DNA from: Adhaeribacter pallidiroseus
GTDB lineage: Bacteria; Bacteroidota; Bacteroidia; Cytophagales; Hymenobacteraceae
NCBI RefSeq assembly: GCF_003340495.1
Contig: NZ_QASA01000001.1
Location: 5,394,001-5,458,000 of the forward strand
Reading direction: 5' to 3'
DNA length: 64,000 nt
Below the pieces are notes generated by a model that worked only from the letters and a program-made list of their open reading frames with translations, had not been told where the DNA came from and did not search any database. Shown here piece after piece: positions 1-64,000 of this stretch (the first letter of the stretch is position 1; each line of letters starts with the position of its first letter). A program made the position numbers and the translations under genes.

Positions 1-1250
1 TGGTTCGACTTGCTATTGGCGTGATCTTTAAACAACATGTACGGCGTACCGGTTTCGGTCTGGCTTTCCAAGATAGCGAACCAAAGTTCCTGGGCCTTAA
101 TGGTTTTGCGGGCACGGCCTTCTTTTTCGTATTTCTCGTACAAACGCTCAAATTCTTTACCGTAGCAATCGGGTAGGCCAGGGGCTTCGTTCGGGCAGAA
201 CAAACTCCAGTCGCCGTTGCTTTCTACGCGCTTCATAAACAAATCCGGAATCCAGAGGGCATAGAACAAGTCACGGGCGCGCATTTCTTCTTTCCCGTGG
301 TTCTTGCGCATATCCAGGAACTCGAACACATCGGCGTGCCACGGCTCTAAGTAAATCGCGAAAGCACCTTTGCGTTTTCCACCGCCCTGGTCAACGTAAC
401 GGGCGGTATCGTTAAATACTTTCAGCATCGGTACCAAACCATTAGAAGTACCATTAGTACCTTTAATATAAGAACCCGTTGCCCGGATGTTGTGCGCGCT
501 TAAGCCAATACCACCGGCGCTCTGCGAAATCATGGCGCAGTTTTTCAGGGTATCGTAAATGCCCGGAATACTGTCTTCTTTCATGGTCAGCAGGAAGCAG
601 CTCGATAACTGCGGTTTCGGCGAACCCGCGTTAAACAAGGTAGGTGTAGCGTGGGTAAACCATTTCTCCGACATCAGGGTATAGGTTTCCAGCGCCGAAT
701 CAATGTCGTTTTTGTGAATACCAATGGCTACCCGCATGAGCATGTGTTGCGGACGCTCTACAATTTTGCCATCAATGCGCAGCAAGTACGAACGCTCCAG
801 GGTTTTATAGCCGAAGTAATCATAGTTGTAATCGCGGTCGTAGATAATGCTAGAGTCGAGCAAGGCCGCATTCTTCCGGATAATTTCGTACACGTCTTTG
901 GCAATCAAAGAAGCGTTTTCACCGGTTTTCGGGTCCTCGTAGGTATACAGCCGTTTCATGGTGCTGCTGAACGACTTAGCCGTAACCTTGTGCAAATTCG
1001 AGATCGCAATCCGGGCCGCCAGAATAGCGTAGTCCGGGTGCTTGGTGGTGAGCGACGCCGAAATTTCGGCGGCCAGGTTATCGAGTTCTACGGTGGTTAC
1101 GCCATCGTAAATCCCATCAATTACCTTTTTAGCCACCTCAATCGGCGATACATAAATCATGTTCAGGCCGTAGCAGAGCTTCTCTATGCGGGCCGTAATT
1201 TTATCGAACTTGACGGACTCGCGCCGGCCGTCTCTTTTTATAACTAACAT
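1..1250 (-). CDS. nrdA: Ribonucleoside-diphosphate reductase, alpha subunit (3'-truncated by window edge)
   Basis: Large catalytic subunit of class I ribonucleotide reductase, which reduces NDPs to dNDPs together with the NrdB radical subunit. About 416 N-terminal residues are visible and the rest lies beyond the left edge. The ATG is at 1248-1250. The protein opens with an ATP-cone ([18 protein letters not shown]), the usual allosteric activity site. The substrate-binding redox cysteine is seen in PQLSSCFLL near residue 218, followed by [15 protein letters not shown] and the [18 protein letters not shown] block. The reading runs off the window at DHANSKSN, just before the catalytic Asn-x-Cys-x-Glu loop, so that loop cannot be checked. 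It lies 189 bp downstream of nrdB in the same direction and is probably co-transcribed. Identification is very secure. Confidence 0.96.
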
Positions 1251-1439
1251 AGTCTGTAAAAATATAGGTTAAAGGGTTCCGGCCAGGCGCAAAACGCCCG
1301 GTAATAGCCCGATTGCGGAGTGCTCCTTCGGACGAGGTTTGATAAATATTTATCTGAATTTTAAGGGAGACGAAGAGGCCGGAAAGTTTTGGAAGATAAT
1401 TCGCTATTTTTTCCGGTTTCCTCATTCGTTCGTTTTTGA

Positions 1440-2399
1440 TTAAAAATCTTCGTCGAGCGAGAAAGCGTTATCTACCCGCTCACTCATTACGCCCGATTTT
1501 TGATATTCGGCAACGCGTTTTTCGAAGAAGTTTGTTTTTCCCTGTAACGAAATCATTTCCATGAAATCGAAAGGATTAGTGGCATTATAGATTTTAGAAC
1601 AGCCCAACGCTACGAGTAGCCGGTCGGCTACAAATTCGATGTACTGGCTCATCAGTTTGGCGTTCATTCCTATCAGGGCTACGGGCAATGCGTCGGTCAC
1701 AAATTCTTGTTCAATCGACACCGCATCGCGGATGATGGTTTGTACGCGTTCTTCGGGAAGCGGGTTTTGCAGCATGGAGTACAGCAAGCAGGCAAAATCA
1801 CAGTGCAATCCTTCATCGCGGGAAATTAATTCGTTCGAAAACGTTAAACCGGGCATCAGGCCCCGTTTTTTGAGCCAGAAAATAGAGCAGAAGGAACCTG
1901 AGAAAAAGATGCCTTCCACGGCGGCAAAAGCAATTAAACGATCGGTAAAGTTTTCGGAATTAATCCATTTTAAAGCCCACTCGCCTTTTTTCTTCACGCA
2001 ATCTACGGTTTCCAGGGCGTTAAATAAGCGGTCTTTTTCTTCCGGATTCTTAATGTAGGTGTCAATCAACAGGGAATACGTTTCGGAGTGTATATTTTCC
2101 ATCATAATCTGGAAACCATAAAAACAGCGGGCTTCGGGCAACTGCACCTCCTGCATAAAGTTTATGGCCAGATTCTCGTTCACGATGCCATCGGAGGCCG
2201 CAAAGAAAGCTAACACGTGCGAGATAAAGTGCCGTTCGCCATCATTCATGCGCTCCCAGTCTTTATTATCCGCCGATAAGTCAATCTCTTCGGCTGTCCA
2301 AAAGCTGGCTTCGGCTTTCTTGTACATTTGCCATACGGCGTCGTTCTGAATTGGGAATAGGACAAATCTATTCGGGTTCTCTTGCAATAAAGGCTCCAT
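1440..2399 (-). CDS. nrdB: Ribonucleoside-diphosphate reductase, beta (radical) subunit
   Basis: Small subunit of class Ia ribonucleotide reductase, 319 aa. It houses the diferric centre and tyrosyl radical that start nucleotide reduction. The ligand set is complete by spacing: D70, E101 and H104 (in ENIHSETY), E162, E196 and H199 (in RDEGLH). The radical tyrosine is Y108, four residues after H104, as in E. coli and mammalian R2. The C-terminal tail ends SLDEDF, an acidic, aromatic-ended peptide of the type that docks to NrdA. Start ATG at 2397-2399. nrdB precedes nrdA. The upstream gap contains a -7-like element and DnaA-box-like sequences, described separately. Confidence 0.97.
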
Positions 2400-2508
2400 A
2401 GATACTAATTAAAAAGTAAACGAAAAATGGTAATTACGAATCACTCTGAAACCAGCGGGATAACCGGTATGTACTTGCCGCTACTCTTTTCTAAAGGTGA
2501 ATCTGATT

Positions 2509-2516
2509 CAAATATA
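2509..2516 (-). promoter_or_regulatory. Possible nrdB promoter -7 element
   Basis: On the minus strand this reads TATATTTG, a full match to the Bacteroidota -7 consensus TAnnTTTG. It lies about 110 bp upstream of the nrdB start codon. I do not see a good TTG -33 element at the expected 19-20 bp, so this is a half-match. DnaA-box-like sequences lie 40-120 bp upstream of it. Confidence 0.35.
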
Positions 2517-2555
2517 CGGAAGAAGGCTTCGGATATACCTCTCGGAACTATTTAT

Positions 2556-2631
2556 TTCTCCACAAATTATACCTTTATTCTCCACAAATTATGCCCGCCC
2601 AAATGTTGATAAATAAACCAATTTATGCACA
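2556..2631 (+). promoter_or_regulatory. Cluster of three DnaA-box-like sequences upstream of nrdB
   Basis: TTATGCACA at 2623-2631 matches the DnaA box TTATNCACA exactly. TTCTCCACA occurs at 2556-2564 and again at 2578-2586, each with one mismatch to the box. The last two are part of a 15-bp direct repeat spaced 22 bp, about two helical turns. All three are in the same orientation in the gap between divergent nrdB and rplU. DnaA control of nrdAB is known in E. coli; here it is inferred. An NrdR site was considered, but the spacing and symmetry fit less well. Confidence 0.4.
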
Positions 2632-2725
2632 GGAGGTTTTGAAAGAGGCATGAAATTAGGGTTAATTAGTTGGGAATGAATGCGATAAATATAAGAAGAG
2701 GCCTTAAAATTAAAATTGGGCATAT

Positions 2726-2756
2726 TTGGTAATTACGGCAACAAATATTACCTTTG
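2726..2756 (+). promoter_or_regulatory. Promoter of rplU-rpmA
   Basis: TTG at 2726-2728 and TACCTTTG at 2749-2756 are separated by 20 bp. This closely matches the Bacteroidota housekeeping promoter (TTG, about 19 bp, TAnnTTTG). The rplU start codon is 33 bp downstream, leaving a short leader. Confidence 0.75.
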
Positions 2757-2788
2757 CCCCTAATTATAAAACCAAAAAAGTAAGCTTC

Positions 2789-3097
2789 ATGTACGCAATA
2801 GTTGATATCGCAGGTCGTCAGACCAAGGTAGAAGGCGGTAAATTCGTCTATACCAACAAGCTTTCCGGCAATGAGGGTGACGCCGTAGAGTTCGCCAATG
2901 TATTATTAACCGAAGACAATGGCACTATTAACGTAGGTGCGCCGTTTGTGGACAACATTAAAGTTACCGGTAAAATACTTGGCCATGTTAAAGGAGATAA
3001 AGTTATTATCTTCAAGAAAAAACGCCGTAAAGGTTACAAAAAGAAAAATGGTCACCGCCAGGATTATACGAAAGTATTAATCGAAAGCATTGCTTAA
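2789..3097 (+). CDS. rplU: 50S ribosomal protein L21
   Basis: L21, 102 aa, an early-assembling large-subunit protein that binds 23S rRNA. The N-terminus MYAIVDIAGRQTKVEGGKF and the basic C-terminal half with FKKKRRKGYKKKNGHRQDYT are diagnostic. The frame is open 21 codons further upstream, but that extension overlaps the promoter -7 element, so the ATG at 2789 is the real start. It is followed after 78 bp by rpmA, the universally conserved L21-L27 pair. Confidence 0.97.
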   Translation: MYAIVDIAGRQTKVEGGKFVYTNKLSGNEGDAVEFANVLLTEDNGTINVGAPFVDNIKVTGKILGHVKGDKVIIFKKKRRKGYKKKNGHRQDYTKVLIESIA

Positions 3098-3175
3098 TTA
3101 TAAAGAGCAGGTATTTTACAAGTAAATCAATTAAGAACAATTTTGGGCTTAGCCTAAAGTAAAAAATAAAAGAAA

Positions 3176-3472
3176 ATGGCACACAAAAAAGGAGCAGGCT
3201 CGTCGAACAACGGTCGCGAGTCGCATAGCAAACGACTGGGTGTAAAAATTTACGGTGGCCAGTCTATTATCGCTGGTAACATTATCGTGCGTCAGCGCGG
3301 TACCGCGCATCACCCAGGTTTAAATGTTGGTATTGGGAAAGACCATACCTTATTTGCTTTAACCGATGGTAAAGTAGAATTTAAAAAAGGTCGTAAAGAC
3401 CGTTCGTTTGTATCGGTTATTCCGGTAGAAGCACCTGCAACTGTAGCAGAAACTGCTGCTGTAACGGAATAA
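3176..3472 (+). CDS. rpmA: 50S ribosomal protein L27
   Basis: L27, 98 aa, whose N-terminal tail reaches the peptidyl-transferase centre. The sequence [22 protein letters not shown] followed by RQRGT and HPG motifs is typical. No N-terminal propeptide of the Firmicutes type is present. The last 15 or so residues ([15 protein letters not shown]) form an Ala/Thr-rich extension past the usual length of about 85 residues. It is second in the rplU-rpmA operon and is followed by a good terminator. Confidence 0.97.
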
Positions 3473-3495
3473 TTTTTTAAATTTTAAGAATTTTG

Positions 3496-3522
3496 AAAGG
3501 CTGCCTTTGGGTAGCCTTTTTT
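3496..3522 (+). terminator. Rho-independent terminator of rplU-rpmA
   Basis: A 10-bp stem, 3496-3505 paired with 3510-3519 (one G-T wobble, 4-nt loop), runs into a T-run. It begins 24 bp after the rpmA stop codon. Confidence 0.85.
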
Positions 3523-3544
3523 GTTTTGTTCTTTTTTGAACTGA

Positions 3545-3790
3545 CTTGGCATAGTCTCATTAGAGCAATTACTTTCTATTAGCTTGGTGGCCTCATGGCC
3601 GGAGGTAAACCCCTCCGCCTGCGGCACCTCCCCTAAAAACAGGGGAGGAGATGTGGCTACTACTTTTTATTCCTTTCCTCGCACCATTGCGGAATGCCTC
3701 GTTCCTCGGCACCGGAAGTCTACAAGGCACTCAATAGCCAAACTGGTGATGTTGCTTTTAGCTATTGCTTTTCTTGGTTGAGAGTATCAG
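3545..3790 (+). repeat. Dispersed intergenic repeat family A, copy 1
   Basis: This is one of five related copies in the window; the others are at 3955-4195, 5945-6185, 28829-29048 and 36725-36945. It carries the family core CCTTTCCTCGC then GCGGAATGC, the AGCCAAACTGGTG block, and a cassette with palindrome CTCCCCT-AAAAAC-AGGGGAG. It is inverted relative to copy 2, so the two could form a large imperfect hairpin. Short open frames inside it do not look coding. Confidence 0.75.
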
Positions 3791-3892
3791 CACAAGAGAG
3801 TGGTTGCAATTATCACGTAGGTTTTTCAGGCTATTTAACTGCAATTTAATTGTCGATATGTAGGCCTAAGTTAGTTAAAAACGGTATTTCAG

Positions 3893-3935
3893 AGCTCCCC
3901 TCCTTGGATAAGGAGGGGCAGGGGTGGTTTACATT
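3893..3935. repeat. Short GC-rich palindromic repeat family C, copy 1
   Basis: CTCCCCTCCTTGGATAAGGA is followed by GGGG and then a GGGGTGGTT tail. CCCCTCCTT and AAGGAGGGG form a 9-bp stem. A close relative is at 5840-5877. It lies between repeat A copies 1 and 2. Confidence 0.7.
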
Positions 3936-3954
3936 TCACCTGCTTGATTTACCA

Positions 3955-4195
3955 ACCTGCCTCAACCAAGAAGCGAATGCTTGTAAAATAGAACAATGCC
4001 AGTTTTTGTTTTGAGGGCCTTTTAGCGATTCGGTGTGGCGTAGCCACATTCCGCAGCGGAGCGAGGAAAGAAAAAAGTAATAGCAGCATCTCCTCCCCTG
4101 TTTTTAGGGGAGGTCCCGCAGGGGGAGGGGTCAATGAGGCCTTAGCGGAATTAGAAAGTAATAGCAAAAATGAGACTCTGCCAAGTGGGTTCAGA
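3955..4195 (-). repeat. Dispersed intergenic repeat family A, copy 2
   Basis: Inverted relative to copy 1. The reverse complement aligns along nearly its whole length, from the CTTGGCA-AGTCTCATT end (4170-4195) through the CTCCCCT-AAAAAC-AGGGGAG palindrome to the CTTCTTGGTTGAGG end (3958-3975). It stops about 50 bp before the amidohydrolase start. Confidence 0.75.
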
Positions 4196-4246
4196 AAGAA
4201 AAATCAACTACTCTTCCTTATATTTAGCCAATACTCTAAATACCGT

Positions 4247-5359
4247 ATGACCCGCAACAATCAACTGCTTCTAACCCTAGCTGGAATAGTCGGAACACTT
4301 TTGCCTTTTATTTTACCAAGTGCCCAAGCACAGGAAATGAGCTTCGAGGAATATGAGCCCAAATCAACCTTGGTAGTACCGGAACATCCAGTAACCAAAG
4401 CCAAGTATCCGTTTATTGACATCCACAGTCACCAAAACTCCAATATGAGCAAAGCGGCCATGGACAAGATGGTTAAGGAGATGGATGCTTTAAATATGCG
4501 CACCATGATCAATTTAAGCGGAGGCAGCGGCAGCGAATTAAAAAGCGGTGTAGCTAATTTAAAAGGCAGCTATCCGAACCGCTTCGTAGTGTTTGCCAAC
4601 GTGGATTTCGATAAAATTGATGATCCGGATTTTGGCCGGAAAGCTGCGGCCCAATTAGAACAAGACGTGAAAAACGGGGCGCAAGGATTAAAAATTTTTA
4701 AAAATTTGGGCATGACGGTGAAAGATAAAAACGGTAAAAGAATTCCTACTGATGATCCCCGGTTGAACCCTATTTGGCAAAAATGTGCTGAACTAAAAAT
4801 TCCCGTACTGATCCATACCGGGGAGCCGCGTTCCTTTTTCGACCCGATTGATAAAAATAACGAGCGCTGGCTGGAGCTCAAACAATTCCCGAACCGGGCT
4901 CGCCCCAGTAGCGAATATCCCAGTTGGGAAAAAGTAATGCAGGAACAGCACAACATGTTTGCGAACAATCCCAAAACCATCTTTATCAACGCGCACCTGG
5001 GCTGGCTTGGGGGTGATTTAGCGCGGTTAGGTAAGCTCATGGATAAGCTCCCGAACATGTATACCGAAATTGGGGCGGTACTCGCGGAAATAGGCCGGCA
5101 ACCCCGTTTTGCCCGCGAGTGGTTTATTAAATACCAGGATCGCGTTTTGTTCGGCAAAGATATTTACGCCCCTACGGAATATTACACCTACTTCCGGGTA
5201 CTTGAAACCGACGACGAATACTTCGATTACTACCGCAAACGCCACGCTTTCTGGAAAATGTATGGTTTAAACCTACCAGATGAAGTGCTGAAGAAGTTGT
5301 ATTACAAAAATGCTTTGAAAATTATCCCCCGTTTAGATGCCAGCGATTTTCCGAAGTAA
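4247..5359 (+). CDS. Secreted amidohydrolase-family protein (Amidohydrolase_2 type)
   Basis: 370 aa with a signal peptide (hydrophobic core 7-28, likely cleavage after AQA), so probably periplasmic. It has the amidohydrolase superfamily TIM-barrel signature: DIHSH with the HxH pair at H60/H62, a hydrolase-like IPVLIHTGEP strand with its His near 189, INAHLGW with its His near 249, and an FGKDIY Asp near 304. The segment GAQGLKIFKNLGM is typical of PF04909 proteins related to uracil-decarboxylase/ACMSD-like enzymes, some of which are lyases rather than hydrolases. The substrate cannot be told. It stands alone, between two repeat clusters. Confidence 0.85.
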   Translation: MTRNNQLLLTLAGIVGTLLPFILPSAQAQEMSFEEYEPKSTLVVPEHPVTKAKYPFIDIHSHQNSNMSKAAMDKMVKEMDALNMRTMINLSGGSGSELKSGVANLKGSYPNRFVVFANVDFDKIDDPDFGRKAAAQLEQDVKNGAQGLKIFKNLGMTVKDKNGKRIPTDDPRLNPIWQKCAELKIPVLIHTGEPRSFFDPIDKNNERWLELKQFPNRARPSSEYPSWEKVMQEQHNMFANNPKTIFINAHLGWLGGDLARLGKLMDKLPNMYTEIGAVLAEIGRQPRFAREWFIKYQDRVLFGKDIYAPTEYYTYFRVLETDDEYFDYYRKRHAFWKMYGLNLPDEVLKKLYYKNALKIIPRLDASDFPK

Positions 5360-5439
5360 ATAGAATTAGGCCTTCTGCAACTCAAAATGTTATTCTTGTT
5401 CGCATAGCGTCGGATATTGCTTTGGTTTCTAGCTGATTC

Positions 5440-5625
5440 TCGTTCGCATAGCTACGGCTGTAGTTTTAATTTCGGAGTGAAGTTGTTTCATTGCTGAGGT
5501 TCTGTTCTTTTTGTCTTGATACAAAAAGAACCAACGAAAATCAAGACGCTAAAAACTCGCGGAACAACAGAACAGTTTAGCGTCAACTCTTGCACTTGGC
5601 TCAGACTATTTGTTGCATGGCATAC
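5440..5625 (+). repeat. Dispersed repeat family B, copy 1 (three overlapping stems)
   Basis: About 185 bp, closely matching in reverse complement the copy at 29174-29356. Stem 1: 5504-5514 with 5521-5531 (11 bp, loop CTTGAT). Stem 2: GTCTTGAT 5513-5520 with ATCAAGAC 5540-5547, which overlaps stem 1 and so competes with it. Stem 3: GACGCTAAA near 5546 with TTTAGCGTC ending near 5584. No convincing reading frame. Confidence 0.75.
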
Positions 5626-5661
5626 TGGCAAAAATTTAAATTTTAAAAAATATCTGTCCAC

Positions 5662-5700
5662 GCTGTCATTCAGAAGGAACCTATTTCGCTACGCAGCAAA
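5662..5700 (+). repeat. Repeat family D, half copy
   Basis: GTCATTCAGAAGGAACCTA followed by TTTCGCTACG is one arm and part of the loop of the perfect hairpin at 29082-29137. The second arm is missing here. As at the other site, it lies beside a family B element. Confidence 0.6.
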
Positions 5701-5749
5701 TCACTTTCAATTAGTAATACTCTCTAATCATCCTTTCCATCGTAATAAA

Positions 5750-5785
5750 AAGTCGCCCTTTGGAGGGGGTAGGGGGTAGGATTAA
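5750..5785. repeat. G-rich short repeat
   Basis: A G-run segment (CCCTTTGGAGGGGGTAGGGG and onward) similar in style to the short GC-rich repeat C sequences nearby. Only one copy is clear in this window, so it is a weak call. Confidence 0.35.
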
Positions 5786-5839
5786 TTTCAAGACAAAGTA
5801 TAGTAACTGGCCTCCGGTAAATGATAATTAAAAAGAAAG

Positions 5840-5877
5840 CTCCCCGCCTTAGATAAGGAGGGGTTAGGGGTGGTTGA
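5840..5877. repeat. Short GC-rich palindromic repeat family C, copy 2
   Basis: GCTCCCCGCCTTAGATAAGG followed by AGGGG and GGGGTGGTT matches the copy at 3893-3935 with a few substitutions. The stem of CTCC/CTT against AAGGAGGGG is largely retained. Confidence 0.65.
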
Positions 5878-5944
5878 AATTACGTAGAGAACAACTAAAA
5901 TTTAAAAATTTCTGCATTCCGCCTCAACAACACCATCAGAATCC

Positions 5945-6185
5945 ATCAATAAACAAATAAGCCAAAGCTAAAATCATAGACACCCGTTTAGCTCAGGAGT
6001 GCCTCCTAAGATTCCAGGGCGCAGCATTCTACAGCAGAGCGAGGAAAGGAAGAAGCAATAGCAGCATCTCCTCCCCTGTTTTTAGGGGAGGTCCCGCAGG
6101 GGGAGGGGTCAACAAAGCCCACGAGGCAAAACATGCAGTCTCAAGCTAGATAGCCCCGACATCGGGAGACAGAAACCAAGTCCCG
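5945..6185 (-). repeat. Dispersed intergenic repeat family A, copy 3
   Basis: Same orientation as copy 2. The core GCAGAGCGAGGAAAGGAAG is at about 6030-6050. The palindromic cassette with CTCCCCT, TTTTTA and GGGGAGG, then TCCCGCAGGGGGAGGGG, is nearly identical to copies 1 and 2. The GGAGACAGAAACCAAG end resembles the corresponding end of copies 4 and 5. It ends just before the downstream end of the vWA gene. Confidence 0.75.
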
Positions 6186-6207
6186 GTGTTGGGGCCAATC
6201 GGCAAAC

Positions 6208-8109
6208 TCAATCTTTCTCGGGTTTACCTTTAACTTCCGTTACCGGACTGTCCAGCAGCTGCGTAGTTTTTACTAAACGGACGAATTCGGCGCGGTAACC
6301 TTCGGCATCGGTTCCTTTGGCATTTTCAGCCAGATGAAGTACGCCGGCGTAAGTAGCTTGGCCTTTGTGTTCGGAAGCGCGGAGCAACATGCCAAATTCG
6401 GCTACGGCTGCTGCGAAACGCAAGTTCTCCGAAGGATTGGCGGTTGGCGTAGGGGTTACGACGTGCTCGAGTAATTTACTGGTATTGCCCGTGGGCGTTT
6501 TGTAGCGCAACTTTAAAGTGAGCAGTTCGCCGTTGAAGTTATTTTTATCGGTGTTTTTAACGGACTGATATTTGAGCGCATCCGCTTCGGGTACGTTCTT
6601 TTTGCTATTGGCCGGCACAATCTCGTATAAGGCCGTTACCGTGTGGCCCGCTCCTAAATCACCCGCGTCTTTTTTGTCATTTTTAAAATCTTCGTCGGCT
6701 AGCTGGCGGTTTTCGTAACCAATTAAACGGTAAGCTTTCACGTGCGTGGGGTTAAACTCGAGTTGCAATTTTACGTCTTTGGTAATGGTGAATAAAGTGC
6801 CACCAAACTCGTTTACAAATACTTTTTTGGCTTCCTGAATATTATCCACGTAGGCGTAGTTGCCGTTGCCTTTGTCAGCCAGTTTTTCCATACGGCTGTC
6901 TTTAATGTTGCCGGTGCCAAAACCCAGTACCGTTAAAAATACGCCGCTTTCCCGTTTTTCTTCGATGAGCCGTTCCAGTTCCGAGGTGCTGGATACGCCC
7001 ACGTTAAAGTCGCCGTCGGTAGCCAGAATAACCCGGTTGTTGTTATTTTTTAAAAAATGTTCCTGCGCCACGTTATAGGCCAGCTTAATGCCTTCGCCGC
7101 CCGCCGTGGAGCCGCCCGCTTGCAGTTTATCCAGGGCAGCCAGAATTACTTCTTTTTGGTTACCCGCAGTTGGGGGCAGCACCAAACCCGCCGATCCGGC
7201 GTAAACCGTAATGGCAACTTTATCCTGCGGGCGCAGTTGGTTAATCAGTAATTTAAAACCCGCAATTACCAAAGGCAGTTTATCCGGCGAATCCATCGAG
7301 CCCGACACATCAATCAGGAAAACCAGGTTTGCGGGCGGTAAATTATCGGTAGCAATATTTTTTCCTTGCAAAGCAATGTGTAGCAATTGGTTATCGGGGT
7401 TCCAGGGGCAAGCAGCTAATTCAGTAATTACGGCAAAAGGATCTTCGGCTTTAGGCTGCGGGTAATCGTATTTAAAATAATTTACCATTTCTTCGATGCG
7501 CACGGCATCTTTAGGTGGCTTCTGGCCATTATTTAAAAAACGGCGCACGTTGCTGTACGAAGCCGCGTCTACATCAATAGAAAACGTAGAAAGCGGATGG
7601 CGCTTTGCTGCCAGGAAATTATTATCTTCTATCCGGTCGTATTCTTCGGTATTAAACGGCGCCCGCGGGTAATAATCTCTTGGTGCACTCATCCGGGTTT
7701 CACGGGAAACGTTTCCTCCTATTCTAACGCCACTTACCACCCCGGCCACTTTGCCGGCTAATCTTTGTGTGTTGTTATAGCCCGTTACCACTACTTCCTG
7801 CAAAGCATGGTTATCCGGTTTTAAAGCTACTTGTATATTACCGGAAGCATGTAGTTTTACTTCCTGGGAAGTATAGCCAATAAAACTAAAAGTTAAGGTT
7901 TGAGTGGTGTCGGGTACTTTTAATTTAAAATTTCCGGAGGTATCGGTAACTGTATTCAGCGAAGTGCCTTTTGCCTGAACAGCAACTCCGGGTAACGGTT
8001 GATTCGTAGCGGCATCCGTCACTTGTCCGGCAATGGTTCGGGCCAGGCCCAAATGAGAGAAAGCGGTAAGCAAAAAGAAAAGGGCGAGCAGGGAGCAATA
8101 GTTTTTCAT
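6208..8109 (-). CDS. von Willebrand factor A domain protein with carboxypeptidase-D-like N-terminus (YfbK-like)
   Basis: 633 aa, exported (signal peptide 1-23). Residues 24-100 form a carboxypeptidase-D-like regulatory domain (IAGQVTDAATNQPLPGVAV and FSFIGYTSQEV). A segment, LQEVVVTGYNNTQRLAGK, follows that looks like the start of a SusC-type receptor but leads into no barrel. The vWA domain spans about 262-440 with an intact MIDAS motif DVSGS (267-271). Then comes a YfbK-type C-terminal region ending VKGKPEKD. The domain is known for metal-dependent protein binding; the partner is unknown. It is divergent from the ECF sigma/anti-sigma pair across 112 bp, and the anti-sigma has the same carboxypeptidase-D/LQEV arrangement, suggesting one functional unit. 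Confidence 0.88.
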   Translation of the reverse strand: MKNYCSLLALFFLLTAFSHLGLARTIAGQVTDAATNQPLPGVAVQAKGTSLNTVTDTSGNFKLKVPDTTQTLTFSFIGYTSQEVKLHASGNIQVALKPDNHALQEVVVTGYNNTQRLAGKVAGVVSGVRIGGNVSRETRMSAPRDYYPRAPFNTEEYDRIEDNNFLAAKRHPLSTFSIDVDAASYSNVRRFLNNGQKPPKDAVRIEEMVNYFKYDYPQPKAEDPFAVITELAACPWNPDNQLLHIALQGKNIATDNLPPANLVFLIDVSGSMDSPDKLPLVIAGFKLLINQLRPQDKVAITVYAGSAGLVLPPTAGNQKEVILAALDKLQAGGSTAGGEGIKLAYNVAQEHFLKNNNNRVILATDGDFNVGVSSTSELERLIEEKRESGVFLTVLGFGTGNIKDSRMEKLADKGNGNYAYVDNIQEAKKVFVNEFGGTLFTITKDVKLQLEFNPTHVKAYRLIGYENRQLADEDFKNDKKDAGDLGAGHTVTALYEIVPANSKKNVPEADALKYQSVKNTDKNNFNGELLTLKLRYKTPTGNTSKLLEHVVTPTPTANPSENLRFAAAVAEFGMLLRASEHKGQATYAGVLHLAENAKGTDAEGYRAEFVRLVKTTQLLDSPVTEVKGKPEKD

Positions 8110-8221
8110 GGCAGTGGGGGTTACATTTCTTCCATGATGTGCCCGCTTCCGGATTTACACACGTCAACTCGTATTTTCCAAAATAAATTCTTTTATTTAG
8201 GTAAGTTTTACATGGCGATAC

Positions 8222-8818
8222 ATGTTCCTCAAATTATTCTCTAAAACTCCCCAGCCACCCACCGATTTAGAACTGGTACAACGCTACCAGGAAACGGGTG
8301 ATATGGCGCACCTAGGAGAATTGTTTGAGCGGTATACCGATATGGTTTATTTGGTTTGCCGGAAATATCTGCCCGACGAGGATACCAGCAAAGATGCCAC
8401 CATGCAGGTATTTGAACAATTAATACAATCGTTAAAGAAACACCAGATTTCTAATTTTAAAAGCTGGCTGCACGTTACCGCTAAAAACTATTGTTTAATG
8501 CAGTTGCGGGCGCAAAAGAGTAAACCTACTATTTCTTTAGATGCCGAAACTAATTTGCATGTGCAATTCAGCGATGGTTTGCATCATAGCAACGGCGAAG
8601 CCGAAGCTTTAGAACAAGACTGGCAATTGCTGGAAAGAGCCCTAGATGGATTGCCCCCGGAACAACGCTTTTGCCTGGAGTTGTTTTACCTGCAGGAAAA
8701 AAGTTACGGCCAAATTGCCGAGCAAACCGGCTACGAGGTAAACCGGGTACGCAGTTATATCCAGAACGGACGCCGAAATTTAAAAATTTACGTGGAAAAA
8801 CACCATGATGCAACCTGA
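8222..8818 (+). CDS. ECF-type RNA polymerase sigma factor
   Basis: 198 aa sigma-70 family factor of the extracytoplasmic-function class. Region 2 spans about 20-95 (LGELFERYTDMVYLVCRKYL, then FKSWLHVTAKNYCL). Region 4 spans about 135-190 (LPPEQRFCLELFYLQEKSYG followed by a helix-turn-helix). There is no region 1 or 3. Its 3' end overlaps the start of the anti-sigma gene by 14 bp, so the two are translationally coupled. It is probably held inactive by that partner until an envelope signal arrives. Confidence 0.93.
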   Translation: MFLKLFSKTPQPPTDLELVQRYQETGDMAHLGELFERYTDMVYLVCRKYLPDEDTSKDATMQVFEQLIQSLKKHQISNFKSWLHVTAKNYCLMQLRAQKSKPTISLDAETNLHVQFSDGLHHSNGEAEALEQDWQLLERALDGLPPEQRFCLELFYLQEKSYGQIAEQTGYEVNRVRSYIQNGRRNLKIYVEKHHDAT

Positions 8819-10172
8819 TACTTCTAAATGGCTTTTGCCCGACGATGGACATCCTTCGCTGGAGCAGTTGCGGCTGTATCAGCAGGACGAAGAATTACCC
8901 GCGCGCAGCCGGCATCAGGTAGAAAAACACTTGTTGGATTGTGAGCTATGTTCTGATATTCTGGCCGGCATGGCGGTTAGTAACCGGGCCCAAACCCAGG
9001 CCGCGGTTATCCAGATTAATCAAAAAATTAAAAAAAGAATAGAATCGGGACAGCAAAAGAAAGTGCGACCCATGTATGTGCCTTTAATGCGAGCAGCGGC
9101 GGCCATTGTAATTCTGGTAATAAGCGCCGGTCTTCTCCGGTATTTACAGCAATCAGATCAATCGCCGGTTTCTGAAAAAAGTAGTATTGCGCAAAATAAA
9201 CCAAACCCAGTTGTTACTATTCCGGAGCCAGTGGAAACCCCGGTAATTAAACCCATCGAACCTGAACCGCAGGTAGCAATAAAGCCAATGGTAATTCCGA
9301 AAACCGAAGTCATTGCTCAAGCTAAAACTAAAACAACTAAGCCAGCTAAACAAATAACTCCTGCGGCCGATAAACCGCAGGAACTAACTTTCCCGATTGA
9401 CTCCGCCGTAGTGCTGGATGCTTTCGCGGTGAAAGCCGAAGATACGCCACGAATAGGATTCACTAATTCGGAGTCGCCGAACAAGGTATCCGGTTCCGTA
9501 GATTTGCAAGGAGCGTTCAACAAAGTAGCTTCTTCGTTAGCCCGAAAGAAGATGGATATATCGATGCAGCAAACCAATGCTTTTACCGGCCGGACCGTTA
9601 TGGGTAAAGTTACTGATACCAGCGGCGAGCCTCTGGCAGGAGCCAACGTAATTGTTAATGGTACGACTACGGGCACTACCACCGATGCTGCCGGAAAGTT
9701 TATTTTAAATGTACCGCCCGGAAAAGAGGCGCTAACTTTTAATTACATTGGCTACGAAACGCAGGAACAAAAAATTAATGCGAATATTCCGCTGGCGGTC
9801 CAGTTGAAAGAAGATCAACGTAGTTTGCAGGAAGTGGCAGTAGTGGGTTACGGCGCAGCCAAAGATGGTACCGTAGAAGTTACCCGGGCCAAACCCCAGC
9901 CGGGCCGCCAAGCCTTCAACCAATACATTCGCGAAAATTTGCGGTACCCCGTCGAAGCGCGGCAGCAAAAACAGGAAGGCCGGGTAGAGGTAGGATTTAC
10001 GGTAACCGAACAAGGAGCATTAACAAATTTTAAAATTTTAAAAAGTTTGAACCCCACCTGCGATGCCGAGGCTATCCGGGTAATTAAAGAAGGTCCGGCC
10101 TGGCAACCTACCGTTATGCAAGGCCAGCCGCAACCCGAAAACGTGCAGGTAAGCGTGCGGTTTAAGTTGTAG
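8805..10172 (+). CDS. Membrane anti-sigma factor with carboxypeptidase-D-like and TonB C-terminal domains
   Basis: 455 aa. The cytoplasmic N-terminus carries an anti-sigma zinc-binding pattern, H42-x3-C46-x2-C49. A single membrane segment follows at about 88-106 (AAAAIVILVISAGLLRYL), then a Pro/Lys/Thr-rich periplasmic spacer, a carboxypeptidase-D-like domain (about 265-345) ending in the SusC-like SLQEVAVVGYG, and a TonB C-terminal domain (about 370-455). This builds a bridge from sigma factor to periplasm. The start at 8805 (tandem ATGs) overlaps the sigma gene. Anti-sigma function is inferred from position and the zinc motif. The TonB domain could instead signal to, or energise, an outer-membrane partner. 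Confidence 0.87.
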   Translation: MMQPDTSKWLLPDDGHPSLEQLRLYQQDEELPARSRHQVEKHLLDCELCSDILAGMAVSNRAQTQAAVIQINQKIKKRIESGQQKKVRPMYVPLMRAAAAIVILVISAGLLRYLQQSDQSPVSEKSSIAQNKPNPVVTIPEPVETPVIKPIEPEPQVAIKPMVIPKTEVIAQAKTKTTKPAKQITPAADKPQELTFPIDSAVVLDAFAVKAEDTPRIGFTNSESPNKVSGSVDLQGAFNKVASSLARKKMDISMQQTNAFTGRTVMGKVTDTSGEPLAGANVIVNGTTTGTTTDAAGKFILNVPPGKEALTFNYIGYETQEQKINANIPLAVQLKEDQRSLQEVAVVGYGAAKDGTVEVTRAKPQPGRQAFNQYIRENLRYPVEARQQKQEGRVEVGFTVTEQGALTNFKILKSLNPTCDAEAIRVIKEGPAWQPTVMQGQPQPENVQVSVRFKL

Positions 10173-10481
10173 GTTCGTGCAGGGAGGCTGTAATTTTTAA
10201 ATTATTGACTTGTTTTTAGGCGGAATAATCCGTTGATTGATGATGGCGTTTCCGGTACTTTTCCCAATTATTCTAAAATGCTCTACAGGAATTGTAATTT
10301 AGCATTGCGAAAATGGGATGGAGCATGAAGCGTATAGTAAAAAACAGGTAGTTCGGTTTTTCTATAAAAGGATAGTTACGTAAATACTTCGGCGAGATAA
10401 GTTTTCTATTTTAATAAGAATACTAATCTTACTGACAGAATTTTATTAGTCGAACAACGAGCAACCAATAACACAAAACCT
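10173..10481. other. Intergenic gap, no recognised feature
   Basis: 309 bp of AT-rich sequence between the anti-sigma gene and the TM2 gene. I see no strong hairpin, full promoter match or plausible small gene. A leader for the TM2 gene is likely in its right half. Confidence 0.5.
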
Positions 10482-10847
10482 ATGGCCAACGTCTTAAACT
10501 ATTTACCCGAACTGGAAGCCGACGAAATGGCTTTTGTGCAAGGCTTTTTTCAAAATTTTAACGAGCAGCAAGCCCAGCAGTTTACGGATATTTACCGCTT
10601 ACGCCGGAAAAGACCCGAAATCATTCTGTTTACTTCTTTGCTTGGCTTTATTGGGTTTGCCGGTATTCAGCGGTTTGTAGTGGGTGATATCGGGTTGGGT
10701 ATTCTGTACTTTTTTACCGCCGGACTCTGCTTTATCGGTACCATCGTGGATGTTATTAATTACCGGCGCATCGCGTTTAACGCGAATGTGAAAGAAGCGC
10801 AACGCACCCACATCCTGGTAATGGGACAAGCTGGGGGTAGTTTCTAA
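10482..10847 (+). CDS. TM2-domain membrane protein
   Basis: 121 aa. A hydrophilic N-terminus (1-44) precedes a TM2 domain at about 45-110, with two membrane segments (ILFTSLLGFIGFAGIQRFVV, then GILYFFTAGLCFIGTIVDVI) and the characteristic polar turn and R-R near the end. TM2 proteins are small membrane proteins of largely unknown role. It stands alone, with its own presumed promoter in the preceding gap. Confidence 0.85.
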   Translation: MANVLNYLPELEADEMAFVQGFFQNFNEQQAQQFTDIYRLRRKRPEIILFTSLLGFIGFAGIQRFVVGDIGLGILYFFTAGLCFIGTIVDVINYRRIAFNANVKEAQRTHILVMGQAGGSF

Positions 10848-10959
10848 GCTGCTCATACCTTCCGAAATAGCAAAATTTTAAATTTTTACTCTTGCGAGAT
10901 ATCCAACACTTTCTTGCTTATCTGATCCAGTAAGGTTTTTGGTATGAAATCCGATAAAG

Positions 10960-11379
10960 TTAGCCCCATTTGGTTCTAAGCAATTCCAGATTATTATCGA
11001 GCAAAGCTTTAATGGCTAATAGCGCATCGTGTTTGGTCTGATTGGTGCGGCCGGTAAAATATTTTTCGTTCAACTTTTGAAAAAGCCCGAAAAAGTATTT
11101 TTTAATTTCCGGACGTTTGTAGAAGATATAAAACTCATAATCATCTATATCGCCTACAATAGAAATACTTACGCCATGTTTGTTATAAATATTTTCAATT
11201 TCCAGAGAAGGCGAAAAGTAAATTTTATCTCCTTTTGTTTCGGCTACATTTACTTCGTTCAGGAGTTTGAGCCAGGGTACTTCATTAAAAATATAAAAAT
11301 AGTCTTTGCGTTCGATGGGGGTGAGTTCCATCGCCTCGGGTTCGCAGGGCTTACAAATAATGTATCTGAAAGAAGACAT
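10960..11379 (-). CDS. Hypothetical protein
   Basis: 139 aa, soluble, not recognised. It begins MSSFRYIICKPCEPEAMELTPIE and has many aromatic residues, a pattern like small regulatory or immunity-type globular proteins. There is no signal peptide or membrane segment. It is convergent with the TM2 gene, and no partner gene is adjacent. The frame looks coding because the length, start codon and hydrophobic periodicity are regular. Confidence 0.6.
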   Translation of the reverse strand: MSSFRYIICKPCEPEAMELTPIERKDYFYIFNEVPWLKLLNEVNVAETKGDKIYFSPSLEIENIYNKHGVSISIVGDIDDYEFYIFYKRPEIKKYFFGLFQKLNEKYFTGRTNQTKHDALLAIKALLDNNLELLRTKWG

Positions 11380-11796
11380 AAACGGAATAATAAAAATTAG
11401 CCGTAACGGATAGTAACCGCTAATTAGGTTCAGGTTTTAGGTTAATGCTAGGTTTTTACCGTCTTGTGAAATTCCTCTATGATATATTCTAGTAAATAGC
11501 TGAGTTTTTTAACAAATCGGTAGTATTTTCATTAGTGGATTTCTGTATTATTCGGGCACTAAAGCCAAAACCATCAAACTGCGTACACTTCCGGACGGCA
11601 TTTGGTCAATATTTATATAAGTAATTGTAAATATATTAATTATATAATATAAATAGAAATTAGTTCTCTAGTTTTTACTTAATATTTAAAAAAGAAGGCG
11701 GAGCGATCAGCTTCAATCAGCTAATCAGAAGTAAAAAGGGTTTAAATCAAAGATTAAGGTTTACAGAAATCCCGCATTAAAAACACATCTGGATAC
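11380..11796. other. AT-rich intergenic gap between divergent genes
   Basis: 417 bp holding the promoters of the flanking divergent genes. The stretch at about 11610-11690 is almost pure A/T. I see no full TAnnTTTG promoter, no strong hairpin and no small gene. Confidence 0.5.
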
Positions 11797-12264
11797 ATGG
11801 CACTATTTAGTAAATCCGAGAAAGTAACGCAGGCAGTTTATTTTAGTCCGGGAACGGACTGCTTAAACGCCATACTGGCGCAAATAGAAGTAGCTCGTAC
11901 TTCGCTGAAAATTTGTGTATTTACCATTAGCGACGACCGGATTACCCACGCTATTTTACAAGCGCATCGCAATGGGGTTAAAGTAAAAATTGTAACAGAC
12001 AACGAAAAACTGTATGACCAGGGCTCCGATATCCGGCAATTAGCGCAAGCGGGCATTCCGGTGCGGGTAGATCATACATCAAACCACATGCATCATAAAT
12101 TTGCAATTTTAGATAACACGGTGGTAGTAACCGGCTCGTACAACTGGACCCGCAGCGCGGCCCTGTACAATCATGAAAATATTGTCATAACCTCGGCTAA
12201 ACCAATTGTAGAAGGTTTCTGCGAAGAGTTTGACCGCTTGTGGGCCGAGATGAGCTCTTTATAG
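11797..12264 (+). CDS. Phospholipase D-like (HKD) nuclease-type protein
   Basis: 155 aa with a single HKD motif, H99-x-K101-x4-D106 (HHKFAILD), then GSYNWT with the conserved Gly-Ser and Asn. One HKD per chain is typical of the Nuc/mitochondrial PLD-like group, which dimerises to build the active site. It lacks a signal peptide, so it probably acts in the cytoplasm on nucleic acid or phosphodiesters. No partner gene is adjacent. Confidence 0.88.
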   Translation: MALFSKSEKVTQAVYFSPGTDCLNAILAQIEVARTSLKICVFTISDDRITHAILQAHRNGVKVKIVTDNEKLYDQGSDIRQLAQAGIPVRVDHTSNHMHHKFAILDNTVVVTGSYNWTRSAALYNHENIVITSAKPIVEGFCEEFDRLWAEMSSL

Positions 12265-12344
12265 GATTATCCCTGGTTTTTGGTTTGATAAAAGAATAGC
12301 GATAAGTAACTAACCTGACCGTCAGAAATTTCAATTTTTTAAAA

Positions 12345-12746
12345 TTATTCAACCTCGCCCCAGGTACCGCGGAACAAGACTACCCGCCACCCATCGGGAT
12401 CTTCGAAGGTAAACGATTTATCTTGCCAGTAAGGGTTCTCGGGAGAAACCGGGAAATAACCTAAATTTTGTAGGCGCACTACAGCCTTGCTGAACTCTGT
12501 TGGATCAGGAATATACAATACGAGTAAGTTGTCTTTGGTAGGAGCGGCGCCAGGAGAACCGGCTTCGTGCTGTGTGAACTCCAGGTGATACTCCCGGCCT
12601 GGTAAACCCACCATAACGCCGCTGTACCCGGCATGGTCGGTAAAGGAGCTTAACTGGGGTAGGCCTAAGCCTTCGGTATAAAACGGAATAACTTTGGTGA
12701 GTTGATTCGTGGGACGGGCAATCCGAACCTGCGCAAAGGAAATCAT
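12345..12746 (-). CDS. VOC-family (glyoxalase/dioxygenase fold) protein
   Basis: 133 aa with two beta-alpha-beta-beta-beta repeats. Repeat 1 has RPTNQLTKVIPFYTEGLGLP and EYHLEFTQ; repeat 2 has DPTEFSKAVVRLQNLGY and FEDPDGWRVVLFRG. The H-x-E and final D/E regions could supply metal ligands. VOC proteins include lyases, dioxygenases and resistance proteins, and the substrate is unknown. It is convergent with the HKD gene. Confidence 0.82.
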   Translation of the reverse strand: MISFAQVRIARPTNQLTKVIPFYTEGLGLPQLSSFTDHAGYSGVMVGLPGREYHLEFTQHEAGSPGAAPTKDNLLVLYIPDPTEFSKAVVRLQNLGYFPVSPENPYWQDKSFTFEDPDGWRVVLFRGTWGEVE

Positions 12747-12831
12747 ACGGCTGGAAAGAGAAAAATTTAAAATTTTGCGTTAAATAATAGCTCTAGCGAT
12801 TAAGGCTCGACGTTCTGGATGAGAGATAAAT

Positions 12832-14148
12832 TTAAGGATTAGTTGGCTTGAGTTGCGGGTAATCCAGCACCAAATTACACATCGCTTTTACGCCCAGTTT
12901 AAAGCCGCTTTCGTCGATGAAAAAATCCGGAGTGTGGTGCGAGGGCGCTTCCAGGCGGTTTTTACCTTTGGGCATGCCGCCCAGAAAAATAAATAAACCG
13001 GGTACTTTCTCCTGGAAAAAAGAAAAATCTTCGCCGCCGGTTACTGCCGGGCGCAATTCAATATTTTCCGGACCAGCGGTGCGCTGCAAAGTGGGCAGCA
13101 TTTTTTCGGTTAAAGCCAGATTGTTAAACGTTACCGGGTACCGGATGCTCAGCGGAATTTGTACTTCGGCGGTAGCGCCGGCGCTTTCGGCGGTTTTGGT
13201 AGCTATTTGCTTTACGCGGGAGATCAGCATTTTTTCGTCGTCGGCGCTTAAAGCGCGCAACGTACCCGTCATTTCTACCTGCTCCGGAATGATATTCGAG
13301 CGGTTGCCGCCCTGAATGGTGCCAATGGTAACAATGCCCGGGTTCTCGGTAACGTTTAAATTGCGGCTGACAATGGTTTGTAAATTATTGATAATCTGCG
13401 CCGATACCACAATCGGGTCGATGGCGGACCAGGGATAAGCGCCGTGGGCTTGCTTGCCTTTCACGGTTATTTTCATGTCGTTGACGCTGGCCATGGTGCC
13501 GCCCGGCCGGTAAGTAATTTTGCCTACTTCGGTTTGCGAGTTTATGTGCAGGCCAAAAGCCACGTCTACTTTCGGGTTCTCCAATACGCCTTCTTTTACC
13601 ATTAATTCGGCGCCGCCTTCTTCGCCGAAAGGCGCACCTTCTTCGGCCGGTTGAAAGATAAATTTAACGGTTCCGCTTAGCTCGTTTTTCATACCCGCCA
13701 GTACTTCGGCCACGCCCATTAAAATAGCGACGTGCGAGTCGTGACCGCAGGCGTGCATCACACCCACCGGTTGTCCGTTGTAAGTAGATTTTACTTTCGA
13801 AGCAAAAGGTAGCGGTACGCGTTCGGTTACGGGTAAAGCATCCATATCGGCGCGCAGAGCTATTACGGGTCCGGGTTTGCCGCCTTTTAAGATACCTACT
13901 ACGCCGGTTTTAGCTATGCCGGTTTTTACTTCTATGCCCAACGCTTTTAAATGCTTGGCCACGATAGCGGCCGTTCTTTTTTCGTTGTTGCCTAATTCCG
14001 GATTCTGGTGAAAGTCGCGGCGCCAGGTAATTACTTTTTGTTCTACTTTATCAGCGGCCTGGTCTACTTGATTGGTTAAAGCGGTTTGCTGCGCTACGGC
14101 CGGCAAAGCTAAGAGCGCTCCTAGTAGCAGTGAGTAAATATTTCTCAT
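12832..14148 (-). CDS. Exported M20-family amidohydrolase (hippurate hydrolase/IAA-amino acid hydrolase type)
   Basis: 438 aa with a signal peptide (MRNIYSLLLGALLALPAVAQ). It has the M20D signature: RRDFHQNPELG, ALRADMDALPV, MHACGHDSH (metal ligands Cys and His), FQPAEEG (Glu pair), GLHI, and the C-terminal GGEDFSFF with FIFLGG. Such enzymes hydrolyse N-acyl amino acids. Periplasmic location suggests use of imported conjugates or dipeptides. It is a single gene. Confidence 0.92.
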   Translation of the reverse strand: MRNIYSLLLGALLALPAVAQQTALTNQVDQAADKVEQKVITWRRDFHQNPELGNNEKRTAAIVAKHLKALGIEVKTGIAKTGVVGILKGGKPGPVIALRADMDALPVTERVPLPFASKVKSTYNGQPVGVMHACGHDSHVAILMGVAEVLAGMKNELSGTVKFIFQPAEEGAPFGEEGGAELMVKEGVLENPKVDVAFGLHINSQTEVGKITYRPGGTMASVNDMKITVKGKQAHGAYPWSAIDPIVVSAQIINNLQTIVSRNLNVTENPGIVTIGTIQGGNRSNIIPEQVEMTGTLRALSADDEKMLISRVKQIATKTAESAGATAEVQIPLSIRYPVTFNNLALTEKMLPTLQRTAGPENIELRPAVTGGEDFSFFQEKVPGLFIFLGGMPKGKNRLEAPSHHTPDFFIDESGFKLGVKAMCNLVLDYPQLKPTNP

Positions 14149-14311
14149 GAAAATAAGCTTCGGATTTGTTTACAGGTTAAAGTAACAATAAGTAAAGCAA
14201 AAGCCAATTCAGGAGTAGGAGCAATTAGCGGAAGAAAAGCAATGGCCATGCTTTCATCTAATTTTAAATCGGTAAAACTAGAAAAACTAACTGGCAGCAT
14301 TGAAAAAATTT

Positions 14312-14346
14312 AAAAAAAAACCCGGAAAGTTTACGAACCAGCCGGG
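14312..14346 (-). terminator. Probable terminator of the aspartokinase gene
   Basis: Read on the minus strand, CCCGG and CCGGG enclose a 16-nt loop and run directly into nine T residues. It lies 25 bp after the aspartokinase stop. The stem is short but GC-pure. Confidence 0.55.
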
Positions 14347-14370
14347 CTTATTAAAAATTTAAAAATAATA

Positions 14371-15750
14371 CTAGAAGAACATGGTTTTATTTAAAGCCAC
14401 CACCGCGGCTTTAAAATCTTCGCGGGCCACTACAAATTGCACGTTTACTTTGCGGAGCGAAAAGCCGGCGCTTTTAATATTAATGCGGTGTTCGGCTAAA
14501 GCACCGGCGGCTTTGGCTAAAACACCGGGCTGGTCGATGTTGGAGCCGATCATGCACACAATGGCTACTTCCTCCACGGTAACTTCCTGAAACTGCTTTT
14601 CCAGGGCTTGTACCAAATCGGCTTTATAATCTTTTGCCCAGATAACCATGGAAATGCTGTTAGCGCTGGTGGCTTTAAAAATATAGCTGATATTAAACTG
14701 GTGAAACGCCTGCATTACTGCGAAATCGGAACCCACGGTGCCTACCATTAAAGGATCGTAGATATCCAGAATAATTACCTTATCGGTGCCGGTAATTACT
14801 TCTACGCGCTTGTTGGGCCACACGTAATCGCGGGTAATTAAGGTGCCGGGATGATCGGGTTCGAAGGTGTTTTTAATCCGCAGGTTAATGCCGCTTATTT
14901 CCAGCGGTTTGCTGGCCTTCGGGTGAATGGCTTCCATGCCCACGTCGGCTAACTGGTCGGCTACATCGTAATTGGTATTTACCACGGGTACGCAGTTCTC
15001 TAAACCAACTAATGCCGGATCGGCGGACGATAAATGGTATTCTTTGTGGATAATGGCTTCCTGGGGTTTTAAGGCCACGGCTACTTTGCAAAAAGTAACT
15101 TCGGAATAGCCCCGGTCGAACTCCCGCATAATGCCTTCGGTACCTTTGGTGTAGCCCGTAACCACCGTAATGGTATTTTCAAAATCAATGCCTTGCAGCG
15201 AATGCGCGATCCGTTGATCGATGGTATACGGCTCGTGGTCGTGGAAACCGCTTAAATCTACCAAGGTGGCGTGCACGCCCTGGTTCTGTAATATATTTAC
15301 AAAGTTAAAAGCCGAATGCGCTTCGCCGATGGAGGCTAAAATTTCGCGGGCGGCTTGTAAAATGCTGCCGGCGCTTACGTAACCAGAGGCCAAAACATTC
15401 ACCAGATTTTCCAAGAATTGCTGGGCTTCGTGCAGGCGCTGCCGGATGAAAGTATTGGCTACTTCTACGTTCAAGCCCAAAGGTTCGTAACTTTTGTTGA
15501 TTTCCTGTAATTTTTCAGAAACCAGGCTCAGCGATTGGTGAAAATCTTTGTGGCCCACAATGTGGTGGTACACGCCCGGTTCGCCGGTTTTTTTATTTTC
15601 GAGCAGTAAATTGGTAACGCCTGCAAAAGCCGACACTACAAAAACCCGGTTATATAAGTCACCGCCGGTTCGGCCATGATAAATAATGTTTTCTAAAACT
15701 TTATCCAGGGCACTCATACTGGTGCCACCAATTTTTTCTACGGTTAACAT
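14371..15750 (-). CDS. Aspartate kinase, ectoine-cluster (Ask_Ect)-like type
   Basis: 459 aa. Phosphorylates aspartate, the first step to lysine, threonine, methionine and ectoine. The N-terminus is MLTVEKIGGTSMSALDKVLE instead of the common KFGGTS. From memory, the VEKIGGTSMS start and the KKTGEPGVY segment resemble the specialised aspartokinases found with ectABC. The kinase domain runs to about residue 310 (FAGVTNLLL, HEYHLSSADP-type region, VEVITGTDKVIILDI at its end). Two ACT-like domains follow (about 310-459). No ectABC or other amino-acid gene is adjacent, so the pathway is unresolved. Confidence 0.88.
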   Translation of the reverse strand: MLTVEKIGGTSMSALDKVLENIIYHGRTGGDLYNRVFVVSAFAGVTNLLLENKKTGEPGVYHHIVGHKDFHQSLSLVSEKLQEINKSYEPLGLNVEVANTFIRQRLHEAQQFLENLVNVLASGYVSAGSILQAAREILASIGEAHSAFNFVNILQNQGVHATLVDLSGFHDHEPYTIDQRIAHSLQGIDFENTITVVTGYTKGTEGIMREFDRGYSEVTFCKVAVALKPQEAIIHKEYHLSSADPALVGLENCVPVVNTNYDVADQLADVGMEAIHPKASKPLEISGINLRIKNTFEPDHPGTLITRDYVWPNKRVEVITGTDKVIILDIYDPLMVGTVGSDFAVMQAFHQFNISYIFKATSANSISMVIWAKDYKADLVQALEKQFQEVTVEEVAIVCMIGSNIDQPGVLAKAAGALAEHRINIKSAGFSLRKVNVQFVVAREDFKAAVVALNKTMFF

Positions 15751-15854
15751 GCTTTTTGTAAAATAAATGAAAGTTCGCCGATCAGAGGCGGGTATAAATT
15801 CCCCGGGTTAAATACCGAACAGCTTTTCTTTTTAATTTTCAAACTTACTAAAAT

Positions 15855-15889
15855 GAAAATAAGCTTACCAAAACAGCCCGCTTATTTTC
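15855..15889 (-). terminator. Hairpin after the response-regulator gene
   Basis: GAAAATAAGC (15855-15864) pairs with GCTTATTTTC (15880-15889), a 10-bp stem with a 15-nt loop, 39 bp after the response regulator stop. T-richness after it on the minus strand is modest, so it is a likely but not certain terminator. Confidence 0.5.
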
Positions 15890-15927
15890 GCGCAAGGAAT
15901 AAATTAAAATTTAAAAAAACCGCCGGG

Positions 15928-17271
15928 CTACAAGTTATACTCCTGAATTTTCCGGTAAAGTGTGGTTAAACCAATGTGCAGCAAGCGGGCCGTTTCGGTT
16001 TTATTGCCCTGCGTCTGCTGCAAAATTTTAAAAATATGGTTGCGTTCCATGGTGCTCAGAGCGGTTTCGCTTAGCTCCGCGGCGGGTAAAGGAGTGTATT
16101 GCTGAAACTCCGGGGGCAACAAGGGCAACGTTAACGTGTCGCTATCGGCCAGGATAACGGCGCGTTCTATCACGTTTTTTAATTCGCGAATGTTGCCCTG
16201 CCAGGCGTATTCCTGCAGCTTTTGCACGAAGGCGGCATCCATTTTATTTATCCGCCGGGTTAATTTAGCGGCGTAGCGGTGCATAAAAAAAGTAGCGATT
16301 TCGGGAATATCCGTTTTCCGGACGCGGAGCGGGGGAACCGTAATTTTAAAACTGGACAAGCGGTAATATAAATCAAGGCGGAAATGCCCCGCTGCGGCTT
16401 CTTGTTGCAAATTCCGGTTGGTGGCCGCCACCATACGGACATTTACCTGCACCGGTTTGGTGTCGCCGAGTTTGGTAAAAGTCTGGGATTCCAGCACCCG
16501 CAGAAACTTCGCCTGTAGTTCCAGGGGCAATTCGCCAATTTCGTCTAAAAATAAAGTGCCGCCGTTAGCTTCTTCAAACAAGCCTTTTTTATCGGTGAGG
16601 GCGCCGGAAAAAGCACCTTTGCGGTAGCCAAATATCTCAGATTCGAGTAAATCTTTCGGGAAAGCGCTGCAATTAACGGCCACAAAAGGTTTGGTATTGC
16701 GGCTGCTACCCCCATGAATGGCTTGCGCAAATAATTCTTTCCCCGACCCGGTTTCGCCTTCCAGTAAAACCGTAGAATCGGTGGGCGCTACCCGGTCGGC
16801 CAGATCTTTGGCTTGTTTAATCGCGGTTGAATGCCCCAGAATGGTATCGAAACTGTACTGTTTACTAACCTGCTTTTCCAGTTCCAGCACGCGTTGCTGC
16901 AAAGCGGCTTTTTCCATGGCCCGGCTTACCAGCGGAATAATTTTATCGTTGTCATCGCCTTTGATTAAATAATCAAAGGCGCCGTTTTTCATGGCCGTTA
17001 CGCCATCCGAGATAGTGCCGTAGGCGGTAAGCACAATAATTTCTACGGCCGGGTAAAGCGTTTTTATTTTAGCAGTAAGTTCTATGCCGTTGCTATCCGG
17101 TAGTTTTACATCACTGAGCACCAGTTGAATTGGTTCTTTTTCGAGTAGCCGCAAACCAGCTTTGCCGGTGGGCGCTTCAAAAACCTGGTAGCCCTCCAGG
17201 CCAATAATGCGGGCCAGCAAACCACGCAGTTTGTCTTCGTCGTCGATGATTAATATGTTCCCGTTAGTCAT
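15928..17271 (-). CDS. Sigma-54-dependent response regulator (NtrC family)
   Basis: 447 aa. Receiver domain at 1-120 with phospho-acceptor Asp in VLSDVKLP. AAA+ domain at about 140-375 with Walker A GETGSGKEL, Walker B GTLFLDEIGELP and the sigma-54 contact loop reading GAFSGA (usually GAFTGA). A Fis-type HTH at the end (about 400-447, NKTETARLLHIGLTTLYRKI). It activates RNA polymerase-sigma-54 when phosphorylated. No histidine kinase is adjacent, so it is an orphan here. Its targets are unknown. Confidence 0.93.
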   Translation of the reverse strand: MTNGNILIIDDEDKLRGLLARIIGLEGYQVFEAPTGKAGLRLLEKEPIQLVLSDVKLPDSNGIELTAKIKTLYPAVEIIVLTAYGTISDGVTAMKNGAFDYLIKGDDNDKIIPLVSRAMEKAALQQRVLELEKQVSKQYSFDTILGHSTAIKQAKDLADRVAPTDSTVLLEGETGSGKELFAQAIHGGSSRNTKPFVAVNCSAFPKDLLESEIFGYRKGAFSGALTDKKGLFEEANGGTLFLDEIGELPLELQAKFLRVLESQTFTKLGDTKPVQVNVRMVAATNRNLQQEAAAGHFRLDLYYRLSSFKITVPPLRVRKTDIPEIATFFMHRYAAKLTRRINKMDAAFVQKLQEYAWQGNIRELKNVIERAVILADSDTLTLPLLPPEFQQYTPLPAAELSETALSTMERNHIFKILQQTQGNKTETARLLHIGLTTLYRKIQEYNL

Positions 17272-17311
17272 TTTTTAAATTTCTGCTGCTCAGTTTTCTT
17301 ATTGGCGATAC

Positions 17312-17416
17312 TATGGCGCGGAAGTTACTTCCGGGTCTTACTTGCAATCCTTTCCTGAATGCAGATTTCTTTTCTGGTTTTATGCGGAAAGTCACGGAAG
17401 TAACTTCCGCGCCATA
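17312..17416. repeat. Perfect 22-bp inverted repeat (repeat family E)
   Basis: 17312-17333 and 17395-17416 are exact reverse complements 22 bp long, separated by 61 bp. Each arm contains its own palindrome, CGGAAGT-ACTTCCG like. A third, slightly altered arm occurs at 29397-29417. It lies between the helicase and response-regulator genes. Confidence 0.7.
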
Positions 17417-17460
17417 ATTGTTACCGGTGGTCATTTTTTAAATTTTTTAACCTAATTTGT

Positions 17461-20400
17461 TTACCGGCGGGACTGTACAATATGCCCCTCCTGGCGAATG
17501 AAAGTGCCGGTCCGGAGTAAGTCTTCCACCAACAAATCTATTTGTTCCCGCAACTCGTCGGTGAGCCGGGGAAAACCTAAGAGCTTACTAGTGGCGGGGG
17601 CAATGTCTTCGGCAGTAATGCCGTACGATTCGGTAATTACTTTTTGAATAATCAGCTTAATTTCTTCCGGCGCAATTAAATCCAGGTCCCGGGCCGAGGC
17701 GGGCAATTGGCTCCGGTCCCGGGGTTGCGGCTGGGCCATAGAGGTAAGCCATAAGAAATCACCTTGTTGCCGGAAAGCATTTTGTTGCAAGCCAAATTTA
17801 ACCGCTGCTTCCAAGGCCGCTTTTATCCGGGGACCAATTTTAGGCACTTCGGCGGCCTCGGCAATGCGCCGACTCACTTCCGTAACGTGCACCGGACTTT
17901 CTGCTTGCACCACCTGCCACACCCACTCGGCTAAAGTAGCAACGGGAACTTCGGGGAGGGGCTTATTCCCGTTTTTTATCGAAAGATTTGCTACCTGGTA
18001 CAAGGGTAAACCTGTTTTTTGTTCTGTATTAGTTGGCGAATCCCGGGGAACTAATGCATCTGCTGGTTGTGGTTTAGGCGATGAACCGGGTGTTTTCGAT
18101 ATTGCTTTTTTACCCATGGCTTGTTCTATAGCCGCAACCAGACGGTTTAACTCGGCTTCCGGATTCCGGAACCAATCAGTACTCCAGACGTGGTATAACT
18201 GCCAACCTAAACTTTCCATTACAGATTGCCGCAAGCGGTCCCGGTCGCGGGCGGAGCGAGCACTGTAATAGGTAGCGCCATCGCATTCTAGCCCCAGTAC
18301 ATATCTACCTGGTTCCTGCGGGTCTACCGCAGCAAAATCTACGTAAAACCCGGCAGAGCCTACTTTGGGTTTTAGTTGATACCCTAAGTTTGTCAGGGCT
18401 TGATAAACAATCTCCTCGAATGGAGCCGCCTCCACTTCTGGGGTAATAATGTTTTCCTCAGTTGCTAAATAGCCATTTTGCGCGTAGGTTAAAAAAGTTT
18501 TAAAAGCCTGTACCCCGCGCGAAGGTGTCCGGTTTAAGTCAATATCGTCGGGCGATAAATTGGTAAATATTTCACAGCGCAGGCGCGCCCGGGTAATAAG
18601 TACGTTTAAGCGCCGTTCGCCGCCGGTACTGTTCAACGGGCCGAAATTCATGGTTAAGTTACCATCGGCGGTGCGACCGTAACCCGTACTAATGAAAATT
18701 ACATCGCGTTCATCGCCCTGCACGTTTTCTAAATTTTTTACAAAAAACGGTTCGTTGGGGTGGGCCTGAAAAAACGCTTCGGCTTCCGGGTCGGCTTTGC
18801 GTAGAGTTTCGAGTTGGTTAATAATGGCCTGCATTTGCGCCATGCTGAAAGCAGCCACTCCCAAGGTTAGCTCGGGATGGGTGCGGGCGTGCTGCATAAT
18901 CGCTTGCGCCACGGTTTCGGCTTCCTGCGGATTAGTGCGCGTTTTGCCGCGGTCGTAAAAAGTATGGGGTAAGTGGTGGTAAATTAAGCCGATTTCTTTG
19001 CGGCCCGCATCGGGGCTGGGGAAAATAACCAGTCGGTTTTCGTAAAATTCCTGGTTGGATACCGCAATGAGCGACTCGTGCCGGCTGCGGTAATGCCAAC
19101 GCAACATGCGTTGCGGCGCTCCCTGCGCCGCAAACAAACCCAGAATACTTTCTACATCCGTGGTAATATTTTCTTCTTCTACTTCTTCCTCGTTTACCAG
19201 CGAATCAAAGAAACTCGTGGGGGGCATTTGTTTGCTATCACCCACCACAACGGCCTGTTTAGCCCGCATAAGGGCGCCAAAAGCATCGACGGGTTTTACC
19301 TGACTGGCTTCGTCGAAAATCACCAAATCAAATTGCAGGCATTCGGGAGGTAGAAAGTTGGCAATAGAAAGCGGTCCCATCATAAATACCGGTTTTATCG
19401 CTTGAATGGCATTACCGGCTTTAGCCATTAATTGTCGGATGGGTAAATGGCGGGCTTTTTTCTCAAATTCCCGCCGCAGAATACCTAATTGGCCCCCGGC
19501 CTGGTGTAAAGGTAAATTTTGCCAGTGCGTTAAGGCCAACTTAGCCCGATTATAGGCCAGCATTAAGGTATCTAATTCGTTAAATTTTAAGATTACTTCT
19601 TCGTGACCGGCCCGTTGGAACTGCTGCAAAGCCGGACGTTCGGCGTAAGCTTTTTCCAGAAGCGCTTCCAGCCAAGTTTGCCGGAAAGCCGGGTACAAGT
19701 AAGTTCCAGCTTCGGGCCAGGTTAAAGTCCGGTTTATTATTTCCTGTAAACCTTCTTGTTGTAAGCGAGAGGTTAAATTATTCCAGCTTACTATTTGGTG
19801 GAGTTCGGGTAAACGTTGCTGCCATTGCTGCAGCAGCGTTAATTGTTCGGTAAACGGCAAGTTTTCTAAATAATTTTCTTGCTTAAAGCGCAGCACTTCG
19901 TCCAGCAAAAGTAATTGTTTTACTTCGGTTAAGTGAGCGCGATGGTTTAGTAGCTGTTGTTCCAGTTGTTGTACGTTTGGTTGGATAGCAGCTAGGTTTG
20001 GTTCGCCCGCCAGAAAATCCAATATAGTTTCAGGAACCAGTTGGCTGGTTACATCTTGGTGCAGCTCGGTAAGCCAGCTTTGTACTTTTGCTAAATGCGG
20101 CCAATCCGAGCGTTCGCCCCACCATTGTTTTCCGAAAGTAGCTTGTCCTAACTCCTGGAATTCCAGAATTACTTTTTGCTGCCGGTTTGCTTCCAAAATA
20201 GCATCTACCAGCTTTAATTGTTCGTTGGTACTATCCGGCAAAACTGTTTTGCTATAACCGGCCAGCTTTTTTTTACTTTTCCGGTAAGCATTTGCTAAGA
20301 AACGCCACCATTTTTCGCCGTAGGTCATCAAATTTTCCCGAATCTCTAAAGCTTCGGCCGTAGCTGTCCAGGCCTCCGGGAGCAGCTTGTTTTGAAATTC

Positions 20401-22194
20401 CACCTGAATAGCCGCATACGTTTTACCCGCCGTAAGTAATTGCTCCAGTTCGGCTTGTTGCTGCAACCAGCTACCTGCTTTTATCACTACGCCCGCATAG
20501 TTGGGGCTCTGAAGCAAGCGGTTTGCCAATGCGCTTAACGCCACTGTTTCGGAGCGGTTGGTTGGCAAAGGCACCATCATAACCAAAGCTAATTGCTGCG
20601 CTTTTGGTTGCAGGGCGGTTATGGCCTGGTGGGCAGCGGCTAAAGCTTGCGCAATTTGATTTTCTTCGGCGGGTAGTAATTGCTGACGCTGGCTGCCCCA
20701 GAATAATAGTCTAGTAGGTTCGCCGGTTTGTTTTAAACGAGCTTGTAATTCCTGAACCAGCGCGTCGCGCCGGCGAAATTCATCGCGCGACCAGCTTAAT
20801 AAAGTGGGTAAAGCAAAACGGGGCAAATCGGCCTGGGGGTATTTTTCGCGCAACTGCAAAAGCTCGCCGTAAACATCGTACGTAGTTAAATCGCTTTGCG
20901 CAATGGGTTTATTTACGGCTTCGCAGTAGCTGTTCAGGCGTTCGCGCAATTGCACGAGTAAGTTAAGTTCGCTTTCCTGTTCTTTAACCTTGGGTTTGCC
21001 TAAGTTCAAAGTGCGGGCCAGCTCCTTGGTTACTTCTTTTTTGTTGGTTTTATGGCTGTGCAATTCCAGACAGGCTTCGCCCAGGCCAACTTTATCTAAG
21101 CGGCGTTTTACTACTTCCAATGCCGCCATTTTTTCGGCGACAAACAATACGGTTTTGCCTTTGCCAATCGCTTCCGAGATAAGGTTGGTGATGGTTTGCG
21201 ATTTACCGGTACCGGGCGGCCCCTGAATGATTAAATTGCGGCCTTGATTTACGTCCAGAATAGCCAGCGTTTGCGACGCATCGGCATCTACTACCTGGCG
21301 CACTTCGGTGGGATTTAAATGCGGGTCGAGGTGGTCTTCGTCGGAAATAAACGGGGCTGGTTCCTGAAACCCGTTTTCGTGCAGTAAGGCTTGCAGCAGC
21401 GGGTGTTGTGCTGGGCTCGCTTCTTCCGACCAGTTAGCGGCATCCAGGTCGTTGTACATCATAAACTTCCCGAAAGAGAAAAAGCCCAGCGCAATGGCCG
21501 TAGAATTTATCAGCCAGCCTTTGCGTCCCACAATTTCTTTCCAGACTTCATCAAAATAGCTGGTTACATCTACTTCTTCGGTATCGGGTAGTTCCGGAAT
21601 GCGGAGGTTGAAATCGGCTTTCATCTTGGCAATTAGCGATAAGTTTTCGCCTACTTCGCCGCCGGTATACCGCAACTGAAACCGTTCCCGCGCCGAGGAA
21701 CGCCCTAATTCTACCGGAATTAACAAGATCGGCGCTTGCCGGGCATCGTCTTGGTTGCCGGTTTCGTACCAGGTAAGCATGCCCAAGGCCAAGTACAAAA
21801 TATTTACGCCTTGTTCTTCTACAAACAGCCGCGAGGCATGATAGGTCTGCAGTAAGCGGTTTTCCAGTTTAAGCGTGGTTTCGCGGGTTTGTAGTTTATT
21901 ATCGGTTTGGGCTGGGGTAATGGTTATCGCCTCGCCGGGACTTTTACCATTTTCAGAGGAGTTGAAAACAGTATCCAGAATGCTGTTGGCCGTTTTGCTA
22001 TCGACGGGTAGAAACGTCATGGCTTTGCCTTCGGTTACCAGTAAGCGGTAAACCTCGGCGGGTACTTCGTTTACAATTTCTACGCCTTTGGCTTGCAAAG
22101 GCCGGTAATTCAAAAGCGGATTGCGTAAACTCAAATCGAGTAAATCGCGGCGCGAAGCTTCCAAACGGGTACTTACTTGGGATAGGGCAGTCAT
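17461..22194 (-). CDS. Large DUF4011/DUF3320 superfamily 1 helicase with nuclease-like domain
   Basis: About 1,577 aa. The N-terminal DUF4011-type region starts LEASRRDLLDLSLRNPLLNY. The SF1 motor has Walker A GPPGTGKSQTITNL (near residue 327), DEAS-type Walker B IFDEASQVKP (near 960), then WHYRSRHESL, QGDERDVIFIS and a VLITRARLRCEIF motif VI. A Vsr/MTES_1575-like nuclease fold (about 1230-1370) has LECDGATYYSARSARDRDR and VWSTDWF. A DUF3320 module is at about 1440-1490. The ATG at 22194 is preferred to an in-frame TTG two codons upstream. Related proteins are often found in accessory DNA and defence contexts, but no defence partner is adjacent here. Confidence 0.88.
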   Translation of the reverse strand: MTALSQVSTRLEASRRDLLDLSLRNPLLNYRPLQAKGVEIVNEVPAEVYRLLVTEGKAMTFLPVDSKTANSILDTVFNSSENGKSPGEAITITPAQTDNKLQTRETTLKLENRLLQTYHASRLFVEEQGVNILYLALGMLTWYETGNQDDARQAPILLIPVELGRSSARERFQLRYTGGEVGENLSLIAKMKADFNLRIPELPDTEEVDVTSYFDEVWKEIVGRKGWLINSTAIALGFFSFGKFMMYNDLDAANWSEEASPAQHPLLQALLHENGFQEPAPFISDEDHLDPHLNPTEVRQVVDADASQTLAILDVNQGRNLIIQGPPGTGKSQTITNLISEAIGKGKTVLFVAEKMAALEVVKRRLDKVGLGEACLELHSHKTNKKEVTKELARTLNLGKPKVKEQESELNLLVQLRERLNSYCEAVNKPIAQSDLTTYDVYGELLQLREKYPQADLPRFALPTLLSWSRDEFRRRDALVQELQARLKQTGEPTRLLFWGSQRQQLLPAEENQIAQALAAAHQAITALQPKAQQLALVMMVPLPTNRSETVALSALANRLLQSPNYAGVVIKAGSWLQQQAELEQLLTAGKTYAAIQVEFQNKLLPEAWTATAEALEIRENLMTYGEKWWRFLANAYRKSKKKLAGYSKTVLPDSTNEQLKLVDAILEANRQQKVILEFQELGQATFGKQWWGERSDWPHLAKVQSWLTELHQDVTSQLVPETILDFLAGEPNLAAIQPNVQQLEQQLLNHRAHLTEVKQLLLLDEVLRFKQENYLENLPFTEQLTLLQQWQQRLPELHQIVSWNNLTSRLQQEGLQEIINRTLTWPEAGTYLYPAFRQTWLEALLEKAYAERPALQQFQRAGHEEVILKFNELDTLMLAYNRAKLALTHWQNLPLHQAGGQLGILRREFEKKARHLPIRQLMAKAGNAIQAIKPVFMMGPLSIANFLPPECLQFDLVIFDEASQVKPVDAFGALMRAKQAVVVGDSKQMPPTSFFDSLVNEEEVEEENITTDVESILGLFAAQGAPQRMLRWHYRSRHESLIAVSNQEFYENRLVIFPSPDAGRKEIGLIYHHLPHTFYDRGKTRTNPQEAETVAQAIMQHARTHPELTLGVAAFSMAQMQAIINQLETLRKADPEAEAFFQAHPNEPFFVKNLENVQGDERDVIFISTGYGRTADGNLTMNFGPLNSTGGERRLNVLITRARLRCEIFTNLSPDDIDLNRTPSRGVQAFKTFLTYAQNGYLATEENIITPEVEAAPFEEIVYQALTNLGYQLKPKVGSAGFYVDFAAVDPQEPGRYVLGLECDGATYYSARSARDRDRLRQSVMESLGWQLYHVWSTDWFRNPEAELNRLVAAIEQAMGKKAISKTPGSSPKPQPADALVPRDSPTNTEQKTGLPLYQVANLSIKNGNKPLPEVPVATLAEWVWQVVQAESPVHVTEVSRRIAEAAEVPKIGPRIKAALEAAVKFGLQQNAFRQQGDFLWLTSMAQPQPRDRSQLPASARDLDLIAPEEIKLIIQKVITESYGITAEDIAPATSKLLGFPRLTDELREQIDLLVEDLLRTGTFIRQEGHIVQSRR

Positions 22195-22305
22195 GAGCAA
22201 TATTTCAGATTCTATGCGAATCTAAATGTTTTCCGGCAACAAAACCGGTATTTTTCCGAAAGAGCAAACCCGGACATTTTTATAGGTAAGTAACTAGGTT
22301 TTCTA

Positions 22306-22343
22306 AGGAGCGTGATTTTTAAAAATTAAAAAATCACGCTCCT
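22306..22343. repeat. 15-bp hairpin in the gap upstream of the helicase gene
   Basis: AGGAGCGTGATTTTT (22306-22320) pairs exactly with 22329-22343 around an 8-nt A/T loop. Outer flanks (TAGGT and ACCTA) add partial pairing. It has the form of a bidirectional terminator, but no gene ends close by; both flanking genes are read leftwards. Confidence 0.5.
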
Positions 22344-22375
22344 AAAAATCTACCTACTGTATTACCAATTACTGA

Positions 22376-22517
22376 CGCGAGCGTCCCCGCTCGTGTCTAA
22401 CCATGTGGTTGGCCTCTGGCCGGGCGAACCGAAAAACTTTTCTTTGAAAGCGAATCAGCAACAAATTTTAACCGGCCAGAGGCCGGACGATAATCATCAC
22501 AAGCGTGGACGCTCGCG
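22376..22517. repeat. Composite nested inverted repeat (family F)
   Basis: Outer arms 22376-22395 and 22498-22517 pair over 20 bp with two mismatches. Inner arms GGCCTCTGGCCGG (22411-22423) and its exact complement at 22472-22484 nest inside. The left outer arm itself contains GAGCG-CGCTC. The central 48 bp are AT-rich. It looks like a small non-autonomous palindromic element; only one copy is in this window. Confidence 0.6.
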
Positions 22518-22585
22518 ATATAACCTCGCGGGATTACTAAGAATTAACAGCCTTATTGTATATGCGAGGTACTCGGGGCATTTGA

Positions 22586-23617
22586 TTAATGGATCGTGGC
22601 TATGGCTCTTTCCAAGGCGCGGTCTTTGCCGCTTAATACTTCGGCTTTGGTGTTTTGTATGAGAATACCCGGAGCAATGCCAATTCCTTCGTAGCTTTTA
22701 CCATCGGCCGGGCGGATGTCGTTTACGCTGATGGTGTAGTACCAACCGTTCGGTAGTTCGCGGCGGGCCTGGTCGGAGTAGCAACCCAGGGTGGTATCTC
22801 CCACTTGTACGATGGGCTTTTCGGCTTTTAAAGCCCACAGGAGAATTTCACCGGAACTGGCGGTCCAGCGATTGGTTAATACTACGATGGGTTTGGTGTA
22901 TTGGCTTTTGCCTTCGGGTTGTACGTACCACTTTACCGGCGCTGTAAAATCGGTGTGCTTTGGTCCGTTGCGCTTACGCGAGGTCATAAAAAAGTTTTTA
23001 GAGGTGGCAAACCGGCCGGCAATGTACGCGCTGCTTTTATCGTAGCCGCCTTCAAAATCGCGCAGGTCCAGCACTAAACCGTCGGTGTTTTTTAAATAAT
23101 CCAAAAGCGTATCCATAGCTTTCGCGTAGTATCCTTCGTCTAAGCCAGAATCCAGCAGATGAATATAGCCGATTTGGGGCGAGAGTTTCCCGTAGGTGAT
23201 AGACTTGCTGTATTCCTTAGCTTCGGTGAGGTATTTATCTTTTACTATTTGCAACGAGAAATCTTCGTGTTGCAGTTTGCCACCCAAGCCTCCGTCGTAC
23301 CGCATAGGGTTTGGGCCCGGCGCCAGCATGGTTAAGTGGCTGTCGTTAAAATGTTCGAGCATTTTAGAAGTAATTTTAAATAATTCGGCATCGGTAGTGG
23401 TGGGTTTTACTTGGGGGCGGTATTGCTGGTAAAGCGCATTCCAATCTACATTTTTAACCGCGATAAAAGCCGATAAGCGATCGTACTCCTGCCACAGCAT
23501 TTCAAAATTTTGCTCCGGATTATTAGACTTGGCAGGTCCAACTAAAGTTTCTTCGCAGGCTCCCAAGCCTATTAGTAAGAATAAAAACAACAATGTATTT
23601 ATGATTAATTTTTTCAT
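22586..23617 (-). CDS. S41-family peptidase, lipoprotein
   Basis: 343 aa starting MKKLIINTLLFLFLLIGLGA, with a lipobox ending LGAC, so probably envelope-anchored. The S41/tail-specific protease core is visible: GYIHLLDSG, the catalytic domain strand GLVLDLRDFEGG, and LTNRWTASSGEILLWAL with the catalytic Ser in TASSGE. QVGDTTLGCYSD and LPNGWYY follow. The ATG at 23617 is chosen, although the frame is open 39 codons further upstream, because it starts the lipoprotein signal and leaves 19 bp to the preceding gene. It probably belongs to an operon with the two genes upstream. Confidence 0.9.
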   Translation of the reverse strand: MKKLIINTLLFLFLLIGLGACEETLVGPAKSNNPEQNFEMLWQEYDRLSAFIAVKNVDWNALYQQYRPQVKPTTTDAELFKITSKMLEHFNDSHLTMLAPGPNPMRYDGGLGGKLQHEDFSLQIVKDKYLTEAKEYSKSITYGKLSPQIGYIHLLDSGLDEGYYAKAMDTLLDYLKNTDGLVLDLRDFEGGYDKSSAYIAGRFATSKNFFMTSRKRNGPKHTDFTAPVKWYVQPEGKSQYTKPIVVLTNRWTASSGEILLWALKAEKPIVQVGDTTLGCYSDQARRELPNGWYYTISVNDIRPADGKSYEGIGIAPGILIQNTKAEVLSGKDRALERAIATIH

Positions 23618-23636
23618 GGTTTTAAGAAGTGGTAAA

Positions 23637-24470
23637 TTAGAATAGGTGATTAATTTGGAGATTAGCGGTATGCGAATAAGCCTTAATAGATTGTGGTTCC
23701 GGAGCGTGCAGCCATTGAAAATCGTAAGCAACACCCGCTTGCCAATGACGGCCTAACCGGTACTGATAAGTTGCTCCGAAAGAAAATTTTTGAAATTTAT
23801 CCGGAAAGTTTAGTTCGGTTCCTTCGTCGAAAAAAGCGTGGAAGTTGCTGTGCGTAGGGTCCGAAATAACGTTGCTATACGGCATGCGCGACACTACTGC
23901 CAGAACCGGAATAGCCGCTTTAAACTGAAGCTGTTGTTTGGTATTTAGCTTTTTTTCGTATTGGATTGTTGCGTTTAAAGTAGCGAAATTGTTGGCCCAG
24001 GTACTCCACATCCCAATATTATCGGAGTAGCCCAACCATTCCTGCAATGTAATTCCGGCAAAAATTTCTTTGTTGCCGCCGGTTCTGAGTTTTCGCAAAT
24101 AGCCCGCTTCTATTTGCCCGATGTACAAGGTGGGCGCGTGTACAAACTGGCTGGAAGTAGTTTCGCCATAGATGTTGGCGCTGGTAAAAGTATATTCCCG
24201 GGCGCCGAGGCCTTTGGGCAAAGCAGTTCCGGTATTTGCCTGCAGATTTACAAACGACCGGGATTTAATGCCGGCATGTTCGTACCCAATGCTTACCCCG
24301 TTTAGGTTGGCCTGGTAAATATTCGGTGAGGCTTGTTTATCCAGGAAGTGGAAGCTACTGCGTTTATACGCAAAGGTAAGTTTCGATAATTTCAGGTCTT
24401 GCGCCTGGGCTTTTACATTAATGCAAAAACCTGTTATTGCCACAAGAGCAAGCATACAAAGTTGTTTCAT
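23637..24470 (-). CDS. Probable outer-membrane beta-barrel protein
   Basis: 277 aa with a signal peptide (MKQLCMLALVAITGFCINVKAQ). The rest is a run of alternating-hydrophobicity strands rich in Tyr, Gly and Asn (for example VSIGYEHAGI, SFGATYQYRLG, AGVAYDFQWL), ending in NLQINHLF with a C-terminal Phe as in outer-membrane barrels. No family is recognised. It lies between two S41 peptidases, 19 bp from the downstream one, suggesting a shared envelope role. Confidence 0.7.
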   Translation of the reverse strand: MKQLCMLALVAITGFCINVKAQAQDLKLSKLTFAYKRSSFHFLDKQASPNIYQANLNGVSIGYEHAGIKSRSFVNLQANTGTALPKGLGAREYTFTSANIYGETTSSQFVHAPTLYIGQIEAGYLRKLRTGGNKEIFAGITLQEWLGYSDNIGMWSTWANNFATLNATIQYEKKLNTKQQLQFKAAIPVLAVVSRMPYSNVISDPTHSNFHAFFDEGTELNFPDKFQKFSFGATYQYRLGRHWQAGVAYDFQWLHAPEPQSIKAYSHTANLQINHLF

Positions 24471-24578
24471 AGAGGTTAATTGTTAGGCAATAAGATACCA
24501 GCCTGGTTGTGCACCAGATTTTTAAAAAATTTAAAAAAATACAAGTTGATTTAGCCCGGAGTAGTCCGGCTTTGAGGT

Positions 24579-26099
24579 TTATTTGTTAACGGCCGAGCTT
24601 AGCTTTTTTTTACGGATCAAGCCCAGGGTAAACTCCATCTCGGCGTCGCGTTGTTGCAGAATATCATCAATGGTAGGTACCACTTCGTGGTCGGGTAATA
24701 CGCCACGGTCTTTGTAAGGGTAGCCCGAAACGGCCATGTGGTAATCCCATTGCGGCGTGGCTAGTTCAATACCGGTATTCGGCAATACCGCCACTACAAA
24801 AAAACCACTGGTATTGCCATAGTACCCGCCACCGGTTTCGCGGCCCACGAACGTAGCGCGTTTATTATGGTGAGCAATAGCGGCAAACTCCGAAGTTACC
24901 GAGAAGCTGTAACCGTCTGTTAACACGTACACATCGCCTTTAAAGGGGTTACGTTGCGGTTTTTGTTCTTTTAAAGTTTTCTTAAAGGAAATGGTGTAAT
25001 GCCCGTCTTTGCTTTTGGTAATTAAAAACCGCCGGTAGATCGGGAACATTTTGGGTACCCAAGCAACGTGCTCGGCAAAGCTGAATTTCTTCTTCTGCGC
25101 TACCCGCAATTTATCGTAATACCGGAAAGGCTTATCGCTCAGGTACGAGTACAATAAGGAGCCCCAACGATCAATGCCGCCTTCGTTGCCGCGCACGTCA
25201 ATAATTAAGTTCTGAATGTTCTTTGCATTTATTTGCCAGAAAGTATCGCGGTAAAACTTTTTCACGTCCATCTGGTCTTTGTAAACATTAAAATTATCGA
25301 TGCGGAGAACAGCCGTGCTGTGGTCTTTGTATGCCAGGCGCATGGGCAATTGCTTGGGCTTCTGGCTTTCTTTTTCCTTTTCGAGTTGCTGAATGGTAGC
25401 TAACGTAATGGCGGCCACTTCCGCGGTTTTTACTTCGCCGGAGTTATTTCTTTCCCGGTAGGAGATGGTATAACTCGGCGACCCACCCATGTAGGTGCCG
25501 TAGTAAAAAGGAAAGAAATTACTGATAGACTGGTACTTAATCGCCTGGCTATTACCATCGGCAAAATAGACGGTAGGAATTAACTTTTTTATAATGTCCG
25601 GGATAGATTGACCATTAATGGCCGTTATCTCGGAACCCAGTGGTATATTATTAGAACCCGCATTATTACGGACCAGGTGCGCTTGTGTCTCCGTAAAATG
25701 TAAATCCAAGGGAAAGAGCTGATCCAGGTTGTAGTAGTACTGCCAATGAGGGCGCTCGTGCGGCATGTATTTAATGTGGCCTTCTTTAATGGCCACAATA
25801 ATGGGGGTAGCCGCAACGTAAAACTCTTGCTGGGTCATGGGCCGGTTCAGGGTATTACCGATGCTGTCGAATAACACATCAAAGCGCTCTTTGGACGTAT
25901 AGCGGTAAAAGCCCGGGTGCGACTCATCCAAAATGGTCCGCATTAATTTTAAATCGGCTTGCAACTGAGCCGGAGTAAATTGCTTGGCTGGATCAGTGGC
26001 CTTAGTTGGCGCAGGAGTATTCTGGCTCATAACCTGGTACGAGCCGAGTACAAATAGAGAGGAAAATAAACAGCGTTTCAAGTAGGTGATTGTTTTCAT
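24579..26099 (-). CDS. S41-family peptidase, exported
   Basis: 506 aa with a signal peptide (MKTITYLKRCLFSSLFVLGS, then YQVMSQ). It has the S41 catalytic half: NLIIDVRGNEGGIDRWGS, VYVLTDGYSFSVTSEFAAIA (Ser in SFSVTSE) and FVGRETGGGYYGNTSG, then a C-terminal RGVLPDHEVVPTIDDIL, which is common in this group. An N-terminal helical domain and a PDZ-like middle (LGSEITAINGQSIPDIIK) precede it. It is distinct from the neighbouring S41 gene, so this locus has two. Probably periplasmic proteolysis; the substrate is unknown. Confidence 0.9.
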   Translation of the reverse strand: MKTITYLKRCLFSSLFVLGSYQVMSQNTPAPTKATDPAKQFTPAQLQADLKLMRTILDESHPGFYRYTSKERFDVLFDSIGNTLNRPMTQQEFYVAATPIIVAIKEGHIKYMPHERPHWQYYYNLDQLFPLDLHFTETQAHLVRNNAGSNNIPLGSEITAINGQSIPDIIKKLIPTVYFADGNSQAIKYQSISNFFPFYYGTYMGGSPSYTISYRERNNSGEVKTAEVAAITLATIQQLEKEKESQKPKQLPMRLAYKDHSTAVLRIDNFNVYKDQMDVKKFYRDTFWQINAKNIQNLIIDVRGNEGGIDRWGSLLYSYLSDKPFRYYDKLRVAQKKKFSFAEHVAWVPKMFPIYRRFLITKSKDGHYTISFKKTLKEQKPQRNPFKGDVYVLTDGYSFSVTSEFAAIAHHNKRATFVGRETGGGYYGNTSGFFVVAVLPNTGIELATPQWDYHMAVSGYPYKDRGVLPDHEVVPTIDDILQQRDAEMEFTLGLIRKKKLSSAVNK

Positions 26100-26194
26100 A
26101 GTTTGGATTGATTGAACGCTGCAAAACTAATTACTCCAGGAAGGCGAGTCGTCTTACCCGCTAAGTTCAGACGCTTTTTCGGGTGTTTAGTGGC

Positions 26195-27433
26195 CTAATC
26201 CGCTAAGTTCAGACGGGTCTGCGCCTGATTTTTTACGTACTCCGAGGGCGTCTGTCCGGTTTGTTTTTTAAAAACAGCATTAAAAGTAGCTTTAGAATTG
26301 AACCCGGCTTCTTCGGCCACGGCCAGGTTGGTGAGGTGCCGGTACTTCGGGTTTACCAACAATAGCTGCGCTTCGGCTACGCGATATTGGTTAATAAAGT
26401 CGTAAAAATTTTTCCCCAGCCGTTCATTAATTACCCGAGATAAATGGTGCTTCGGAATCTGCATGGTATCGGCCAGTTCCTGAATGGTAAGATTGCTTTG
26501 CCGGTAAGGCTTTTCCTGCTCCATAAATTCCAGTAATTGGTCGAGGTACAACTGACTATCTTCCGGCTTCAGTACTGATTTTTGATATTTGGAATTTATA
26601 GCCGTAGCCGGCGGTAAAGCTATGGCCGGTTCTTCCGTAGCAGTTTGCGTTATTAAAACGGGTACCGATTCTGGGTTTAAATTGGGCGGTTTTGGTGCGG
26701 GTTTATCCAGAAAAATGCGAGGCTGGGAGAGCGTTTTATAACCTACCCAATAAATCAGGAAAACAACTCCGAAGTAATGCAGGTGGTATTTATAGATTAT
26801 GGTTAAACCCGGCAGACCCCATTTTTGGGCATAAAAAGCTACCGCCGACATAAACAAGATGCCTAACACCGCATATATAAACTGCCGCAGCCATTGTAAC
26901 CGGATTTGCTCCACCTCCGAAAAGGTATTTTCAATTTTGCGCCGGTATTTTTTCAATTCTCGTAGCGAAAAAATTAAATAGAGAAGAATCAGTAATAAAG
27001 TTATCTGCCCTAGAAAGCCAAAATCGTCTTTGCGCGCCAATTCAAAATCGGTGAGGTAAGCTATTTTTTCGGCCTTAGATTTTAAAAAATAGGGCAACAA
27101 GTAAACGAGCGTAACTAAAAACGGTATAAAATGGATGCCATCCAATGGTTTAAACCGGGGACGTTTAGCGGTAAGCTTCTGAATAAACAGGTAAATAAAC
27201 GGCGCAAACAAGGTCGGGAGAAGCCAACCAATTTTGCTCAAATGCGGAAATGCCAGAAAAAATGCGCGGGTATCAAAGGCCACCAGCACCGATTGCGCTG
27301 ATATGAGCAATATAAGCGCCGCTAATAACTTATTAGCTAACGGATTGGCTTTGCGGGTAGCCAGCAGAAAAGCCAGGCACAAACCCTGCAACGCACCTCC
27401 CACCAAAATATATTGAACTGCCTGAACAGACAT
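26195..27433 (-). CDS. Membrane-anchored AraC-family transcriptional regulator
   Basis: 412 aa. About seven membrane segments fill residues 1-235 (for example YILVGGALQGLCLAFLLAT and HYFGVVFLIYWVGYKTL). A linker follows, then a C-terminal AraC HTH pair at about 310-405 (LTIQELADTMQIPKHHLSRV, then NLAVAEEAGFNSKATFNAVF, FKKQTGQTPSEYVKN). Such regulators sense a signal through the membrane domain. It lies 95 bp upstream of the S41/outer-membrane genes in the same direction, so it may control them. Confidence 0.88.
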   Translation of the reverse strand: MSVQAVQYILVGGALQGLCLAFLLATRKANPLANKLLAALILLISAQSVLVAFDTRAFFLAFPHLSKIGWLLPTLFAPFIYLFIQKLTAKRPRFKPLDGIHFIPFLVTLVYLLPYFLKSKAEKIAYLTDFELARKDDFGFLGQITLLLILLYLIFSLRELKKYRRKIENTFSEVEQIRLQWLRQFIYAVLGILFMSAVAFYAQKWGLPGLTIIYKYHLHYFGVVFLIYWVGYKTLSQPRIFLDKPAPKPPNLNPESVPVLITQTATEEPAIALPPATAINSKYQKSVLKPEDSQLYLDQLLEFMEQEKPYRQSNLTIQELADTMQIPKHHLSRVINERLGKNFYDFINQYRVAEAQLLLVNPKYRHLTNLAVAEEAGFNSKATFNAVFKKQTGQTPSEYVKNQAQTRLNLAD

Positions 27434-27604
27434 AAACCAAACACTTAAGCGCTAAGCAAAAATAAGTATTTCCGGCAGGTTCCGATTGGGTTACTTTAGA
27501 AATATCAATTTAATCAAAAGCTGATTTTTTAAAAATTTTATATTTTGCCAGCCTTTATTTCGGTTTATCTTAGAAGAGTATGGCCTTCATCACTTGAAAT
27601 GAAA

Positions 27605-27639
27605 ATCCCACTAGCCATTTATTTAATAGCTAGTGGGAT
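27605..27639. terminator. Terminator after the Gfo/Idh gene
   Basis: ATCCCACTAGC (27605-27615) pairs exactly with GCTAGTGGGAT (27629-27639), an 11-bp stem 22 bp after the Gfo/Idh stop. On the minus strand it is followed by TTTTC. It can serve both directions. Confidence 0.7.
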
Positions 27640-27660
27640 GATAAAAGATTAAGCTGGAAC

Positions 27661-28773
27661 TTAAGCCAGCGTAAAATCTGGTAACGGAATTATCTCGCCG
27701 CCTTTCACCGCTGATTCGTGGGCCAGAATACCCACGCAGGTAATATTAGCCGATTGCTGGGCATTTGGATACGGTTCGCGGCCTTCTACTAAAGCGGTTA
27801 AGAACTCGTGTACCAGGTGCGGGTGCGACCCACCGTGACCAGAGCCCTGAATAAAAGATAAGTGCTGGTTTTCACCGGAGTCGTATACGCCTTGCTGGGT
27901 AAACGATTGAATCTCCTGCGGCAATAAATGCGCGTAATCCGGGGTTTTTACTTTCTCGGGAGTTTCGCCGGTATGGATTACGTTATCTTCGTGCTCCACC
28001 AACGTCCATTCGAACGATTTTTTGGAACCGTACACATCAAAGCTTTCGCGGTATTGGCGTGCCGTGTTAAATAAGGAGCGGGTTACCTCAGCCGACAAAT
28101 CCGAATCTTTTAGTTTAATGTGGCAGGATTCAATGGCAAATGGAGAACCGTATTTCGAAATTAAGTTTTCATCGATGCGGCCGGAACCAAAACACGACAC
28201 GTATTCGGCTTGCGCTTTTGGCAAAGCTAAAACTGGTCCTACACAATGAGTAGCGTAATGCATGGGCGGCAAGCCTTCCCAGTAACCTGGCCAACCGGCC
28301 ATTTCCTGCTGGTGCGAAGCCCGGATAAATTGCAGCTTGCCCAGTTCACCTTTCTCGTACATTTCTTTCACGAACAAGAATTCGCGGCTGTAAATCACCG
28401 TTTCCATCATCATGTAGGTTTTGCCGGTTTCTTTTACGGCTTCTACAATCTGGCGGCATTCTTCTACGGTAGTAGCCATAGGAACCGTACAAGCCACGTG
28501 CTTACCCGCCCGCAAAGCGGCCAGCGATTGCTCGGCGTGGCTTTGAATGGGGGTGTTAATGTGAATGGCATCTACTTCCGGGTCATTTAACAACTCGGCG
28601 TAATCGGTGTAGCGTTTTTCAATTCCAAAAGCATCGCCTATTTCGTTCAGCTTTTCTTCGTTCCGCTGACAGATAGCGTACATGCTAGCGTTCGGGTGTT
28701 TCTGGTAAATAGGAATAAATTCGGCACCAAAACCGAGACCGACAATGGCTACTTTGATTTTTTGTTGCGTCAT
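27661..28773 (-). CDS. Gfo/Idh/MocA-family protein lacking the EKP catalytic lysine
   Basis: 370 aa. The N-terminal Rossmann domain has VAIVGLGFGAEFIP for NAD(P) binding; the C-terminal alpha/beta domain follows. At the usual E-K-P site it reads ACTVPMA: T96, V97, P98, so the lysine normally used in hydride transfer is Val. The active-site region reads GLPPMHYATHCVGP and there is a HGGSHPHLVHEF segment. I recall this CTVPMATT form as a recurrent subfamily in Bacteroidota, so it is not a chance mutation. It may act as a non-dehydrogenase (lyase, epimerase or glycoside-cleaving) enzyme. It heads a sugar-metabolism island. Confidence 0.85.
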   Translation of the reverse strand: MTQQKIKVAIVGLGFGAEFIPIYQKHPNASMYAICQRNEEKLNEIGDAFGIEKRYTDYAELLNDPEVDAIHINTPIQSHAEQSLAALRAGKHVACTVPMATTVEECRQIVEAVKETGKTYMMMETVIYSREFLFVKEMYEKGELGKLQFIRASHQQEMAGWPGYWEGLPPMHYATHCVGPVLALPKAQAEYVSCFGSGRIDENLISKYGSPFAIESCHIKLKDSDLSAEVTRSLFNTARQYRESFDVYGSKKSFEWTLVEHEDNVIHTGETPEKVKTPDYAHLLPQEIQSFTQQGVYDSGENQHLSFIQGSGHGGSHPHLVHEFLTALVEGREPYPNAQQSANITCVGILAHESAVKGGEIIPLPDFTLA

Positions 28774-28828
28774 AGTTTTTATGATTTTTGAAATTAGTAC
28801 GTTTTTTTAAAGTTTTTTAGGCTGTTCT

Positions 28829-29048
28829 TTGGAGCCGGTTCCCGTCTCCAGGTATTGGTGCTGTCTAACTTGCTGGCTTCAAGTTTGCCTCGTGGCCGAC
28901 GGGCCTCGTTTGGCTCTTCCGGGCTGGTCTAAGCTTCCTTTCCTCGTACCTCGGAATGCTGCGCACCGGAACCTTAGAAGGCCCTACACAGCCAAACTGG
29001 TGTCGTTTATGCTTAGCTTCGGCTTGTCTCACTCATTTAGAATAGAAG
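28829..29048 (+). repeat. Dispersed intergenic repeat family A, copy 4
   Basis: Aligns in reverse complement with copy 5 (36725-36945) along about 210 bp: TCTCCAGG/TGGTGCTGTCTAACTT at the left, TTTGGCTCTTCC in the middle, CTTTCCTCG core, AGCCAAACTGGTGTCG, TTTA at the right. In copies 4 and 5 the middle carries GGCCGACGGGCC-type palindromes where copies 1-3 carry the CTCCCCT-AGGGGAG cassette. Confidence 0.75.
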
Positions 29049-29081
29049 AATGGTTAATTTAGTTAAGACTTTATTATAGCT

Positions 29082-29137
29082 GTCATTCAGGAGGAACCTA
29101 TTTAGCTACGTAGCCAACTAGGTTCCTCCTGAATGAC
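29082..29137. repeat. Perfect 19-bp hairpin, repeat family D
   Basis: GTCATTCAGGAGGAACCTA (29082-29100) and its exact complement (29119-29137) enclose an 18-nt loop that itself contains the palindrome GCTACGTAGC. A half copy is at 5662-5700. Confidence 0.75.
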
Positions 29138-29173
29138 TGAAAAATTTTAAATTTTTTTAAAATTTTGCTCATA

Positions 29174-29356
29174 AGCTATGCAATAAACAGCCTGAGCCAG
29201 GTGCAAGTGTTGACGCTAAACTGTTTTGTTGGTCAGCGAGTTTTTAGCGTCTTGATTTTTGTTGGTTCTTTTTGTATCAAGACAAAAAGAACAAAGACCT
29301 GAGCAATGAAACAACTTCACTAAGTTATCAAGCAACTGCACTAACTATGCGAACGA
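29174..29356 (-). repeat. Dispersed repeat family B, copy 2
   Basis: Reverse complement of the copy at 5440-5625, with most substitutions outside the stems. The main stem is 29265-29275 with 29282-29292. The overlapping TCAAGAC/GTCTTGA pairing and the GACGCTAAA/TTTAGCGTC pairing are both retained. Confidence 0.75.
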
Positions 29357-29396
29357 AAAATTTTAAATTTATTTACTTGATCTGATTCGCAAGGCA

Positions 29397-29417
29397 CGGA
29401 AGTAAATCCGCGCCATA
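29397..29417. repeat. Repeat family E, single arm
   Basis: CGGAAGTAAATCCGCGCCAT and the next base match an arm of the inverted repeat at 17312-17416 with one deletion and one nearby substitution. It lies in the gap just after the epimerase stop. Confidence 0.5.
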
Positions 29418-29447
29418 GTGCGCGCTATGCGAACAAGAACTGGAAAT

Positions 29448-30359
29448 CTACTTTGCTATTAAAGCACTCGCAATACCATCTTCCTGCTTAACCTTTTCTT
29501 CCCCTTTAGCCCATTTTTTTAAAAATTGAATGCCTTCCGAAGCAAAACCATCCTGGCTTTCGGCGAGTGGGCGCCAGATGCAGACGGCTCCGGCCAGTTC
29601 TTTTACGTTGGGGGTGAAACTTTCAATGGCAACGGCGCCCTGGTAGTTAATGGCGGTTAAGCCGCGGTAAAAGGCATCCCAGCGGGTTTGGCCGGTGCCC
29701 GGCGTACCGCGGTAATTTTCGGATACTTGCACGTGCCGCAGTTTATCGCCCGTTAAAAGAATGGCTTTCTCGATATCTGGTTCTTCAATGTTCATGTGGA
29801 AACCATCCAGCGAAACCTGGGCAGCCGGATGATTGATGTCGCGGATTAACTGCATCACGTCTTCGGCATTGTTTATTAAATCGGTTTCGAAACGATTGAT
29901 GGGTTCCAAGGCAATGGCTTGGCCGTATTGGTCGGCGATAGCGCACACTTTTTGCAGGTTGGTAACTGCCCGGTCCCATTCAACTTTCTTTTGTTCCGGC
30001 GAAACTAACCTGGCTTTACCCACCGCTGAATACATCGGACCCGATACAAAAGAACAACCAATGGCTTCGGAAATCTGAAAACATTGGGTAATGTATTCGA
30101 TGCTGTTACGTTGGTAGAGTTCGTCTTCGTGGGTTAAATCGCGGGTAGTACCAAAGGCACCGCAAATTAGACCTTCCAAACCATTTGCCTCCAGTGCTTC
30201 TTTCAACTTGGGAGCGTCTATTAAACTGGTATCCTCCACGGGAATCTCTACTACGTCGTAACCCATCGATTTAATTTTGGGAAATAATGCCAGCGTAGTG
30301 GAATCGAAAGGGGACGTCCAGAGCCAGGTGCTTACGCCAAATTTTACGTTTAATGCCAT
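29448..30359 (-). CDS. Sugar phosphate isomerase/epimerase, D-tagatose/D-psicose 3-epimerase-like
   Basis: 303 aa xylose-isomerase-like TIM barrel. From memory of D-psicose 3-epimerase it keeps family numbering: E152 (ALEPINRFETD), D185 and H188 (LDGFHMN), R217 and E246 (AIESF). The usual metal ligand H211 is Gln (HVQVSE, Q211), as in hydroxypyruvate-isomerase-like proteins, with a His two residues earlier. So metal use is plausible but substrate may differ from known ketose epimerases. The C-terminal WRPLAESQDGF is 3-epimerase-like. It lies 26 bp downstream of a terminator that separates it from the ThuA gene upstream of the gap. Confidence 0.88.
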   Translation of the reverse strand: MALNVKFGVSTWLWTSPFDSTTLALFPKIKSMGYDVVEIPVEDTSLIDAPKLKEALEANGLEGLICGAFGTTRDLTHEDELYQRNSIEYITQCFQISEAIGCSFVSGPMYSAVGKARLVSPEQKKVEWDRAVTNLQKVCAIADQYGQAIALEPINRFETDLINNAEDVMQLIRDINHPAAQVSLDGFHMNIEEPDIEKAILLTGDKLRHVQVSENYRGTPGTGQTRWDAFYRGLTAINYQGAVAIESFTPNVKELAGAVCIWRPLAESQDGFASEGIQFLKKWAKGEEKVKQEDGIASALIAK

Positions 30360-30384
30360 AAAAATTTAAAAATCTGTGAGAAAT

Positions 30385-30417
30385 AAATCCGGCAGAAATC
30401 AGAAGCCTGCCGGATTT
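30385..30417 (-). terminator. Terminator of the ThuA fusion gene
   Basis: AAATCCGGCAG (30385-30395) pairs with CTGCCGGATTT (30407-30417), an 11-bp stem with an 11-nt loop, 23 bp after the stop codon on the minus strand. It makes the following epimerase gene likely to have its own promoter or to depend on read-through. Confidence 0.75.
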
Positions 30418-30439
30418 TTAAATTTTATATCCGTTAGCC

Positions 30440-33400
30440 TTAGTTCGTTACTTTCATAACCCCGTTCATGATGCGCCAGTGACCCGGGAAGGTACACACG
30501 TAAGGGTAATCGCCGGTTTTTTGCGGAACTTTAAACCGGATTACCGTACGGCCTTCGGGATTCACTAAGTCAGTAGCGGCAATTACTTCGTTCATTTTGG
30601 GCACGTAATTTTTCTCAGCGCCTTTCGGGTCGGCGGCTAGTTTATCCGCGGCAGCACCAACTTTATCGGTCATGCCGGTCATTACCAGTACCCAGTTGTG
30701 CTGCATAAAATCCGGATTTTCCAGTACCAATTCTACCACCTGACCGGCTTTTACGGTAAAGGTTTTTTTATCGAATTGCATCTGTTCTTTCACCACTTTC
30801 AGGTTAATGGTAACATCGGCTTTTTCGGTGGCAGGCACCGCGGTAACCACAATAGAACCTACTTCCAGGAAGGTATTTGATAAATTACCATCAAAATTAA
30901 AATCGTCTTTATAGGGGCCAAATTTTTTGTCGTCTTTTCCACCTACACCAATAGCTAAATCAGAGGTAAGCGGTTGTTTAAACAAACCTGGCGCTTTGCC
31001 TTCAGCTACCGTTTTACCATCGAGTTGCAGGGCCAACTTGCCATTTTGCGCTAATTGCGCAACCACTTCAAAGCGGTTTTCCTGCGGCACAGGAGCAGAA
31101 ATAGAATAAGGTTTGCCGTTTTGTTTTACCAGCAAGTTTACCTTATCGTCATCAATGTACAAGCCGTAGCCTTGGTTAGTATCGCCGTGCGTCATAATTA
31201 CGCCGCTAGGTTTGCCGGTTCTTGGTTTTATTACCGCCGATTTAATGGTTACTTCTTTGCCTGCAACATTCGGAGCTTCGGTGGCCGGCATCCGTGACCA
31301 TCTTTCCAGTAACCGTACATCTTTATCTAAGCTTTGAGTAATACGAGGTACTAAACCAGCCGAAGCTGATTCAGCGGCTTTACCGTCTTTTTGCATGGCT
31401 TCTTTAAAGCCTGCCTGGTGCTTGGCCGTGGCTACAAATAAAGCCTGCGCTAAGGCTGGGTCTTTGTCATTGTCAGGGGATAAACTAGCGGTATAAATTG
31501 CTTGCCCAATATCCGAAGCCGTTGGCATTTCGGCCAGGGCCAGTATAGCGCTTAAACGGGTGGGTTGCGCCGGGTCGTTAATCAGGTTAGATTTTAACAA
31601 AGCTTGTTTTACTTCCGGCGTATGGGGTAGTACCTGAATAGCGGTTTTACGAACGCCCGCTGCCGGGTGCGATAAAGCTCTGATAGCTACCTGTAAAGCT
31701 TCTGGGTTAGAGCCCGATAATGCACCTAAGCCGTGCATGGTCCAGAGCGCGTGCACTGCCGGGGCGTTTACCCCAATTTCGTCTACGCTTTGGTTAGCGG
31801 CTATTTTGTACAATTCTGGTAATACAGATTGGTGTTTGCCTTCCACGATTAACCGCTGGGCCGTAGTACGCCAAAACATATTATCGTTGTTTAAAGCAGC
31901 TACTAAGGTTTCGGGTTTGGTTTTGTCTAATTTAACCGGATCATACGGTTTGGCGTTTTTGTAAACTACCCGGTAAATCCGGCCTTTATCATGGTCGCGC
32001 AAAGGGTTAATGTAGGCATTGCCTTTGCCATTTTCGGCCTGGTAACCGCCACGCTCTGGCGTAGGAGTAGGGTTGTGCTGAATTATAAAGTCGTACCAGT
32101 CGGCGACCCAAACGGCGCCATCCGGACCAACTTCGGCGTGTACCGGGCCCATCCATTCGTCGGATGAAGCCAGGAAGTTCCAGCCGTCTTTTTCGACGTA
32201 ACCGGCACCGCTCGGCTCCATAATGGCGTTATGCACTACGCGGCCGGTGGGTTCGCACACAAAAGCAATGCGGTTCCAGTATTCTTTCGGGAAGTTACGG
32301 GCCGTGTATAAGTTATGACCCGCCGCCGCGGTAAAGCCGCCTTGTACGTCCACCTGGCGCAGGTTGGGCGTCATGGTGTGCATGTCGTAATGGCCGTCTA
32401 TTTTCTTAATTCCTTGCGCGCCGCTGCCGCCAACCAGCACTCTTTTTAAATTTTTATCGGGCATGTAGTAATACGCGCTGTGCGTATTATTGGCCGTGGA
32501 TAAAAACACGTCAAAATTTTCGTTGAAGCCTAAGCCCCAGGTATTGTTGCTGGTTTTGGCTAGATATTCCAGGTTTTTACCATCGGGATTAAAGCGGTAC
32601 AAACCCTGGCTAAAGGCAAGATTCTGGTTTTCGCCGGTGCCTTTAAAAGCCGAGTAACCCACGGTGCCCCAGATTTTGTTATCCAGACCGTATTTTAAAT
32701 TAGAAGGGCCGGCGTGCGTATCAGATTTTCCCCAGCCTTCCAGAATTACTTCGCGTACATCGGCTTTGTCGTCGCCGTTGGTGTCTTTTAAGAATAAGAA
32801 TACCGGGGCTTGCGAAATAACAATACCGCCGTTGGCAAACACAATGCTGGTCGGGATATTCAGTTTATCGGCGAAAATGGTAAACTTATCGGCTTTGCCG
32901 TCGTTGTTGGTGTCTTCGCAAATTTTAATGCGGTCGTCGCCAACGCCATCTTCTTCGCGTACTTCGTTGGGATAATCTACGGTTTCAATTACCCACAAAC
33001 GGCCGCGTTCGTCCCAGGCCATGGAGATGGGATTGATAATATCCGGCTCGGCGGCAAATAATTGCAAATCAAAATCAACGGGTACCTGAATGAGTTTCTG
33101 CGACTCGGCGGGACTTAACGGATTTTGAAATTTCGGCGCCGGATTGCGCTTTTCGTAATTCGGTACGGCGGCATCTACGTACGTTAAAGTAGGTAAGGCT
33201 AATTTCTCTACTTGTTTACTGAGCTTATCACCTACCGCCCATAAAACACCGTTGCCAATTAATTTCTGAAAGCCGGGGTTATTCCAGGTGCGCTCGTCGT
33301 GGCCGTAAGCGGTATAAAATACGCGGCCTTTGCCTTGCTCCCGCACCCAGGTCCAGGGTTCCGGGCGGCCGCCTTCGTCGCGGGTCATGAGTACTTTATT

Positions 33401-33937
33401 ATCCGGATTTAATTTATCATGCACGTAGGTTTCGTCCCAGGTAGAAAACTCGGTAATGCCTTGCATGGTGGGGTGTTTGGCATCCGTAATTTTCGCCGTA
33501 AAATCGCCGGTTTTGTGGCTTTTAAACTGGCCACCCACCATTTTAATGTAGTTCTCGGAATTCTGAAAACAAAATGACGCGCAATGAATAGGAATAAAGC
33601 CTTTGCCGCTCTCCACAAACTCCGTTAACGCCTGGTCCTGCTCTGGTGCGATTTTTTCGTGGTTGGCGTAAATGATCAAACCATCGTATTTTTTTAAATT
33701 TTCGGAATTTAAATCCGTGGGAGTGGTGGTATAGGTGATATTGATGCCGCGGCTAAACAAAGCCGTGGCCAGGGTGGGGGCGTATTTATCGGAGTTGTGG
33801 TGCTCGCTTTTATGACCTAAAAACAAGACTTCGATTCGCCGGGGAGCTTGGTTATTGCTTTGGCTGGAGTTGGGGTTTTTCATACAACTACCCACCAGCA
33901 GCGCAATCAAGAGAACTAAATAAATACTACGTTTCAT
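30440..33937 (-). CDS. Multidomain lipoprotein: ThuA, beta-propeller dehydrogenase-like, HEAT-like, LamG-like and azurin-like domains
   Basis: About 1,165 aa. A lipobox (LLVGSC) follows a short signal, so it is probably envelope-anchored. Order: ThuA-type glutamine-amidotransferase-like fold (about 35-245, FLGHKSEHHNSD and FIPIHCASFCF); beta-propeller like the PVC-type membrane-bound dehydrogenases (about 290-640, MAWDERGRLWVIETVDYPNE); HEAT-like helices (about 690-860); a LamG-like sandwich (about 890-1040); a cupredoxin domain (about 1050-1165) with QHNWV and CTFPGHWRIM giving the azurin-type His, Cys, His, Met copper set. No CxxCH haem motif is present. The Met at 33937 is preferred, with another ATG two codons earlier. 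It may pass electrons from sugar oxidation to copper. Confidence 0.85.
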   Translation of the reverse strand: MKRSIYLVLLIALLVGSCMKNPNSSQSNNQAPRRIEVLFLGHKSEHHNSDKYAPTLATALFSRGINITYTTTPTDLNSENLKKYDGLIIYANHEKIAPEQDQALTEFVESGKGFIPIHCASFCFQNSENYIKMVGGQFKSHKTGDFTAKITDAKHPTMQGITEFSTWDETYVHDKLNPDNKVLMTRDEGGRPEPWTWVREQGKGRVFYTAYGHDERTWNNPGFQKLIGNGVLWAVGDKLSKQVEKLALPTLTYVDAAVPNYEKRNPAPKFQNPLSPAESQKLIQVPVDFDLQLFAAEPDIINPISMAWDERGRLWVIETVDYPNEVREEDGVGDDRIKICEDTNNDGKADKFTIFADKLNIPTSIVFANGGIVISQAPVFLFLKDTNGDDKADVREVILEGWGKSDTHAGPSNLKYGLDNKIWGTVGYSAFKGTGENQNLAFSQGLYRFNPDGKNLEYLAKTSNNTWGLGFNENFDVFLSTANNTHSAYYYMPDKNLKRVLVGGSGAQGIKKIDGHYDMHTMTPNLRQVDVQGGFTAAAGHNLYTARNFPKEYWNRIAFVCEPTGRVVHNAIMEPSGAGYVEKDGWNFLASSDEWMGPVHAEVGPDGAVWVADWYDFIIQHNPTPTPERGGYQAENGKGNAYINPLRDHDKGRIYRVVYKNAKPYDPVKLDKTKPETLVAALNNDNMFWRTTAQRLIVEGKHQSVLPELYKIAANQSVDEIGVNAPAVHALWTMHGLGALSGSNPEALQVAIRALSHPAAGVRKTAIQVLPHTPEVKQALLKSNLINDPAQPTRLSAILALAEMPTASDIGQAIYTASLSPDNDKDPALAQALFVATAKHQAGFKEAMQKDGKAAESASAGLVPRITQSLDKDVRLLERWSRMPATEAPNVAGKEVTIKSAVIKPRTGKPSGVIMTHGDTNQGYGLYIDDDKVNLLVKQNGKPYSISAPVPQENRFEVVAQLAQNGKLALQLDGKTVAEGKAPGLFKQPLTSDLAIGVGGKDDKKFGPYKDDFNFDGNLSNTFLEVGSIVVTAVPATEKADVTINLKVVKEQMQFDKKTFTVKAGQVVELVLENPDFMQHNWVLVMTGMTDKVGAAADKLAADPKGAEKNYVPKMNEVIAATDLVNPEGRTVIRFKVPQKTGDYPYVCTFPGHWRIMNGVMKVTN

Positions 33938-34490
33938 GTGCATATTTTACTTTCCTACCTACAAGAATTTATAATATTACTAAATAAACCTGCTAAAACT
34001 AAGACGCTTTTACAAGTTTACTAATTTATTACCGGGTATACTGCCTGTTTTTTAACCGAAACTGACTGTATATTGACTAATTCCGGATACTTTCGGGAAC
34101 ATCCGGTATAATATACAGGAAACGTTATTGCGTTTTAAGGCTAAAGTTGCGCGAAAACCCGCAGGAGGGTATTATCTAGAATAGGGTTGAGTAGCCTATC
34201 TTTAGAATGTTGGCAAGTCTGGCGAGCGAAATAATGGTCTATCGTTTAATGTACCGAACATAGCCGGTACAAACACAAGCCGGTGCGTTAAATTTCTGGA
34301 AGAACTTAACGTACCGGCTTCATTTTTTAAAATATTTCTTTTTAAGCTAAATACTACTGGGTAACTCTATCCTTGGTAAAGTACCGGGACCGGGGTAATT
34401 ACGATTATTATCCATTTAAACTCTGCGGGAATGTTATCGTAGTAGAGCAAATTAGGAAACCTTAAATTTTTCACTCAAAGCGCTTTACCT
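33938..34490. other. Intergenic gap with an unassigned terminator-like hairpin
   Basis: About 550 bp with no convincing reading frame. The only strong structure is the hairpin at 34277-34328. The left end holds the promoter region of the ThuA fusion gene. Confidence 0.5.
34277..34328 (+). terminator. Strong terminator-like hairpin with no known gene upstream
   Basis: AAGCCGGTGCGTTAA (34277-34291) pairs with 34306-34320 over 15 bp (one G-T wobble, 14-nt loop) and is followed by CATTTTTT on the plus strand. No plus-strand gene precedes it within the gap, so it may end an unannotated small RNA. Confidence 0.55.
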
Positions 34491-34715
34491 ATGATGTTGT
34501 ATATTGGTGGTTTAGGAACATTGGAAATACTGGTGATTTCCGTGCTGGTCTTGGTTCCTTTAATCTTCATGCTCTGGGCCTTGGTGGAGGTATTACGAAG
34601 TGATTTTAAAGATAGTACTACCAAACTATTGTGGGTATTGGTTATTCTTTTTATCACTCCCCTCGGCTGGATATTATACTTTTTAATCGGTAGAAAACAA
34701 AGACTAACAACGTAA
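34491..34715 (+). CDS. Small membrane protein of the PLDc_N (phospholipase D N-terminal) type
   Basis: 74 aa with two membrane helices: LVISVLVLVPLIFMLWALVE, then a charged loop (RSDFKDSTTKLLW), then LVILFITPLGWILYFLIGRK. This is the arrangement of PF13396, the N-terminal membrane domain of cardiolipin synthases that also occurs alone. There is no catalytic HKD motif, so it is not an enzyme by itself. A second ATG follows immediately. Confidence 0.8.
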   Translation: MMLYIGGLGTLEILVISVLVLVPLIFMLWALVEVLRSDFKDSTTKLLWVLVILFITPLGWILYFLIGRKQRLTT

Positions 34716-34816
34716 CGCTTCTTCGCATTAAGGGTGAAATAAATCAGGACAATAGGGCCGGGAGCAAAATAGCCGCTTATTTAGGGTTAAAATAATCAAA
34801 ACTATTGTAGTTAGAT

Positions 34817-35626
34817 TTACAACACCACCGGATTTAACGGACTAGCGGCTAATTCGCCAGGCTTTACGCCGGGTAGCCAGCGTTCCAGGTCGGCTTCGCG
34901 GTTCTTGTTATCGGGTTCGATAGCGCGGGCACCATCGGAAAAGTAAATAATGGTCATTACTTCGCGCATGGTATGGGAATTATTGCCGGGAGCGCCGTGT
35001 AAGGTCCAGCCGGAGTGGAAGGTAGCGTCGCCGGCTTGCATGTAAGAGGTGGTACTAACCGGAAATTCGTGCTTTCGGATATAATGTTCCAGGTAACTCT
35101 GCGAAGCGTCCGAGATACCGAGTTTATCAATGTATCCATCGGTATGCGAGCCCGAAGCAAATTTCATAATGCCCATTTCTTCGGTAATATCCACCAGCGG
35201 CATCCAAAGGGTAATGGTTTTGTTGGTATCGAGGGGCCAATAATACTGGTCCTGGTGCCAGGGGGTGAAACCCCCACCGGGTTCTTTAAAAAGCGCTTGG
35301 TCGTGGTAAATACGTACGTTTTCGCAACCCATTAAAGCCGCGGCAATTTGGGCAAAGCGTTTCGCCAACACAAACCGCCGAACGGTTTCGTCTTGTTCCC
35401 AAAGGTTCATTATTTGCAGAAAAGCTTTGCCGTAAGTATCGCGTTCCGATAAAGCCCGGGTTTCGGTGTTGTATTTGGCAACGGCCGCGTTAATGGCTAT
35501 CCGGTAGCCTTTTACTTCTTCGGTGCTGGCTACTTCGCGCAGCAGAATATGGCCATTCCGTTGGTACGCTTCTATGCTATTGGCACTAAGCGGATAAATG
35601 GCGGGAGTAGTGAGCGTTTCGTTCAT
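34817..35626 (-). CDS. Phytanoyl-CoA dioxygenase-family (PhyH) protein
   Basis: 269 aa Fe(II)/2-oxoglutarate oxygenase fold. H124-x-D126 (TPWHQDQ) and H210 in TLHGAPGN are the expected iron triad, and R221 the expected 2-oxoglutarate anchor. It is divergent from an AraC-type regulator, a common pairing for catabolic oxygenases. The substrate is unknown; the neighbouring sugar genes suggest a carbohydrate or related small molecule. It is distantly related to the protein at 58672-59565. Confidence 0.88.
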   Translation of the reverse strand: MNETLTTPAIYPLSANSIEAYQRNGHILLREVASTEEVKGYRIAINAAVAKYNTETRALSERDTYGKAFLQIMNLWEQDETVRRFVLAKRFAQIAAALMGCENVRIYHDQALFKEPGGGFTPWHQDQYYWPLDTNKTITLWMPLVDITEEMGIMKFASGSHTDGYIDKLGISDASQSYLEHYIRKHEFPVSTTSYMQAGDATFHSGWTLHGAPGNNSHTMREVMTIIYFSDGARAIEPDNKNREADLERWLPGVKPGELAASPLNPVVL

Positions 35627-35773
35627 ATAAGGTATTGTTTAGGTAGTTCCGGTAAAATCTGCGGTACAAAAGAATAAAAATTTACTACTGGTTGCCACCT
35701 CTCTATTCACAACTTCTGATACGCCATTAAATAAATTTTTAAAAATTTGATTAAATACTTTAAATTAGTACAG

Positions 35774-36628
35774 ATGCGGGCTTTATTAGAGAAAATAACG
35801 GCTACAGAGCAAGGCTCTTTTTCGATTCGGGAATTTAAATTGCCTTTCTTTGATGCTCCTCTGCATTTTCACCCGGAGATAGAACTTACTTTAATTGTGA
35901 CGGGCCGGGGTAAACGCATTGTGGGTGACTCTATTGCGGATTTTGGCGATGGGGATCTGGCCTTGTTGGGTTCTGATTTACCCCACTATTGGCACAGCGA
36001 TAAACAATACCAAGGCCACGGGTTACGGGCGCACGCTATTGTTATTCAATTTAGTCCGCAATTTTTAGGGCCGTATTTTTTCGCGGCACCGGAAATGACA
36101 AACATCCGGAAGTTATTGGATAAAGCGCAGCAAGGCCTGACTTTTCATAATAGTACCCGCACCGAAACTGCGGGTCGTATGCAGAACTTGTTGCAACTAA
36201 ACGGCGCCAAACGGCTATTTGAACTTTTGGCTTTGTTAGATTTTCTGGCTGGTTCCCCGGAGCAGCAGCAACTAGCAAGTGCAGGTTTTAGCCAATACAC
36301 CAACACTCACGACAGCGAACGGATTAACAACGTATGCCAGTACGTATTTAACTCTTTTACCGAAGAAGTTACCATAACGCACGCAGCAGCACTGGCCCAC
36401 CTGAGCGTGCCGGCTTTTTGTTATTATTTTAAAAAACGGACCCGGCGCAGCTTTTCGCAGTTTGTCAACGAAATCCGGATTGGCCACGCTTGTAAATTGC
36501 TCATCGAAACTAACCGTACTATTTCCGATATCTGCTTCGCCAGTGGTTACCGCAACCTTTCCAATTTTAACCGCCGGTTTAAAGAAATAAAACACGCCTC
36601 ACCGCTAGAATACCGCCGCCAGTTTTAA
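35774..36628 (+). CDS. AraC-family transcriptional regulator (cupin sensor)
   Basis: 284 aa. An N-terminal cupin-like sensor (about 10-130; LHFHPEIELTLIVTGRGKRI and the LLGSDLPHYW segment) is followed by a C-terminal double HTH (about 190-284; LSVPAFCYYFKKRTRRSFSQ, EIRIGHACKLLIE). The frame continues upstream to a TTG, but the ATG at 35774 is the likely start. Divergent from the PhyH gene, which it may regulate. It is a close paralogue of the next gene. Confidence 0.88.
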   Translation: MRALLEKITATEQGSFSIREFKLPFFDAPLHFHPEIELTLIVTGRGKRIVGDSIADFGDGDLALLGSDLPHYWHSDKQYQGHGLRAHAIVIQFSPQFLGPYFFAAPEMTNIRKLLDKAQQGLTFHNSTRTETAGRMQNLLQLNGAKRLFELLALLDFLAGSPEQQQLASAGFSQYTNTHDSERINNVCQYVFNSFTEEVTITHAAALAHLSVPAFCYYFKKRTRRSFSQFVNEIRIGHACKLLIETNRTISDICFASGYRNLSNFNRRFKEIKHASPLEYRRQF

Positions 36629-36724
36629 GTTTTTTTAAATTTAAAAAATCGGAAAATCACTTCTCTTTTCAGCCTTAAAGTAATTTTCATGCTTTATTCT
36701 TTCTTTTAAATATTTCAAATGAGA

Positions 36725-36945
36725 AAAGCGGTAGCTATAAGTAAACGACATCCGTTTGGCTCAGGAGCACCTGCTAGGGTTCCGGTACTGCGCAGCGGTA
36801 TTCCGCAGCGGAGCGAGGAAAGGAAGACTAGCCCGTGCGGAAGAGCCAAACGGGCCCGCCGGCCAGGAGGCAAAGCTTGAAGCTAGAAAGTTAGATAGCA
36901 CCAGTTTCTGGAGACTTGAAAAGGCTCTAAGTAAATATACTTGGT
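36725..36945 (-). repeat. Dispersed intergenic repeat family A, copy 5
   Basis: It lies between the two AraC paralogues. The core GCAGCGGAGCGAGGAAAGGA is near 36800-36820, with AGAGCCAAACGGGCCCG after it. Its reverse complement aligns with copy 4 along about 210 bp. Short frames inside both orientations do not look coding. Confidence 0.75.
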
Positions 36946-37027
36946 AAGCTGATCCGTTCAATCATGCAAAATTTTAAAAAATTAGAAATTTCCTTAATTT
37001 TAGAATCAATCAACTTTAACTTTTTAG

Positions 37028-37924
37028 ATGAAACCTGTTATTCGGAAGTCAGCCAATCAAACAACCGGCTCTTTTACGGTTAAACGGTTGCACGATCCGC
37101 ATTTTGATCCGAACTGGCATTTTCACCCGGAGTACCAGTTGTTTTTAGTGCTGGAGGGTACGGGTACGCGGTTTATCGGCGATTCTATTAAGCATTTCGA
37201 AGCCGGTGATTTGGTTTTTACCGGACCTAATTTGCCGCATTTGTGGCGCAGCGATACCGTCTATTTTAAAGGAAATCCGGAGTGCCAGGTACAAGGCATT
37301 GTGGTTTATTTTAACGCTAACTTTCTCGGGCCTGATTTTTTTAATAAACCCGAAATGTTCGGGTTGAAACACTTGCTGCAACAATCGGAAAGAGGTTTAG
37401 AAATACTTGGCTATACCCGCGACATTTTAACGCACCAGATAAAAGCCCTAGAACAGCTAAATGGCTTCGACCGGATACTGGTATTGCTGGAGATTCTGCA
37501 TACATTAGCCCGATCTACGGAATACAATTTGTTATCCAGCATTGGTTTTACCAACACCTTTAAGCCTTCGGATACGCCCCGTATGCAGCAGGTACACGAC
37601 TACGTATTAACAAATTTTAAAAATTCCATTTCGCTGGAAACCGTAGCCGAAGTGGCCAATATGAGCCCCTCGGCTTTTTGCCGGTATTTTAAAGCCCGGG
37701 CTAATAAAACGTTTTACGATTTTGTGAGCGAAATCCGGATTGGGCACGCCTGTAAATTACTCATCGAAGAAAAATGGGCGGTTACCCAGATTTGCTACGA
37801 GTGCGGTTATAAAACCTTATCTAATTTTAACAGCCAGTTTAAAGTTATTACGGGGCTTAGTCCTTTGCAATTCCAGAAGCAGTACTTAAGACGCAACCTT
37901 CCCGAAAATAAAAAAGCCGGATAA
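37028..37924 (+). CDS. AraC-family transcriptional regulator (cupin sensor), paralogue of 35774-36628
   Basis: 298 aa with the same cupin (WHFHPEYQLFLVLEGTGTRFI, TGPNLPHLW) plus double HTH (MSPSAFCRYFKARANKTFYD, EIRIGHACKLLIE, GYKTLSNFNSQFK) layout as its neighbour. The EIRIGHACKLLIE helix is identical between the two. The stop codon lies inside the terminator hairpin at 37912-37937. Its target is unknown; the nearest catabolic gene is the PhyH gene. Confidence 0.88.
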   Translation: MKPVIRKSANQTTGSFTVKRLHDPHFDPNWHFHPEYQLFLVLEGTGTRFIGDSIKHFEAGDLVFTGPNLPHLWRSDTVYFKGNPECQVQGIVVYFNANFLGPDFFNKPEMFGLKHLLQQSERGLEILGYTRDILTHQIKALEQLNGFDRILVLLEILHTLARSTEYNLLSSIGFTNTFKPSDTPRMQQVHDYVLTNFKNSISLETVAEVANMSPSAFCRYFKARANKTFYDFVSEIRIGHACKLLIEEKWAVTQICYECGYKTLSNFNSQFKVITGLSPLQFQKQYLRRNLPENKKAG

Positions 37925-37937
37925 AAATCCGGCTTTT
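37912..37937. terminator. Bidirectional terminator between convergent genes
   Basis: AAAAGCCGGAT (37912-37922) and ATCCGGCTTTT (37927-37937) form an 11-bp stem with an A4 loop, with A and T runs on either side so it works on both strands. It overlaps the stop codon of the AraC gene. Confidence 0.85.
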
Positions 37938-37943
37938 CGGTTA

Positions 37944-38915
37944 TTAACGACGGTTATCATCGTTGTGGTCTCGGTTGCGCCACTGGTCGTTTTGCCGGCG
38001 GCGGGAATCATGTTCGTCGGCCCAGCGTGGTCCGGATTCGTTGTCCTGGTTAAAACTACGCGAATCCACGTGCCAATCTTGATTGTATTGGTTGTTATGT
38101 CTGTGCTGGTTGTGGTTATTCCGGTCATCATCCGGATGCGTGAAAGTACGCCAGTCTTCGCGTACCTGGTCGGCTATCCGGCCAAAAAAGCCCCGGTTAT
38201 CTTGTTGGTCGTCGTGTAAACGGCGGTTATTGCGGTTGTTATCTCCTTGGCGATCATCTTCGTCTTGGCCTGGCCAGTGGCGGTTACCACTGCCATAACG
38301 GTAATCTTCGGCTTCAAACTGCTTGCGATCATCAAACATCCGCGGTTCTTCACCGGCGTAAAACTGGTTATCACTTTCTACGTACCGGTTTACATCGTAC
38401 CGTTCGCCATTGTGGTTCCGGTTATCCGGGTAACGGGCGTCCTGATTCCGGTTGCCCTGGTTATAGTTAGTAGCGTTACCCCGGCCTTGGTTAAAATTAT
38501 TCGGGTGGCGGTTATTCTGATTAAATTGATTATCATTTATCCGCTCTTCGTGGCGGTAATTATTTTGTCCCCGGTCAGCGGGCCAGTTTTGCTGATTTTG
38601 GTTATTCTGATGCTGATTACTCTGATTATTCCGGTAACTGTTCTCCCCCCACTTATAATTTTCGCGATGATCGTTATTATTGCGATTATCGCCGTAATTA
38701 ATGTTAGAGTTCCGGTAAGAACTGTTGGGGTCAGCGCCGTAATGCTGCTGGCCTCTTTGGTTGTTGTTGGCATTGTTGTGGAAATCGCGACCACTCCGGT
38801 ATTGTTCATTCCAGTTCTGGTTGCGGTTCTCTTCGGCTATCCGTTTTCCTGCGCGTTGGTTGTCTTCCAAACGATCGTCCCGATCATTCCGGTTCCTATT
38901 TTGATTATCTTGCAT
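37944..38915 (-). CDS. Asn/Gln/Arg/Asp-rich low-complexity protein
   Basis: 323 aa, almost wholly low-complexity: N, Q, R, D, H and Y dominate, with runs such as NQSNQHQNNQNQQNW. No signal peptide or membrane segment. The only globular-looking stretch is GFFGRIADQVREDWRTF near residue 240, which resembles short motifs in other Bacteroidota stress-type proteins. Composition is prion-like/disordered. The opposite-strand frame (228 aa, Val/Ile-rich) is its antisense shadow. Function unknown; a role in condensation, desiccation or stress is speculation. Confidence 0.75.
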   Translation of the reverse strand: MQDNQNRNRNDRDDRLEDNQRAGKRIAEENRNQNWNEQYRSGRDFHNNANNNQRGQQHYGADPNSSYRNSNINYGDNRNNNDHRENYKWGENSYRNNQSNQHQNNQNQQNWPADRGQNNYRHEERINDNQFNQNNRHPNNFNQGRGNATNYNQGNRNQDARYPDNRNHNGERYDVNRYVESDNQFYAGEEPRMFDDRKQFEAEDYRYGSGNRHWPGQDEDDRQGDNNRNNRRLHDDQQDNRGFFGRIADQVREDWRTFTHPDDDRNNHNQHRHNNQYNQDWHVDSRSFNQDNESGPRWADEHDSRRRQNDQWRNRDHNDDNRR

Positions 38916-39297
38916 GGTTTTTCAGTTAAGTAAATAATGGTACTCCCGGTTATTACCGAGAGCAAGCATCATTTTCTACGAAGACAAAATGGTAGGGTTA
39001 AGATTTCTGCTTCTAACTCTTAATAAAATATAGAATTTTACTATTTAATTTTTTAGTTGCCTAGCAAAAGCCAATGGTTTCAGCAGTTTTTTGTGGTACA
39101 TTTTTATTTAAAAAATATTTCACGAATGGGTTTAGTTTAGATAATTTTTAAAAACGATGTTTCAAAACCATGTTTGTATAGGGAAATAGAAAGAATTGCA
39201 TGGAGTAATTAGAAGAAACTGAAAAAATTGTAATTCATTTTTTTGATTTTTATCAGATACCTGTAACTTACCAGAATAATCCGTTTTATTTCACGTC
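38916..39297. other. AT-rich gap, no recognised feature
   Basis: 382 bp between the divergent low-complexity and hypothetical genes. It should hold both promoters, but I see no full TAnnTTTG match, strong hairpin or small gene. Confidence 0.45.
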
Positions 39298-39723
39298 ATG
39301 ACCATTCAAGAGAGCAAGCAATTCTTTGAAGACAAAGGATACTTAGTAGGAGACGCCGTACAAATGTACCGTACAGAAGATGACAAACTTTTATTTGCCC
39401 GAATGCGGTTTTTGCATTTATTTTTTGAAAGTGGCATTAAAAAGAACTACGACGAGCAGTATCTCGAAAAACTGTGCCTGTACCTGGATAGTATGTGCCG
39501 TTTGGTATTTAACTACAACTTATTATATACTACAGAGCAACAAACTTATAATGCAATCAATCAGTTAGTGTTTTTTGCTTTGCCCAAAGACTTGCACGAA
39601 ATTTTGTTGAACCTGCGTTTTCAGGAACTAATATTTTCGGAGCTAGAAGAATACGAAATTTGTGCGAATATCTCGTTCGCGCAAAAATGCGTGGTACATG
39701 AAATTGCCCGGAAAGCAGAATGA
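39298..39723 (+). CDS. Hypothetical protein
   Basis: 141 aa, soluble, mainly helical, with many Leu, Tyr and Phe residues (LLFARMRFLHLFFESGIKKN, ELIFSELEEYEICANISFAQ). No family recognised. It is AT-richer than its neighbours. It ends before a strong terminator, and its start follows an AT-rich gap, so it is probably monocistronic. Confidence 0.6.
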   Translation: MTIQESKQFFEDKGYLVGDAVQMYRTEDDKLLFARMRFLHLFFESGIKKNYDEQYLEKLCLYLDSMCRLVFNYNLLYTTEQQTYNAINQLVFFALPKDLHEILLNLRFQELIFSELEEYEICANISFAQKCVVHEIARKAE

Positions 39724-39745
39724 AAATTTAAATTTTTTAAAAAAC

Positions 39746-39780
39746 AAGAAAGGCAGCTTATCCCATAAGCTGCCTTTCTT
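39746..39780. terminator. Bidirectional terminator
   Basis: AAGAAAGGCAGCTTAT (39746-39761) pairs exactly with 39765-39780 around a CCC loop, a 16-bp perfect stem between convergent genes at 39723 and 39806. Confidence 0.88.
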
Positions 39781-39805
39781 GTTTAAACTTATTTAGTTTA
39801 TTCGT

Positions 39806-40288
39806 TTATCTTTTCCGGGGTTGCTGGCCGCCTTCGCCTTCTTCTTTTAATCCGGCCTGGTTATCCAAACTTCCGGTACTTAATTCATCTTTCCGGTTCT
39901 TGCCCGGTGTATTTTGCCCCGGACTTTGGGTATCCTCTCCTTGATGATTTCCTTTTTGACCGCTGTGACCAGGACCCATTCCCCCGCGGTGGGTGCCATG
40001 ACCAGTATCTTTATCGCTAATGGTGTGTTGCTGGTGTCCTTTTTCGGCAGATGGAGTTGTCCCCATTCCGCTTTTTTCACCAGGTCCACCGCCCTGACGG
40101 CCTAATACATCGCCACCACCGTTAAAATCATCGTGCGCCTGACCTTTGTCAATTTGGCCACCCACATCATTTACATCGTCTAAACTGCGGTTATTTTCAT
40201 CAACATTCGTTACCGCATCAATATTATCAATCTGAGGCGCATTTGGTGTCGTTTGTCCCTGACTATTGCCACTATCTTTTGTTGCCAT
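39806..40288 (-). CDS. Hydrophilic disordered protein
   Basis: 160 aa, Gly/Gln/Asp/Lys-rich with no hydrophobic core, signal peptide or membrane segment. Repetitive elements such as GGGPGEKSGMG and HRGGMGPGHSGQKGN resemble small hydrophilins. Family not recognised. It shares the low-complexity character of the gene at 37944-38915, but the composition differs (Gly/Gln versus Asn/Arg). A stress role is a guess. Confidence 0.6.
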   Translation of the reverse strand: MATKDSGNSQGQTTPNAPQIDNIDAVTNVDENNRSLDDVNDVGGQIDKGQAHDDFNGGGDVLGRQGGGPGEKSGMGTTPSAEKGHQQHTISDKDTGHGTHRGGMGPGHSGQKGNHQGEDTQSPGQNTPGKNRKDELSTGSLDNQAGLKEEGEGGQQPRKR

Positions 40289-40384
40289 CCTATTATACGT
40301 TTACAGTTAAAAACTCGTGCCATGCGTTTGCATGTGCTACAAGCTTACGCGGTAACGGCCCTACAAGTTGAGTAAAGTCAAAAG

Positions 40385-40421
40385 CAAAAAAGGCTTTCAG
40401 CACTTTTGTACCGAAAGCCTT
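40385..40421 (-). terminator. Terminator of the DUF4476 gene
   Basis: AAGGCTTTC (40390-40398) pairs with GAAAGCCTT (40413-40421), and on the minus strand a T-run (TTTTTTGC) follows. It starts 76 bp after the DUF4476 stop. Confidence 0.75.
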
Positions 40422-40496
40422 CTGAAAATTTAAAAAATTTGCCTGATAGCAGGTTAGGAGCAAAGGAATAATAATTGGCAAAAATCTAAATATAAT

Positions 40497-41267
40497 CTAT
40501 CGTTGGTTAATGTATTGTTCCAGTTCCCGGATACTGGTTTCATAGGAAAAAGCATCGTTTACTACGTAAAAGTTGCGCCGGTCGCAGGTAGCATTATAAG
40601 CAAACTTAGCGAAGTTCAGGCGGGTATCTTCGTATTGGAATTGTTCCAGAATGGCTTTTAAATCTTCGGCCAGAATACTGTTCTGGCTAAGGGCCTGCCG
40701 GGCAATAGATTCTTTGCTGCTTTCGCTCCTTTTTGTGGCCATACTTTGCAGCAACCGGTCTATTTGTTGGTTATCCAGCACGTCCCGGCATTGGTCGGTG
40801 CCGTAGTTGTTATCTGTTTCTTCTGGGAGTTGATAAGAATCATTATCCCGTGGGTAATCTGTGTCGTCGTAAGTACCGGGTTGCGGGTACCGGGGTAAAG
40901 AGGGCCGACGATCCGGATAAGCGCGGTACAAAGGTTTCTCCGCTACTTTTTGCACAAAAGCTTGGTGACCATAACCCATTACCTGCAACATAAATTCGCT
41001 TTGCCGGCCGGCTTCCAGAAACACCTTGGTTCGGTGCACAAGTACGCCCCGGCGGGAAGGTATCCGAAACTCGGCAATATGAAAACCCGCCGGAATATCG
41101 TGCAGGCGAATAACGTTGGTGGCGCCTCTGTTCACAAAACGCCCATCGAAAATAAACTGAAAAGATTCGCCTCTTTTACTAAAGAAAGTTGCCGTAGCCG
41201 CCGGAAAAGCAACTACGCTTTGACCCCAGAAAAAAAGTCCACAAAATAAGGCTGCCAAACGTATCAT
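40497..41267 (-). CDS. DUF4476-domain protein, exported
   Basis: 256 aa with a signal peptide (LAALFCGLFFWGQSVVA). The C-terminal DUF4476 domain (about 160-256; CRDVLDNQQIDRLLQSMA, LAEDLKAILEQFQYEDTRL, FAKFAYNATCDRRNFYVVND) is of unknown function but is widespread in Bacteroidota. The N-terminal part (about 25-110) has a beta-rich, GxHxxEFRIPS region. Envelope protein; partner unknown. Confidence 0.85.
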   Translation of the reverse strand: MIRLAALFCGLFFWGQSVVAFPAATATFFSKRGESFQFIFDGRFVNRGATNVIRLHDIPAGFHIAEFRIPSRRGVLVHRTKVFLEAGRQSEFMLQVMGYGHQAFVQKVAEKPLYRAYPDRRPSLPRYPQPGTYDDTDYPRDNDSYQLPEETDNNYGTDQCRDVLDNQQIDRLLQSMATKRSESSKESIARQALSQNSILAEDLKAILEQFQYEDTRLNFAKFAYNATCDRRNFYVVNDAFSYETSIRELEQYINQR

Positions 41268-41428
41268 ATTAGTAATTCTATTATTAGGTAAAACGCACAG
41301 CTGTTTCCCTGATTTTCAAATTTTTAAATTTTTGAACCATAACGTTGTTAAAACTTATTGCAAAATTTAAAAATTTGTCCGGAATAAAGGCTTCTGATTT
41401 CTAAGTAAAAGCCAATTATTATGCCAAT

Positions 41429-41462
41429 AAAAAAGCTGCTGCGTATTCCGCATCAGCCTTTT
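41429..41462 (-). terminator. Terminator of purM
   Basis: On the minus strand AAGGCTG-ATGCG pairs with CGCA-GCAGCTT (one mismatched pair) and leads into TTTTTTATT. It lies 25 bp after the purM stop. Confidence 0.7.
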
Positions 41463-41486
41463 GCTTAGATGAATAGTTATGAAAAA

Positions 41487-42650
41487 CTAATAATTAAATT
41501 CGCCAAAGGTACTCTTGATGGTAAGCTGGTTTTGTGCGCTGGCTTCTACTCGCCCGATTATTTTGGCTTCGATGTTAAACGATTGCGCGATCGTTAGTAA
41601 ATCGGCAGCGTAAGCCTCGTTTAAGTAGATTTCCAAGCGGTGTCCCATGTTAAATACTTTGTACATTTCGGCCCAGTTGGTCTGGCTTTCCTGTTGAATA
41701 ATCTGAAATAAAGGCGGGATATCGAATAAATTATCTTTAATGATATGCACCTGATCGGTAAAATGTAACACTTTGGTCTGGCCACCGCCGCTGCAATGCA
41801 CCATGCCGTGAATATTGGCGCGGTGCTGGTTGAAAATTTCCTTCACTAATGGCGCGTAAGTGCGGGTAGGAGAAAGTACTAATTTACCCACATCCAAACC
41901 GGTGCCGACTACCTCATCGGTAAGTTTGTATTTGCCGGAATATACTAAGTCAGCAGGAACACCTGGGTCGTAGCTCTCGGGGTATTTTTCGGCTAAGTAT
42001 TTATGAAAAACATCGTGCCGGGCCGAAGTTAAGCCGTTACTACCCATGCCGCCGTTATACTCAGTTTCGTAAGTAGCTTGCCCAAAGGAAGCAAAACCCA
42101 CGATAACATCACCCGGTTGAATGGTATGGTTCGAGATTACTTCGTCGCGGCGCATGCGGGCGGTAACGGTGCTATCCACAATAATGGTTCTTACTAAATC
42201 GCCGACATCGGCGGTTTCGCCACCGGTGCTGTAAATGCCGATGCCGTTGTCGCGGAGCATTTGCAGAATTTCTTCGGTGCCGTTAATTATAGCGGCAATT
42301 ACTTCGCCGGGTATCCGATTTTTGTTACGGCCAATGGTGGAGGACAGTAAAATAGTATCGGTAGCCCCCACGCACAGCAAATCGTCGGTGTTCATGATAA
42401 TAGCATCCTGGGCAATGCCTTTCCAAACGGATAAGTCGCTGGTTTCGCGCCAGTACAAATACGCTAATGCGGATTTGGTACCCGCGCCATCGGCGTGCAT
42501 GATGTTGCAGTAATCCGGGTCGTTGCCCAACATGTCCGGAATAATTTTGCAGAAAGCCTTCGGGAAAAGTCCTTTGTCTATATTTTTGATAGCCGCGTGT
42601 ACGTCTTCTTTAGAAGCTGAAACACCCCGCCGCAAGTACCTGTTTTCCAT
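41487..42650 (-). CDS. purM: Phosphoribosylformylglycinamidine cyclo-ligase (AIR synthetase)
   Basis: 387 aa. Catalyses the ATP-dependent ring closure of FGAM to AIR in purine synthesis. The start MENRYLRRGVSASKEDVHAA, HADGAGTKSALAYLYWRE, NTDDLLCVGATD, GIGIYSTGGETADVGDLVRT and PADLVYSGKYKLTD match the long form of the enzyme seen in Bacteroidota (about 388 aa versus about 345 in E. coli). Single gene, with its own terminator. Four heptamer repeats lie just before the start codon. Confidence 0.95.
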   Translation of the reverse strand: MENRYLRRGVSASKEDVHAAIKNIDKGLFPKAFCKIIPDMLGNDPDYCNIMHADGAGTKSALAYLYWRETSDLSVWKGIAQDAIIMNTDDLLCVGATDTILLSSTIGRNKNRIPGEVIAAIINGTEEILQMLRDNGIGIYSTGGETADVGDLVRTIIVDSTVTARMRRDEVISNHTIQPGDVIVGFASFGQATYETEYNGGMGSNGLTSARHDVFHKYLAEKYPESYDPGVPADLVYSGKYKLTDEVVGTGLDVGKLVLSPTRTYAPLVKEIFNQHRANIHGMVHCSGGGQTKVLHFTDQVHIIKDNLFDIPPLFQIIQQESQTNWAEMYKVFNMGHRLEIYLNEAYAADLLTIAQSFNIEAKIIGRVEASAQNQLTIKSTFGEFNY

Positions 42651-42656
42651 TTTTAG

Positions 42657-42684
42657 TTGTTCGTTATTCGTTGTTCGTTGTTTG
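42657..42684 (-). repeat. Four imperfect 7-bp tandem repeats just upstream of purM
   Basis: TTGTTCG, TTATTCG, TTGTTCG, TTGTTTG (28 bp) on the plus strand lie 6-34 bp before the purM ATG. Being in the 5' leader, they could affect translation or be a slipped-strand site. The number of copies is small. Confidence 0.55.
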
Positions 42685-42732
42685 ATTTAATATCTTGAAA
42701 AAATCTAGAACGATAACAACGGTACAAAAATA

Positions 42733-42760
42733 AGAAAGCCGCTTTAATAAGCGGCTTTCT
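42733..42760. terminator. Terminator between the HEAT-like gene and purM
   Basis: AGAAAGCCGCTT (42733-42744) pairs exactly with 42749-42760 around a 4-nt loop. On the minus strand the next 8 bases (42725-42732) read TATTTTTG, so the T-tract coincides with a match to the -7 consensus TAnnTTTG that could serve purM, though no -33 match is seen. Confidence 0.8.
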
Positions 42761-42850
42761 GTTGTATTCTCTTTAAAAATTTAAAATTTTAACTAGCTAA
42801 CTACGAGCAACGTCCTAAGCTTGACATTTTGGTGTTATTAGAGGGCGTTA

Positions 42851-43318
42851 TTATTTACTGAAGTCGATTTTTACTTTTATTTCTGTTGTAAAATTATTAA
42901 TTATATTTTTTAGCCAAGTGTCGAATCTTATCTCTTTGTCATGTTTATAAACGTCAAAGGCTTCAGGTTGCTTTTCTTGGAAAAGTTTGAGAAAGTCCGA
43001 GTAACTTATTGGTCCATCAATTGATTTTACAATCTTTTCAATCTTAGACTCTATTTGATTTATTAGATTTCCCTTTTTCTTTTTAGGTAATCTGACATCT
43101 TCTCCAAAAGCTTGAAGTCGAAGGAACGCTTCATTTTTAACAGAATAAACTAAGTCATTCATCATTAGCTGCCAAAGAATATCAATCGATTGTCTGCTTT
43201 TCCATTTTCCTAATTCTTCAACAGCTAATAGCCTACTTGTCGCATCAAGTTTGTTTGAAGCCATTTTTTTTAGATCTTCAATATTTGGCGCTGGTTCTTC
43301 TCTGAAGATATATTTCAT
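42851..43318 (-). CDS. HEAT-repeat-like hypothetical protein
   Basis: 155 aa. Helical pairs in the first half (ATSRLLAVEELGKWKSRQSI, then SVKNEAFLRLQAFGEDVRL) look like a short HEAT-type repeat; the second half is more mixed. No signal peptide or membrane segment. Codons are visibly more AT-rich than in the flanking genes (TTT, TCT, AAT, CTT are common), which may mean recent acquisition. Only 30 bp separate it from the OmpA gene upstream, so they may be co-transcribed. Confidence 0.6.
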   Translation of the reverse strand: MKYIFREEPAPNIEDLKKMASNKLDATSRLLAVEELGKWKSRQSIDILWQLMMNDLVYSVKNEAFLRLQAFGEDVRLPKKKKGNLINQIESKIEKIVKSIDGPISYSDFLKLFQEKQPEAFDVYKHDKEIRFDTWLKNIINNFTTEIKVKIDFSK

Positions 43319-43348
43319 TTTTAATTTTTATAATGCTTTTTAACGAAG

Positions 43349-45262
43349 CTACTGCGCAATGCGGGTTACTTTAAACTCGGTACGGCGGTTGCGCTGGTGT
43401 TCTTCTTCGGTTTTGGCGTTCTTTACAATTAAACGAGTTTCGCCGTAACCTTTGGCGGTAATCCGGTTTGAGGCAATACCTTTGGAAATAATATAATCTA
43501 CCGCCGATTGCGCCCGGCGTTGCGACAGATCCAGGTTATAAGCATCTTTTCCGCGTACGTCGGTGTGGGAACTCAACTCAATGGTGATTTTCGGGTTGTC
43601 GTTTAAAGTCTGCACAATTTTATCTAACTCGATGGCGGCATCCGGCCGGATATCGGCTTTATCCAAGTCGTAGTAAATATTTTCGACCACAATCGGCTTA
43701 TCTTTCACGATTTTACTTAAAACTAAATCGGCTGTTAAGCGAATATCGGTTTCGGGTTTGGTAAGCTGGGCTTGCGGCGGGGTTTTACCAATGGTAGTAA
43801 TGGCGCGGCGAGCAGCAAAATAGCCCGGGTTTTCCGCCAGTACCGAGTAAGCCGTAGCGGTGTCTAGTTTAAAGCTTAGTTTCCCATCGGGAGAAGTAAA
43901 AGCCTGATCCACGGCGGTACCTTTGGCATCTTGCAACTCTACCCGGATGCGGCTCATGGGTTTATAGTTAGTTGTGTTGGGCAATAACTCCCGAACGGTA
44001 ACATCTACGTAAAAATTAACCAGCTTGGGCTTCGCTTTCTTAAAAAAGTAAATATCATCACTGCCTTTACCCCCTTCTCTATTAGACGAGAAATAACCCG
44101 ATTCGTTGTTGAGCATGTAGGGAGCAAAATCATCAGCGTTGGAATTTACGGGTACGCCCAGGTTTACGGGTTTGCCATTATCTATCCGGAAGATATCTAA
44201 ATTGCCTAAGCCCGGATGCCCATCGGAAGAAATATATAAAGTGTTATCTTCGGTAACAAACGGGAAATTTTCGTTGCCCGGCGTATTAATTTCAGGACCT
44301 AAGTTTTCGGGAGTAGAGAACCGACCTTGCGCATCTAGGGTAGAACGGTAAATATCATTACCGCCCTGTCCGCCTTTGCGGTCGGAGGCAAAATACAAGG
44401 TTTTACCATCCGGCGATAATACCGGCGATGAATCCCAGGCATCTTTGCTGTTTACACTCAATAGGCGGGGCTCTGACCAAGTGCCTTTAAAGCGCGAAAC
44501 GTATAAATCTACGTTTAAGGTGCCTTTGCGCTTGCCGGTGTTACTGCGGGCAAAAATCATGGTGGTGCCGTCTTTGCTAAACGTTACGGCGGCTTCGTGG
44601 GCTTCGGGAGTGTTAATCGGATCACTTATTTTGCGTACCGTTCCGCCGGTAAGCTGCACCGAATCTGCGAAGCGAACCGCGAAAAGGTCGTTAAATCCTT
44701 CGCCGTTGCCGGCGTATTTTTTACCATCGCGGGTAGAGGCAAAATATAATTCGCCGTTAAGCATGGTGGGCGCAAACTCGGCCGCCGCCGTATTTAACTC
44801 ATCCAGCGGTTTAATTTCGTTGTAAGTTTTGGTGTTGATAATGCCCGGAATCGCGCCCATATTACCGGCTTCGCGTTGGGCCCGCGCTACTAACAGTTTA
44901 TTGCTACCCGCTTCGGCATAACGCGAAAATTGCGCACCGGCTTCGTTGTATTTGGCATTGGCTTTTAAAGCTAAGCCATAGTAAAAAATAGCTTCTTCTT
45001 TTTTGAAACCGGTATTAAGGGCGGCCTGGTAAAAAGGTTCGGCTTGCGCAATCCGGTTCGATAAACGGTAGGATTCGGCTAATTTAAAATTGACAGGACC
45101 GGGTTCTTTGGTGTTCTTCAGGGCTTGCTCATATAAGCGGATGGCATCTTCGTATTCGCCCTGGACAAATTTTTTATCGGCTTTCCCTACACTGCTTAAG
45201 GTTTTGCAAGAAGTAAAACCCGCCAGAACGGCGAGCAAGGCAATCAGGTAAAATCTATTCAT
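43349..45262 (-). CDS. OmpA-family lipoprotein with TPR and PD40 repeats
   Basis: About 637 aa. The ATG at 45262 (MNRFYLIALLAVLAGFTSCK) gives a lipobox FTSC; the frame is open 6 codons more. TPR-like helices (about 25-125; YEDAIRLYEQALKNTKEPG) precede PD40/WD40-like beta-propeller repeats (about 160-390; FAPTMLNGELYFASTRDGK, SSPVLSPDGKTLYFASDRKG). A carboxypeptidase-D-like middle leads to a C-terminal OmpA peptidoglycan-binding domain (about 525-637; SSHTDVRGKDAYNLDLSQRR, TAKGYGETR). It links outer membrane to cell wall. This family is often linked to gliding or type IX secretion in Bacteroidota, but no such gene is adjacent. Confidence 0.9.
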   Translation of the reverse strand: MNRFYLIALLAVLAGFTSCKTLSSVGKADKKFVQGEYEDAIRLYEQALKNTKEPGPVNFKLAESYRLSNRIAQAEPFYQAALNTGFKKEEAIFYYGLALKANAKYNEAGAQFSRYAEAGSNKLLVARAQREAGNMGAIPGIINTKTYNEIKPLDELNTAAAEFAPTMLNGELYFASTRDGKKYAGNGEGFNDLFAVRFADSVQLTGGTVRKISDPINTPEAHEAAVTFSKDGTTMIFARSNTGKRKGTLNVDLYVSRFKGTWSEPRLLSVNSKDAWDSSPVLSPDGKTLYFASDRKGGQGGNDIYRSTLDAQGRFSTPENLGPEINTPGNENFPFVTEDNTLYISSDGHPGLGNLDIFRIDNGKPVNLGVPVNSNADDFAPYMLNNESGYFSSNREGGKGSDDIYFFKKAKPKLVNFYVDVTVRELLPNTTNYKPMSRIRVELQDAKGTAVDQAFTSPDGKLSFKLDTATAYSVLAENPGYFAARRAITTIGKTPPQAQLTKPETDIRLTADLVLSKIVKDKPIVVENIYYDLDKADIRPDAAIELDKIVQTLNDNPKITIELSSHTDVRGKDAYNLDLSQRRAQSAVDYIISKGIASNRITAKGYGETRLIVKNAKTEEEHQRNRRTEFKVTRIAQ

Positions 45263-45442
45263 GTTGCGGTAGCGTGGCAAGTAGCTGGTAATTTTTAAAA
45301 AATTGTACGTTTTATTACTAACCTGGTATACTGGATTCTAACAAATGGTACGGCTAACTAGCATTAAATAAAATGGGTTATTCCCGTAAATGCTAAAGAA
45401 ACCACTATTATTTACAAGTAAGGTAATATATAAACGTAAAAC

Positions 45443-45928
45443 TTAAACAAAATATTTGGCTAGCCAGGTTTCTTTTGCCGGTTTTGGCCAGACGGCCTGT
45501 AATTGACCGCTGGTGTGGAGCAAGGTGTCGAAATAAAGCGAATCGGCTTGAATAAGCCCTTCCTTAATTTTATTTTTTATCTCGGGTAAGGGTACGGTCT
45601 GGATCGTGTCGTTGTGCAGGAAAGCCAGCTGGGTACGGTCGAAGAAAGATACGTTAAATATGGATTCTAACTGCTTTACAAAATGCACCGACGCATCGAT
45701 GGAGCAGCCACTCGGCGAATTTATAGCCTCGTTATTAGCTATCACTAGGAAACGATTATACAACAACTCCGCGGAGGCCTGCAGCTTGTCGCCGTGACTG
45801 GTCCATTGCGTTATAAAATCTACTAACAGCGGTTTTACTTGCTCTACTTCCACGTCGGTTAAAGGCCGGCTGGCCTGGTAAATCCACAGACGGGAGCGGG
45901 GTGGTAATTGTTCGAAAGGAATGTACAT
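45443..45928 (-). CDS. Conserved Bacteroidota protein of unknown function
   Basis: 161 aa, soluble. MYIPFEQLPPRSRLWIYQAS and PSGCSIDASVHFVKQLESIF recall a family often labelled 'ABC transporter ATPase' in databases, though I see no Walker A, Walker B or signature motif, so that name would be wrong. The CSIDASVHFV segment with its Cys is the best-conserved-looking part. Function unknown. Confidence 0.7.
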   Translation of the reverse strand: MYIPFEQLPPRSRLWIYQASRPLTDVEVEQVKPLLVDFITQWTSHGDKLQASAELLYNRFLVIANNEAINSPSGCSIDASVHFVKQLESIFNVSFFDRTQLAFLHNDTIQTVPLPEIKNKIKEGLIQADSLYFDTLLHTSGQLQAVWPKPAKETWLAKYFV

Positions 45929-46204
45929 GTTATTTGGTCGTTAATCCATGTTCCGCCATTTTTGATTTATGAATGGGCGCTTCCGGAGGTTTGTTATTTA
46001 TTATAACCGAAACAGGTAAAAAAGTTTACTACCTAAAACCTTAAAACAGCAAAAAGTTAAAAAAAATTGTTTTTAACTTTAAAGAAAAATTGCCAAACAA
46101 GAAATGCGCGATGTCCATTTAAAGCGGCAGGCTAGATTATTATTTAATATTACCACAAGGCAAAGGTGCGTTTGTAGCTCGTTAGCTATCGACTATGAAC
46201 CATG

Positions 46205-47011
46205 TTAAGCATTCAGATTTTCGGCGGAGGCAATGAGTTCGGCAATGTCAAATACTTTTACCTGTTCTTCCTGGTTTTTGTTTTTTACGCCGTCGCTAAG
46301 CATGGTCATGCAAAACGGACAGCCCACCGCAATTACCGAAGCCCCGGTGGCTAAGGCTTCTTCGGTTCGTTCAATGTTAATGTCTTTTTTGCCGGGTTCG
46401 GGTTCTTTCCACATTTGGGCACCGCCCGCGCCGCAGCACAATCCATTTGCCCGACTTCGTTTCATTTCTACCAGATCCGCATCCAAAGCCGCTAGTACTT
46501 CGCGGGGCGCTTCGTAAATGCCGTTGGCCCGACCCAAGTAACACGAATCGTGGAAAGTAATGCGTTTGCCTTTAAAAGCTTCGCCACCGGCTACGCGCAC
46601 TTTGCCATCGTTAATCAACTGCTGCAAAAACGTGGAATGATGAATAACCTCGTAATTGCCGCCCAAACCCGGATATTCGTTTTTGAGGGTGTTAAAGCAA
46701 TGCGGACATGCGGTTACTATTTTTTTTATATTATACCCGTTCAGCACTTCAATATTGGTCATGGCTTGCATTTGAAACAGGAATTCGTTACCGGCCCGTT
46801 TCGCCGGGTCGCCGGTGCAGCTTTCTTCTAAACCTAATACCGCGTATTTTACACCTACATGCTCCAGTATCCGCACAAAAGCCCGTGTTACATTTTTATA
46901 CCGGTCGTCGAAAGCGCCGGCGCAACCCACCCAAAATAATATTTCCGGTTCTTCCCCTCGAGCCATCAGGTCGGCCATAACCGGTACCGTTATTTGTTTC
47001 TTATCACTCAT
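46205..47011 (-). CDS. CCG-domain (Fe-S) oxidoreductase subunit, HdrB/GlpC-like
   Basis: 268 aa with two cysteine-rich CCG domains. Domain 1: WVGCAGAFD, ESCTGDPAKRAGN, TACPHCFNTLKNEYP. Domain 2: HDSCYLGRANGIYEAPRE, NGLCCGAGGAQMW, GCPFCMTMLSDG. Such domains bind non-cubane or 4Fe-4S clusters in heterodisulfide-reductase-like and glycolate/lactate-oxidising complexes. It is paired with the membrane Fe-S protein upstream (195 bp gap), which supplies the complementary domains that are fused in other proteins. Electron donor not determined. Confidence 0.88.
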   Translation of the reverse strand: MSDKKQITVPVMADLMARGEEPEILFWVGCAGAFDDRYKNVTRAFVRILEHVGVKYAVLGLEESCTGDPAKRAGNEFLFQMQAMTNIEVLNGYNIKKIVTACPHCFNTLKNEYPGLGGNYEVIHHSTFLQQLINDGKVRVAGGEAFKGKRITFHDSCYLGRANGIYEAPREVLAALDADLVEMKRSRANGLCCGAGGAQMWKEPEPGKKDINIERTEEALATGASVIAVGCPFCMTMLSDGVKNKNQEEQVKVFDIAELIASAENLNA

Positions 47012-47018
47012 GCTTTTT

Positions 47019-47043
47019 AGATGCTAGACATTAGATGTTAGAC
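47019..47043. repeat. Short tandem repeat, two units
   Basis: AGATGCTAGAC and AGATGTTAGAC are separated by three bases, just upstream of the CCG-domain gene. Two copies only; possibly chance. Confidence 0.35.
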
Positions 47044-47206
47044 TTTTTAAAAATTACTATATCTTCTGCCTTGATTTATTACTTATTTCATTGAAGTTCG
47101 CCGAGTTCATTCCATCAATTTTTTTAAATTTTATTGCCTATTTGAATTCAGAATAAATTTAAAAAATTGCCCAACTTTTCAACCTTTTAACTTTCCAATC
47201 TGCAAC

Positions 47207-48562
47207 CTACTTCGTATTCACGAATAAGTTATCGGCCCAGTTCAGGCGATCGGAGGGGGAAAAAGCCCAGGGAGCGCCGTTGTTTTCGAGGTTGGTGAAC
47301 ATGGCATTTAAAGCCGCTGGAGCTGCCGATTCTTCGAGTACCAGGTAGCGCCGCATTTCCATAATGGAGGACAACTGATCGATGTTGACGGGGCAGGATT
47401 CTACGCAAGCATTGCAGGTGGTGCAGGCCCAAAGTTCTTCGGGGGTTACATAACCACGTAATAAAGTTTTTTCTTCGGTTACTTTTACGCGTGGTTCGCC
47501 TTGTTCTTTATAATAATTCGGTTTAAAAATAGCCGGATGTTCGCCTTTTTCTTCCATGCGGTCGCGGGTATCCATCACAATTTTACGCGGCGACAGCAGC
47601 TTGCCGGTTATGTTGGCGGGGCACACATCCGTACACCTTCCACATTCGGTACAGGTATAGGCATCCATGAGTTGCTTCCAATTAAGATCTTCTACGTCTT
47701 TCGCACCGAATTTTTGCGGTTCAACTCCTTCGGGCAACGGCGGCACCTGGTAGCTGGGGTCCAGCATGGCTTTAATTTCGTGCGTAATGCTTTCGTTGAT
47801 GGTAAACTTCCCTTTAGGTTCTAGATTGGAGTAATACACGTTTGGGAAGGCCATAATAATATGGAAGTGCTTGGAGCTGGGCAGATAATTTAAAAAAGCA
47901 AAAATTCCCAAAATATGAAACCACCAACCAACGCTCCGGACAGCTTCTAAGCCAGCCAAGTGCGTGGTATGTATACTTTTTGCCAGCAAATTACTAATCG
48001 GGAAGCTGCCCGCTAATTCTTCGCCCGAAATAGCGGCTAATTTTAAATCGGCGGTGTTAAAAGCAAACAAGGCCAGCATTAACACGATTTCGGTAATTAA
48101 AATAACATTTGCGTCTAGTTGATTCCAAGCCCGCATTTCCGGCCCACGGGTCAGGCGAGGAACCTTGGTTACGTTTCGGCGAATCAAAAACAACACGCAG
48201 GCAATAATTACCAGAAAAGCTAATACTTCATTAACCGCCATTAAGGCGCTGTACACGGGGCCGAGAAAGCTTAAAGCGCGGTGCGTGCCAAAAATACCAT
48301 CCATTACAATTTCCAGCACTTCAATATTTATAACTACAAACCCTATGTAAACAATACCGTGCAGAATAGCCGGCCAGGGCCGTTTGAACATTTTCTGCTG
48401 CCCAAAAGCTACCAGTATTAATTTGTTCAGGCGTTTCGCTGTACTTCCTTTTATTTCTTTATCCCGGCCTAGATTGATATTCCGGCGAATTTTTCGAATT
48501 TGCCAAATGAATAATCCGACCGCTAAAACTGTAATTATGAGAAATAAGATGTTGCTTATCAT
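47207..48562 (-). CDS. Membrane-bound 4Fe-4S oxidoreductase subunit (HdrD/E-like)
   Basis: About 451 aa. The N-terminal half has five to six membrane segments like respiratory NarI/HdrE-type haem or quinone subunits (for example LHGIVYIGFVVINIEVLEIV, VLAFLVIIACVLFLI, HILGIFAFLNYLPSSKH). The C-terminal half has two 4Fe-4S motifs, CTECGRCTDVCP and CTTCNACVESCP. The ATG at 48562 is chosen over an in-frame TTG two codons earlier. With the CCG protein it forms a quinone-linked electron-transfer complex whose partner flavoprotein is not visible. Confidence 0.87.
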   Translation of the reverse strand: MISNILFLIITVLAVGLFIWQIRKIRRNINLGRDKEIKGSTAKRLNKLILVAFGQQKMFKRPWPAILHGIVYIGFVVINIEVLEIVMDGIFGTHRALSFLGPVYSALMAVNEVLAFLVIIACVLFLIRRNVTKVPRLTRGPEMRAWNQLDANVILITEIVLMLALFAFNTADLKLAAISGEELAGSFPISNLLAKSIHTTHLAGLEAVRSVGWWFHILGIFAFLNYLPSSKHFHIIMAFPNVYYSNLEPKGKFTINESITHEIKAMLDPSYQVPPLPEGVEPQKFGAKDVEDLNWKQLMDAYTCTECGRCTDVCPANITGKLLSPRKIVMDTRDRMEEKGEHPAIFKPNYYKEQGEPRVKVTEEKTLLRGYVTPEELWACTTCNACVESCPVNIDQLSSIMEMRRYLVLEESAAPAALNAMFTNLENNGAPWAFSPSDRLNWADNLFVNTK

Positions 48563-48649
48563 CGGCAATAAAATTTGTTATGCATAACGAGTACGTAAGA
48601 TACCAAACAATTATTACATAATCCAGGCAAAATTATTTCCTAAATGTAT

Positions 48650-48679
48650 TTGCAACATAAGTGTAAAGTATTACTTTTG
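48650..48679 (+). promoter_or_regulatory. Promoter of tRNA-Phe
   Basis: TTG (48650-48652), exactly 19 bp, then TACTTTTG (48672-48679) fits the Bacteroidota primary-sigma consensus (TTG, N19, TAnnTTTG) perfectly. The tRNA starts 25 bp after the -7 element. Confidence 0.85.
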
Positions 48680-48703
48680 CATCACTTTTTAACAAAAGGA
48701 GCT

Positions 48704-48779
48704 GGTGATGTAGCTCAGTCGGTAGAGCAAAGGACTGAAAATCCTTGTGTCGTTGGTTCGATTCCAATCATCACCACCA
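48704..48779 (+). tRNA. tRNA-Phe (anticodon GAA)
   Basis: 76 nt including encoded CCA. Acceptor GGTGATG pairs with CATCACC, D arm AGCTCAGTCGGTAGAGC, anticodon stem AAGGA/TCCTT around loop CTGAAAA (anticodon GAA), T arm with GGTTCGATTCC. Discriminator A. It sits between divergent neighbours with its own promoter and terminator. Confidence 0.97.
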
Positions 48780-48783
48780 GCTT

Positions 48784-48824
48784 AAAAACCCGTAATATGC
48801 CTGAAAGCTTATTACGGGTTTTTT
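48784..48824 (+). terminator. Terminator of tRNA-Phe
   Basis: AAACCCGTAATA (48786-48797) pairs with TATTACGGGTTT (48810-48821) and runs into T residues, starting within 10 bp of the tRNA end. Confidence 0.88.
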
Positions 48825-48971
48825 ATTTTAGAAATACCGCTATGTTTATTTAAATCTAATCAACGAGCCTCCTTTTTACCATACAGCAGGCTAGCTTCTA
48901 TGGAATGGTATACTTGCGTTTGCTCCATGAGGCGTTTATCAAAAAAAATATAAAATAATTAGGCTAAGCGC

Positions 48972-49826
48972 TTATTTTACTTTACCAGCAGCATTCTCCA
49001 GAACTACATTAGAAAGCACGGCAGTATCTACTTTGTCGGGTATGTGGGAGCAAAAGCCAATACCCACATAAAATGGTCCGTCAATGTTTAACTCAATAGG
49101 TTCGCCTAGTTGGTGCATGGGCTCGCCCGCCATACTGACATAAATAGCAAAGGCGTTACCCCGCTTTTCAATACCAATGCGTTTGGCCGGTCCAATTTCT
49201 TTTTCATTATGTGTTTGAGATGCCGGTAAGCCACCTCGTTTGTCTACCTTCATTTCCTTTAGACTTTGGTTCTTCTCTGGTCGCCAGGCTAGGTGCAGCA
49301 AACCGCCGCCGTGTAGGGCCACCATGGCTTCTTTGGCATCATCCTCCAGGCTCTGGCGAATAATAACCACGGCTTTGCGGTCGAAATAACCTTCTTTATC
49401 CGGAAAATCAATGTCAGCCGCCAGGGATATATCACCCGACATTTTTTTCCAGAGAAAACGAAACTCATCCCGGGTATACCAGATATTATAACCAGCCGAG
49501 CTAATAGTATATTGCTTGGTAGCCGGGTTGTAACTGGAGGAGCCCGGCACCACCGCTGCTCCTACATCGCTCTGCCCTTCAAATAACCCTAGCCGCTTGT
49601 TTTCGGTACGGACGGGCCTGTGAAAATCTAATGGCGGTGGCACTTGTTTATGCGTGGCAGAGCCGGGCAGCGCCCACTCGGGTACTTCTACTTTGGTGGT
49701 GGCTGTTTGAGCAAAAGCCGGGTGCGATGCCGTACCCAGTACCACAGCCGGCACGATAATAATGCAAGCCTTTTTTATATTCTGGATGTACCGGTAGGTA
49801 TTTTTTAATTTTGAAATTTTTTTCAT
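48972..49826 (-). CDS. Exported beta-sandwich protein (DUF1349/concanavalin-like)
   Basis: 284 aa. A long n-region and hydrophobic segment (KKACIIIVPAVVLGTASHPAFAQ) is the export signal. The remainder is a beta-sandwich resembling the N-terminal domain of the next gene: SDVGAAVVPGSSSYNPATKQ, GYNIWYTRDEFRFLWKKMSG, RKAVVIIRQSLEDDAKEAMV and the C-terminal strand GPFYVGIGFCSH. Family resemblance is to DUF1349/laminin-G-type carbohydrate-associated domains. No catalytic residues are assignable; a ligand-binding or accessory role is likely. Confidence 0.75.
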   Translation of the reverse strand: MKKISKLKNTYRYIQNIKKACIIIVPAVVLGTASHPAFAQTATTKVEVPEWALPGSATHKQVPPPLDFHRPVRTENKRLGLFEGQSDVGAAVVPGSSSYNPATKQYTISSAGYNIWYTRDEFRFLWKKMSGDISLAADIDFPDKEGYFDRKAVVIIRQSLEDDAKEAMVALHGGGLLHLAWRPEKNQSLKEMKVDKRGGLPASQTHNEKEIGPAKRIGIEKRGNAFAIYVSMAGEPMHQLGEPIELNIDGPFYVGIGFCSHIPDKVDTAVLSNVVLENAAGKVK

Positions 49827-50053
49827 TGTAACTGGATTTATTTTGTGAGATAAAAAACTGTGTTGGAATACCGTTACAGAAATAACGAAACGGCAAATAC
49901 CTTTTTTTACTAATTACTTTATTATTTATCCTTGTTGTTTTACCTTAAGCAGTAGCCTGGAAAATTAAACGAATCCAACCAAACTTGTTAGTGCATTACC
50001 GAAGGTAAATTTTAAAAATCTAAAGAGAAATAAGGGTAAATACTAAAATAAAA

Positions 50054-51616
50054 CTACTTTTCGGCTATCTCCGAATTACTGACAAAGGAAATAGACTTGC
50101 TGTCCGGCGACCACGAGTTAACGTTAATAGTGCCCTGCCCGCCGTATAAGTAAGCAATTACTTTAGAGGTGCCGCCACTTGTGGGCATTAAGCGTAACGT
50201 TACCCGCTGGTAAGAAGGATGGGCATTCGGATCAATATCCGTCGGGAAAGAAATATAAGCAATCCATTTACCATCCGGCGAAATGTGCGGAAACCAGTTA
50301 TGGTTTTCATCAAACGTTATTTGCTCTTTACCGGAACCATCGGGTTTCATCCGCCAGACTTGCATGGTGCCGGTAGGGTTGGCATTGTAGTAAATATACT
50401 TGCCGTCCGGCGAATATTCCGGCCCATCCACGTGGCCCGAAGTGTTTTGAGTGAGCGGTACTTCTTTACCCGTGTTTATATCAGCCCGATACAAATTATA
50501 AATTTTGCTGCCATTACGCTGCCCCACTATGGTAACTTCCTTACTATTAGGCGCCCAACCGTGCCAGTAAGAAGGAGTTTGTTCGGTAACCAGTTTGGGC
50601 GTGCCGCCGGATAAGGGCAATACATATACGGCCGACCCGCCCCCGGTTGATCCTTCCCGGGAACTGCTAATGGCGAGCAGTTTTTTATTAAACGAAATAC
50701 CGTGGTCGTTGTTATTGCGGGATACCGTGCCGGTATTTAGTTTTTCCGGGGTGCCGCCGGTTACCGGAATGGTATGTAAAGAGCCGCCTTCGTTAAATAA
50801 GAGCTTTTTCCCATCGGGCATCCAATTGGGCGCTTCAAAACGGCCTGTAGATTCCCGGATAACTTTTCTTTTACCATCTAAAACAGTCATGGTTTCTAAA
50901 CGACAGCCCATTATTCCTTGGTTAGTCGCCAGGGTTTTCTGAATCTGCGGATTAGGATGATAATTGCTGGGCACGGGTTTATCTATACGTACATTCCAAA
51001 CCCGGGCTTCTTCCGTTACTTCTGGGTCGTGCGACGAGATGAACAAACCGGCCAATACGGCATCCGGCAGATCGGGCATGTCGTGGGAACCAACTTCCTG
51101 CAACGGCTCTCCCCAATTGGCCACCCGCATAATTACCTTTTTGCCGTTACGTTCTAATTGCACTACCTGGAATACGGTTTTTTTGGCGTAAAATATTTCA
51201 TCTTGCGGGTCGCGCATATAAGCTCCGCGCAGCGGCCGCCATTGCATAACCGTCAGGCCATCGCCGTGAACCACGGCATTAATGCTGGCTGCGGCCTCAT
51301 CCGCCGATTCCCGGATCATCCAACCAATTTTCCGGTGACCATTGCCTTTTGCGCCAACAAACTCAAAATTAGCCGTTAGTATAAAGTCGCCTTTAATTTT
51401 ATTATACAAGTAATGAAATTCGTCGCGGTTAAACCAGATATTATCGCCGCCACCTTTTATAGAATAAGTCTGGGTAGTGGCATCATAGCTGGAAGCGCCT
51501 GCTTTTTTGGGCTTTCCGATATCGCCATGATTTTGAAAAATTCCTACCGCTTCTGATTGGGCAAAAGCTACCTGGCAAAAGCAGCTAAGTAAAATAATAG
51601 CTAAAAATTTAGTCAT
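50054..51616 (-). CDS. TolB-like protein: beta-sandwich domain plus PD40 propeller, exported
   Basis: 520 aa, signal peptide (MTKFLAIILLSCFCQVAFAQ). Residues about 20-200 are a sandwich domain matching that of the gene downstream at 48972-49826 (YSIKGGGDNIWFNRDEFHYL, HRKIGWMIRESADEAAASI). Residues about 230-520 form a PD40/TolB-type beta-propeller with repeated PDGKxxxY motifs (YSPDGKYIYYNANPTG, HISPDGKWIAYISFP, WSPDSKSISFVS). Envelope-located, with no obvious catalytic site. It may bind a sugar or glycan processed by the neighbouring enzymes. Confidence 0.85.
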   Translation of the reverse strand: MTKFLAIILLSCFCQVAFAQSEAVGIFQNHGDIGKPKKAGASSYDATTQTYSIKGGGDNIWFNRDEFHYLYNKIKGDFILTANFEFVGAKGNGHRKIGWMIRESADEAAASINAVVHGDGLTVMQWRPLRGAYMRDPQDEIFYAKKTVFQVVQLERNGKKVIMRVANWGEPLQEVGSHDMPDLPDAVLAGLFISSHDPEVTEEARVWNVRIDKPVPSNYHPNPQIQKTLATNQGIMGCRLETMTVLDGKRKVIRESTGRFEAPNWMPDGKKLLFNEGGSLHTIPVTGGTPEKLNTGTVSRNNNDHGISFNKKLLAISSSREGSTGGGSAVYVLPLSGGTPKLVTEQTPSYWHGWAPNSKEVTIVGQRNGSKIYNLYRADINTGKEVPLTQNTSGHVDGPEYSPDGKYIYYNANPTGTMQVWRMKPDGSGKEQITFDENHNWFPHISPDGKWIAYISFPTDIDPNAHPSYQRVTLRLMPTSGGTSKVIAYLYGGQGTINVNSWSPDSKSISFVSNSEIAEK

Positions 51617-51661
51617 GTTCCGTTGAGTTTCTGTTAGTGAGTTACCACTTTAGTTTAAGGA

Positions 51662-52498
51662 TTAAAAAGTAAGTTTTTTTAAATAATCGATATTATGTTT
51701 TACGCTAGCCATGGGCTCCCCGGCGTATTCTTCCTGTTCCACGAAGAAATATTTCATCCCCGATTTCTTGGCATTTTCAAACATCTGGGTAATGTTAATG
51801 CGGCCGGTACCAAACTCGGTGCTTTCTTCTTTGTCTTTTTTCATGTCTTTTAAATGCCAGAGCGGAAAACGGTTCGGGTATTTCTGAAAGTAATGCAAAG
51901 GATCGTGGCCGGTTACAATCACCCAACCCAGGTCCAGTTCCATTTTCACCAGGTCTGGATCGGTTTCTTCCAGCAGCACATCGTATAAAGTTTTGCCGTT
52001 TTCTTTCGCAAACTCATATTCGTGGTTATGGTAACCAAAAATTAAGTTAGCCTTTTTACAAGCTTCGGCCGATTTGTTAAATGTTTCTGCCACTTGCTGG
52101 TAATTACTAACTGTTTGGCCGGTAGTGGGTAAAGAAGAACAAATTAGATACTGCTGGCCCGATTCGGCTGCTTCATCCACGGTTTTTTGCCAGTCTTTAT
52201 CGATGTGCACGTGGCCGCTGCGGATGTTCAGGCCCAGGTCTTTGGTTACTTGTTTTATTTCTTTGGCGCTTAAGCCGTAATAATGGCCTTTGGCGCTGCG
52301 GGCAGATTCCAGTTCTTTATAGCCCAGTTTGGCCAACTGGGCGAGAGTTTTTTTGGCATCCTTCAGCATTTCGTTACGCACCGTGTATAACTGAATACCC
52401 ACATTTTGTACTTTGGCCGCGGTAGCTACATAGGGCAAAGCAAAGGCTCCGATTGTTAAAGCACCGGTAGATTTTAAAAAATTTCTTCTGGAAAGCAT
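51662..52498 (-). CDS. Sugar phosphate isomerase/epimerase-type TIM barrel with Tat signal
   Basis: 278 aa. A twin-arginine signal (SRRNFLKSTGALTIGAF) precedes a xylose-isomerase-like TIM barrel: VGIQLYTVRNEM, LGYKELESA, FGYHNHEYEF (His and Glu), MELDLGWVIVTGHDP (metal Asp), WHLKDM (His) and FFVEQEEY (Glu). Tat export implies a folded, metal-loaded periplasmic enzyme. Members include 3-keto-sugar isomerases and beta-eliminases of the deglycosidation type. It lies 46 bp downstream-facing from the TolB-like gene and in line with the DUF1080 gene. Confidence 0.88.
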   Translation of the reverse strand: MLSRRNFLKSTGALTIGAFALPYVATAAKVQNVGIQLYTVRNEMLKDAKKTLAQLAKLGYKELESARSAKGHYYGLSAKEIKQVTKDLGLNIRSGHVHIDKDWQKTVDEAAESGQQYLICSSLPTTGQTVSNYQQVAETFNKSAEACKKANLIFGYHNHEYEFAKENGKTLYDVLLEETDPDLVKMELDLGWVIVTGHDPLHYFQKYPNRFPLWHLKDMKKDKEESTEFGTGRINITQMFENAKKSGMKYFFVEQEEYAGEPMASVKHNIDYLKKLTF

Positions 52499-52669
52499 TT
52501 TGTTAAAAGCGTTAATTTGATTATTGAATTTTTAAATTTTATACCGAAGCAACATCCGGAATTAACAAACTATTATTACAATAAATGGCAATAGCAGATT
52601 GAAATATAGCTAAACCGAAAGTAAATGGTTCCTTCTTCTAGCGTTTAGCAAGAACGGGTAGCATTCTTC

Positions 52670-53590
52670 TTATAACTTCTTTATTTTAATATTGCGCCAT
52701 CTCGAAACCCCGCCCGGTTTCCACCGGTCTTTTCCTAAACCTTTATCGTTATCGTGTACTTCCAGGGAAATATGGCCTTCGCGGCCTAACAAGTTAGCAA
52801 TGGCTTCTTTGTTATAGTTAGGATGTGCAATTTTAGCGGTGTCTAACTCACAGATTTTAACGTTGTTTATCCAGGAGGTGAGGTAAGGATATTTTCCTTC
52901 GCACCGGATTTTAAAAGTATTCCAATCAGCCCACTTCCAGGTTGCTAAAAATTCTTCTACTGGGGCCGCGTAAGCTAATAATTTAATTTTAGCATCGGTA
53001 ATTTGCTCGATGGTGGTAGCGGGCTTTTCGGCAACTAAACCTACCGGGTTACCAGCGGCATCATACTTGGCGTCAAAGTTATAGGGCAGGGCATGAAAAC
53101 CGGCTAAACCGTTCCCGTAAAACCCCCCAATTCCGCCGGATTTCCGATGATCCACGAGTACCTGGTACCCAGGACTTCCTTCAGAACGAGCCCTTAAAAG
53201 TATTCCGGTATCTACCGGCCAATCCGGCTTAGCATCAATCAGTAATTCAAAATCGCCGTATTTTTCATCGGTAACCAGGTAGCTGCCCAATCCTTCCTGA
53301 TCCTGTCCGCCGATAATAACGCCGTTCTCTACGGTCCATTTTCCTTGGCTGGTTAGCGCCCGCTTATATCCTTCTTTGTTTTTATCGGGTTCCGGACCAC
53401 CCGGGTAAGGCGAGGTTGGGATCCGGGAAGAGGTATGCCAGCCCTGGAGGGTATTTCCCTTAATCAAATCTGTATAGCCATCTGCCGCAAGATTTTTATC
53501 TAAAATAGAATTGCTCGGAAGAAAACTGTAGCCAGGTATAAAACAAGATGCCGCCAGGGCACTCTGCTGAATAAATCTTCGCCTTCTCAT
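52670..53590 (-). CDS. DUF1080 (3-keto-disaccharide hydrolase-like) protein
   Basis: 306 aa. A Tat-like start (MRRRRFIQQSALAASCFIPG) suggests export. The body is a PF06439-type concanavalin-like fold: DLIKGNTLQGWH, GKWTVENGVIIGGQDQEG, YLVTDEKYGDFELLIDAKPD, TGILLRAR, GYQVLVDHR, TFKIRCEGKYPYLTSWINNV and the terminal GVSRWRNIKIKKL. Proteins of this fold hydrolyse 3-keto-glycosides after oxidation by Gfo/Idh enzymes. Position upstream of a Tat TIM barrel and near Gfo/Idh genes fits. Confidence 0.85.
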   Translation of the reverse strand: MRRRRFIQQSALAASCFIPGYSFLPSNSILDKNLAADGYTDLIKGNTLQGWHTSSRIPTSPYPGGPEPDKNKEGYKRALTSQGKWTVENGVIIGGQDQEGLGSYLVTDEKYGDFELLIDAKPDWPVDTGILLRARSEGSPGYQVLVDHRKSGGIGGFYGNGLAGFHALPYNFDAKYDAAGNPVGLVAEKPATTIEQITDAKIKLLAYAAPVEEFLATWKWADWNTFKIRCEGKYPYLTSWINNVKICELDTAKIAHPNYNKEAIANLLGREGHISLEVHDNDKGLGKDRWKPGGVSRWRNIKIKKL

Positions 53591-53626
53591 AAATGATTGG
53601 TTAAATATATTTTACAAAATTTAAGG

Positions 53627-53683
53627 GTTAAAAGCACCAGCCATTCTATTGCCCCTAAGCAGAAGAAGGCTGGTGCTTTTAAC
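53627..53683 (-). terminator. Terminator of the hybrid two-component gene
   Basis: GTTAAAAGCACCAGCC (53627-53642) pairs exactly with 53668-53683, a 16-bp stem with a 25-nt loop in the gap between the hybrid regulator and the DUF1080 gene. It separates the two transcripts on the minus strand. Confidence 0.7.
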
Positions 53684-53822
53684 TTAAAATTTTGCTATAC
53701 CAAATAAAGGCCGGTTGTGCGAAAGAAGGCAAAGGTATATTTCAACAAATGCAATGGTATTTTTGCACCGGAAAGTTAATTTTCTGAAAACCAGGATAGA
53801 AAAGGTTCTTGTTTTGGAGCAT

Positions 53823-56800
53823 TTAATTATCGGAGGCAGCCTCCATTTTTACGTCGGCGTGTAACTTAGCGTACTCCGATGGGCTTAAACCAAACTGCTT
53901 TTTAAAACAAGTTCTGAAGTACTGCAAGTCGTTAAACCCAACGTCGTAGGTTACTTCGGATACATGGAGCTGCTGCTGTTTTAATAATTGGGCGGCTCTT
54001 TTTAACCGGATCGTCCGGATGAATTCTACGGCGGTCTGGCCGGTTAAGGCTTTTATTTTCCGGTATAAAGGCATGCGGCTCATGGCGACATCTTCGCCTA
54101 AATCTTCTACCCGGTACTCGGTATTCGCCATGTTTTTCTCGATGCTTTCGAGCACCTTTTTCATAAAAATCTCATCCAGCGGCGTAATTGTAATTTCTTT
54201 AGGTTCCAGAATTAATTTATTGTTTTGCGCAAACCGGTCCCGCAGCACTTCTCTGGATTTTATCAGGTTTTTTACGCGCACTTCTAACTCATTCGAATCA
54301 AAAGGTTTGGAAACATAATCATCGGCACCGGTTTCTAATCCCTCAATTTTATTTTCGGAATCGGCCTGGGCGGTTAGTAAAATAAGCGGGATGTGCGAAG
54401 TTTGCACGTTGTTTTTTAAAGCCCGGCACAGTTCTACGCCGTTCATTTTGGGCATGAGTACATCCGAAATTATTAAATCCGGCATTTTATCCAGACCCAT
54501 TTTCAAGCCATCTGCTCCGTTGGCGGCTTCCAGTACGTGGTAATTTTGTTCTAATCTTTCTTTTAAATAAGTCCGCAGATCGGTGTTATCTTCCACCAAC
54601 AAAATTACCGGCAGTTCCACTTCCTTAGATTTAGAATCATTTGTTGTTGTTACGGTGGCGGCAGAAGCTAATGGTTCTATACTGGTTGATGCTGGGTTTT
54701 TAAAGGTTGGCTGCCAATCCGGTACTTCTAGCTCCGGTTCTTTTAAATGCGCTTTGCCTAAGGGTAACAGTACTTTAAAAGTAGTACCAATCCCTAATTT
54801 ACTTTCTACTTCTATTTTGCCCTGGTGCAGCTCTACTAATTCTTTGGCCAACGATAAACCAATGCCGGTACCTTCTATGTCGCCGGGATGTACCCGCTGC
54901 GCTACCTGGTAAAAATGGTCGAAAACATAATTCACACAATCTGCCGGAATGCCCACGCCACTATCGGTTACACAAATTGCAACGTAGGCTATCGGGCACT
55001 GATTGTTCGACGCTTTTTCCCCGGAGCGGGTTACTAATTCTACTGCCAGCTTAATTTCGCCGGTACTGGTAAACTTAAAGGCGTTGGAAAGCAAGTTAAG
55101 AAATACTTTTTCCAACTTATCCGGATCAAAATAAACCAGAATTGGTTCGACGGGATGTTCGAAAGAAAATTTTAAATTTTTCTTTTGGGCGTAAGACTCA
55201 AACGACGAGAAAATGGTTTTTAGGAAATCTATCAGGTTTACCCGGGCGGCTTCTAGTTGCATATGACCGGAATCCAGCTTTGATAAATCGAGTAATTGAT
55301 TAATGAGGCGCAGTAATCTTTCGGCATTCCGAATCATTACCTGGTATTGCTGTTTGAAATCGCCGTTAAATTTTCCGCTGTACATGTCTTTTAACGGACT
55401 CAAAATTAAGGTAAGCGGGGTACGGAATTCATGAGAAATATTGGCAAAGAAATTAGACTTTAAACGTTCCATTTCCTGCATTTTGGTTAATTCCAAGTGC
55501 TCCAGTTGCAAATCGGCTTTTAACCGAAGCTGTTTAATCAAATTTTGCCGGTACCAGATTAATAATCCGGCAAACGCTAAACTGTAAAGCGAATAAGCCC
55601 ACCAGGTTTTCCACCAAGGGGGCGTAATGGTAATTTTTACGGTTGCTTCTTCTTTGTTCCAGAGATCATTGGTAATCGTGCTTCTTACCCGGAAGGTATA
55701 GGTGCCGGGTGGCACTTTGGCGTAATTGGCGCTTCTTTGATTGCCGGCCTTTTGCCAGTCTTTATCGTAACCCACCAGCTTGTAAGCATACCGGATTTTA
55801 GAAGCGAGCGCGTAATTTAAAGCAACAAAACCAAAGCTAAAATCACTTTGATCATAAGACAGGGTAATTTCTTTGGTTTCGCTGATGTGCTGGCGCAATG
55901 GCGAGTTTTTCTGGTTAGGTTTAATTAAAGTATGCCGGATATTAAATTGAGTTAAATACAAAGGGGCAGTAAATAACCGGTCGTGGATGTTGGCCGGAAA
56001 AAAAGAATTAAACCCGTTTACGCCGCCAAAAAATAGCTCGCCTGCTTTACTTTTCAGGTAAGACCCCCGGATAAATTCCGGCGATTGTAAACCGTCGGCG
56101 GTAGTGTAATTTTTAAATTTTTTACCAGCCGCATCAAAACGGCTGATTCCTTGGTTGGTACTCAGCCATAAAAATCCTTTATTATCTTCCAGAATACCGT
56201 TTATGACATTATCCGGTAAGCCATCTTCTTTGCGATAAACCTCAAAAGTTTGTTGTTGGTAATTAAATTTATTTAAGCCTTTCCAGGTGCCTATCCATAA
56301 GTTATGGTTCTTGTCTTCGGTAATGGCATTAATAACGTTGCTGCTTAAGCTGCCCGGGCTGTTTGAATCGTAATTATAACGGGTAAAAGTTACCTGGTCT
56401 TTACCGGCCCAATGCATTAAATTTAACCCGCCGCCATCCGTGCCAATCCATAAATTCTTTTTACTGTCTTCAAATATTTTAATAATTTTATTATTACTGA
56501 GGCTGGTAGCGTCATTATGATTGTAATTGTAATGCGAGAAGGAATCTGTATGCGGGTCGTACAAATTAAGGCCCCCCAAAAAAACGCCCACCCATAATTT
56601 ACCGGAACTATCTTCGCACAAACTAAAAATATTATTCCCGTTAATACTGGCCGGGTCCGCCGCATTAGGCAGATACCGTTTAAAAGTTTGTGTTTTTTTA
56701 TCAAACCGGTTTAAACCGCCGCCCCAGGTACCCACCCATAAATGGTGCTGGCGGTCCATTAACAGCGAAAGCACCGAATTGCTGCCTAAACTATTATCTT

Positions 56801-58064
56801 TTAAAGGGTCGTGGGTGTAATGAACATATTTATTTGTTTTTCTATCTAAGTAACTTAAACCACCGCCATCCGTGCCCAGCCACAAGTTTCCGGAATCATC
56901 TTCTAAAAAGCAGGTAACATCCCGGTTACTTAAAGTGTAGTTTCCGGAGGGGTATATATTGTAATGATTAAATTTTTGCTGGTGCGGGTCCCACTTATCC
57001 AGTCCCCGGTTCCGGGCGCCAATCCACATGGTGCCTACCTTATCCCGGTAGATAGACCACAGCGAATTACTACTAATGCTATACGGGTCCAGCGGATTAG
57101 GCGAATAATTGGTAAAGGTGTTCTGTTCCTGGTCATAAATAGAAAGCCCGCCAATCTGGGTGCCAATCCAGAGCCGGCCAGCTAAATCTTCCGAAATACT
57201 TATAATGGAATTATTGCTTAAACAATTAGGGTTACTTTTTTGGTGCTGGTACCGTTTAAATACTACCCCGGCCGGAGTTTCCATAAAAAGATTCAAGCCA
57301 TTTTGGGTACCCAGCCAAATATTACCTTTCGAATCTTTATAACAAGTTCTGACTACATTATTGCTCAGGCTGCTGCTATTAGTGGCGTCGTATTTATGGT
57401 GTTTAAACGATTTATTAACCCGGTCAAATAATTCTAAGCCGCCGCCTTTGGTACCCACCCACAAGTTATTCTTGCTGTCTTCGAAAATAACCCCGATGTT
57501 ATTATCCGCAAGACTGCGGGAATCAGTAATATCGTTCCGGTAATGAGTAAAGCTTTTTTTATCCTGCCGAAATACATTCAAGCCATTTTCCGTACCCACC
57601 CATAAAGCATGATTTTTGTCTTCGTAAATACAGTTAACAGAATTAAAACTTAAGCTATTGGGGTTGCTTTTATTATGAGTAAAGTGCGAAAAAGTATCGT
57701 TGTCGCGGTTATAAAGATTTAAGCCTCCTTCCAGAGTGCCTACCCACAAGTTGCCTTTACTATCTTCGAATAAACAGCTTACGTAGCTATGGCTTAAACT
57801 AGAACTATCTTCATTTACGTTTTCGTAAGTAGTAAACTCTACGCCATCGTACCGGTTAAGTCCGTTTCGGGTACCAAACCACATAAATCCTTTGCGGTCC
57901 TGCCACATACAAGTAACCGTACTCTGCGAAAGCCCGGCAGATAAATGCTCGAATTTGAGATTACTACCACCCTGCTTCGTTTGAGACCAGCCGTTAAAGG
58001 TTGGCCAAACTAAAAGAACTAAGGTTACGATTAAAACAGATTCCCCCTTCAACAACCGCATCAT
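53823..58064 (-). CDS. Hybrid two-component system regulator (HTCS): propeller sensor, kinase, receiver and AraC HTH
   Basis: About 1,413 aa, in one chain. Signal sequence (VLIVTLVLLVWPTFNGWSQ). A periplasmic sensor of about a dozen two-component propeller repeats (30-690; SLFEDSKGNLWVGTLEGGL and kin) and a Y_Y_Y domain (to about 810) precede a membrane helix near 825. Cytoplasmic part: histidine kinase with FFANISHEFRTPLTLILSPL (His near 878) and ATPase region (DSGVGIP, GTGIGLSL); receiver with DLIISDVLMP (Asp near 1199); AraC-type HTH at the end (about 1310-1405). ATG at 58064 is preferred over an in-frame TTG. HTCS typically sense oligosaccharides and activate adjacent catabolic genes. Confidence 0.95.
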   Translation of the reverse strand: MMRLLKGESVLIVTLVLLVWPTFNGWSQTKQGGSNLKFEHLSAGLSQSTVTCMWQDRKGFMWFGTRNGLNRYDGVEFTTYENVNEDSSSLSHSYVSCLFEDSKGNLWVGTLEGGLNLYNRDNDTFSHFTHNKSNPNSLSFNSVNCIYEDKNHALWVGTENGLNVFRQDKKSFTHYRNDITDSRSLADNNIGVIFEDSKNNLWVGTKGGGLELFDRVNKSFKHHKYDATNSSSLSNNVVRTCYKDSKGNIWLGTQNGLNLFMETPAGVVFKRYQHQKSNPNCLSNNSIISISEDLAGRLWIGTQIGGLSIYDQEQNTFTNYSPNPLDPYSISSNSLWSIYRDKVGTMWIGARNRGLDKWDPHQQKFNHYNIYPSGNYTLSNRDVTCFLEDDSGNLWLGTDGGGLSYLDRKTNKYVHYTHDPLKDNSLGSNSVLSLLMDRQHHLWVGTWGGGLNRFDKKTQTFKRYLPNAADPASINGNNIFSLCEDSSGKLWVGVFLGGLNLYDPHTDSFSHYNYNHNDATSLSNNKIIKIFEDSKKNLWIGTDGGGLNLMHWAGKDQVTFTRYNYDSNSPGSLSSNVINAITEDKNHNLWIGTWKGLNKFNYQQQTFEVYRKEDGLPDNVINGILEDNKGFLWLSTNQGISRFDAAGKKFKNYTTADGLQSPEFIRGSYLKSKAGELFFGGVNGFNSFFPANIHDRLFTAPLYLTQFNIRHTLIKPNQKNSPLRQHISETKEITLSYDQSDFSFGFVALNYALASKIRYAYKLVGYDKDWQKAGNQRSANYAKVPPGTYTFRVRSTITNDLWNKEEATVKITITPPWWKTWWAYSLYSLAFAGLLIWYRQNLIKQLRLKADLQLEHLELTKMQEMERLKSNFFANISHEFRTPLTLILSPLKDMYSGKFNGDFKQQYQVMIRNAERLLRLINQLLDLSKLDSGHMQLEAARVNLIDFLKTIFSSFESYAQKKNLKFSFEHPVEPILVYFDPDKLEKVFLNLLSNAFKFTSTGEIKLAVELVTRSGEKASNNQCPIAYVAICVTDSGVGIPADCVNYVFDHFYQVAQRVHPGDIEGTGIGLSLAKELVELHQGKIEVESKLGIGTTFKVLLPLGKAHLKEPELEVPDWQPTFKNPASTSIEPLASAATVTTTNDSKSKEVELPVILLVEDNTDLRTYLKERLEQNYHVLEAANGADGLKMGLDKMPDLIISDVLMPKMNGVELCRALKNNVQTSHIPLILLTAQADSENKIEGLETGADDYVSKPFDSNELEVRVKNLIKSREVLRDRFAQNNKLILEPKEITITPLDEIFMKKVLESIEKNMANTEYRVEDLGEDVAMSRMPLYRKIKALTGQTAVEFIRTIRLKRAAQLLKQQQLHVSEVTYDVGFNDLQYFRTCFKKQFGLSPSEYAKLHADVKMEAASDN

Positions 58065-58671
58065 TTTATTTTCCAAAAAGTACTGCCCCCTAATTTATCC
58101 GCTTTTATGAAACTACCAGTTACGATGAGGTAAGTAGTTTTATTACTCCTGTAGGTAACTCATTAGTTAAACTAGTAGAATTAATAAATAAGATTTAGTT
58201 GTTAAAAGCAGATAAAGCAGTTATAGCCGTGAGAAGCTAATTGTAAATTATATAGTAAGATTACCTTAAAAATGCAGCTTCGTTAACAACTAAAGTTTAT
58301 TCTTAAAAAATATTAATTTTAAGAGAAATAACTGTTTAAAATACAGATTTAGCGAGATATTAACAAGATCCCTTTATCTTATTTTACAACTTTAAAAGTT
58401 AACAGAATTAAATTGCGGCTGGGCGTATGATGGCCACTATTTATAACTTATAGATAAAGCAGCCGGAAGGAAAATCAAAAAACTACTAGGAAATACTCTG
58501 GAAGGAGAAAAGTACAGGCCAGCAAACAATGACTACTGAATAAGTGGCGTAACTACTAAAATTAAAAAAATACCTGTAATCTCCCCGGCAAAAGCTAATA
58601 GTGGCACCGGTAAAAGTTTAGGCCACCATCAGCTTCTTCTAAGAAATTTAAAAATAGTACCAGGCAACAGG
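58065..58671. other. AT-rich gap upstream of the hybrid regulator
   Basis: About 600 bp. Holds the promoter of the hybrid regulator and the end of the PhyH gene. It is AT-rich with several T/A-runs; I see no full promoter match, strong hairpin or small gene. Confidence 0.5.
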
Positions 58672-59565
58672 CTATTGGTAAGAAGGCGAAGGAAAATTGT
58701 ATTCTTTCTTCCAGGTATCGCTCATACGGGGGTATTCTTGGCGGCAGGCCAGGTACTCCTCCATCATTTGGCGCATGGTGGGGCTTAAGGTATGCAGGTA
58801 ATTTTCGGTTAATAAATCGTCGTTGAGCAGATAAAAATGCCAGGTGGGTGGATGCTGGGCGCTATGATAACCCATGTGCAGCGTGCGCCGGGGATTTTTC
58901 ATGACTTCGGTATAGCCCCGGTGAATTAAGTTGTTGTTGTATAAAACGGCCTGTCCCGCTTTTAAAGTTACCGGAACGCCGCCGGGCATTTCGGCGCCAA
59001 TGGGCGCATAATGTTTAGAACCGGCAAAAGCTGCATTTTCGGCTGCAGTATTCGGGCGGTTATGGCTGCCCGGAACCACCCACAGCGAATTTTCATCTAC
59101 CAAGGGCAAATTAATCTGCACGCTGTTATGAAACCGTTCCGGCGAAAAAAGCCAATCTTCAATTTCGTCTTGCGGAATTTGAATAATATCGCGGTGCCAA
59201 CCCAAAGAATAAGACGTGCCTTCGTTAGCGGCCAGAATAGACGCATTGTTCACGATCAGGTTGGGGCCAATAATTTCTTCCACGGCTTTTAACATAACCG
59301 GGTGGTGAAAAGCATGATGAATGGGTTCGGTGCCGGGCTTGGTTAAGAGGTGAAAATAATATTGCCGCGCTTCCTTACCAAAATCCGAAATTTCGTCGCC
59401 TAAATGCTGGAAAGACGAACTGTGCTTTTTTGTATCGGCTGCTTTTACCTGCGGGCTCAGTAAAGCATCCATTACTTTTCTAAAATCCTGTATTTCAGGC
59501 TCGGTGAGTACCTCTATAATCACGTAGCCTTCTTCGAGAAACTTTTCTTTATTCGACTTTTCCAT
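58672..59565 (-). CDS. Phytanoyl-CoA dioxygenase-family (PhyH) protein
   Basis: 297 aa. Iron ligands H124-x-D126 in GWHRDI, distal His in NNNLIHRGYTE and anchoring Arg in PRRTLHMGY make up the expected Fe(II)/2-oxoglutarate site. C-terminal YLACRQEYPRMSDTWKKEYN is typical of a subset acting on small organic or sugar-like substrates. It follows the Gfo/Idh gene by 13 bp in the same direction, so it is probably in that operon. Confidence 0.88.
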   Translation of the reverse strand: MEKSNKEKFLEEGYVIIEVLTEPEIQDFRKVMDALLSPQVKAADTKKHSSSFQHLGDEISDFGKEARQYYFHLLTKPGTEPIHHAFHHPVMLKAVEEIIGPNLIVNNASILAANEGTSYSLGWHRDIIQIPQDEIEDWLFSPERFHNSVQINLPLVDENSLWVVPGSHNRPNTAAENAAFAGSKHYAPIGAEMPGGVPVTLKAGQAVLYNNNLIHRGYTEVMKNPRRTLHMGYHSAQHPPTWHFYLLNDDLLTENYLHTLSPTMRQMMEEYLACRQEYPRMSDTWKKEYNFPSPSYQ

Positions 59566-59578
59566 AACCTGTTATTTT

Positions 59579-60742
59579 TTAATTATTTTTTAAAATTATT
59601 TTCTGACCAGTGGCCGCCGATTGCAGACCGGCCTCCAGCACCTTTATTATTTTTAAACCATCGTGGAAGTTTGGTTCTACGGTTTTATTTTCGGCAATGG
59701 CCTTTATAAAATCTACCACGGCGTGCACAAACGTATGCTCGTAGCCAATAATATGGCCGGCCGGCCACCAGTTTTGCACGTAAGGATGCAGGGCATCGGT
59801 GGTCAGAATTTTCCGGAATCCTTGTAAACCGGCGGGGTCACTGTTAGAATAAAACAAAAGCTCATTCATGTTTTCCAGGTCGAAAGTTAGGCTGCCTTTG
59901 CTGCCGTAAATTTCAAAAGTATTGTGGTTTTTCCGGCCGGTGGCAAAGCGGGTGGCCTCAAACGAACCAATCGCGCCGTTTTCGAATTCCACAAGCATTA
60001 GGGCCGCATCTTCCACGGTAACTTCGCCGGTTTCGCCGGTTTTGGCTTCGGCGCTTAAATTGCCGCTGGTCGTTTCATCGGCCAATGGTCTTTCTTTAAT
60101 AAAGTTAGTGGTTAAACACGATACCGATTTGATATCGCCTACCAGGTACTGCGCTAAATCTAAACTATGGGAATTTAAATCCCACTGCGGACCGGCCTGA
60201 GCAGTTTCTTTGCGGAGTTGCCAGGTAAGCGGGAACTCGGGGTCTACAATCCAATCTTGCTGATAAGCGCCCCGCCAATGAAATATGCGACCTAACTGGC
60301 CTTCTTTAATTAATTTTTTGGCGAAAGCAATGGCGGGTACCCGCCGGTAATTATGATTTAAATAATGAGTTACCTTATTATCCTCACAAACCCGGAGCAT
60401 TTCTTCGGCTTGCTGGGAGTTCATGGCCAGGGGTTTTTCACAAAAGATATGCTTGCCTGCTTTGGCAGCAGCTATGGCAATTTCGTAGTGCAAATGTTGC
60501 GGCAGCGCAATATCAATAATATCAATATCCGGCCGCGTTACCAGTTTTTTCCAATCGGTTTCCGTTTCTTCCCAGCCCCATTTTTGGGCAAATTCTTTTA
60601 AGGAAGCTTCGTGCCGGCCGCACGCTACTTTTAAAACCGGAGTACGCGGAAGATCGAAAAAATGGGGAGCTTGAAGCCAGGCATTGCTGTGCGCCCGACC
60701 CATAAATTTATAACCTATTAGTCCTACGTTTAAAGTTTTCAT
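59579..60742 (-). CDS. Gfo/Idh/MocA-family oxidoreductase
   Basis: 387 aa. N-terminal NAD(P) Rossmann fold (VGLIGYKFMGRAHSNAW) and a normal E102-K103-P104 motif (FCEKPLA) indicate a working dehydrogenase. The C-terminal domain has FHWRGAYQQDWIVDPEFPLT, WDLNSHSLDLAQYLVGDI (Asp/His catalytic region) and an EATRFATGRKNHNTFEIYG sheet. It likely oxidises a sugar hydroxyl with NAD(P). The next gene upstream (SPI) ends 4 bp before its start, and the PhyH gene starts 13 bp after it, indicating a tight operon. Confidence 0.92.
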   Translation of the reverse strand: MKTLNVGLIGYKFMGRAHSNAWLQAPHFFDLPRTPVLKVACGRHEASLKEFAQKWGWEETETDWKKLVTRPDIDIIDIALPQHLHYEIAIAAAKAGKHIFCEKPLAMNSQQAEEMLRVCEDNKVTHYLNHNYRRVPAIAFAKKLIKEGQLGRIFHWRGAYQQDWIVDPEFPLTWQLRKETAQAGPQWDLNSHSLDLAQYLVGDIKSVSCLTTNFIKERPLADETTSGNLSAEAKTGETGEVTVEDAALMLVEFENGAIGSFEATRFATGRKNHNTFEIYGSKGSLTFDLENMNELLFYSNSDPAGLQGFRKILTTDALHPYVQNWWPAGHIIGYEHTFVHAVVDFIKAIAENKTVEPNFHDGLKIIKVLEAGLQSAATGQKIILKNN

Positions 60743-60746
60743 TGTT

Positions 60747-61607
60747 TTAGCTTAACCGGTGGCTAATTTCCTTCAGCGCGCGTACACTTTGTTGTACTAC
60801 CTCTACTTCCCGATTGGTATAATCTGGATGCAGAAAATCAATTTCAACGGCCAGAAATCCCTGGTAGTTATGTTTTTTTAAAATTTCAGCTAACTTCTCG
60901 TTCTGAATTAATCCTTCGCCGGTGGGCACGCAGGAGAAAAAATACCACTCGTTTACCGGCACTCCCTTTACTGGTTTTAAATCTTTAATATGCGTAGCAA
61001 AAACATGCGGCGCCAGTTTCTCCATGGCCTGAATAGGGTCATCCAAGACCCGCAAAAAGTTACCGGAATCGAAATTTACGCCAAAGTTGGGCAGATTTAC
61101 ATTGGTTACCAATTGCAGAATCTCGTCGGAATTATAATCGATGTGGTTTTCTACGGCCAGCTTAATATCGTAGCGGGCGGCCATTTGGGTGGCTTCGGTA
61201 AACATGCGGCTTAGTTTTTCCAGTTGCGGATCGTGCGGCTCGAACCGGAACAGCAAACTGCTGCCTACTACCCGCATTACCTTAGCTCCTATTTGGTTGG
61301 CGTATTCAATGTGCCGGACCATATCGGCAAACGCTTGTTCATTTTTACCGCCTTCCAAGCCATCCGGGTGGCCCCAGGCATACACCCGGTCTAACCCGGA
61401 AGAATCGAGGTGTTCTTTTATGAATTTTAGATAAGATTGGTCGAAACTGGGCAAAAAGCAGGATTCTAAGGAAACGCCGTCAATATCCAGGCTGTTTAGT
61501 TGGGTTAAAAAATCTTCAAAACTCAACTCTTTATTCGGTTTTTCCTGGCCGGGATACACTTCCCCGAAAAGCCGATGGTAACAGTAACTGTCGATTCCTA
61601 CCTTCAT
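60747..61607 (-). CDS. Sugar phosphate isomerase/epimerase-type TIM barrel
   Basis: About 286 aa starting MKVGIDSYCYHRLFGEVYPG. The frame is open 21 codons upstream. Barrel motifs: GVSLESCFLP (Glu), KLAVENHIDYNSDEI (Glu), FGVNFDSGNFLRV (Asp), HVFATHIKDLKP (His) and GFLAVEIDF (Glu). Separated by 4 bp from the Gfo/Idh gene, so translationally coupled or co-transcribed. Substrate not determined; a keto-sugar isomerase or lyase is likely. Confidence 0.88.
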   Translation of the reverse strand: MKVGIDSYCYHRLFGEVYPGQEKPNKELSFEDFLTQLNSLDIDGVSLESCFLPSFDQSYLKFIKEHLDSSGLDRVYAWGHPDGLEGGKNEQAFADMVRHIEYANQIGAKVMRVVGSSLLFRFEPHDPQLEKLSRMFTEATQMAARYDIKLAVENHIDYNSDEILQLVTNVNLPNFGVNFDSGNFLRVLDDPIQAMEKLAPHVFATHIKDLKPVKGVPVNEWYFFSCVPTGEGLIQNEKLAEILKKHNYQGFLAVEIDFLHPDYTNREVEVVQQSVRALKEISHRLS

Positions 61608-61721
61608 ATAAGTTGTATTTTTATGTTCGATTAAGTTTTCTGATTCCCTGACCATCCAGAATCCATTCAAATTATAGCTGAACTAGGGCAAGTAATGGTG
61701 ATTTTAGCGGTAACTACCTGT

Positions 61722-63335
61722 TTATTTTAAAATACTTTTGCTTTTATCTTCTCCGGCTACCCAAACAGCGGCATTCCGCAACATTTTTTTCATTTCCGGC
61801 GCTTGGAAGGAACTGGCGTTATGCCCCAACAGGGTTTGGAATATTTTACCTTTACCGTAGTTATACACCCAGGCTAACGGTTCTTCCTTGCCCGTCTTTT
61901 TGGAGGTTGCTGTAAGTAAAGGTTTAATGGGTTCGTCTCCTTTTTGATTGAAATACAATTCGTCGGTTGTTTCAAAATCTTTTATTCCGGCGGTGATGGC
62001 GCTGGGCGCTTGGGTTACTTTAACCGTAAACTTGCCAAAATTATCGTGGGCGCTATTGGATTGATGGTCCCAGACCCGGCGTACTATTTTCCGGTATTCC
62101 GGCCAATCGGTATTGCCGGCTTCCGGTAAGGAATAATGAAAAGCGCCATCCGCGAAATGAATAACCATCAGTCCGCCGCCATTATTTAAATAATTGGTAA
62201 AGGCTGTTTTGGATTTTTGTTTTAATTGCGTGGAGTCTTTCCAGTTACAATAATTTAAAATAAGTACCTCGTAATCTTTTAAATCGTACTGCGATAAGTC
62301 TTCTATGTTAGTAGATACATCCACCCAAAAAGGACTGTCTTGTTCTACCGCGGCTTTTAGTAAAGGGGTGGTTTCCTGCCACGGATGCGCCGGATGGTTA
62401 TTACCGGTAAACAGGAGAGCTTTGCGGGATTTTTGGTATAAGTGCTGCGTTACTTCCTGATCAGAATAAAACTGGGCCTCGACGCCATTTTTAGGCACCG
62501 TGGCTTTGGCCGCCCAAACAATGCCATTCAACATGAGTTTCCGAAAAGCAGGATTTTCCCAGTTCGCGTAATAGTGGCCCATGGTGGTACTAAAGCCTCG
62601 TCCTCCGTCGGTGCGTTCTACTGCCCAGGCGGTGGCTTTTCCTTTATCGGCGCGGCCATTTAGTTCCGGAACTTCGGCGACAACTTTTAAACGGGAATCT
62701 TGCTCCCGGAAGCGAATATTGTAATAAAATTCGTCCTTCAGTTTAAAAGGTTTAACGCCGTTTACTACCGGATGGCTAGAGGCGGGCAAATTAATCGTAC
62801 CATCCAGCGTTTTAATAGCCGAATACCAGTTGCGTTTACCCGTATCGTCCTGCCAGTCGTAATAACCACCACCCCATTCCAAAATCTTTTTACCAATAGA
62901 ATCAGGGGCAAACGTCGAGAAATGAATAAGCGCCAAGCCGCAACCTCTTTTTATTTGCTTTTCCATTACCGGCATGCGTTCCGGAGTCATAAAAGGAACT
63001 TCCGAATACAAGTCCCCATCCCGGCCGTCGGAAGTAAAAAGAATTAAATCCGCATCGTCCAGCGTAGCCGGATTTTGTGGCCAGCCGTGCAAATAAATTT
63101 CGGTTTTTATGCCTTTTACATTGGATTGGTCCAGCATGGTTTTTAACAGGCGCACGGTTTTAATATACTCGTGAAAGCCGGCATCGTGGCTTTTCTCCCC
63201 GGCAATTAAAACAATCTTTCTGGTTTTAGCAGCGCTGCTATTAGTTCGGGTTACGGGTGCTGCCGATACTCCCAGGTAAAAAGCCATTATTAAACTCACC
63301 AACAGAACTAGCCGAAACACCAGGTTATTCTTCAT
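61722..63335 (-). CDS. Exported protein with two tandem ThuA domains
   Basis: 537 aa with signal peptide (VFRLVLLVSLIMAFYLGVSA). ThuA domain 1 (about 38-275): RKIVLIAGEKSHDAGFHEYI, LILFTSDGRDGD, CGLALIHFST, GHYYANWENPAFRKLMLNGI. ThuA domain 2 (about 305-525): KALLFTGNNHPAHPWQETTP, VLILNYCNWKDS, GGLMVIHFADGAFH, YGKGKIFQTLLGHNAS. Both keep the GGxLxxIHF motif. ThuA proteins act with ThuB-like Gfo/Idh enzymes in 3-keto-disaccharide metabolism. Upstream of the SPI/Gfo/PhyH genes, same direction. Confidence 0.88.
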   Translation of the reverse strand: MKNNLVFRLVLLVSLIMAFYLGVSAAPVTRTNSSAAKTRKIVLIAGEKSHDAGFHEYIKTVRLLKTMLDQSNVKGIKTEIYLHGWPQNPATLDDADLILFTSDGRDGDLYSEVPFMTPERMPVMEKQIKRGCGLALIHFSTFAPDSIGKKILEWGGGYYDWQDDTGKRNWYSAIKTLDGTINLPASSHPVVNGVKPFKLKDEFYYNIRFREQDSRLKVVAEVPELNGRADKGKATAWAVERTDGGRGFSTTMGHYYANWENPAFRKLMLNGIVWAAKATVPKNGVEAQFYSDQEVTQHLYQKSRKALLFTGNNHPAHPWQETTPLLKAAVEQDSPFWVDVSTNIEDLSQYDLKDYEVLILNYCNWKDSTQLKQKSKTAFTNYLNNGGGLMVIHFADGAFHYSLPEAGNTDWPEYRKIVRRVWDHQSNSAHDNFGKFTVKVTQAPSAITAGIKDFETTDELYFNQKGDEPIKPLLTATSKKTGKEEPLAWVYNYGKGKIFQTLLGHNASSFQAPEMKKMLRNAAVWVAGEDKSKSILK

Positions 63336-63627
63336 TATTTTAGACTAAAGTAAATTAGTTATCTTTTTATAAGTAGATAGCTAGGGCACTAAGGTTAATA
63401 AAATATAGTGCGTATGTAGAAAGAAATAAATAATATTATTTAATAAACCCTTTTTCCAGCATTCTGCAAGAATCTAATCAGTAGAAAGTAATAGCCGACC
63501 AACCAGTGAAAGTAAATGATCCGTAAAGAGGAACCGAACGGCTTTCTTATTTCTCCGTTTAGCGCTTGGTTCTGGTTAGTTCCTTTCCGGATGACCGGGA
63601 AATAAGCAAGGTTATTATTTTAATTAA

Positions 63628-64000
63628 CTAATTTAGATAAGTTTTTAAGGCAACAGTATCACCGAGCGATTTTAAAATTTTCTTTAAGCCGGTCAAGTTC
63701 ATTTGCAAGCCTACTTCGGCATCCGGGTCGGTGTATTCATTAATTATGCCTACGGGGCCGCGGTATTTACTTGCTTTTACTACCCGCATCATTTCTAATT
63801 CGGCATTTCCCTGCCCAACAGGCACAATCTTTACCGGATTACCCGTTTGAATACCCGAAAGGTTAAGTGCCAGCAGGTGGGGCACTATCTTGGGAAAAAA
63901 TTCGGCAAAGCGGGCTACGTGCGCTTCGGCATGATTAAAGTTATAAACCATGCCCACGTTGGGCATTTTTAAATATTCTATAATGGCCAACTGATTTTCG
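63628..64000 (-). CDS. Sugar phosphate isomerase/epimerase-type TIM barrel (5' end beyond the window)
   Basis: C-terminal 124 residues only; the reading frame is open to the right edge (ENQLAIIEYLKMPNVGMVYN). The visible part has the metal-ligand strand MVYNFNHAEAH, LLALNLSGI and RGPVGIINEY with the last Glu, as in xylose-isomerase-like barrels. It ends DTVALKTYLN. It is a fourth member of this family in the window. Confidence 0.75.
   Translation of the reverse strand, partial: ENQLAIIEYLKMPNVGMVYNFNHAEAHVARFAEFFPKIVPHLLALNLSGIQTGNPVKIVPVGQGNAELEMMRVVKASKYRGPVGIINEYTDPDAEVGLQMNLTGLKKILKSLGDTVALKTYLN

Follow-up and report, generated by a model that had tools for sequence, protein, structure and literature searches.

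The window analysed here (64,000 nucleotides of the Adhaeribacter pallidiroseus genome) contains two islands, each of which carries Gfo/Idh, PF01261, ThuA and PhyH genes, with DUF1080 and HTCS genes in island 2; all of these are matched by Pfam (Table 1). Do the two islands encode one sugar pathway in parallel versions, or do they merely draw on the same protein families?

Table 1. Features of the two islands; window-equivalent positions continue the numbering of the window past its end.
Feature	Position	Strand	Basis or remark
Island 1: Gfo/Idh-fold protein, cassette	27661..28773	-	Pfam; motifs across 62 cassette proteins
PF01261 TIM barrel, D-tagatose/D-psicose 3-epimerase-like	29448..30359	-	Pfam, NCBIfam, alignment
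Secreted ThuA + DUF7133 propeller + HEAT + laminin-G + azurin	30440..33943	-	Pfam, alignment, structure model, Foldseek
PhyH-family Fe/2OG oxygenase; HQD (H124), distal H210	34817..35626	-	Pfam
AraC-cupin regulator 1, divergent from PhyH	35747..36628	+	Pfam
AraC-cupin regulator 2, counterpart of conserved cassette regulator	37028..37924	+	Pfam
Island 2: 284-aa protein, no Pfam match; 28% identical to neighbouring PD40 protein	48972..49826	-	
PD40 propeller protein	50054..51616	-	Pfam; second copy, 46% identical, past window (L009:9521-11068)
PF01261 TIM barrel, TAT-type N-terminus	51662..52498	-	Pfam; paralogues 65-69% in L009, L069
DUF1080 (3-keto-disaccharide hydrolase family), arginine-rich signal-like N-terminus	52670..53590	-	Pfam, 75.3 vs 26.8 bits
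HTCS: Reg_prop, Y_Y_Y, HisKA, HATPase, receiver, AraC HTH	53823..58076	-	Pfam
Second PhyH protein; nearest solved, EvdO1; HRD (H124)	58672..59565	-	Pfam
Levoglucosan-dehydrogenase-like Gfo/Idh, EKP intact	59579..60742	-	Pfam, NCBIfam, motif alignment
PF01261 TIM barrel	60747..61670	-	Pfam
Tandem ThuA-ThuA, halves 24% identical, signal-like N-terminus	61722..63335	-	Pfam
PF01261-like gene, partial in window	63628..64000 (full to window-equivalent 64569)	-	27 bits, below cut-off 31.1
SusD	window-equivalent 73519-75303		past window end
SusC	window-equivalent 75245-78385		past window end

Kinship between the two islands

The initial annotation described the islands as matching sets, i.e., as parallel 3-keto-glycoside pathways in which Gfo/Idh oxidises C3 and a PF01261 barrel or DUF1080 cleaves. 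Every family that it named was found, and the island 2 Gfo/Idh keeps EKP and scores 393.6 bits against the model of levoglucosan dehydrogenase (NCBIfam LevoglcsnDh), below the cut-off of 650. However, counterparts across the islands are related at the superfamily level only: the best BLAST matches between island 1 and island 2 are 24% identical for Gfo and 29% for ThuA, the two PhyH proteins do not match each other, and the epimerase-like TIM barrel of island 1 matches none of the island 2 barrels. Moreover, island 1 has no DUF1080 gene by Pfam, the EKP lysine is absent from all 62 cassette Gfo/Idh proteins, and BLAST finds a relative of the island 1 PhyH in 0 of 80 cassette loci. Compared with the BT2156-2160 3-keto-glycoside loci, DUF1080 is shared by island 2 only, and the BT_2158 and BT_2159 dehydrogenase models (cut-offs 750 and 650) fail in both islands, with 44.2 and 47.6 bits in island 1 and 31.8 and 23.8 bits in island 2. 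As an account of both islands, the parallel reading is very improbable, and one pathway in parallel versions is rejected: by sequence comparison, the islands are unrelated. The broader idea of oxidation-first sugar chemistry remains fair for island 2, given its levoglucosan-dehydrogenase-like Gfo/Idh with EKP, PF01261 proteins and DUF1080, and is only partly apt for island 1, where the lysine-less Gfo/Idh also carries a GH109-type GxGHGG loop.

Genome-wide, 41 PF01261, 36 Gfo/Idh, 16 ThuA, 20 DUF1080 and 4 PhyH matches were found. At least three of the six families co-occur in 12 clusters, a count inflated by fused proteins that may count as two families. This is more than expected by chance: 2000 random placements averaged 0.84 such clusters and never gave more than 5. 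The two islands are 2 of the 12 clusters. The best overall explanation, to which we give an even chance, is that the window holds two unrelated things: a conserved copper-linked sugar-oxidation cassette (island 1) and a rare SusC/D-HTCS locus (island 2).

The conserved cassette of island 1

Judging by gene content and order, island 1 has at its core a portable cassette of four genes that is common to many Bacteroidota. It comprises an AraC-cupin regulator, a secreted ThuA-propeller-HEAT-laminin-G-azurin protein, a ketose-3-epimerase-like TIM barrel and a Gfo/Idh protein. All four genes occur in 53 of the 62 ThuA-anchored loci whose flanks were long enough to test; 47 of the 53 share one gene order and 6 have a permuted one. 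In four of the 62, the ThuA protein is accompanied by none of its three cassette partners. The cassette extends over 28-29 genus or clade labels, compared to 6 for the next most widespread neighbour family. In an independent, Gfo-anchored sample, 24 of 395 genomes of the phylum encode a cassette-type Gfo/Idh. With the window's own locus excluded (n=23), and with some contigs stopping near the match, a ThuA-DUF7133 protein with azurin lies nearby in 18 loci, the TIM barrel in 16 and an AraC homologue in 9; in 3 of those 18 the azurin is a separate neighbouring gene, and the ThuA-azurin protein is absent from five of the 23 (L208-L212). The PhyH gene and its own AraC regulator are a separate pair inserted into the cassette here and in two genus mates.

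The true paralogue of island 1 is a locus of the same genome (L041, 2.47-2.48 Mb, 44-61% identity), whose neighbours are a GH127 gene, a gene for a LacI-type regulator and a SusD match. No transporter, glycoside hydrolase or SusC/D gene was found to be conserved among the neighbours of the cassette loci; BLAST with a single query each for SusC and SusD, which probably undercounts, gave matches in 7 and 2 of the 80 loci, respectively. The cassette might therefore serve another polyol or a cell-wall product, its Gfo/Idh and TIM barrel acting on inositol-like or modified sugars with no glycoside breakdown, and inositol enzymes do occur within both families (NCBIfam matches). However, the known enzymes closest to the TIM barrel are free-ketose 3-epimerases, the laminin-G domain of the secreted protein (a CBM-type domain in the related locus L146) suggests a glycan ligand, and the paralogue has the surroundings described above, which makes this alternative unlikely.

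A secreted propeller and a lysine-less Gfo/Idh

The fusion of ThuA with a copper domain was the most informative part of the initial annotation. The protein has a lipobox-like LVGSC and a TIGR02604 N-terminal domain (268.3 bits, cut-off 122.2), and it contains no CxxCH heme site, but an azurin Cx4Hx3M motif instead. The azurin domain (Copper-bind, 43.1 bits, cut-off 21.2) matches auracyanin in its modelled fold (6kol, 34% identity, target TM 0.88 in Foldseek), and its predicted copper ligands H1082, C1150, H1155 and M1159 are invariant in 41 aligned sequences, an alignment that excludes the three of 77 relatives in which the C-terminus lacks this azurin motif. Among these 77 near-full-length ThuA-DUF7133 relatives (window included), 75 have azurin (C-terminal Cx4Hx3M in 74, an internal domain in L088), two have cytochrome c in its place (L146 and L150, both PVC-phylum MAGs) and none has both. 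Likewise, the 17 DUF7133 proteins of this genome comprise 11 with cytochrome c, 4 with a cupredoxin, 2 short ones with neither and none with both. In L199, L203 and L205, an adjacent Copper-bind gene encodes azurin separately, and L208 has a separate cupredoxin-HEAT gene near DUF7133, for which BLAST finds homologues in L209 and L212. By this distribution, the propeller's electron carrier is interchangeable, heme or copper; this interchange and the retained copper ligands indicate electron transfer.

A possible role of the propeller itself is suggested by more distant kinship. Four of the genome's DUF7133 proteins score above the Pfam cut-off for glucose/sorbosone dehydrogenase (GSDH) as well, and the island 1 DUF7133 group has a weak profile link to the genome's ThuA-GSDH proteins (hhalign probability 42). 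The genome encodes five GSDH-PKD-cytochrome c proteins, with Pfam matches to ThuA in four and to CBM6 in four. Foldseek matches the propeller to the PQQ sugar dehydrogenase 3a9g (target TM 0.64, rmsd 8.3, 10% identity) at rank 28, under chance matches to lectin-like domains. Alternatively, the propeller could be a glycoside hydrolase that its azurin or cytochrome c domain serves just to tune or anchor: purified Lac161_ORF7 (TIGR02604, HEAT and cytochrome c) hydrolysed lactose and was reported as a β-galactosidase, not a dehydrogenase (PMC5342196). The dehydrogenase kinship, the low-ranking fold match, the carrier swap and the conserved copper ligands all argue against a hydrolase, which we regard as quite unlikely. 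Sugar oxidation in island 1, if any, more likely resides in the secreted propeller-azurin protein.

The cassette Gfo/Idh contradicts, by its sequence features, a plain 3-dehydrogenase reading, as does the interchangeable carrier of the propeller. The window's protein has T96-V97-P98 at the EKP site, H313 in the GxGHGG loop and H176 in THCVGP; the lysine-less T-V/I-P and the GxGHGG loop are both present in 62 of 62 cassette proteins, a family that scores as generic oxidoreductase only. In GH109 enzymes, a GGHGG-type loop is catalytic. Among 35 Gfo/Idh proteins of this genome, GHGG is limited to the cassette protein, its paralogue and one true GH109 (L021), which matches the GH109 C-terminal domain PF21252 at 2e-90; no such match was found up to E 0.1 in the window protein, L041 or L072. 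GH109 2ixa is the second PDB match of the cassette profile, with an extra match over the loop. At the position of the YxHD tyrosine of GH109, however, the cassette proteins have an invariant His. The structure model is weak at the loop (pLDDT 70), and Foldseek places dehydrogenases first and GH109 at rank 29 and below. The lysine-less site and the GH109-like loop make redox-neutral, NAD-dependent cleavage likelier than plain dehydrogenation.

The order and conservation of the genes, the domains of their products and the active-site motifs are observed; from these we infer the following functional steps: The AraC-cupin regulator would sense a sugar, and the surface or periplasmic lipoprotein would bind carbohydrate by its laminin-G domain. 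Its PQQ-sugar-dehydrogenase-like propeller might oxidise the bound carbohydrate and pass electrons via its own azurin domain to the respiratory chain. The oxidised product could then enter the cell and meet the epimerase-like TIM barrel and the Gfo/Idh-fold enzyme, which might perform NAD-dependent oxidation, elimination, hydration and reduction in one site. We tentatively propose, at well below even confidence, a widespread, undescribed Bacteroidota pathway of extracellular sugar oxidation with built-in azurin, followed by cytoplasmic cleavage of the oxidised glycoside by lysine-less, GH109-like redox-neutral enzymes, with no need for a classical glycoside hydrolase. The apparent combination of a secreted sugar-oxidising enzyme, a copper electron carrier and an unusual cytoplasmic enzyme seems to have no description in the literature searched. 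If true, ThuA-DUF7133 proteins, for which that literature gave one biochemical report, could be assigned as sugar dehydrogenases with interchangeable heme or copper carriers, and a conserved, generic-scoring Gfo/Idh family would become a candidate NAD-dependent glycosidase family. A four-gene cassette with its own regulator, kept together across distant genera, makes both readings directly testable.

Island 2 and comparison with known systems

The initial annotation regarded both islands as free of SusC/D. This is correct for island 1, where no SusD match lies closer than about 36 kb, and wrong for island 2: its SusD/SusC pair lies 9.5-14.4 kb beyond the window end and seemed missing only because the window ends there. 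Judged by gene content, island 2 is the visible half of a rare sugar-use locus with SusC/D and HTCS, and it probably applies an already known oxidise-eliminate-hydrate-reduce logic to a predicted glycoside. With the levoglucosan pathway (LgdA-LgdB-LgdC) and the Bacteroides BT2156-2160 pathway it shares an LgdA-like Gfo/Idh, PF01261 proteins and DUF1080; it differs by a Gfo/Idh under the LevoglcsnDh and BT_2158/2159 cut-offs and by the additional tandem ThuA and PhyH proteins. A SusC/SusD pair, as in polysaccharide utilisation loci, is present for island 2 and absent near island 1. The likeness to the trehalose Thu pathway is the ThuA domain.

The island 1 cassette resembles several systems in part. 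Its secreted protein is similar to TIGR02604 “PVC-type heme-binding CxxCH” proteins in the N-terminal domain, but differs from TIGR02604 and PF07995 proteins in that azurin replaces the CxxCH cytochrome c domain, and in its N-terminal ThuA and the laminin-G domain ahead of azurin; all four copper ligands of azurin/auracyanin cupredoxins (His, Cys, His, Met) are present. The TIM barrel aligns over nearly its whole length with D-tagatose/D-psicose 3-epimerases (E 2.8e-36). Of the predicted metal ligands E152, D185, Q211 and E246, the Glu, Asp and Glu are retained, whereas the epimerase His is Gln in 66 of 68 sequences, and the NCBIfam score of 171 is below the cut-off of 300. NAD-dependent sulfoquinovosidases constitute family GH188. 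They are Gfo/Idh-like redox-neutral glycosidases (PMC10755693). ArSqgA keeps Lys107 at the C3-OH, whereas the cassette enzyme has no lysine at the EKP site. With the NAD-dependent α-N-acetylgalactosaminidases of GH109 (2ixa, 6t2b), the cassette enzyme shares the Gfo/Idh fold, the missing EKP lysine, the GxGHGG loop and a TH.VGP-like motif, but it differs in lacking a PF21252 match, in having His where GH109 has the aligned tyrosine, in its gene context and in its 370 aa with an N-terminus that is not signal-like.

Family content of the genome and the relation between the islands

The two islands of the window, island 1 (27.7-37.9 kb) and island 2 (from about 49 kb to beyond the window end), had been described in the initial annotation as matching gene sets for keto-sugar glycoside metabolism without SusC/D. 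The protein families named for both islands were all recovered by Pfam where they had been placed; overall, the observation is partly confirmed and its interpretation partly supported. The genome of 6.43 Mb contains 41 matches to PF01261, 36 to Gfo/Idh, 16 to ThuA, 20 to DUF1080, 18 to DUF7133 and 29 to SusD, and only four to PhyH. Clusters with at least three of six families number 12, versus a mean of 0.84 and a maximum of 5 in 2000 random trials (input: 19 of the 20 DUF1080 matches, as one lies on another contig, and 17 of the 18 DUF7133 matches, the excluded one being the split half of the paralogous locus L041). Since the two islands are two of these 12 clusters, they do not form a singular pair.

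Nor do they match in sequence. When the island proteins were compared with the ORFs of the window and of 60 own-genome stretches picked around these families (excluding one Gfo/Idh, 5361452, and one PF01261, 6154510), no cross-island pair proved to be a best paralogue, the best cross-island identity being 24% for Gfo/Idh and about 29% for ThuA; the PhyH proteins of the two islands gave no BLAST match to each other. Paralogous copies are therefore ruled out: island 1 pairs instead with L041, located at 2.469-2.485 Mb of the same genome, which holds the best paralogues of its Gfo/Idh, TIM barrel, ThuA part and propeller part (50, 44, 61, and 53% identity, respectively), together with a GH127 gene, a LacI-type regulator and, just past the stretch, a SusD match. 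Paralogues of island 2 proteins lie elsewhere (L026, L069, L009, and L028).

For island 2, the supposed lack of SusC/D reflects the window end, which falls within a PF01261-like gene. Past it come, in order, DsbD-like and thioredoxin genes, a ThuA gene flanked by two PF01261 genes, another PD40 gene, a redoxin gene and finally SusD and SusC as a pair. Together with the hybrid two-component system, this gives the island the appearance of a polysaccharide-utilisation-type locus. The island 2 Gfo/Idh has an intact EKP motif, matches PDB entries 4h3v and 6a3f, and reaches 393.6 bits against the levoglucosan dehydrogenase model (cut-off 650). Homologues occur in 12/395 phylum genomes, own included, and their gene neighbours differ from those of island 2 in the 10 loci read of the 11 others. 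For the tandem ThuA protein, in 291 order genomes, with the own genome as positive control, one other genome gave a match, to one half only and at 38%, and 0/12 genus and family genomes did. Levoglucosan breakdown, as outlined in PMC10066097, proceeds by oxidation, elimination, hydration and reduction; because its middle steps are performed by two PF01261 proteins, this logic fits island 2. DUF1080 proteins are linked, in PMC9007349, to the breakdown of 3-ketotrehalose and, via fitness data, of 3'-ketolactose.

The four-gene cassette of island 1

The core of island 1 is a cassette of an AraC-cupin regulator, a ThuA-DUF7133-HEAT-LamG-azurin protein (ThuA protein), a PF01261 TIM barrel, and a Gfo/Idh. 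As comparative results, the cassette and the exchange of its electron carrier are solid, while the chemistry is a proposal of moderate confidence. A search with the ThuA protein (1167 aa) yielded 158 relatives, 80 of which were kept; the family cluster comprises 79 proteins including that of the window, 77 of them exceeding 850 aa. Where at least 3.5 kb was available on either side (62 loci), the TIM barrel was found in 58, Gfo/Idh in 55, AraC-cupin in 54 and the complete set in 53. AraC followed by the divergent ThuA protein, TIM and Gfo/Idh is the order in 47/62 loci, a permuted order occurs in six, and in four none of the other three genes lies beside the ThuA protein. Across the 80 loci, the cassette genes cover 28-29 genus or clade labels, taken from record titles, versus six, mostly flavobacterial, for the next commonest neighbour family. 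The flavobacterial neighbours (ten cluster representatives, including a histidine kinase, a LytTR regulator, a helicase, an FAD protein and an esterase) were rejected as pathway genes. With one query each, SusC-like genes were found in 7/80 and SusD-like genes in 2/80 loci. By cassette proteins, the nearest named relatives are Adhaeribacter species (ThuA protein 70%, Gfo/Idh 87%).

Because these loci had been picked by the ThuA protein, a second test was anchored on Gfo/Idh, which is present in 24/395 phylum genomes. Among the 23 loci other than that of the window, some on contigs ending close by, a ThuA-DUF7133 protein with azurin was nearby in 18, the TIM barrel in 16 (three matches being just 27-33% identical), and an AraC homologue in nine. 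The other five (L208-L212) are more distant, and in four of them DUF7133 is encoded nearby, by a gene of about 870-890 aa. The gap between the Gfo/Idh and TIM genes has a median of 10 bases in cassette relatives. Features with coordinates are collected in the table.

Coordinates of features in the window and in related loci
Location	Strand	Feature	Remark
Window 17461-22200		1579-aa DUF4011-AAA helicase-MTES_1575-DUF3320 protein	By architecture, possibly a defence-type gene
Window about 28835-29060 and 36700-36895	+ and -	Imperfect inverted repeat of ~200 bp bracketing the TIM-AraC1 part of island 1	Its exact 14-base core recurs nine times across seven further loci of the genome (L021, L024, L026, L029, L052, L055, L069) and once in either genus mate, L173 and L174, where it lies between Gfo and TIM
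Window 29082-29137		28-bp near-perfect palindrome (93%), no spacer, between the Gfo/Idh and TIM genes	Perhaps a terminator
L024:2469-5345		DUF7133 protein with N-terminal cupredoxin	By eye, the stretch after the cupredoxin is similar to the N-terminal part of the L208 (outgroup) DUF7133 gene
L041:9056-12675		Paralogous ThuA-DUF7133-azurin gene in two reading frames	Frameshift in propeller; decay or sequence error
L056:3216-5348		Own-genome DUF7133 protein	One of the 17 counted, at 26.2 against a Pfam cut-off of 27
L088:16746-20075		Order DUF7133, azurin, ThuA (1/77)	Circularly rearranged member; adjoins a standard cassette
L208:7529-16328		Gfo/Idh grouped with MFS, cupredoxin-HEAT, FG-GAP, DUF7133 and PhyH genes, in a distant Bacteroidota lineage	Possible ancestral or alternative cassette form

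PhyH does not belong to the core, as relatives of the island 1 protein (this PhyH group only, BLAST 1e-10) occur in 0/80 cassette loci. They were found in 7/118 genomes including the window's own: two genus mates carry 87% relatives within the same cassette, four other genomes carry 41-45% relatives, and all six have a divergent AraC-cupin-like gene beside PhyH. From this gene arrangement, the island 1 PhyH and its AraC are read here as a putative inserted two-gene unit. However, the outgroup L208 also has a PhyH beside its DUF7133 gene; this PhyH has one homologue, in L209, and gave no BLAST match to either window PhyH. The nearest solved relatives of the island 1 PhyH include SnoK, SnoN, MysH and EvdO2, which are natural-product oxygenases, partly sugar-acting.

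The ThuA protein and its electron carrier

The azurin domain of the ThuA protein is C-terminal. Its copper-ligand positions, four in number, show no variation across an alignment of 41 sequences, all with the azurin motif at the C-terminus, out of 77 near-full-length proteins. Of these 77, window included, 74 possess the motif at that end. In L146 (a Planctomycetota MAG) and L150 (a MAG labelled Akkermansia), ThuA and DUF7133 are combined with a C-terminal cytochrome c and no azurin. Judged from domain order, the carrier is swapped one-for-one, azurin versus cytochrome c, within one architecture. Among 17 own-genome DUF7133 proteins, 11 carry a CxxCH cytochrome c, four a cupredoxin, and two, both short, neither; none carries both. 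The cupredoxin is C-terminal in the window, L041 and L057, and N-terminal in L024. In three Gfo-anchored loci azurin is encoded by a separate Copper-bind gene adjoining a gene of 976-1011 aa that is a homologue of the ThuA-DUF7133 part, and the cupredoxin-HEAT gene near DUF7133 in L208 has homologues in L209 and L212. A carrier that is fused, split off or replaced is the pattern expected for a dehydrogenase and its electron acceptor, and makes the ThuA protein a putative dehydrogenase.

Four own-genome DUF7133 proteins also pass the cut-off for glucose/sorbosone dehydrogenase (GSDH), and GSDH occurs together with PKD and cytochrome c in another five proteins (ThuA hit in four, CBM6 in four); hhalign gave a weak match between DUF7133 and the own-genome ThuA-GSDH proteins. 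With the predicted model (mean pLDDT 85.7, pTM 0.75), Foldseek retrieved ThuA-like proteins, laminin G modules and auracyanin 6kol (34% identity, target TM 0.88), the PQQ-dependent sugar dehydrogenase 3a9g ranking just 28th (target TM 0.64, rmsd 8.3). Lectin-like matches of the five-domain model to unrelated large proteins were taken as a laminin-G fold coincidence. A different activity is suggested by Lac161_ORF7, a TIGR02604-cytochrome c protein reported, in PMC5342196, as lactose-hydrolysing instead. A literature search, with most subscription-journal papers and preprints beyond its reach, found no description of the cassette or of a protein joining azurin to ThuA or DUF7133.

Active-site residues and comparison with known enzymes

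D-tagatose and D-psicose 3-epimerases are the closest relatives of the cassette TIM barrel (E 2.8e-36). With ligand positions based on the metal-binding residues of characterised epimerases, the barrel keeps three of four metal ligands; the fourth, a histidine, is glutamine in 66/68. A keto-glycan pathway of broad specificity has reportedly been described from gut bacteria in a 2024 paper.

EKP is the canonical motif of Gfo/Idh proteins and has a catalytic role. At this site the cassette Gfo/Idh reads C-T-V-P: Thr and Pro occur in all 62 cassette proteins (a set that covers the window and L041 but leaves out two truncated proteins of 219 and 215 aa; 35/62 used in the alignment), with V between them in 61 and I in the one from L041. 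GxGHGG is present in 62/62 and THCVGP in 57/62, and GHGG and T-[V/I/A]-P recur in 23/23 Gfo-anchored relatives. Among 35 own-genome Gfo/Idh proteins read, GHGG is confined to the window cassette protein, its L041 paralogue, and L021, a true GH109 by PF21252. Exact EKP is absent from 11/31 BLAST-found own-genome paralogues, of which at least four retain the lysine (DKP, QKP, TKP), so that the telling feature of the cassette protein is the lost lysine, not the lost EKP.

The acid-base residue of GH109 reportedly lies within the GGHGG loop. The cassette Gfo/Idh is GH109-like in two motifs, but it has no match to the GH109 domain PF21252, and the part of it that aligns to the YxHD segment of GH109 has an invariant His (H154); the predicted model is unreliable there, its C-terminal half being too poor for placing the GxGHGG loop. 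PMC10755693 gives His404, Tyr226 and His259 as the proposed catalytic residues of AmGH109A (GH109), and Lys107 for the NAD-dependent sulfoquinovosidase ArSqgA. Based on its motifs, the cassette Gfo/Idh is a candidate for a new NAD-dependent glycosidase or lyase family, distinct from GH109.
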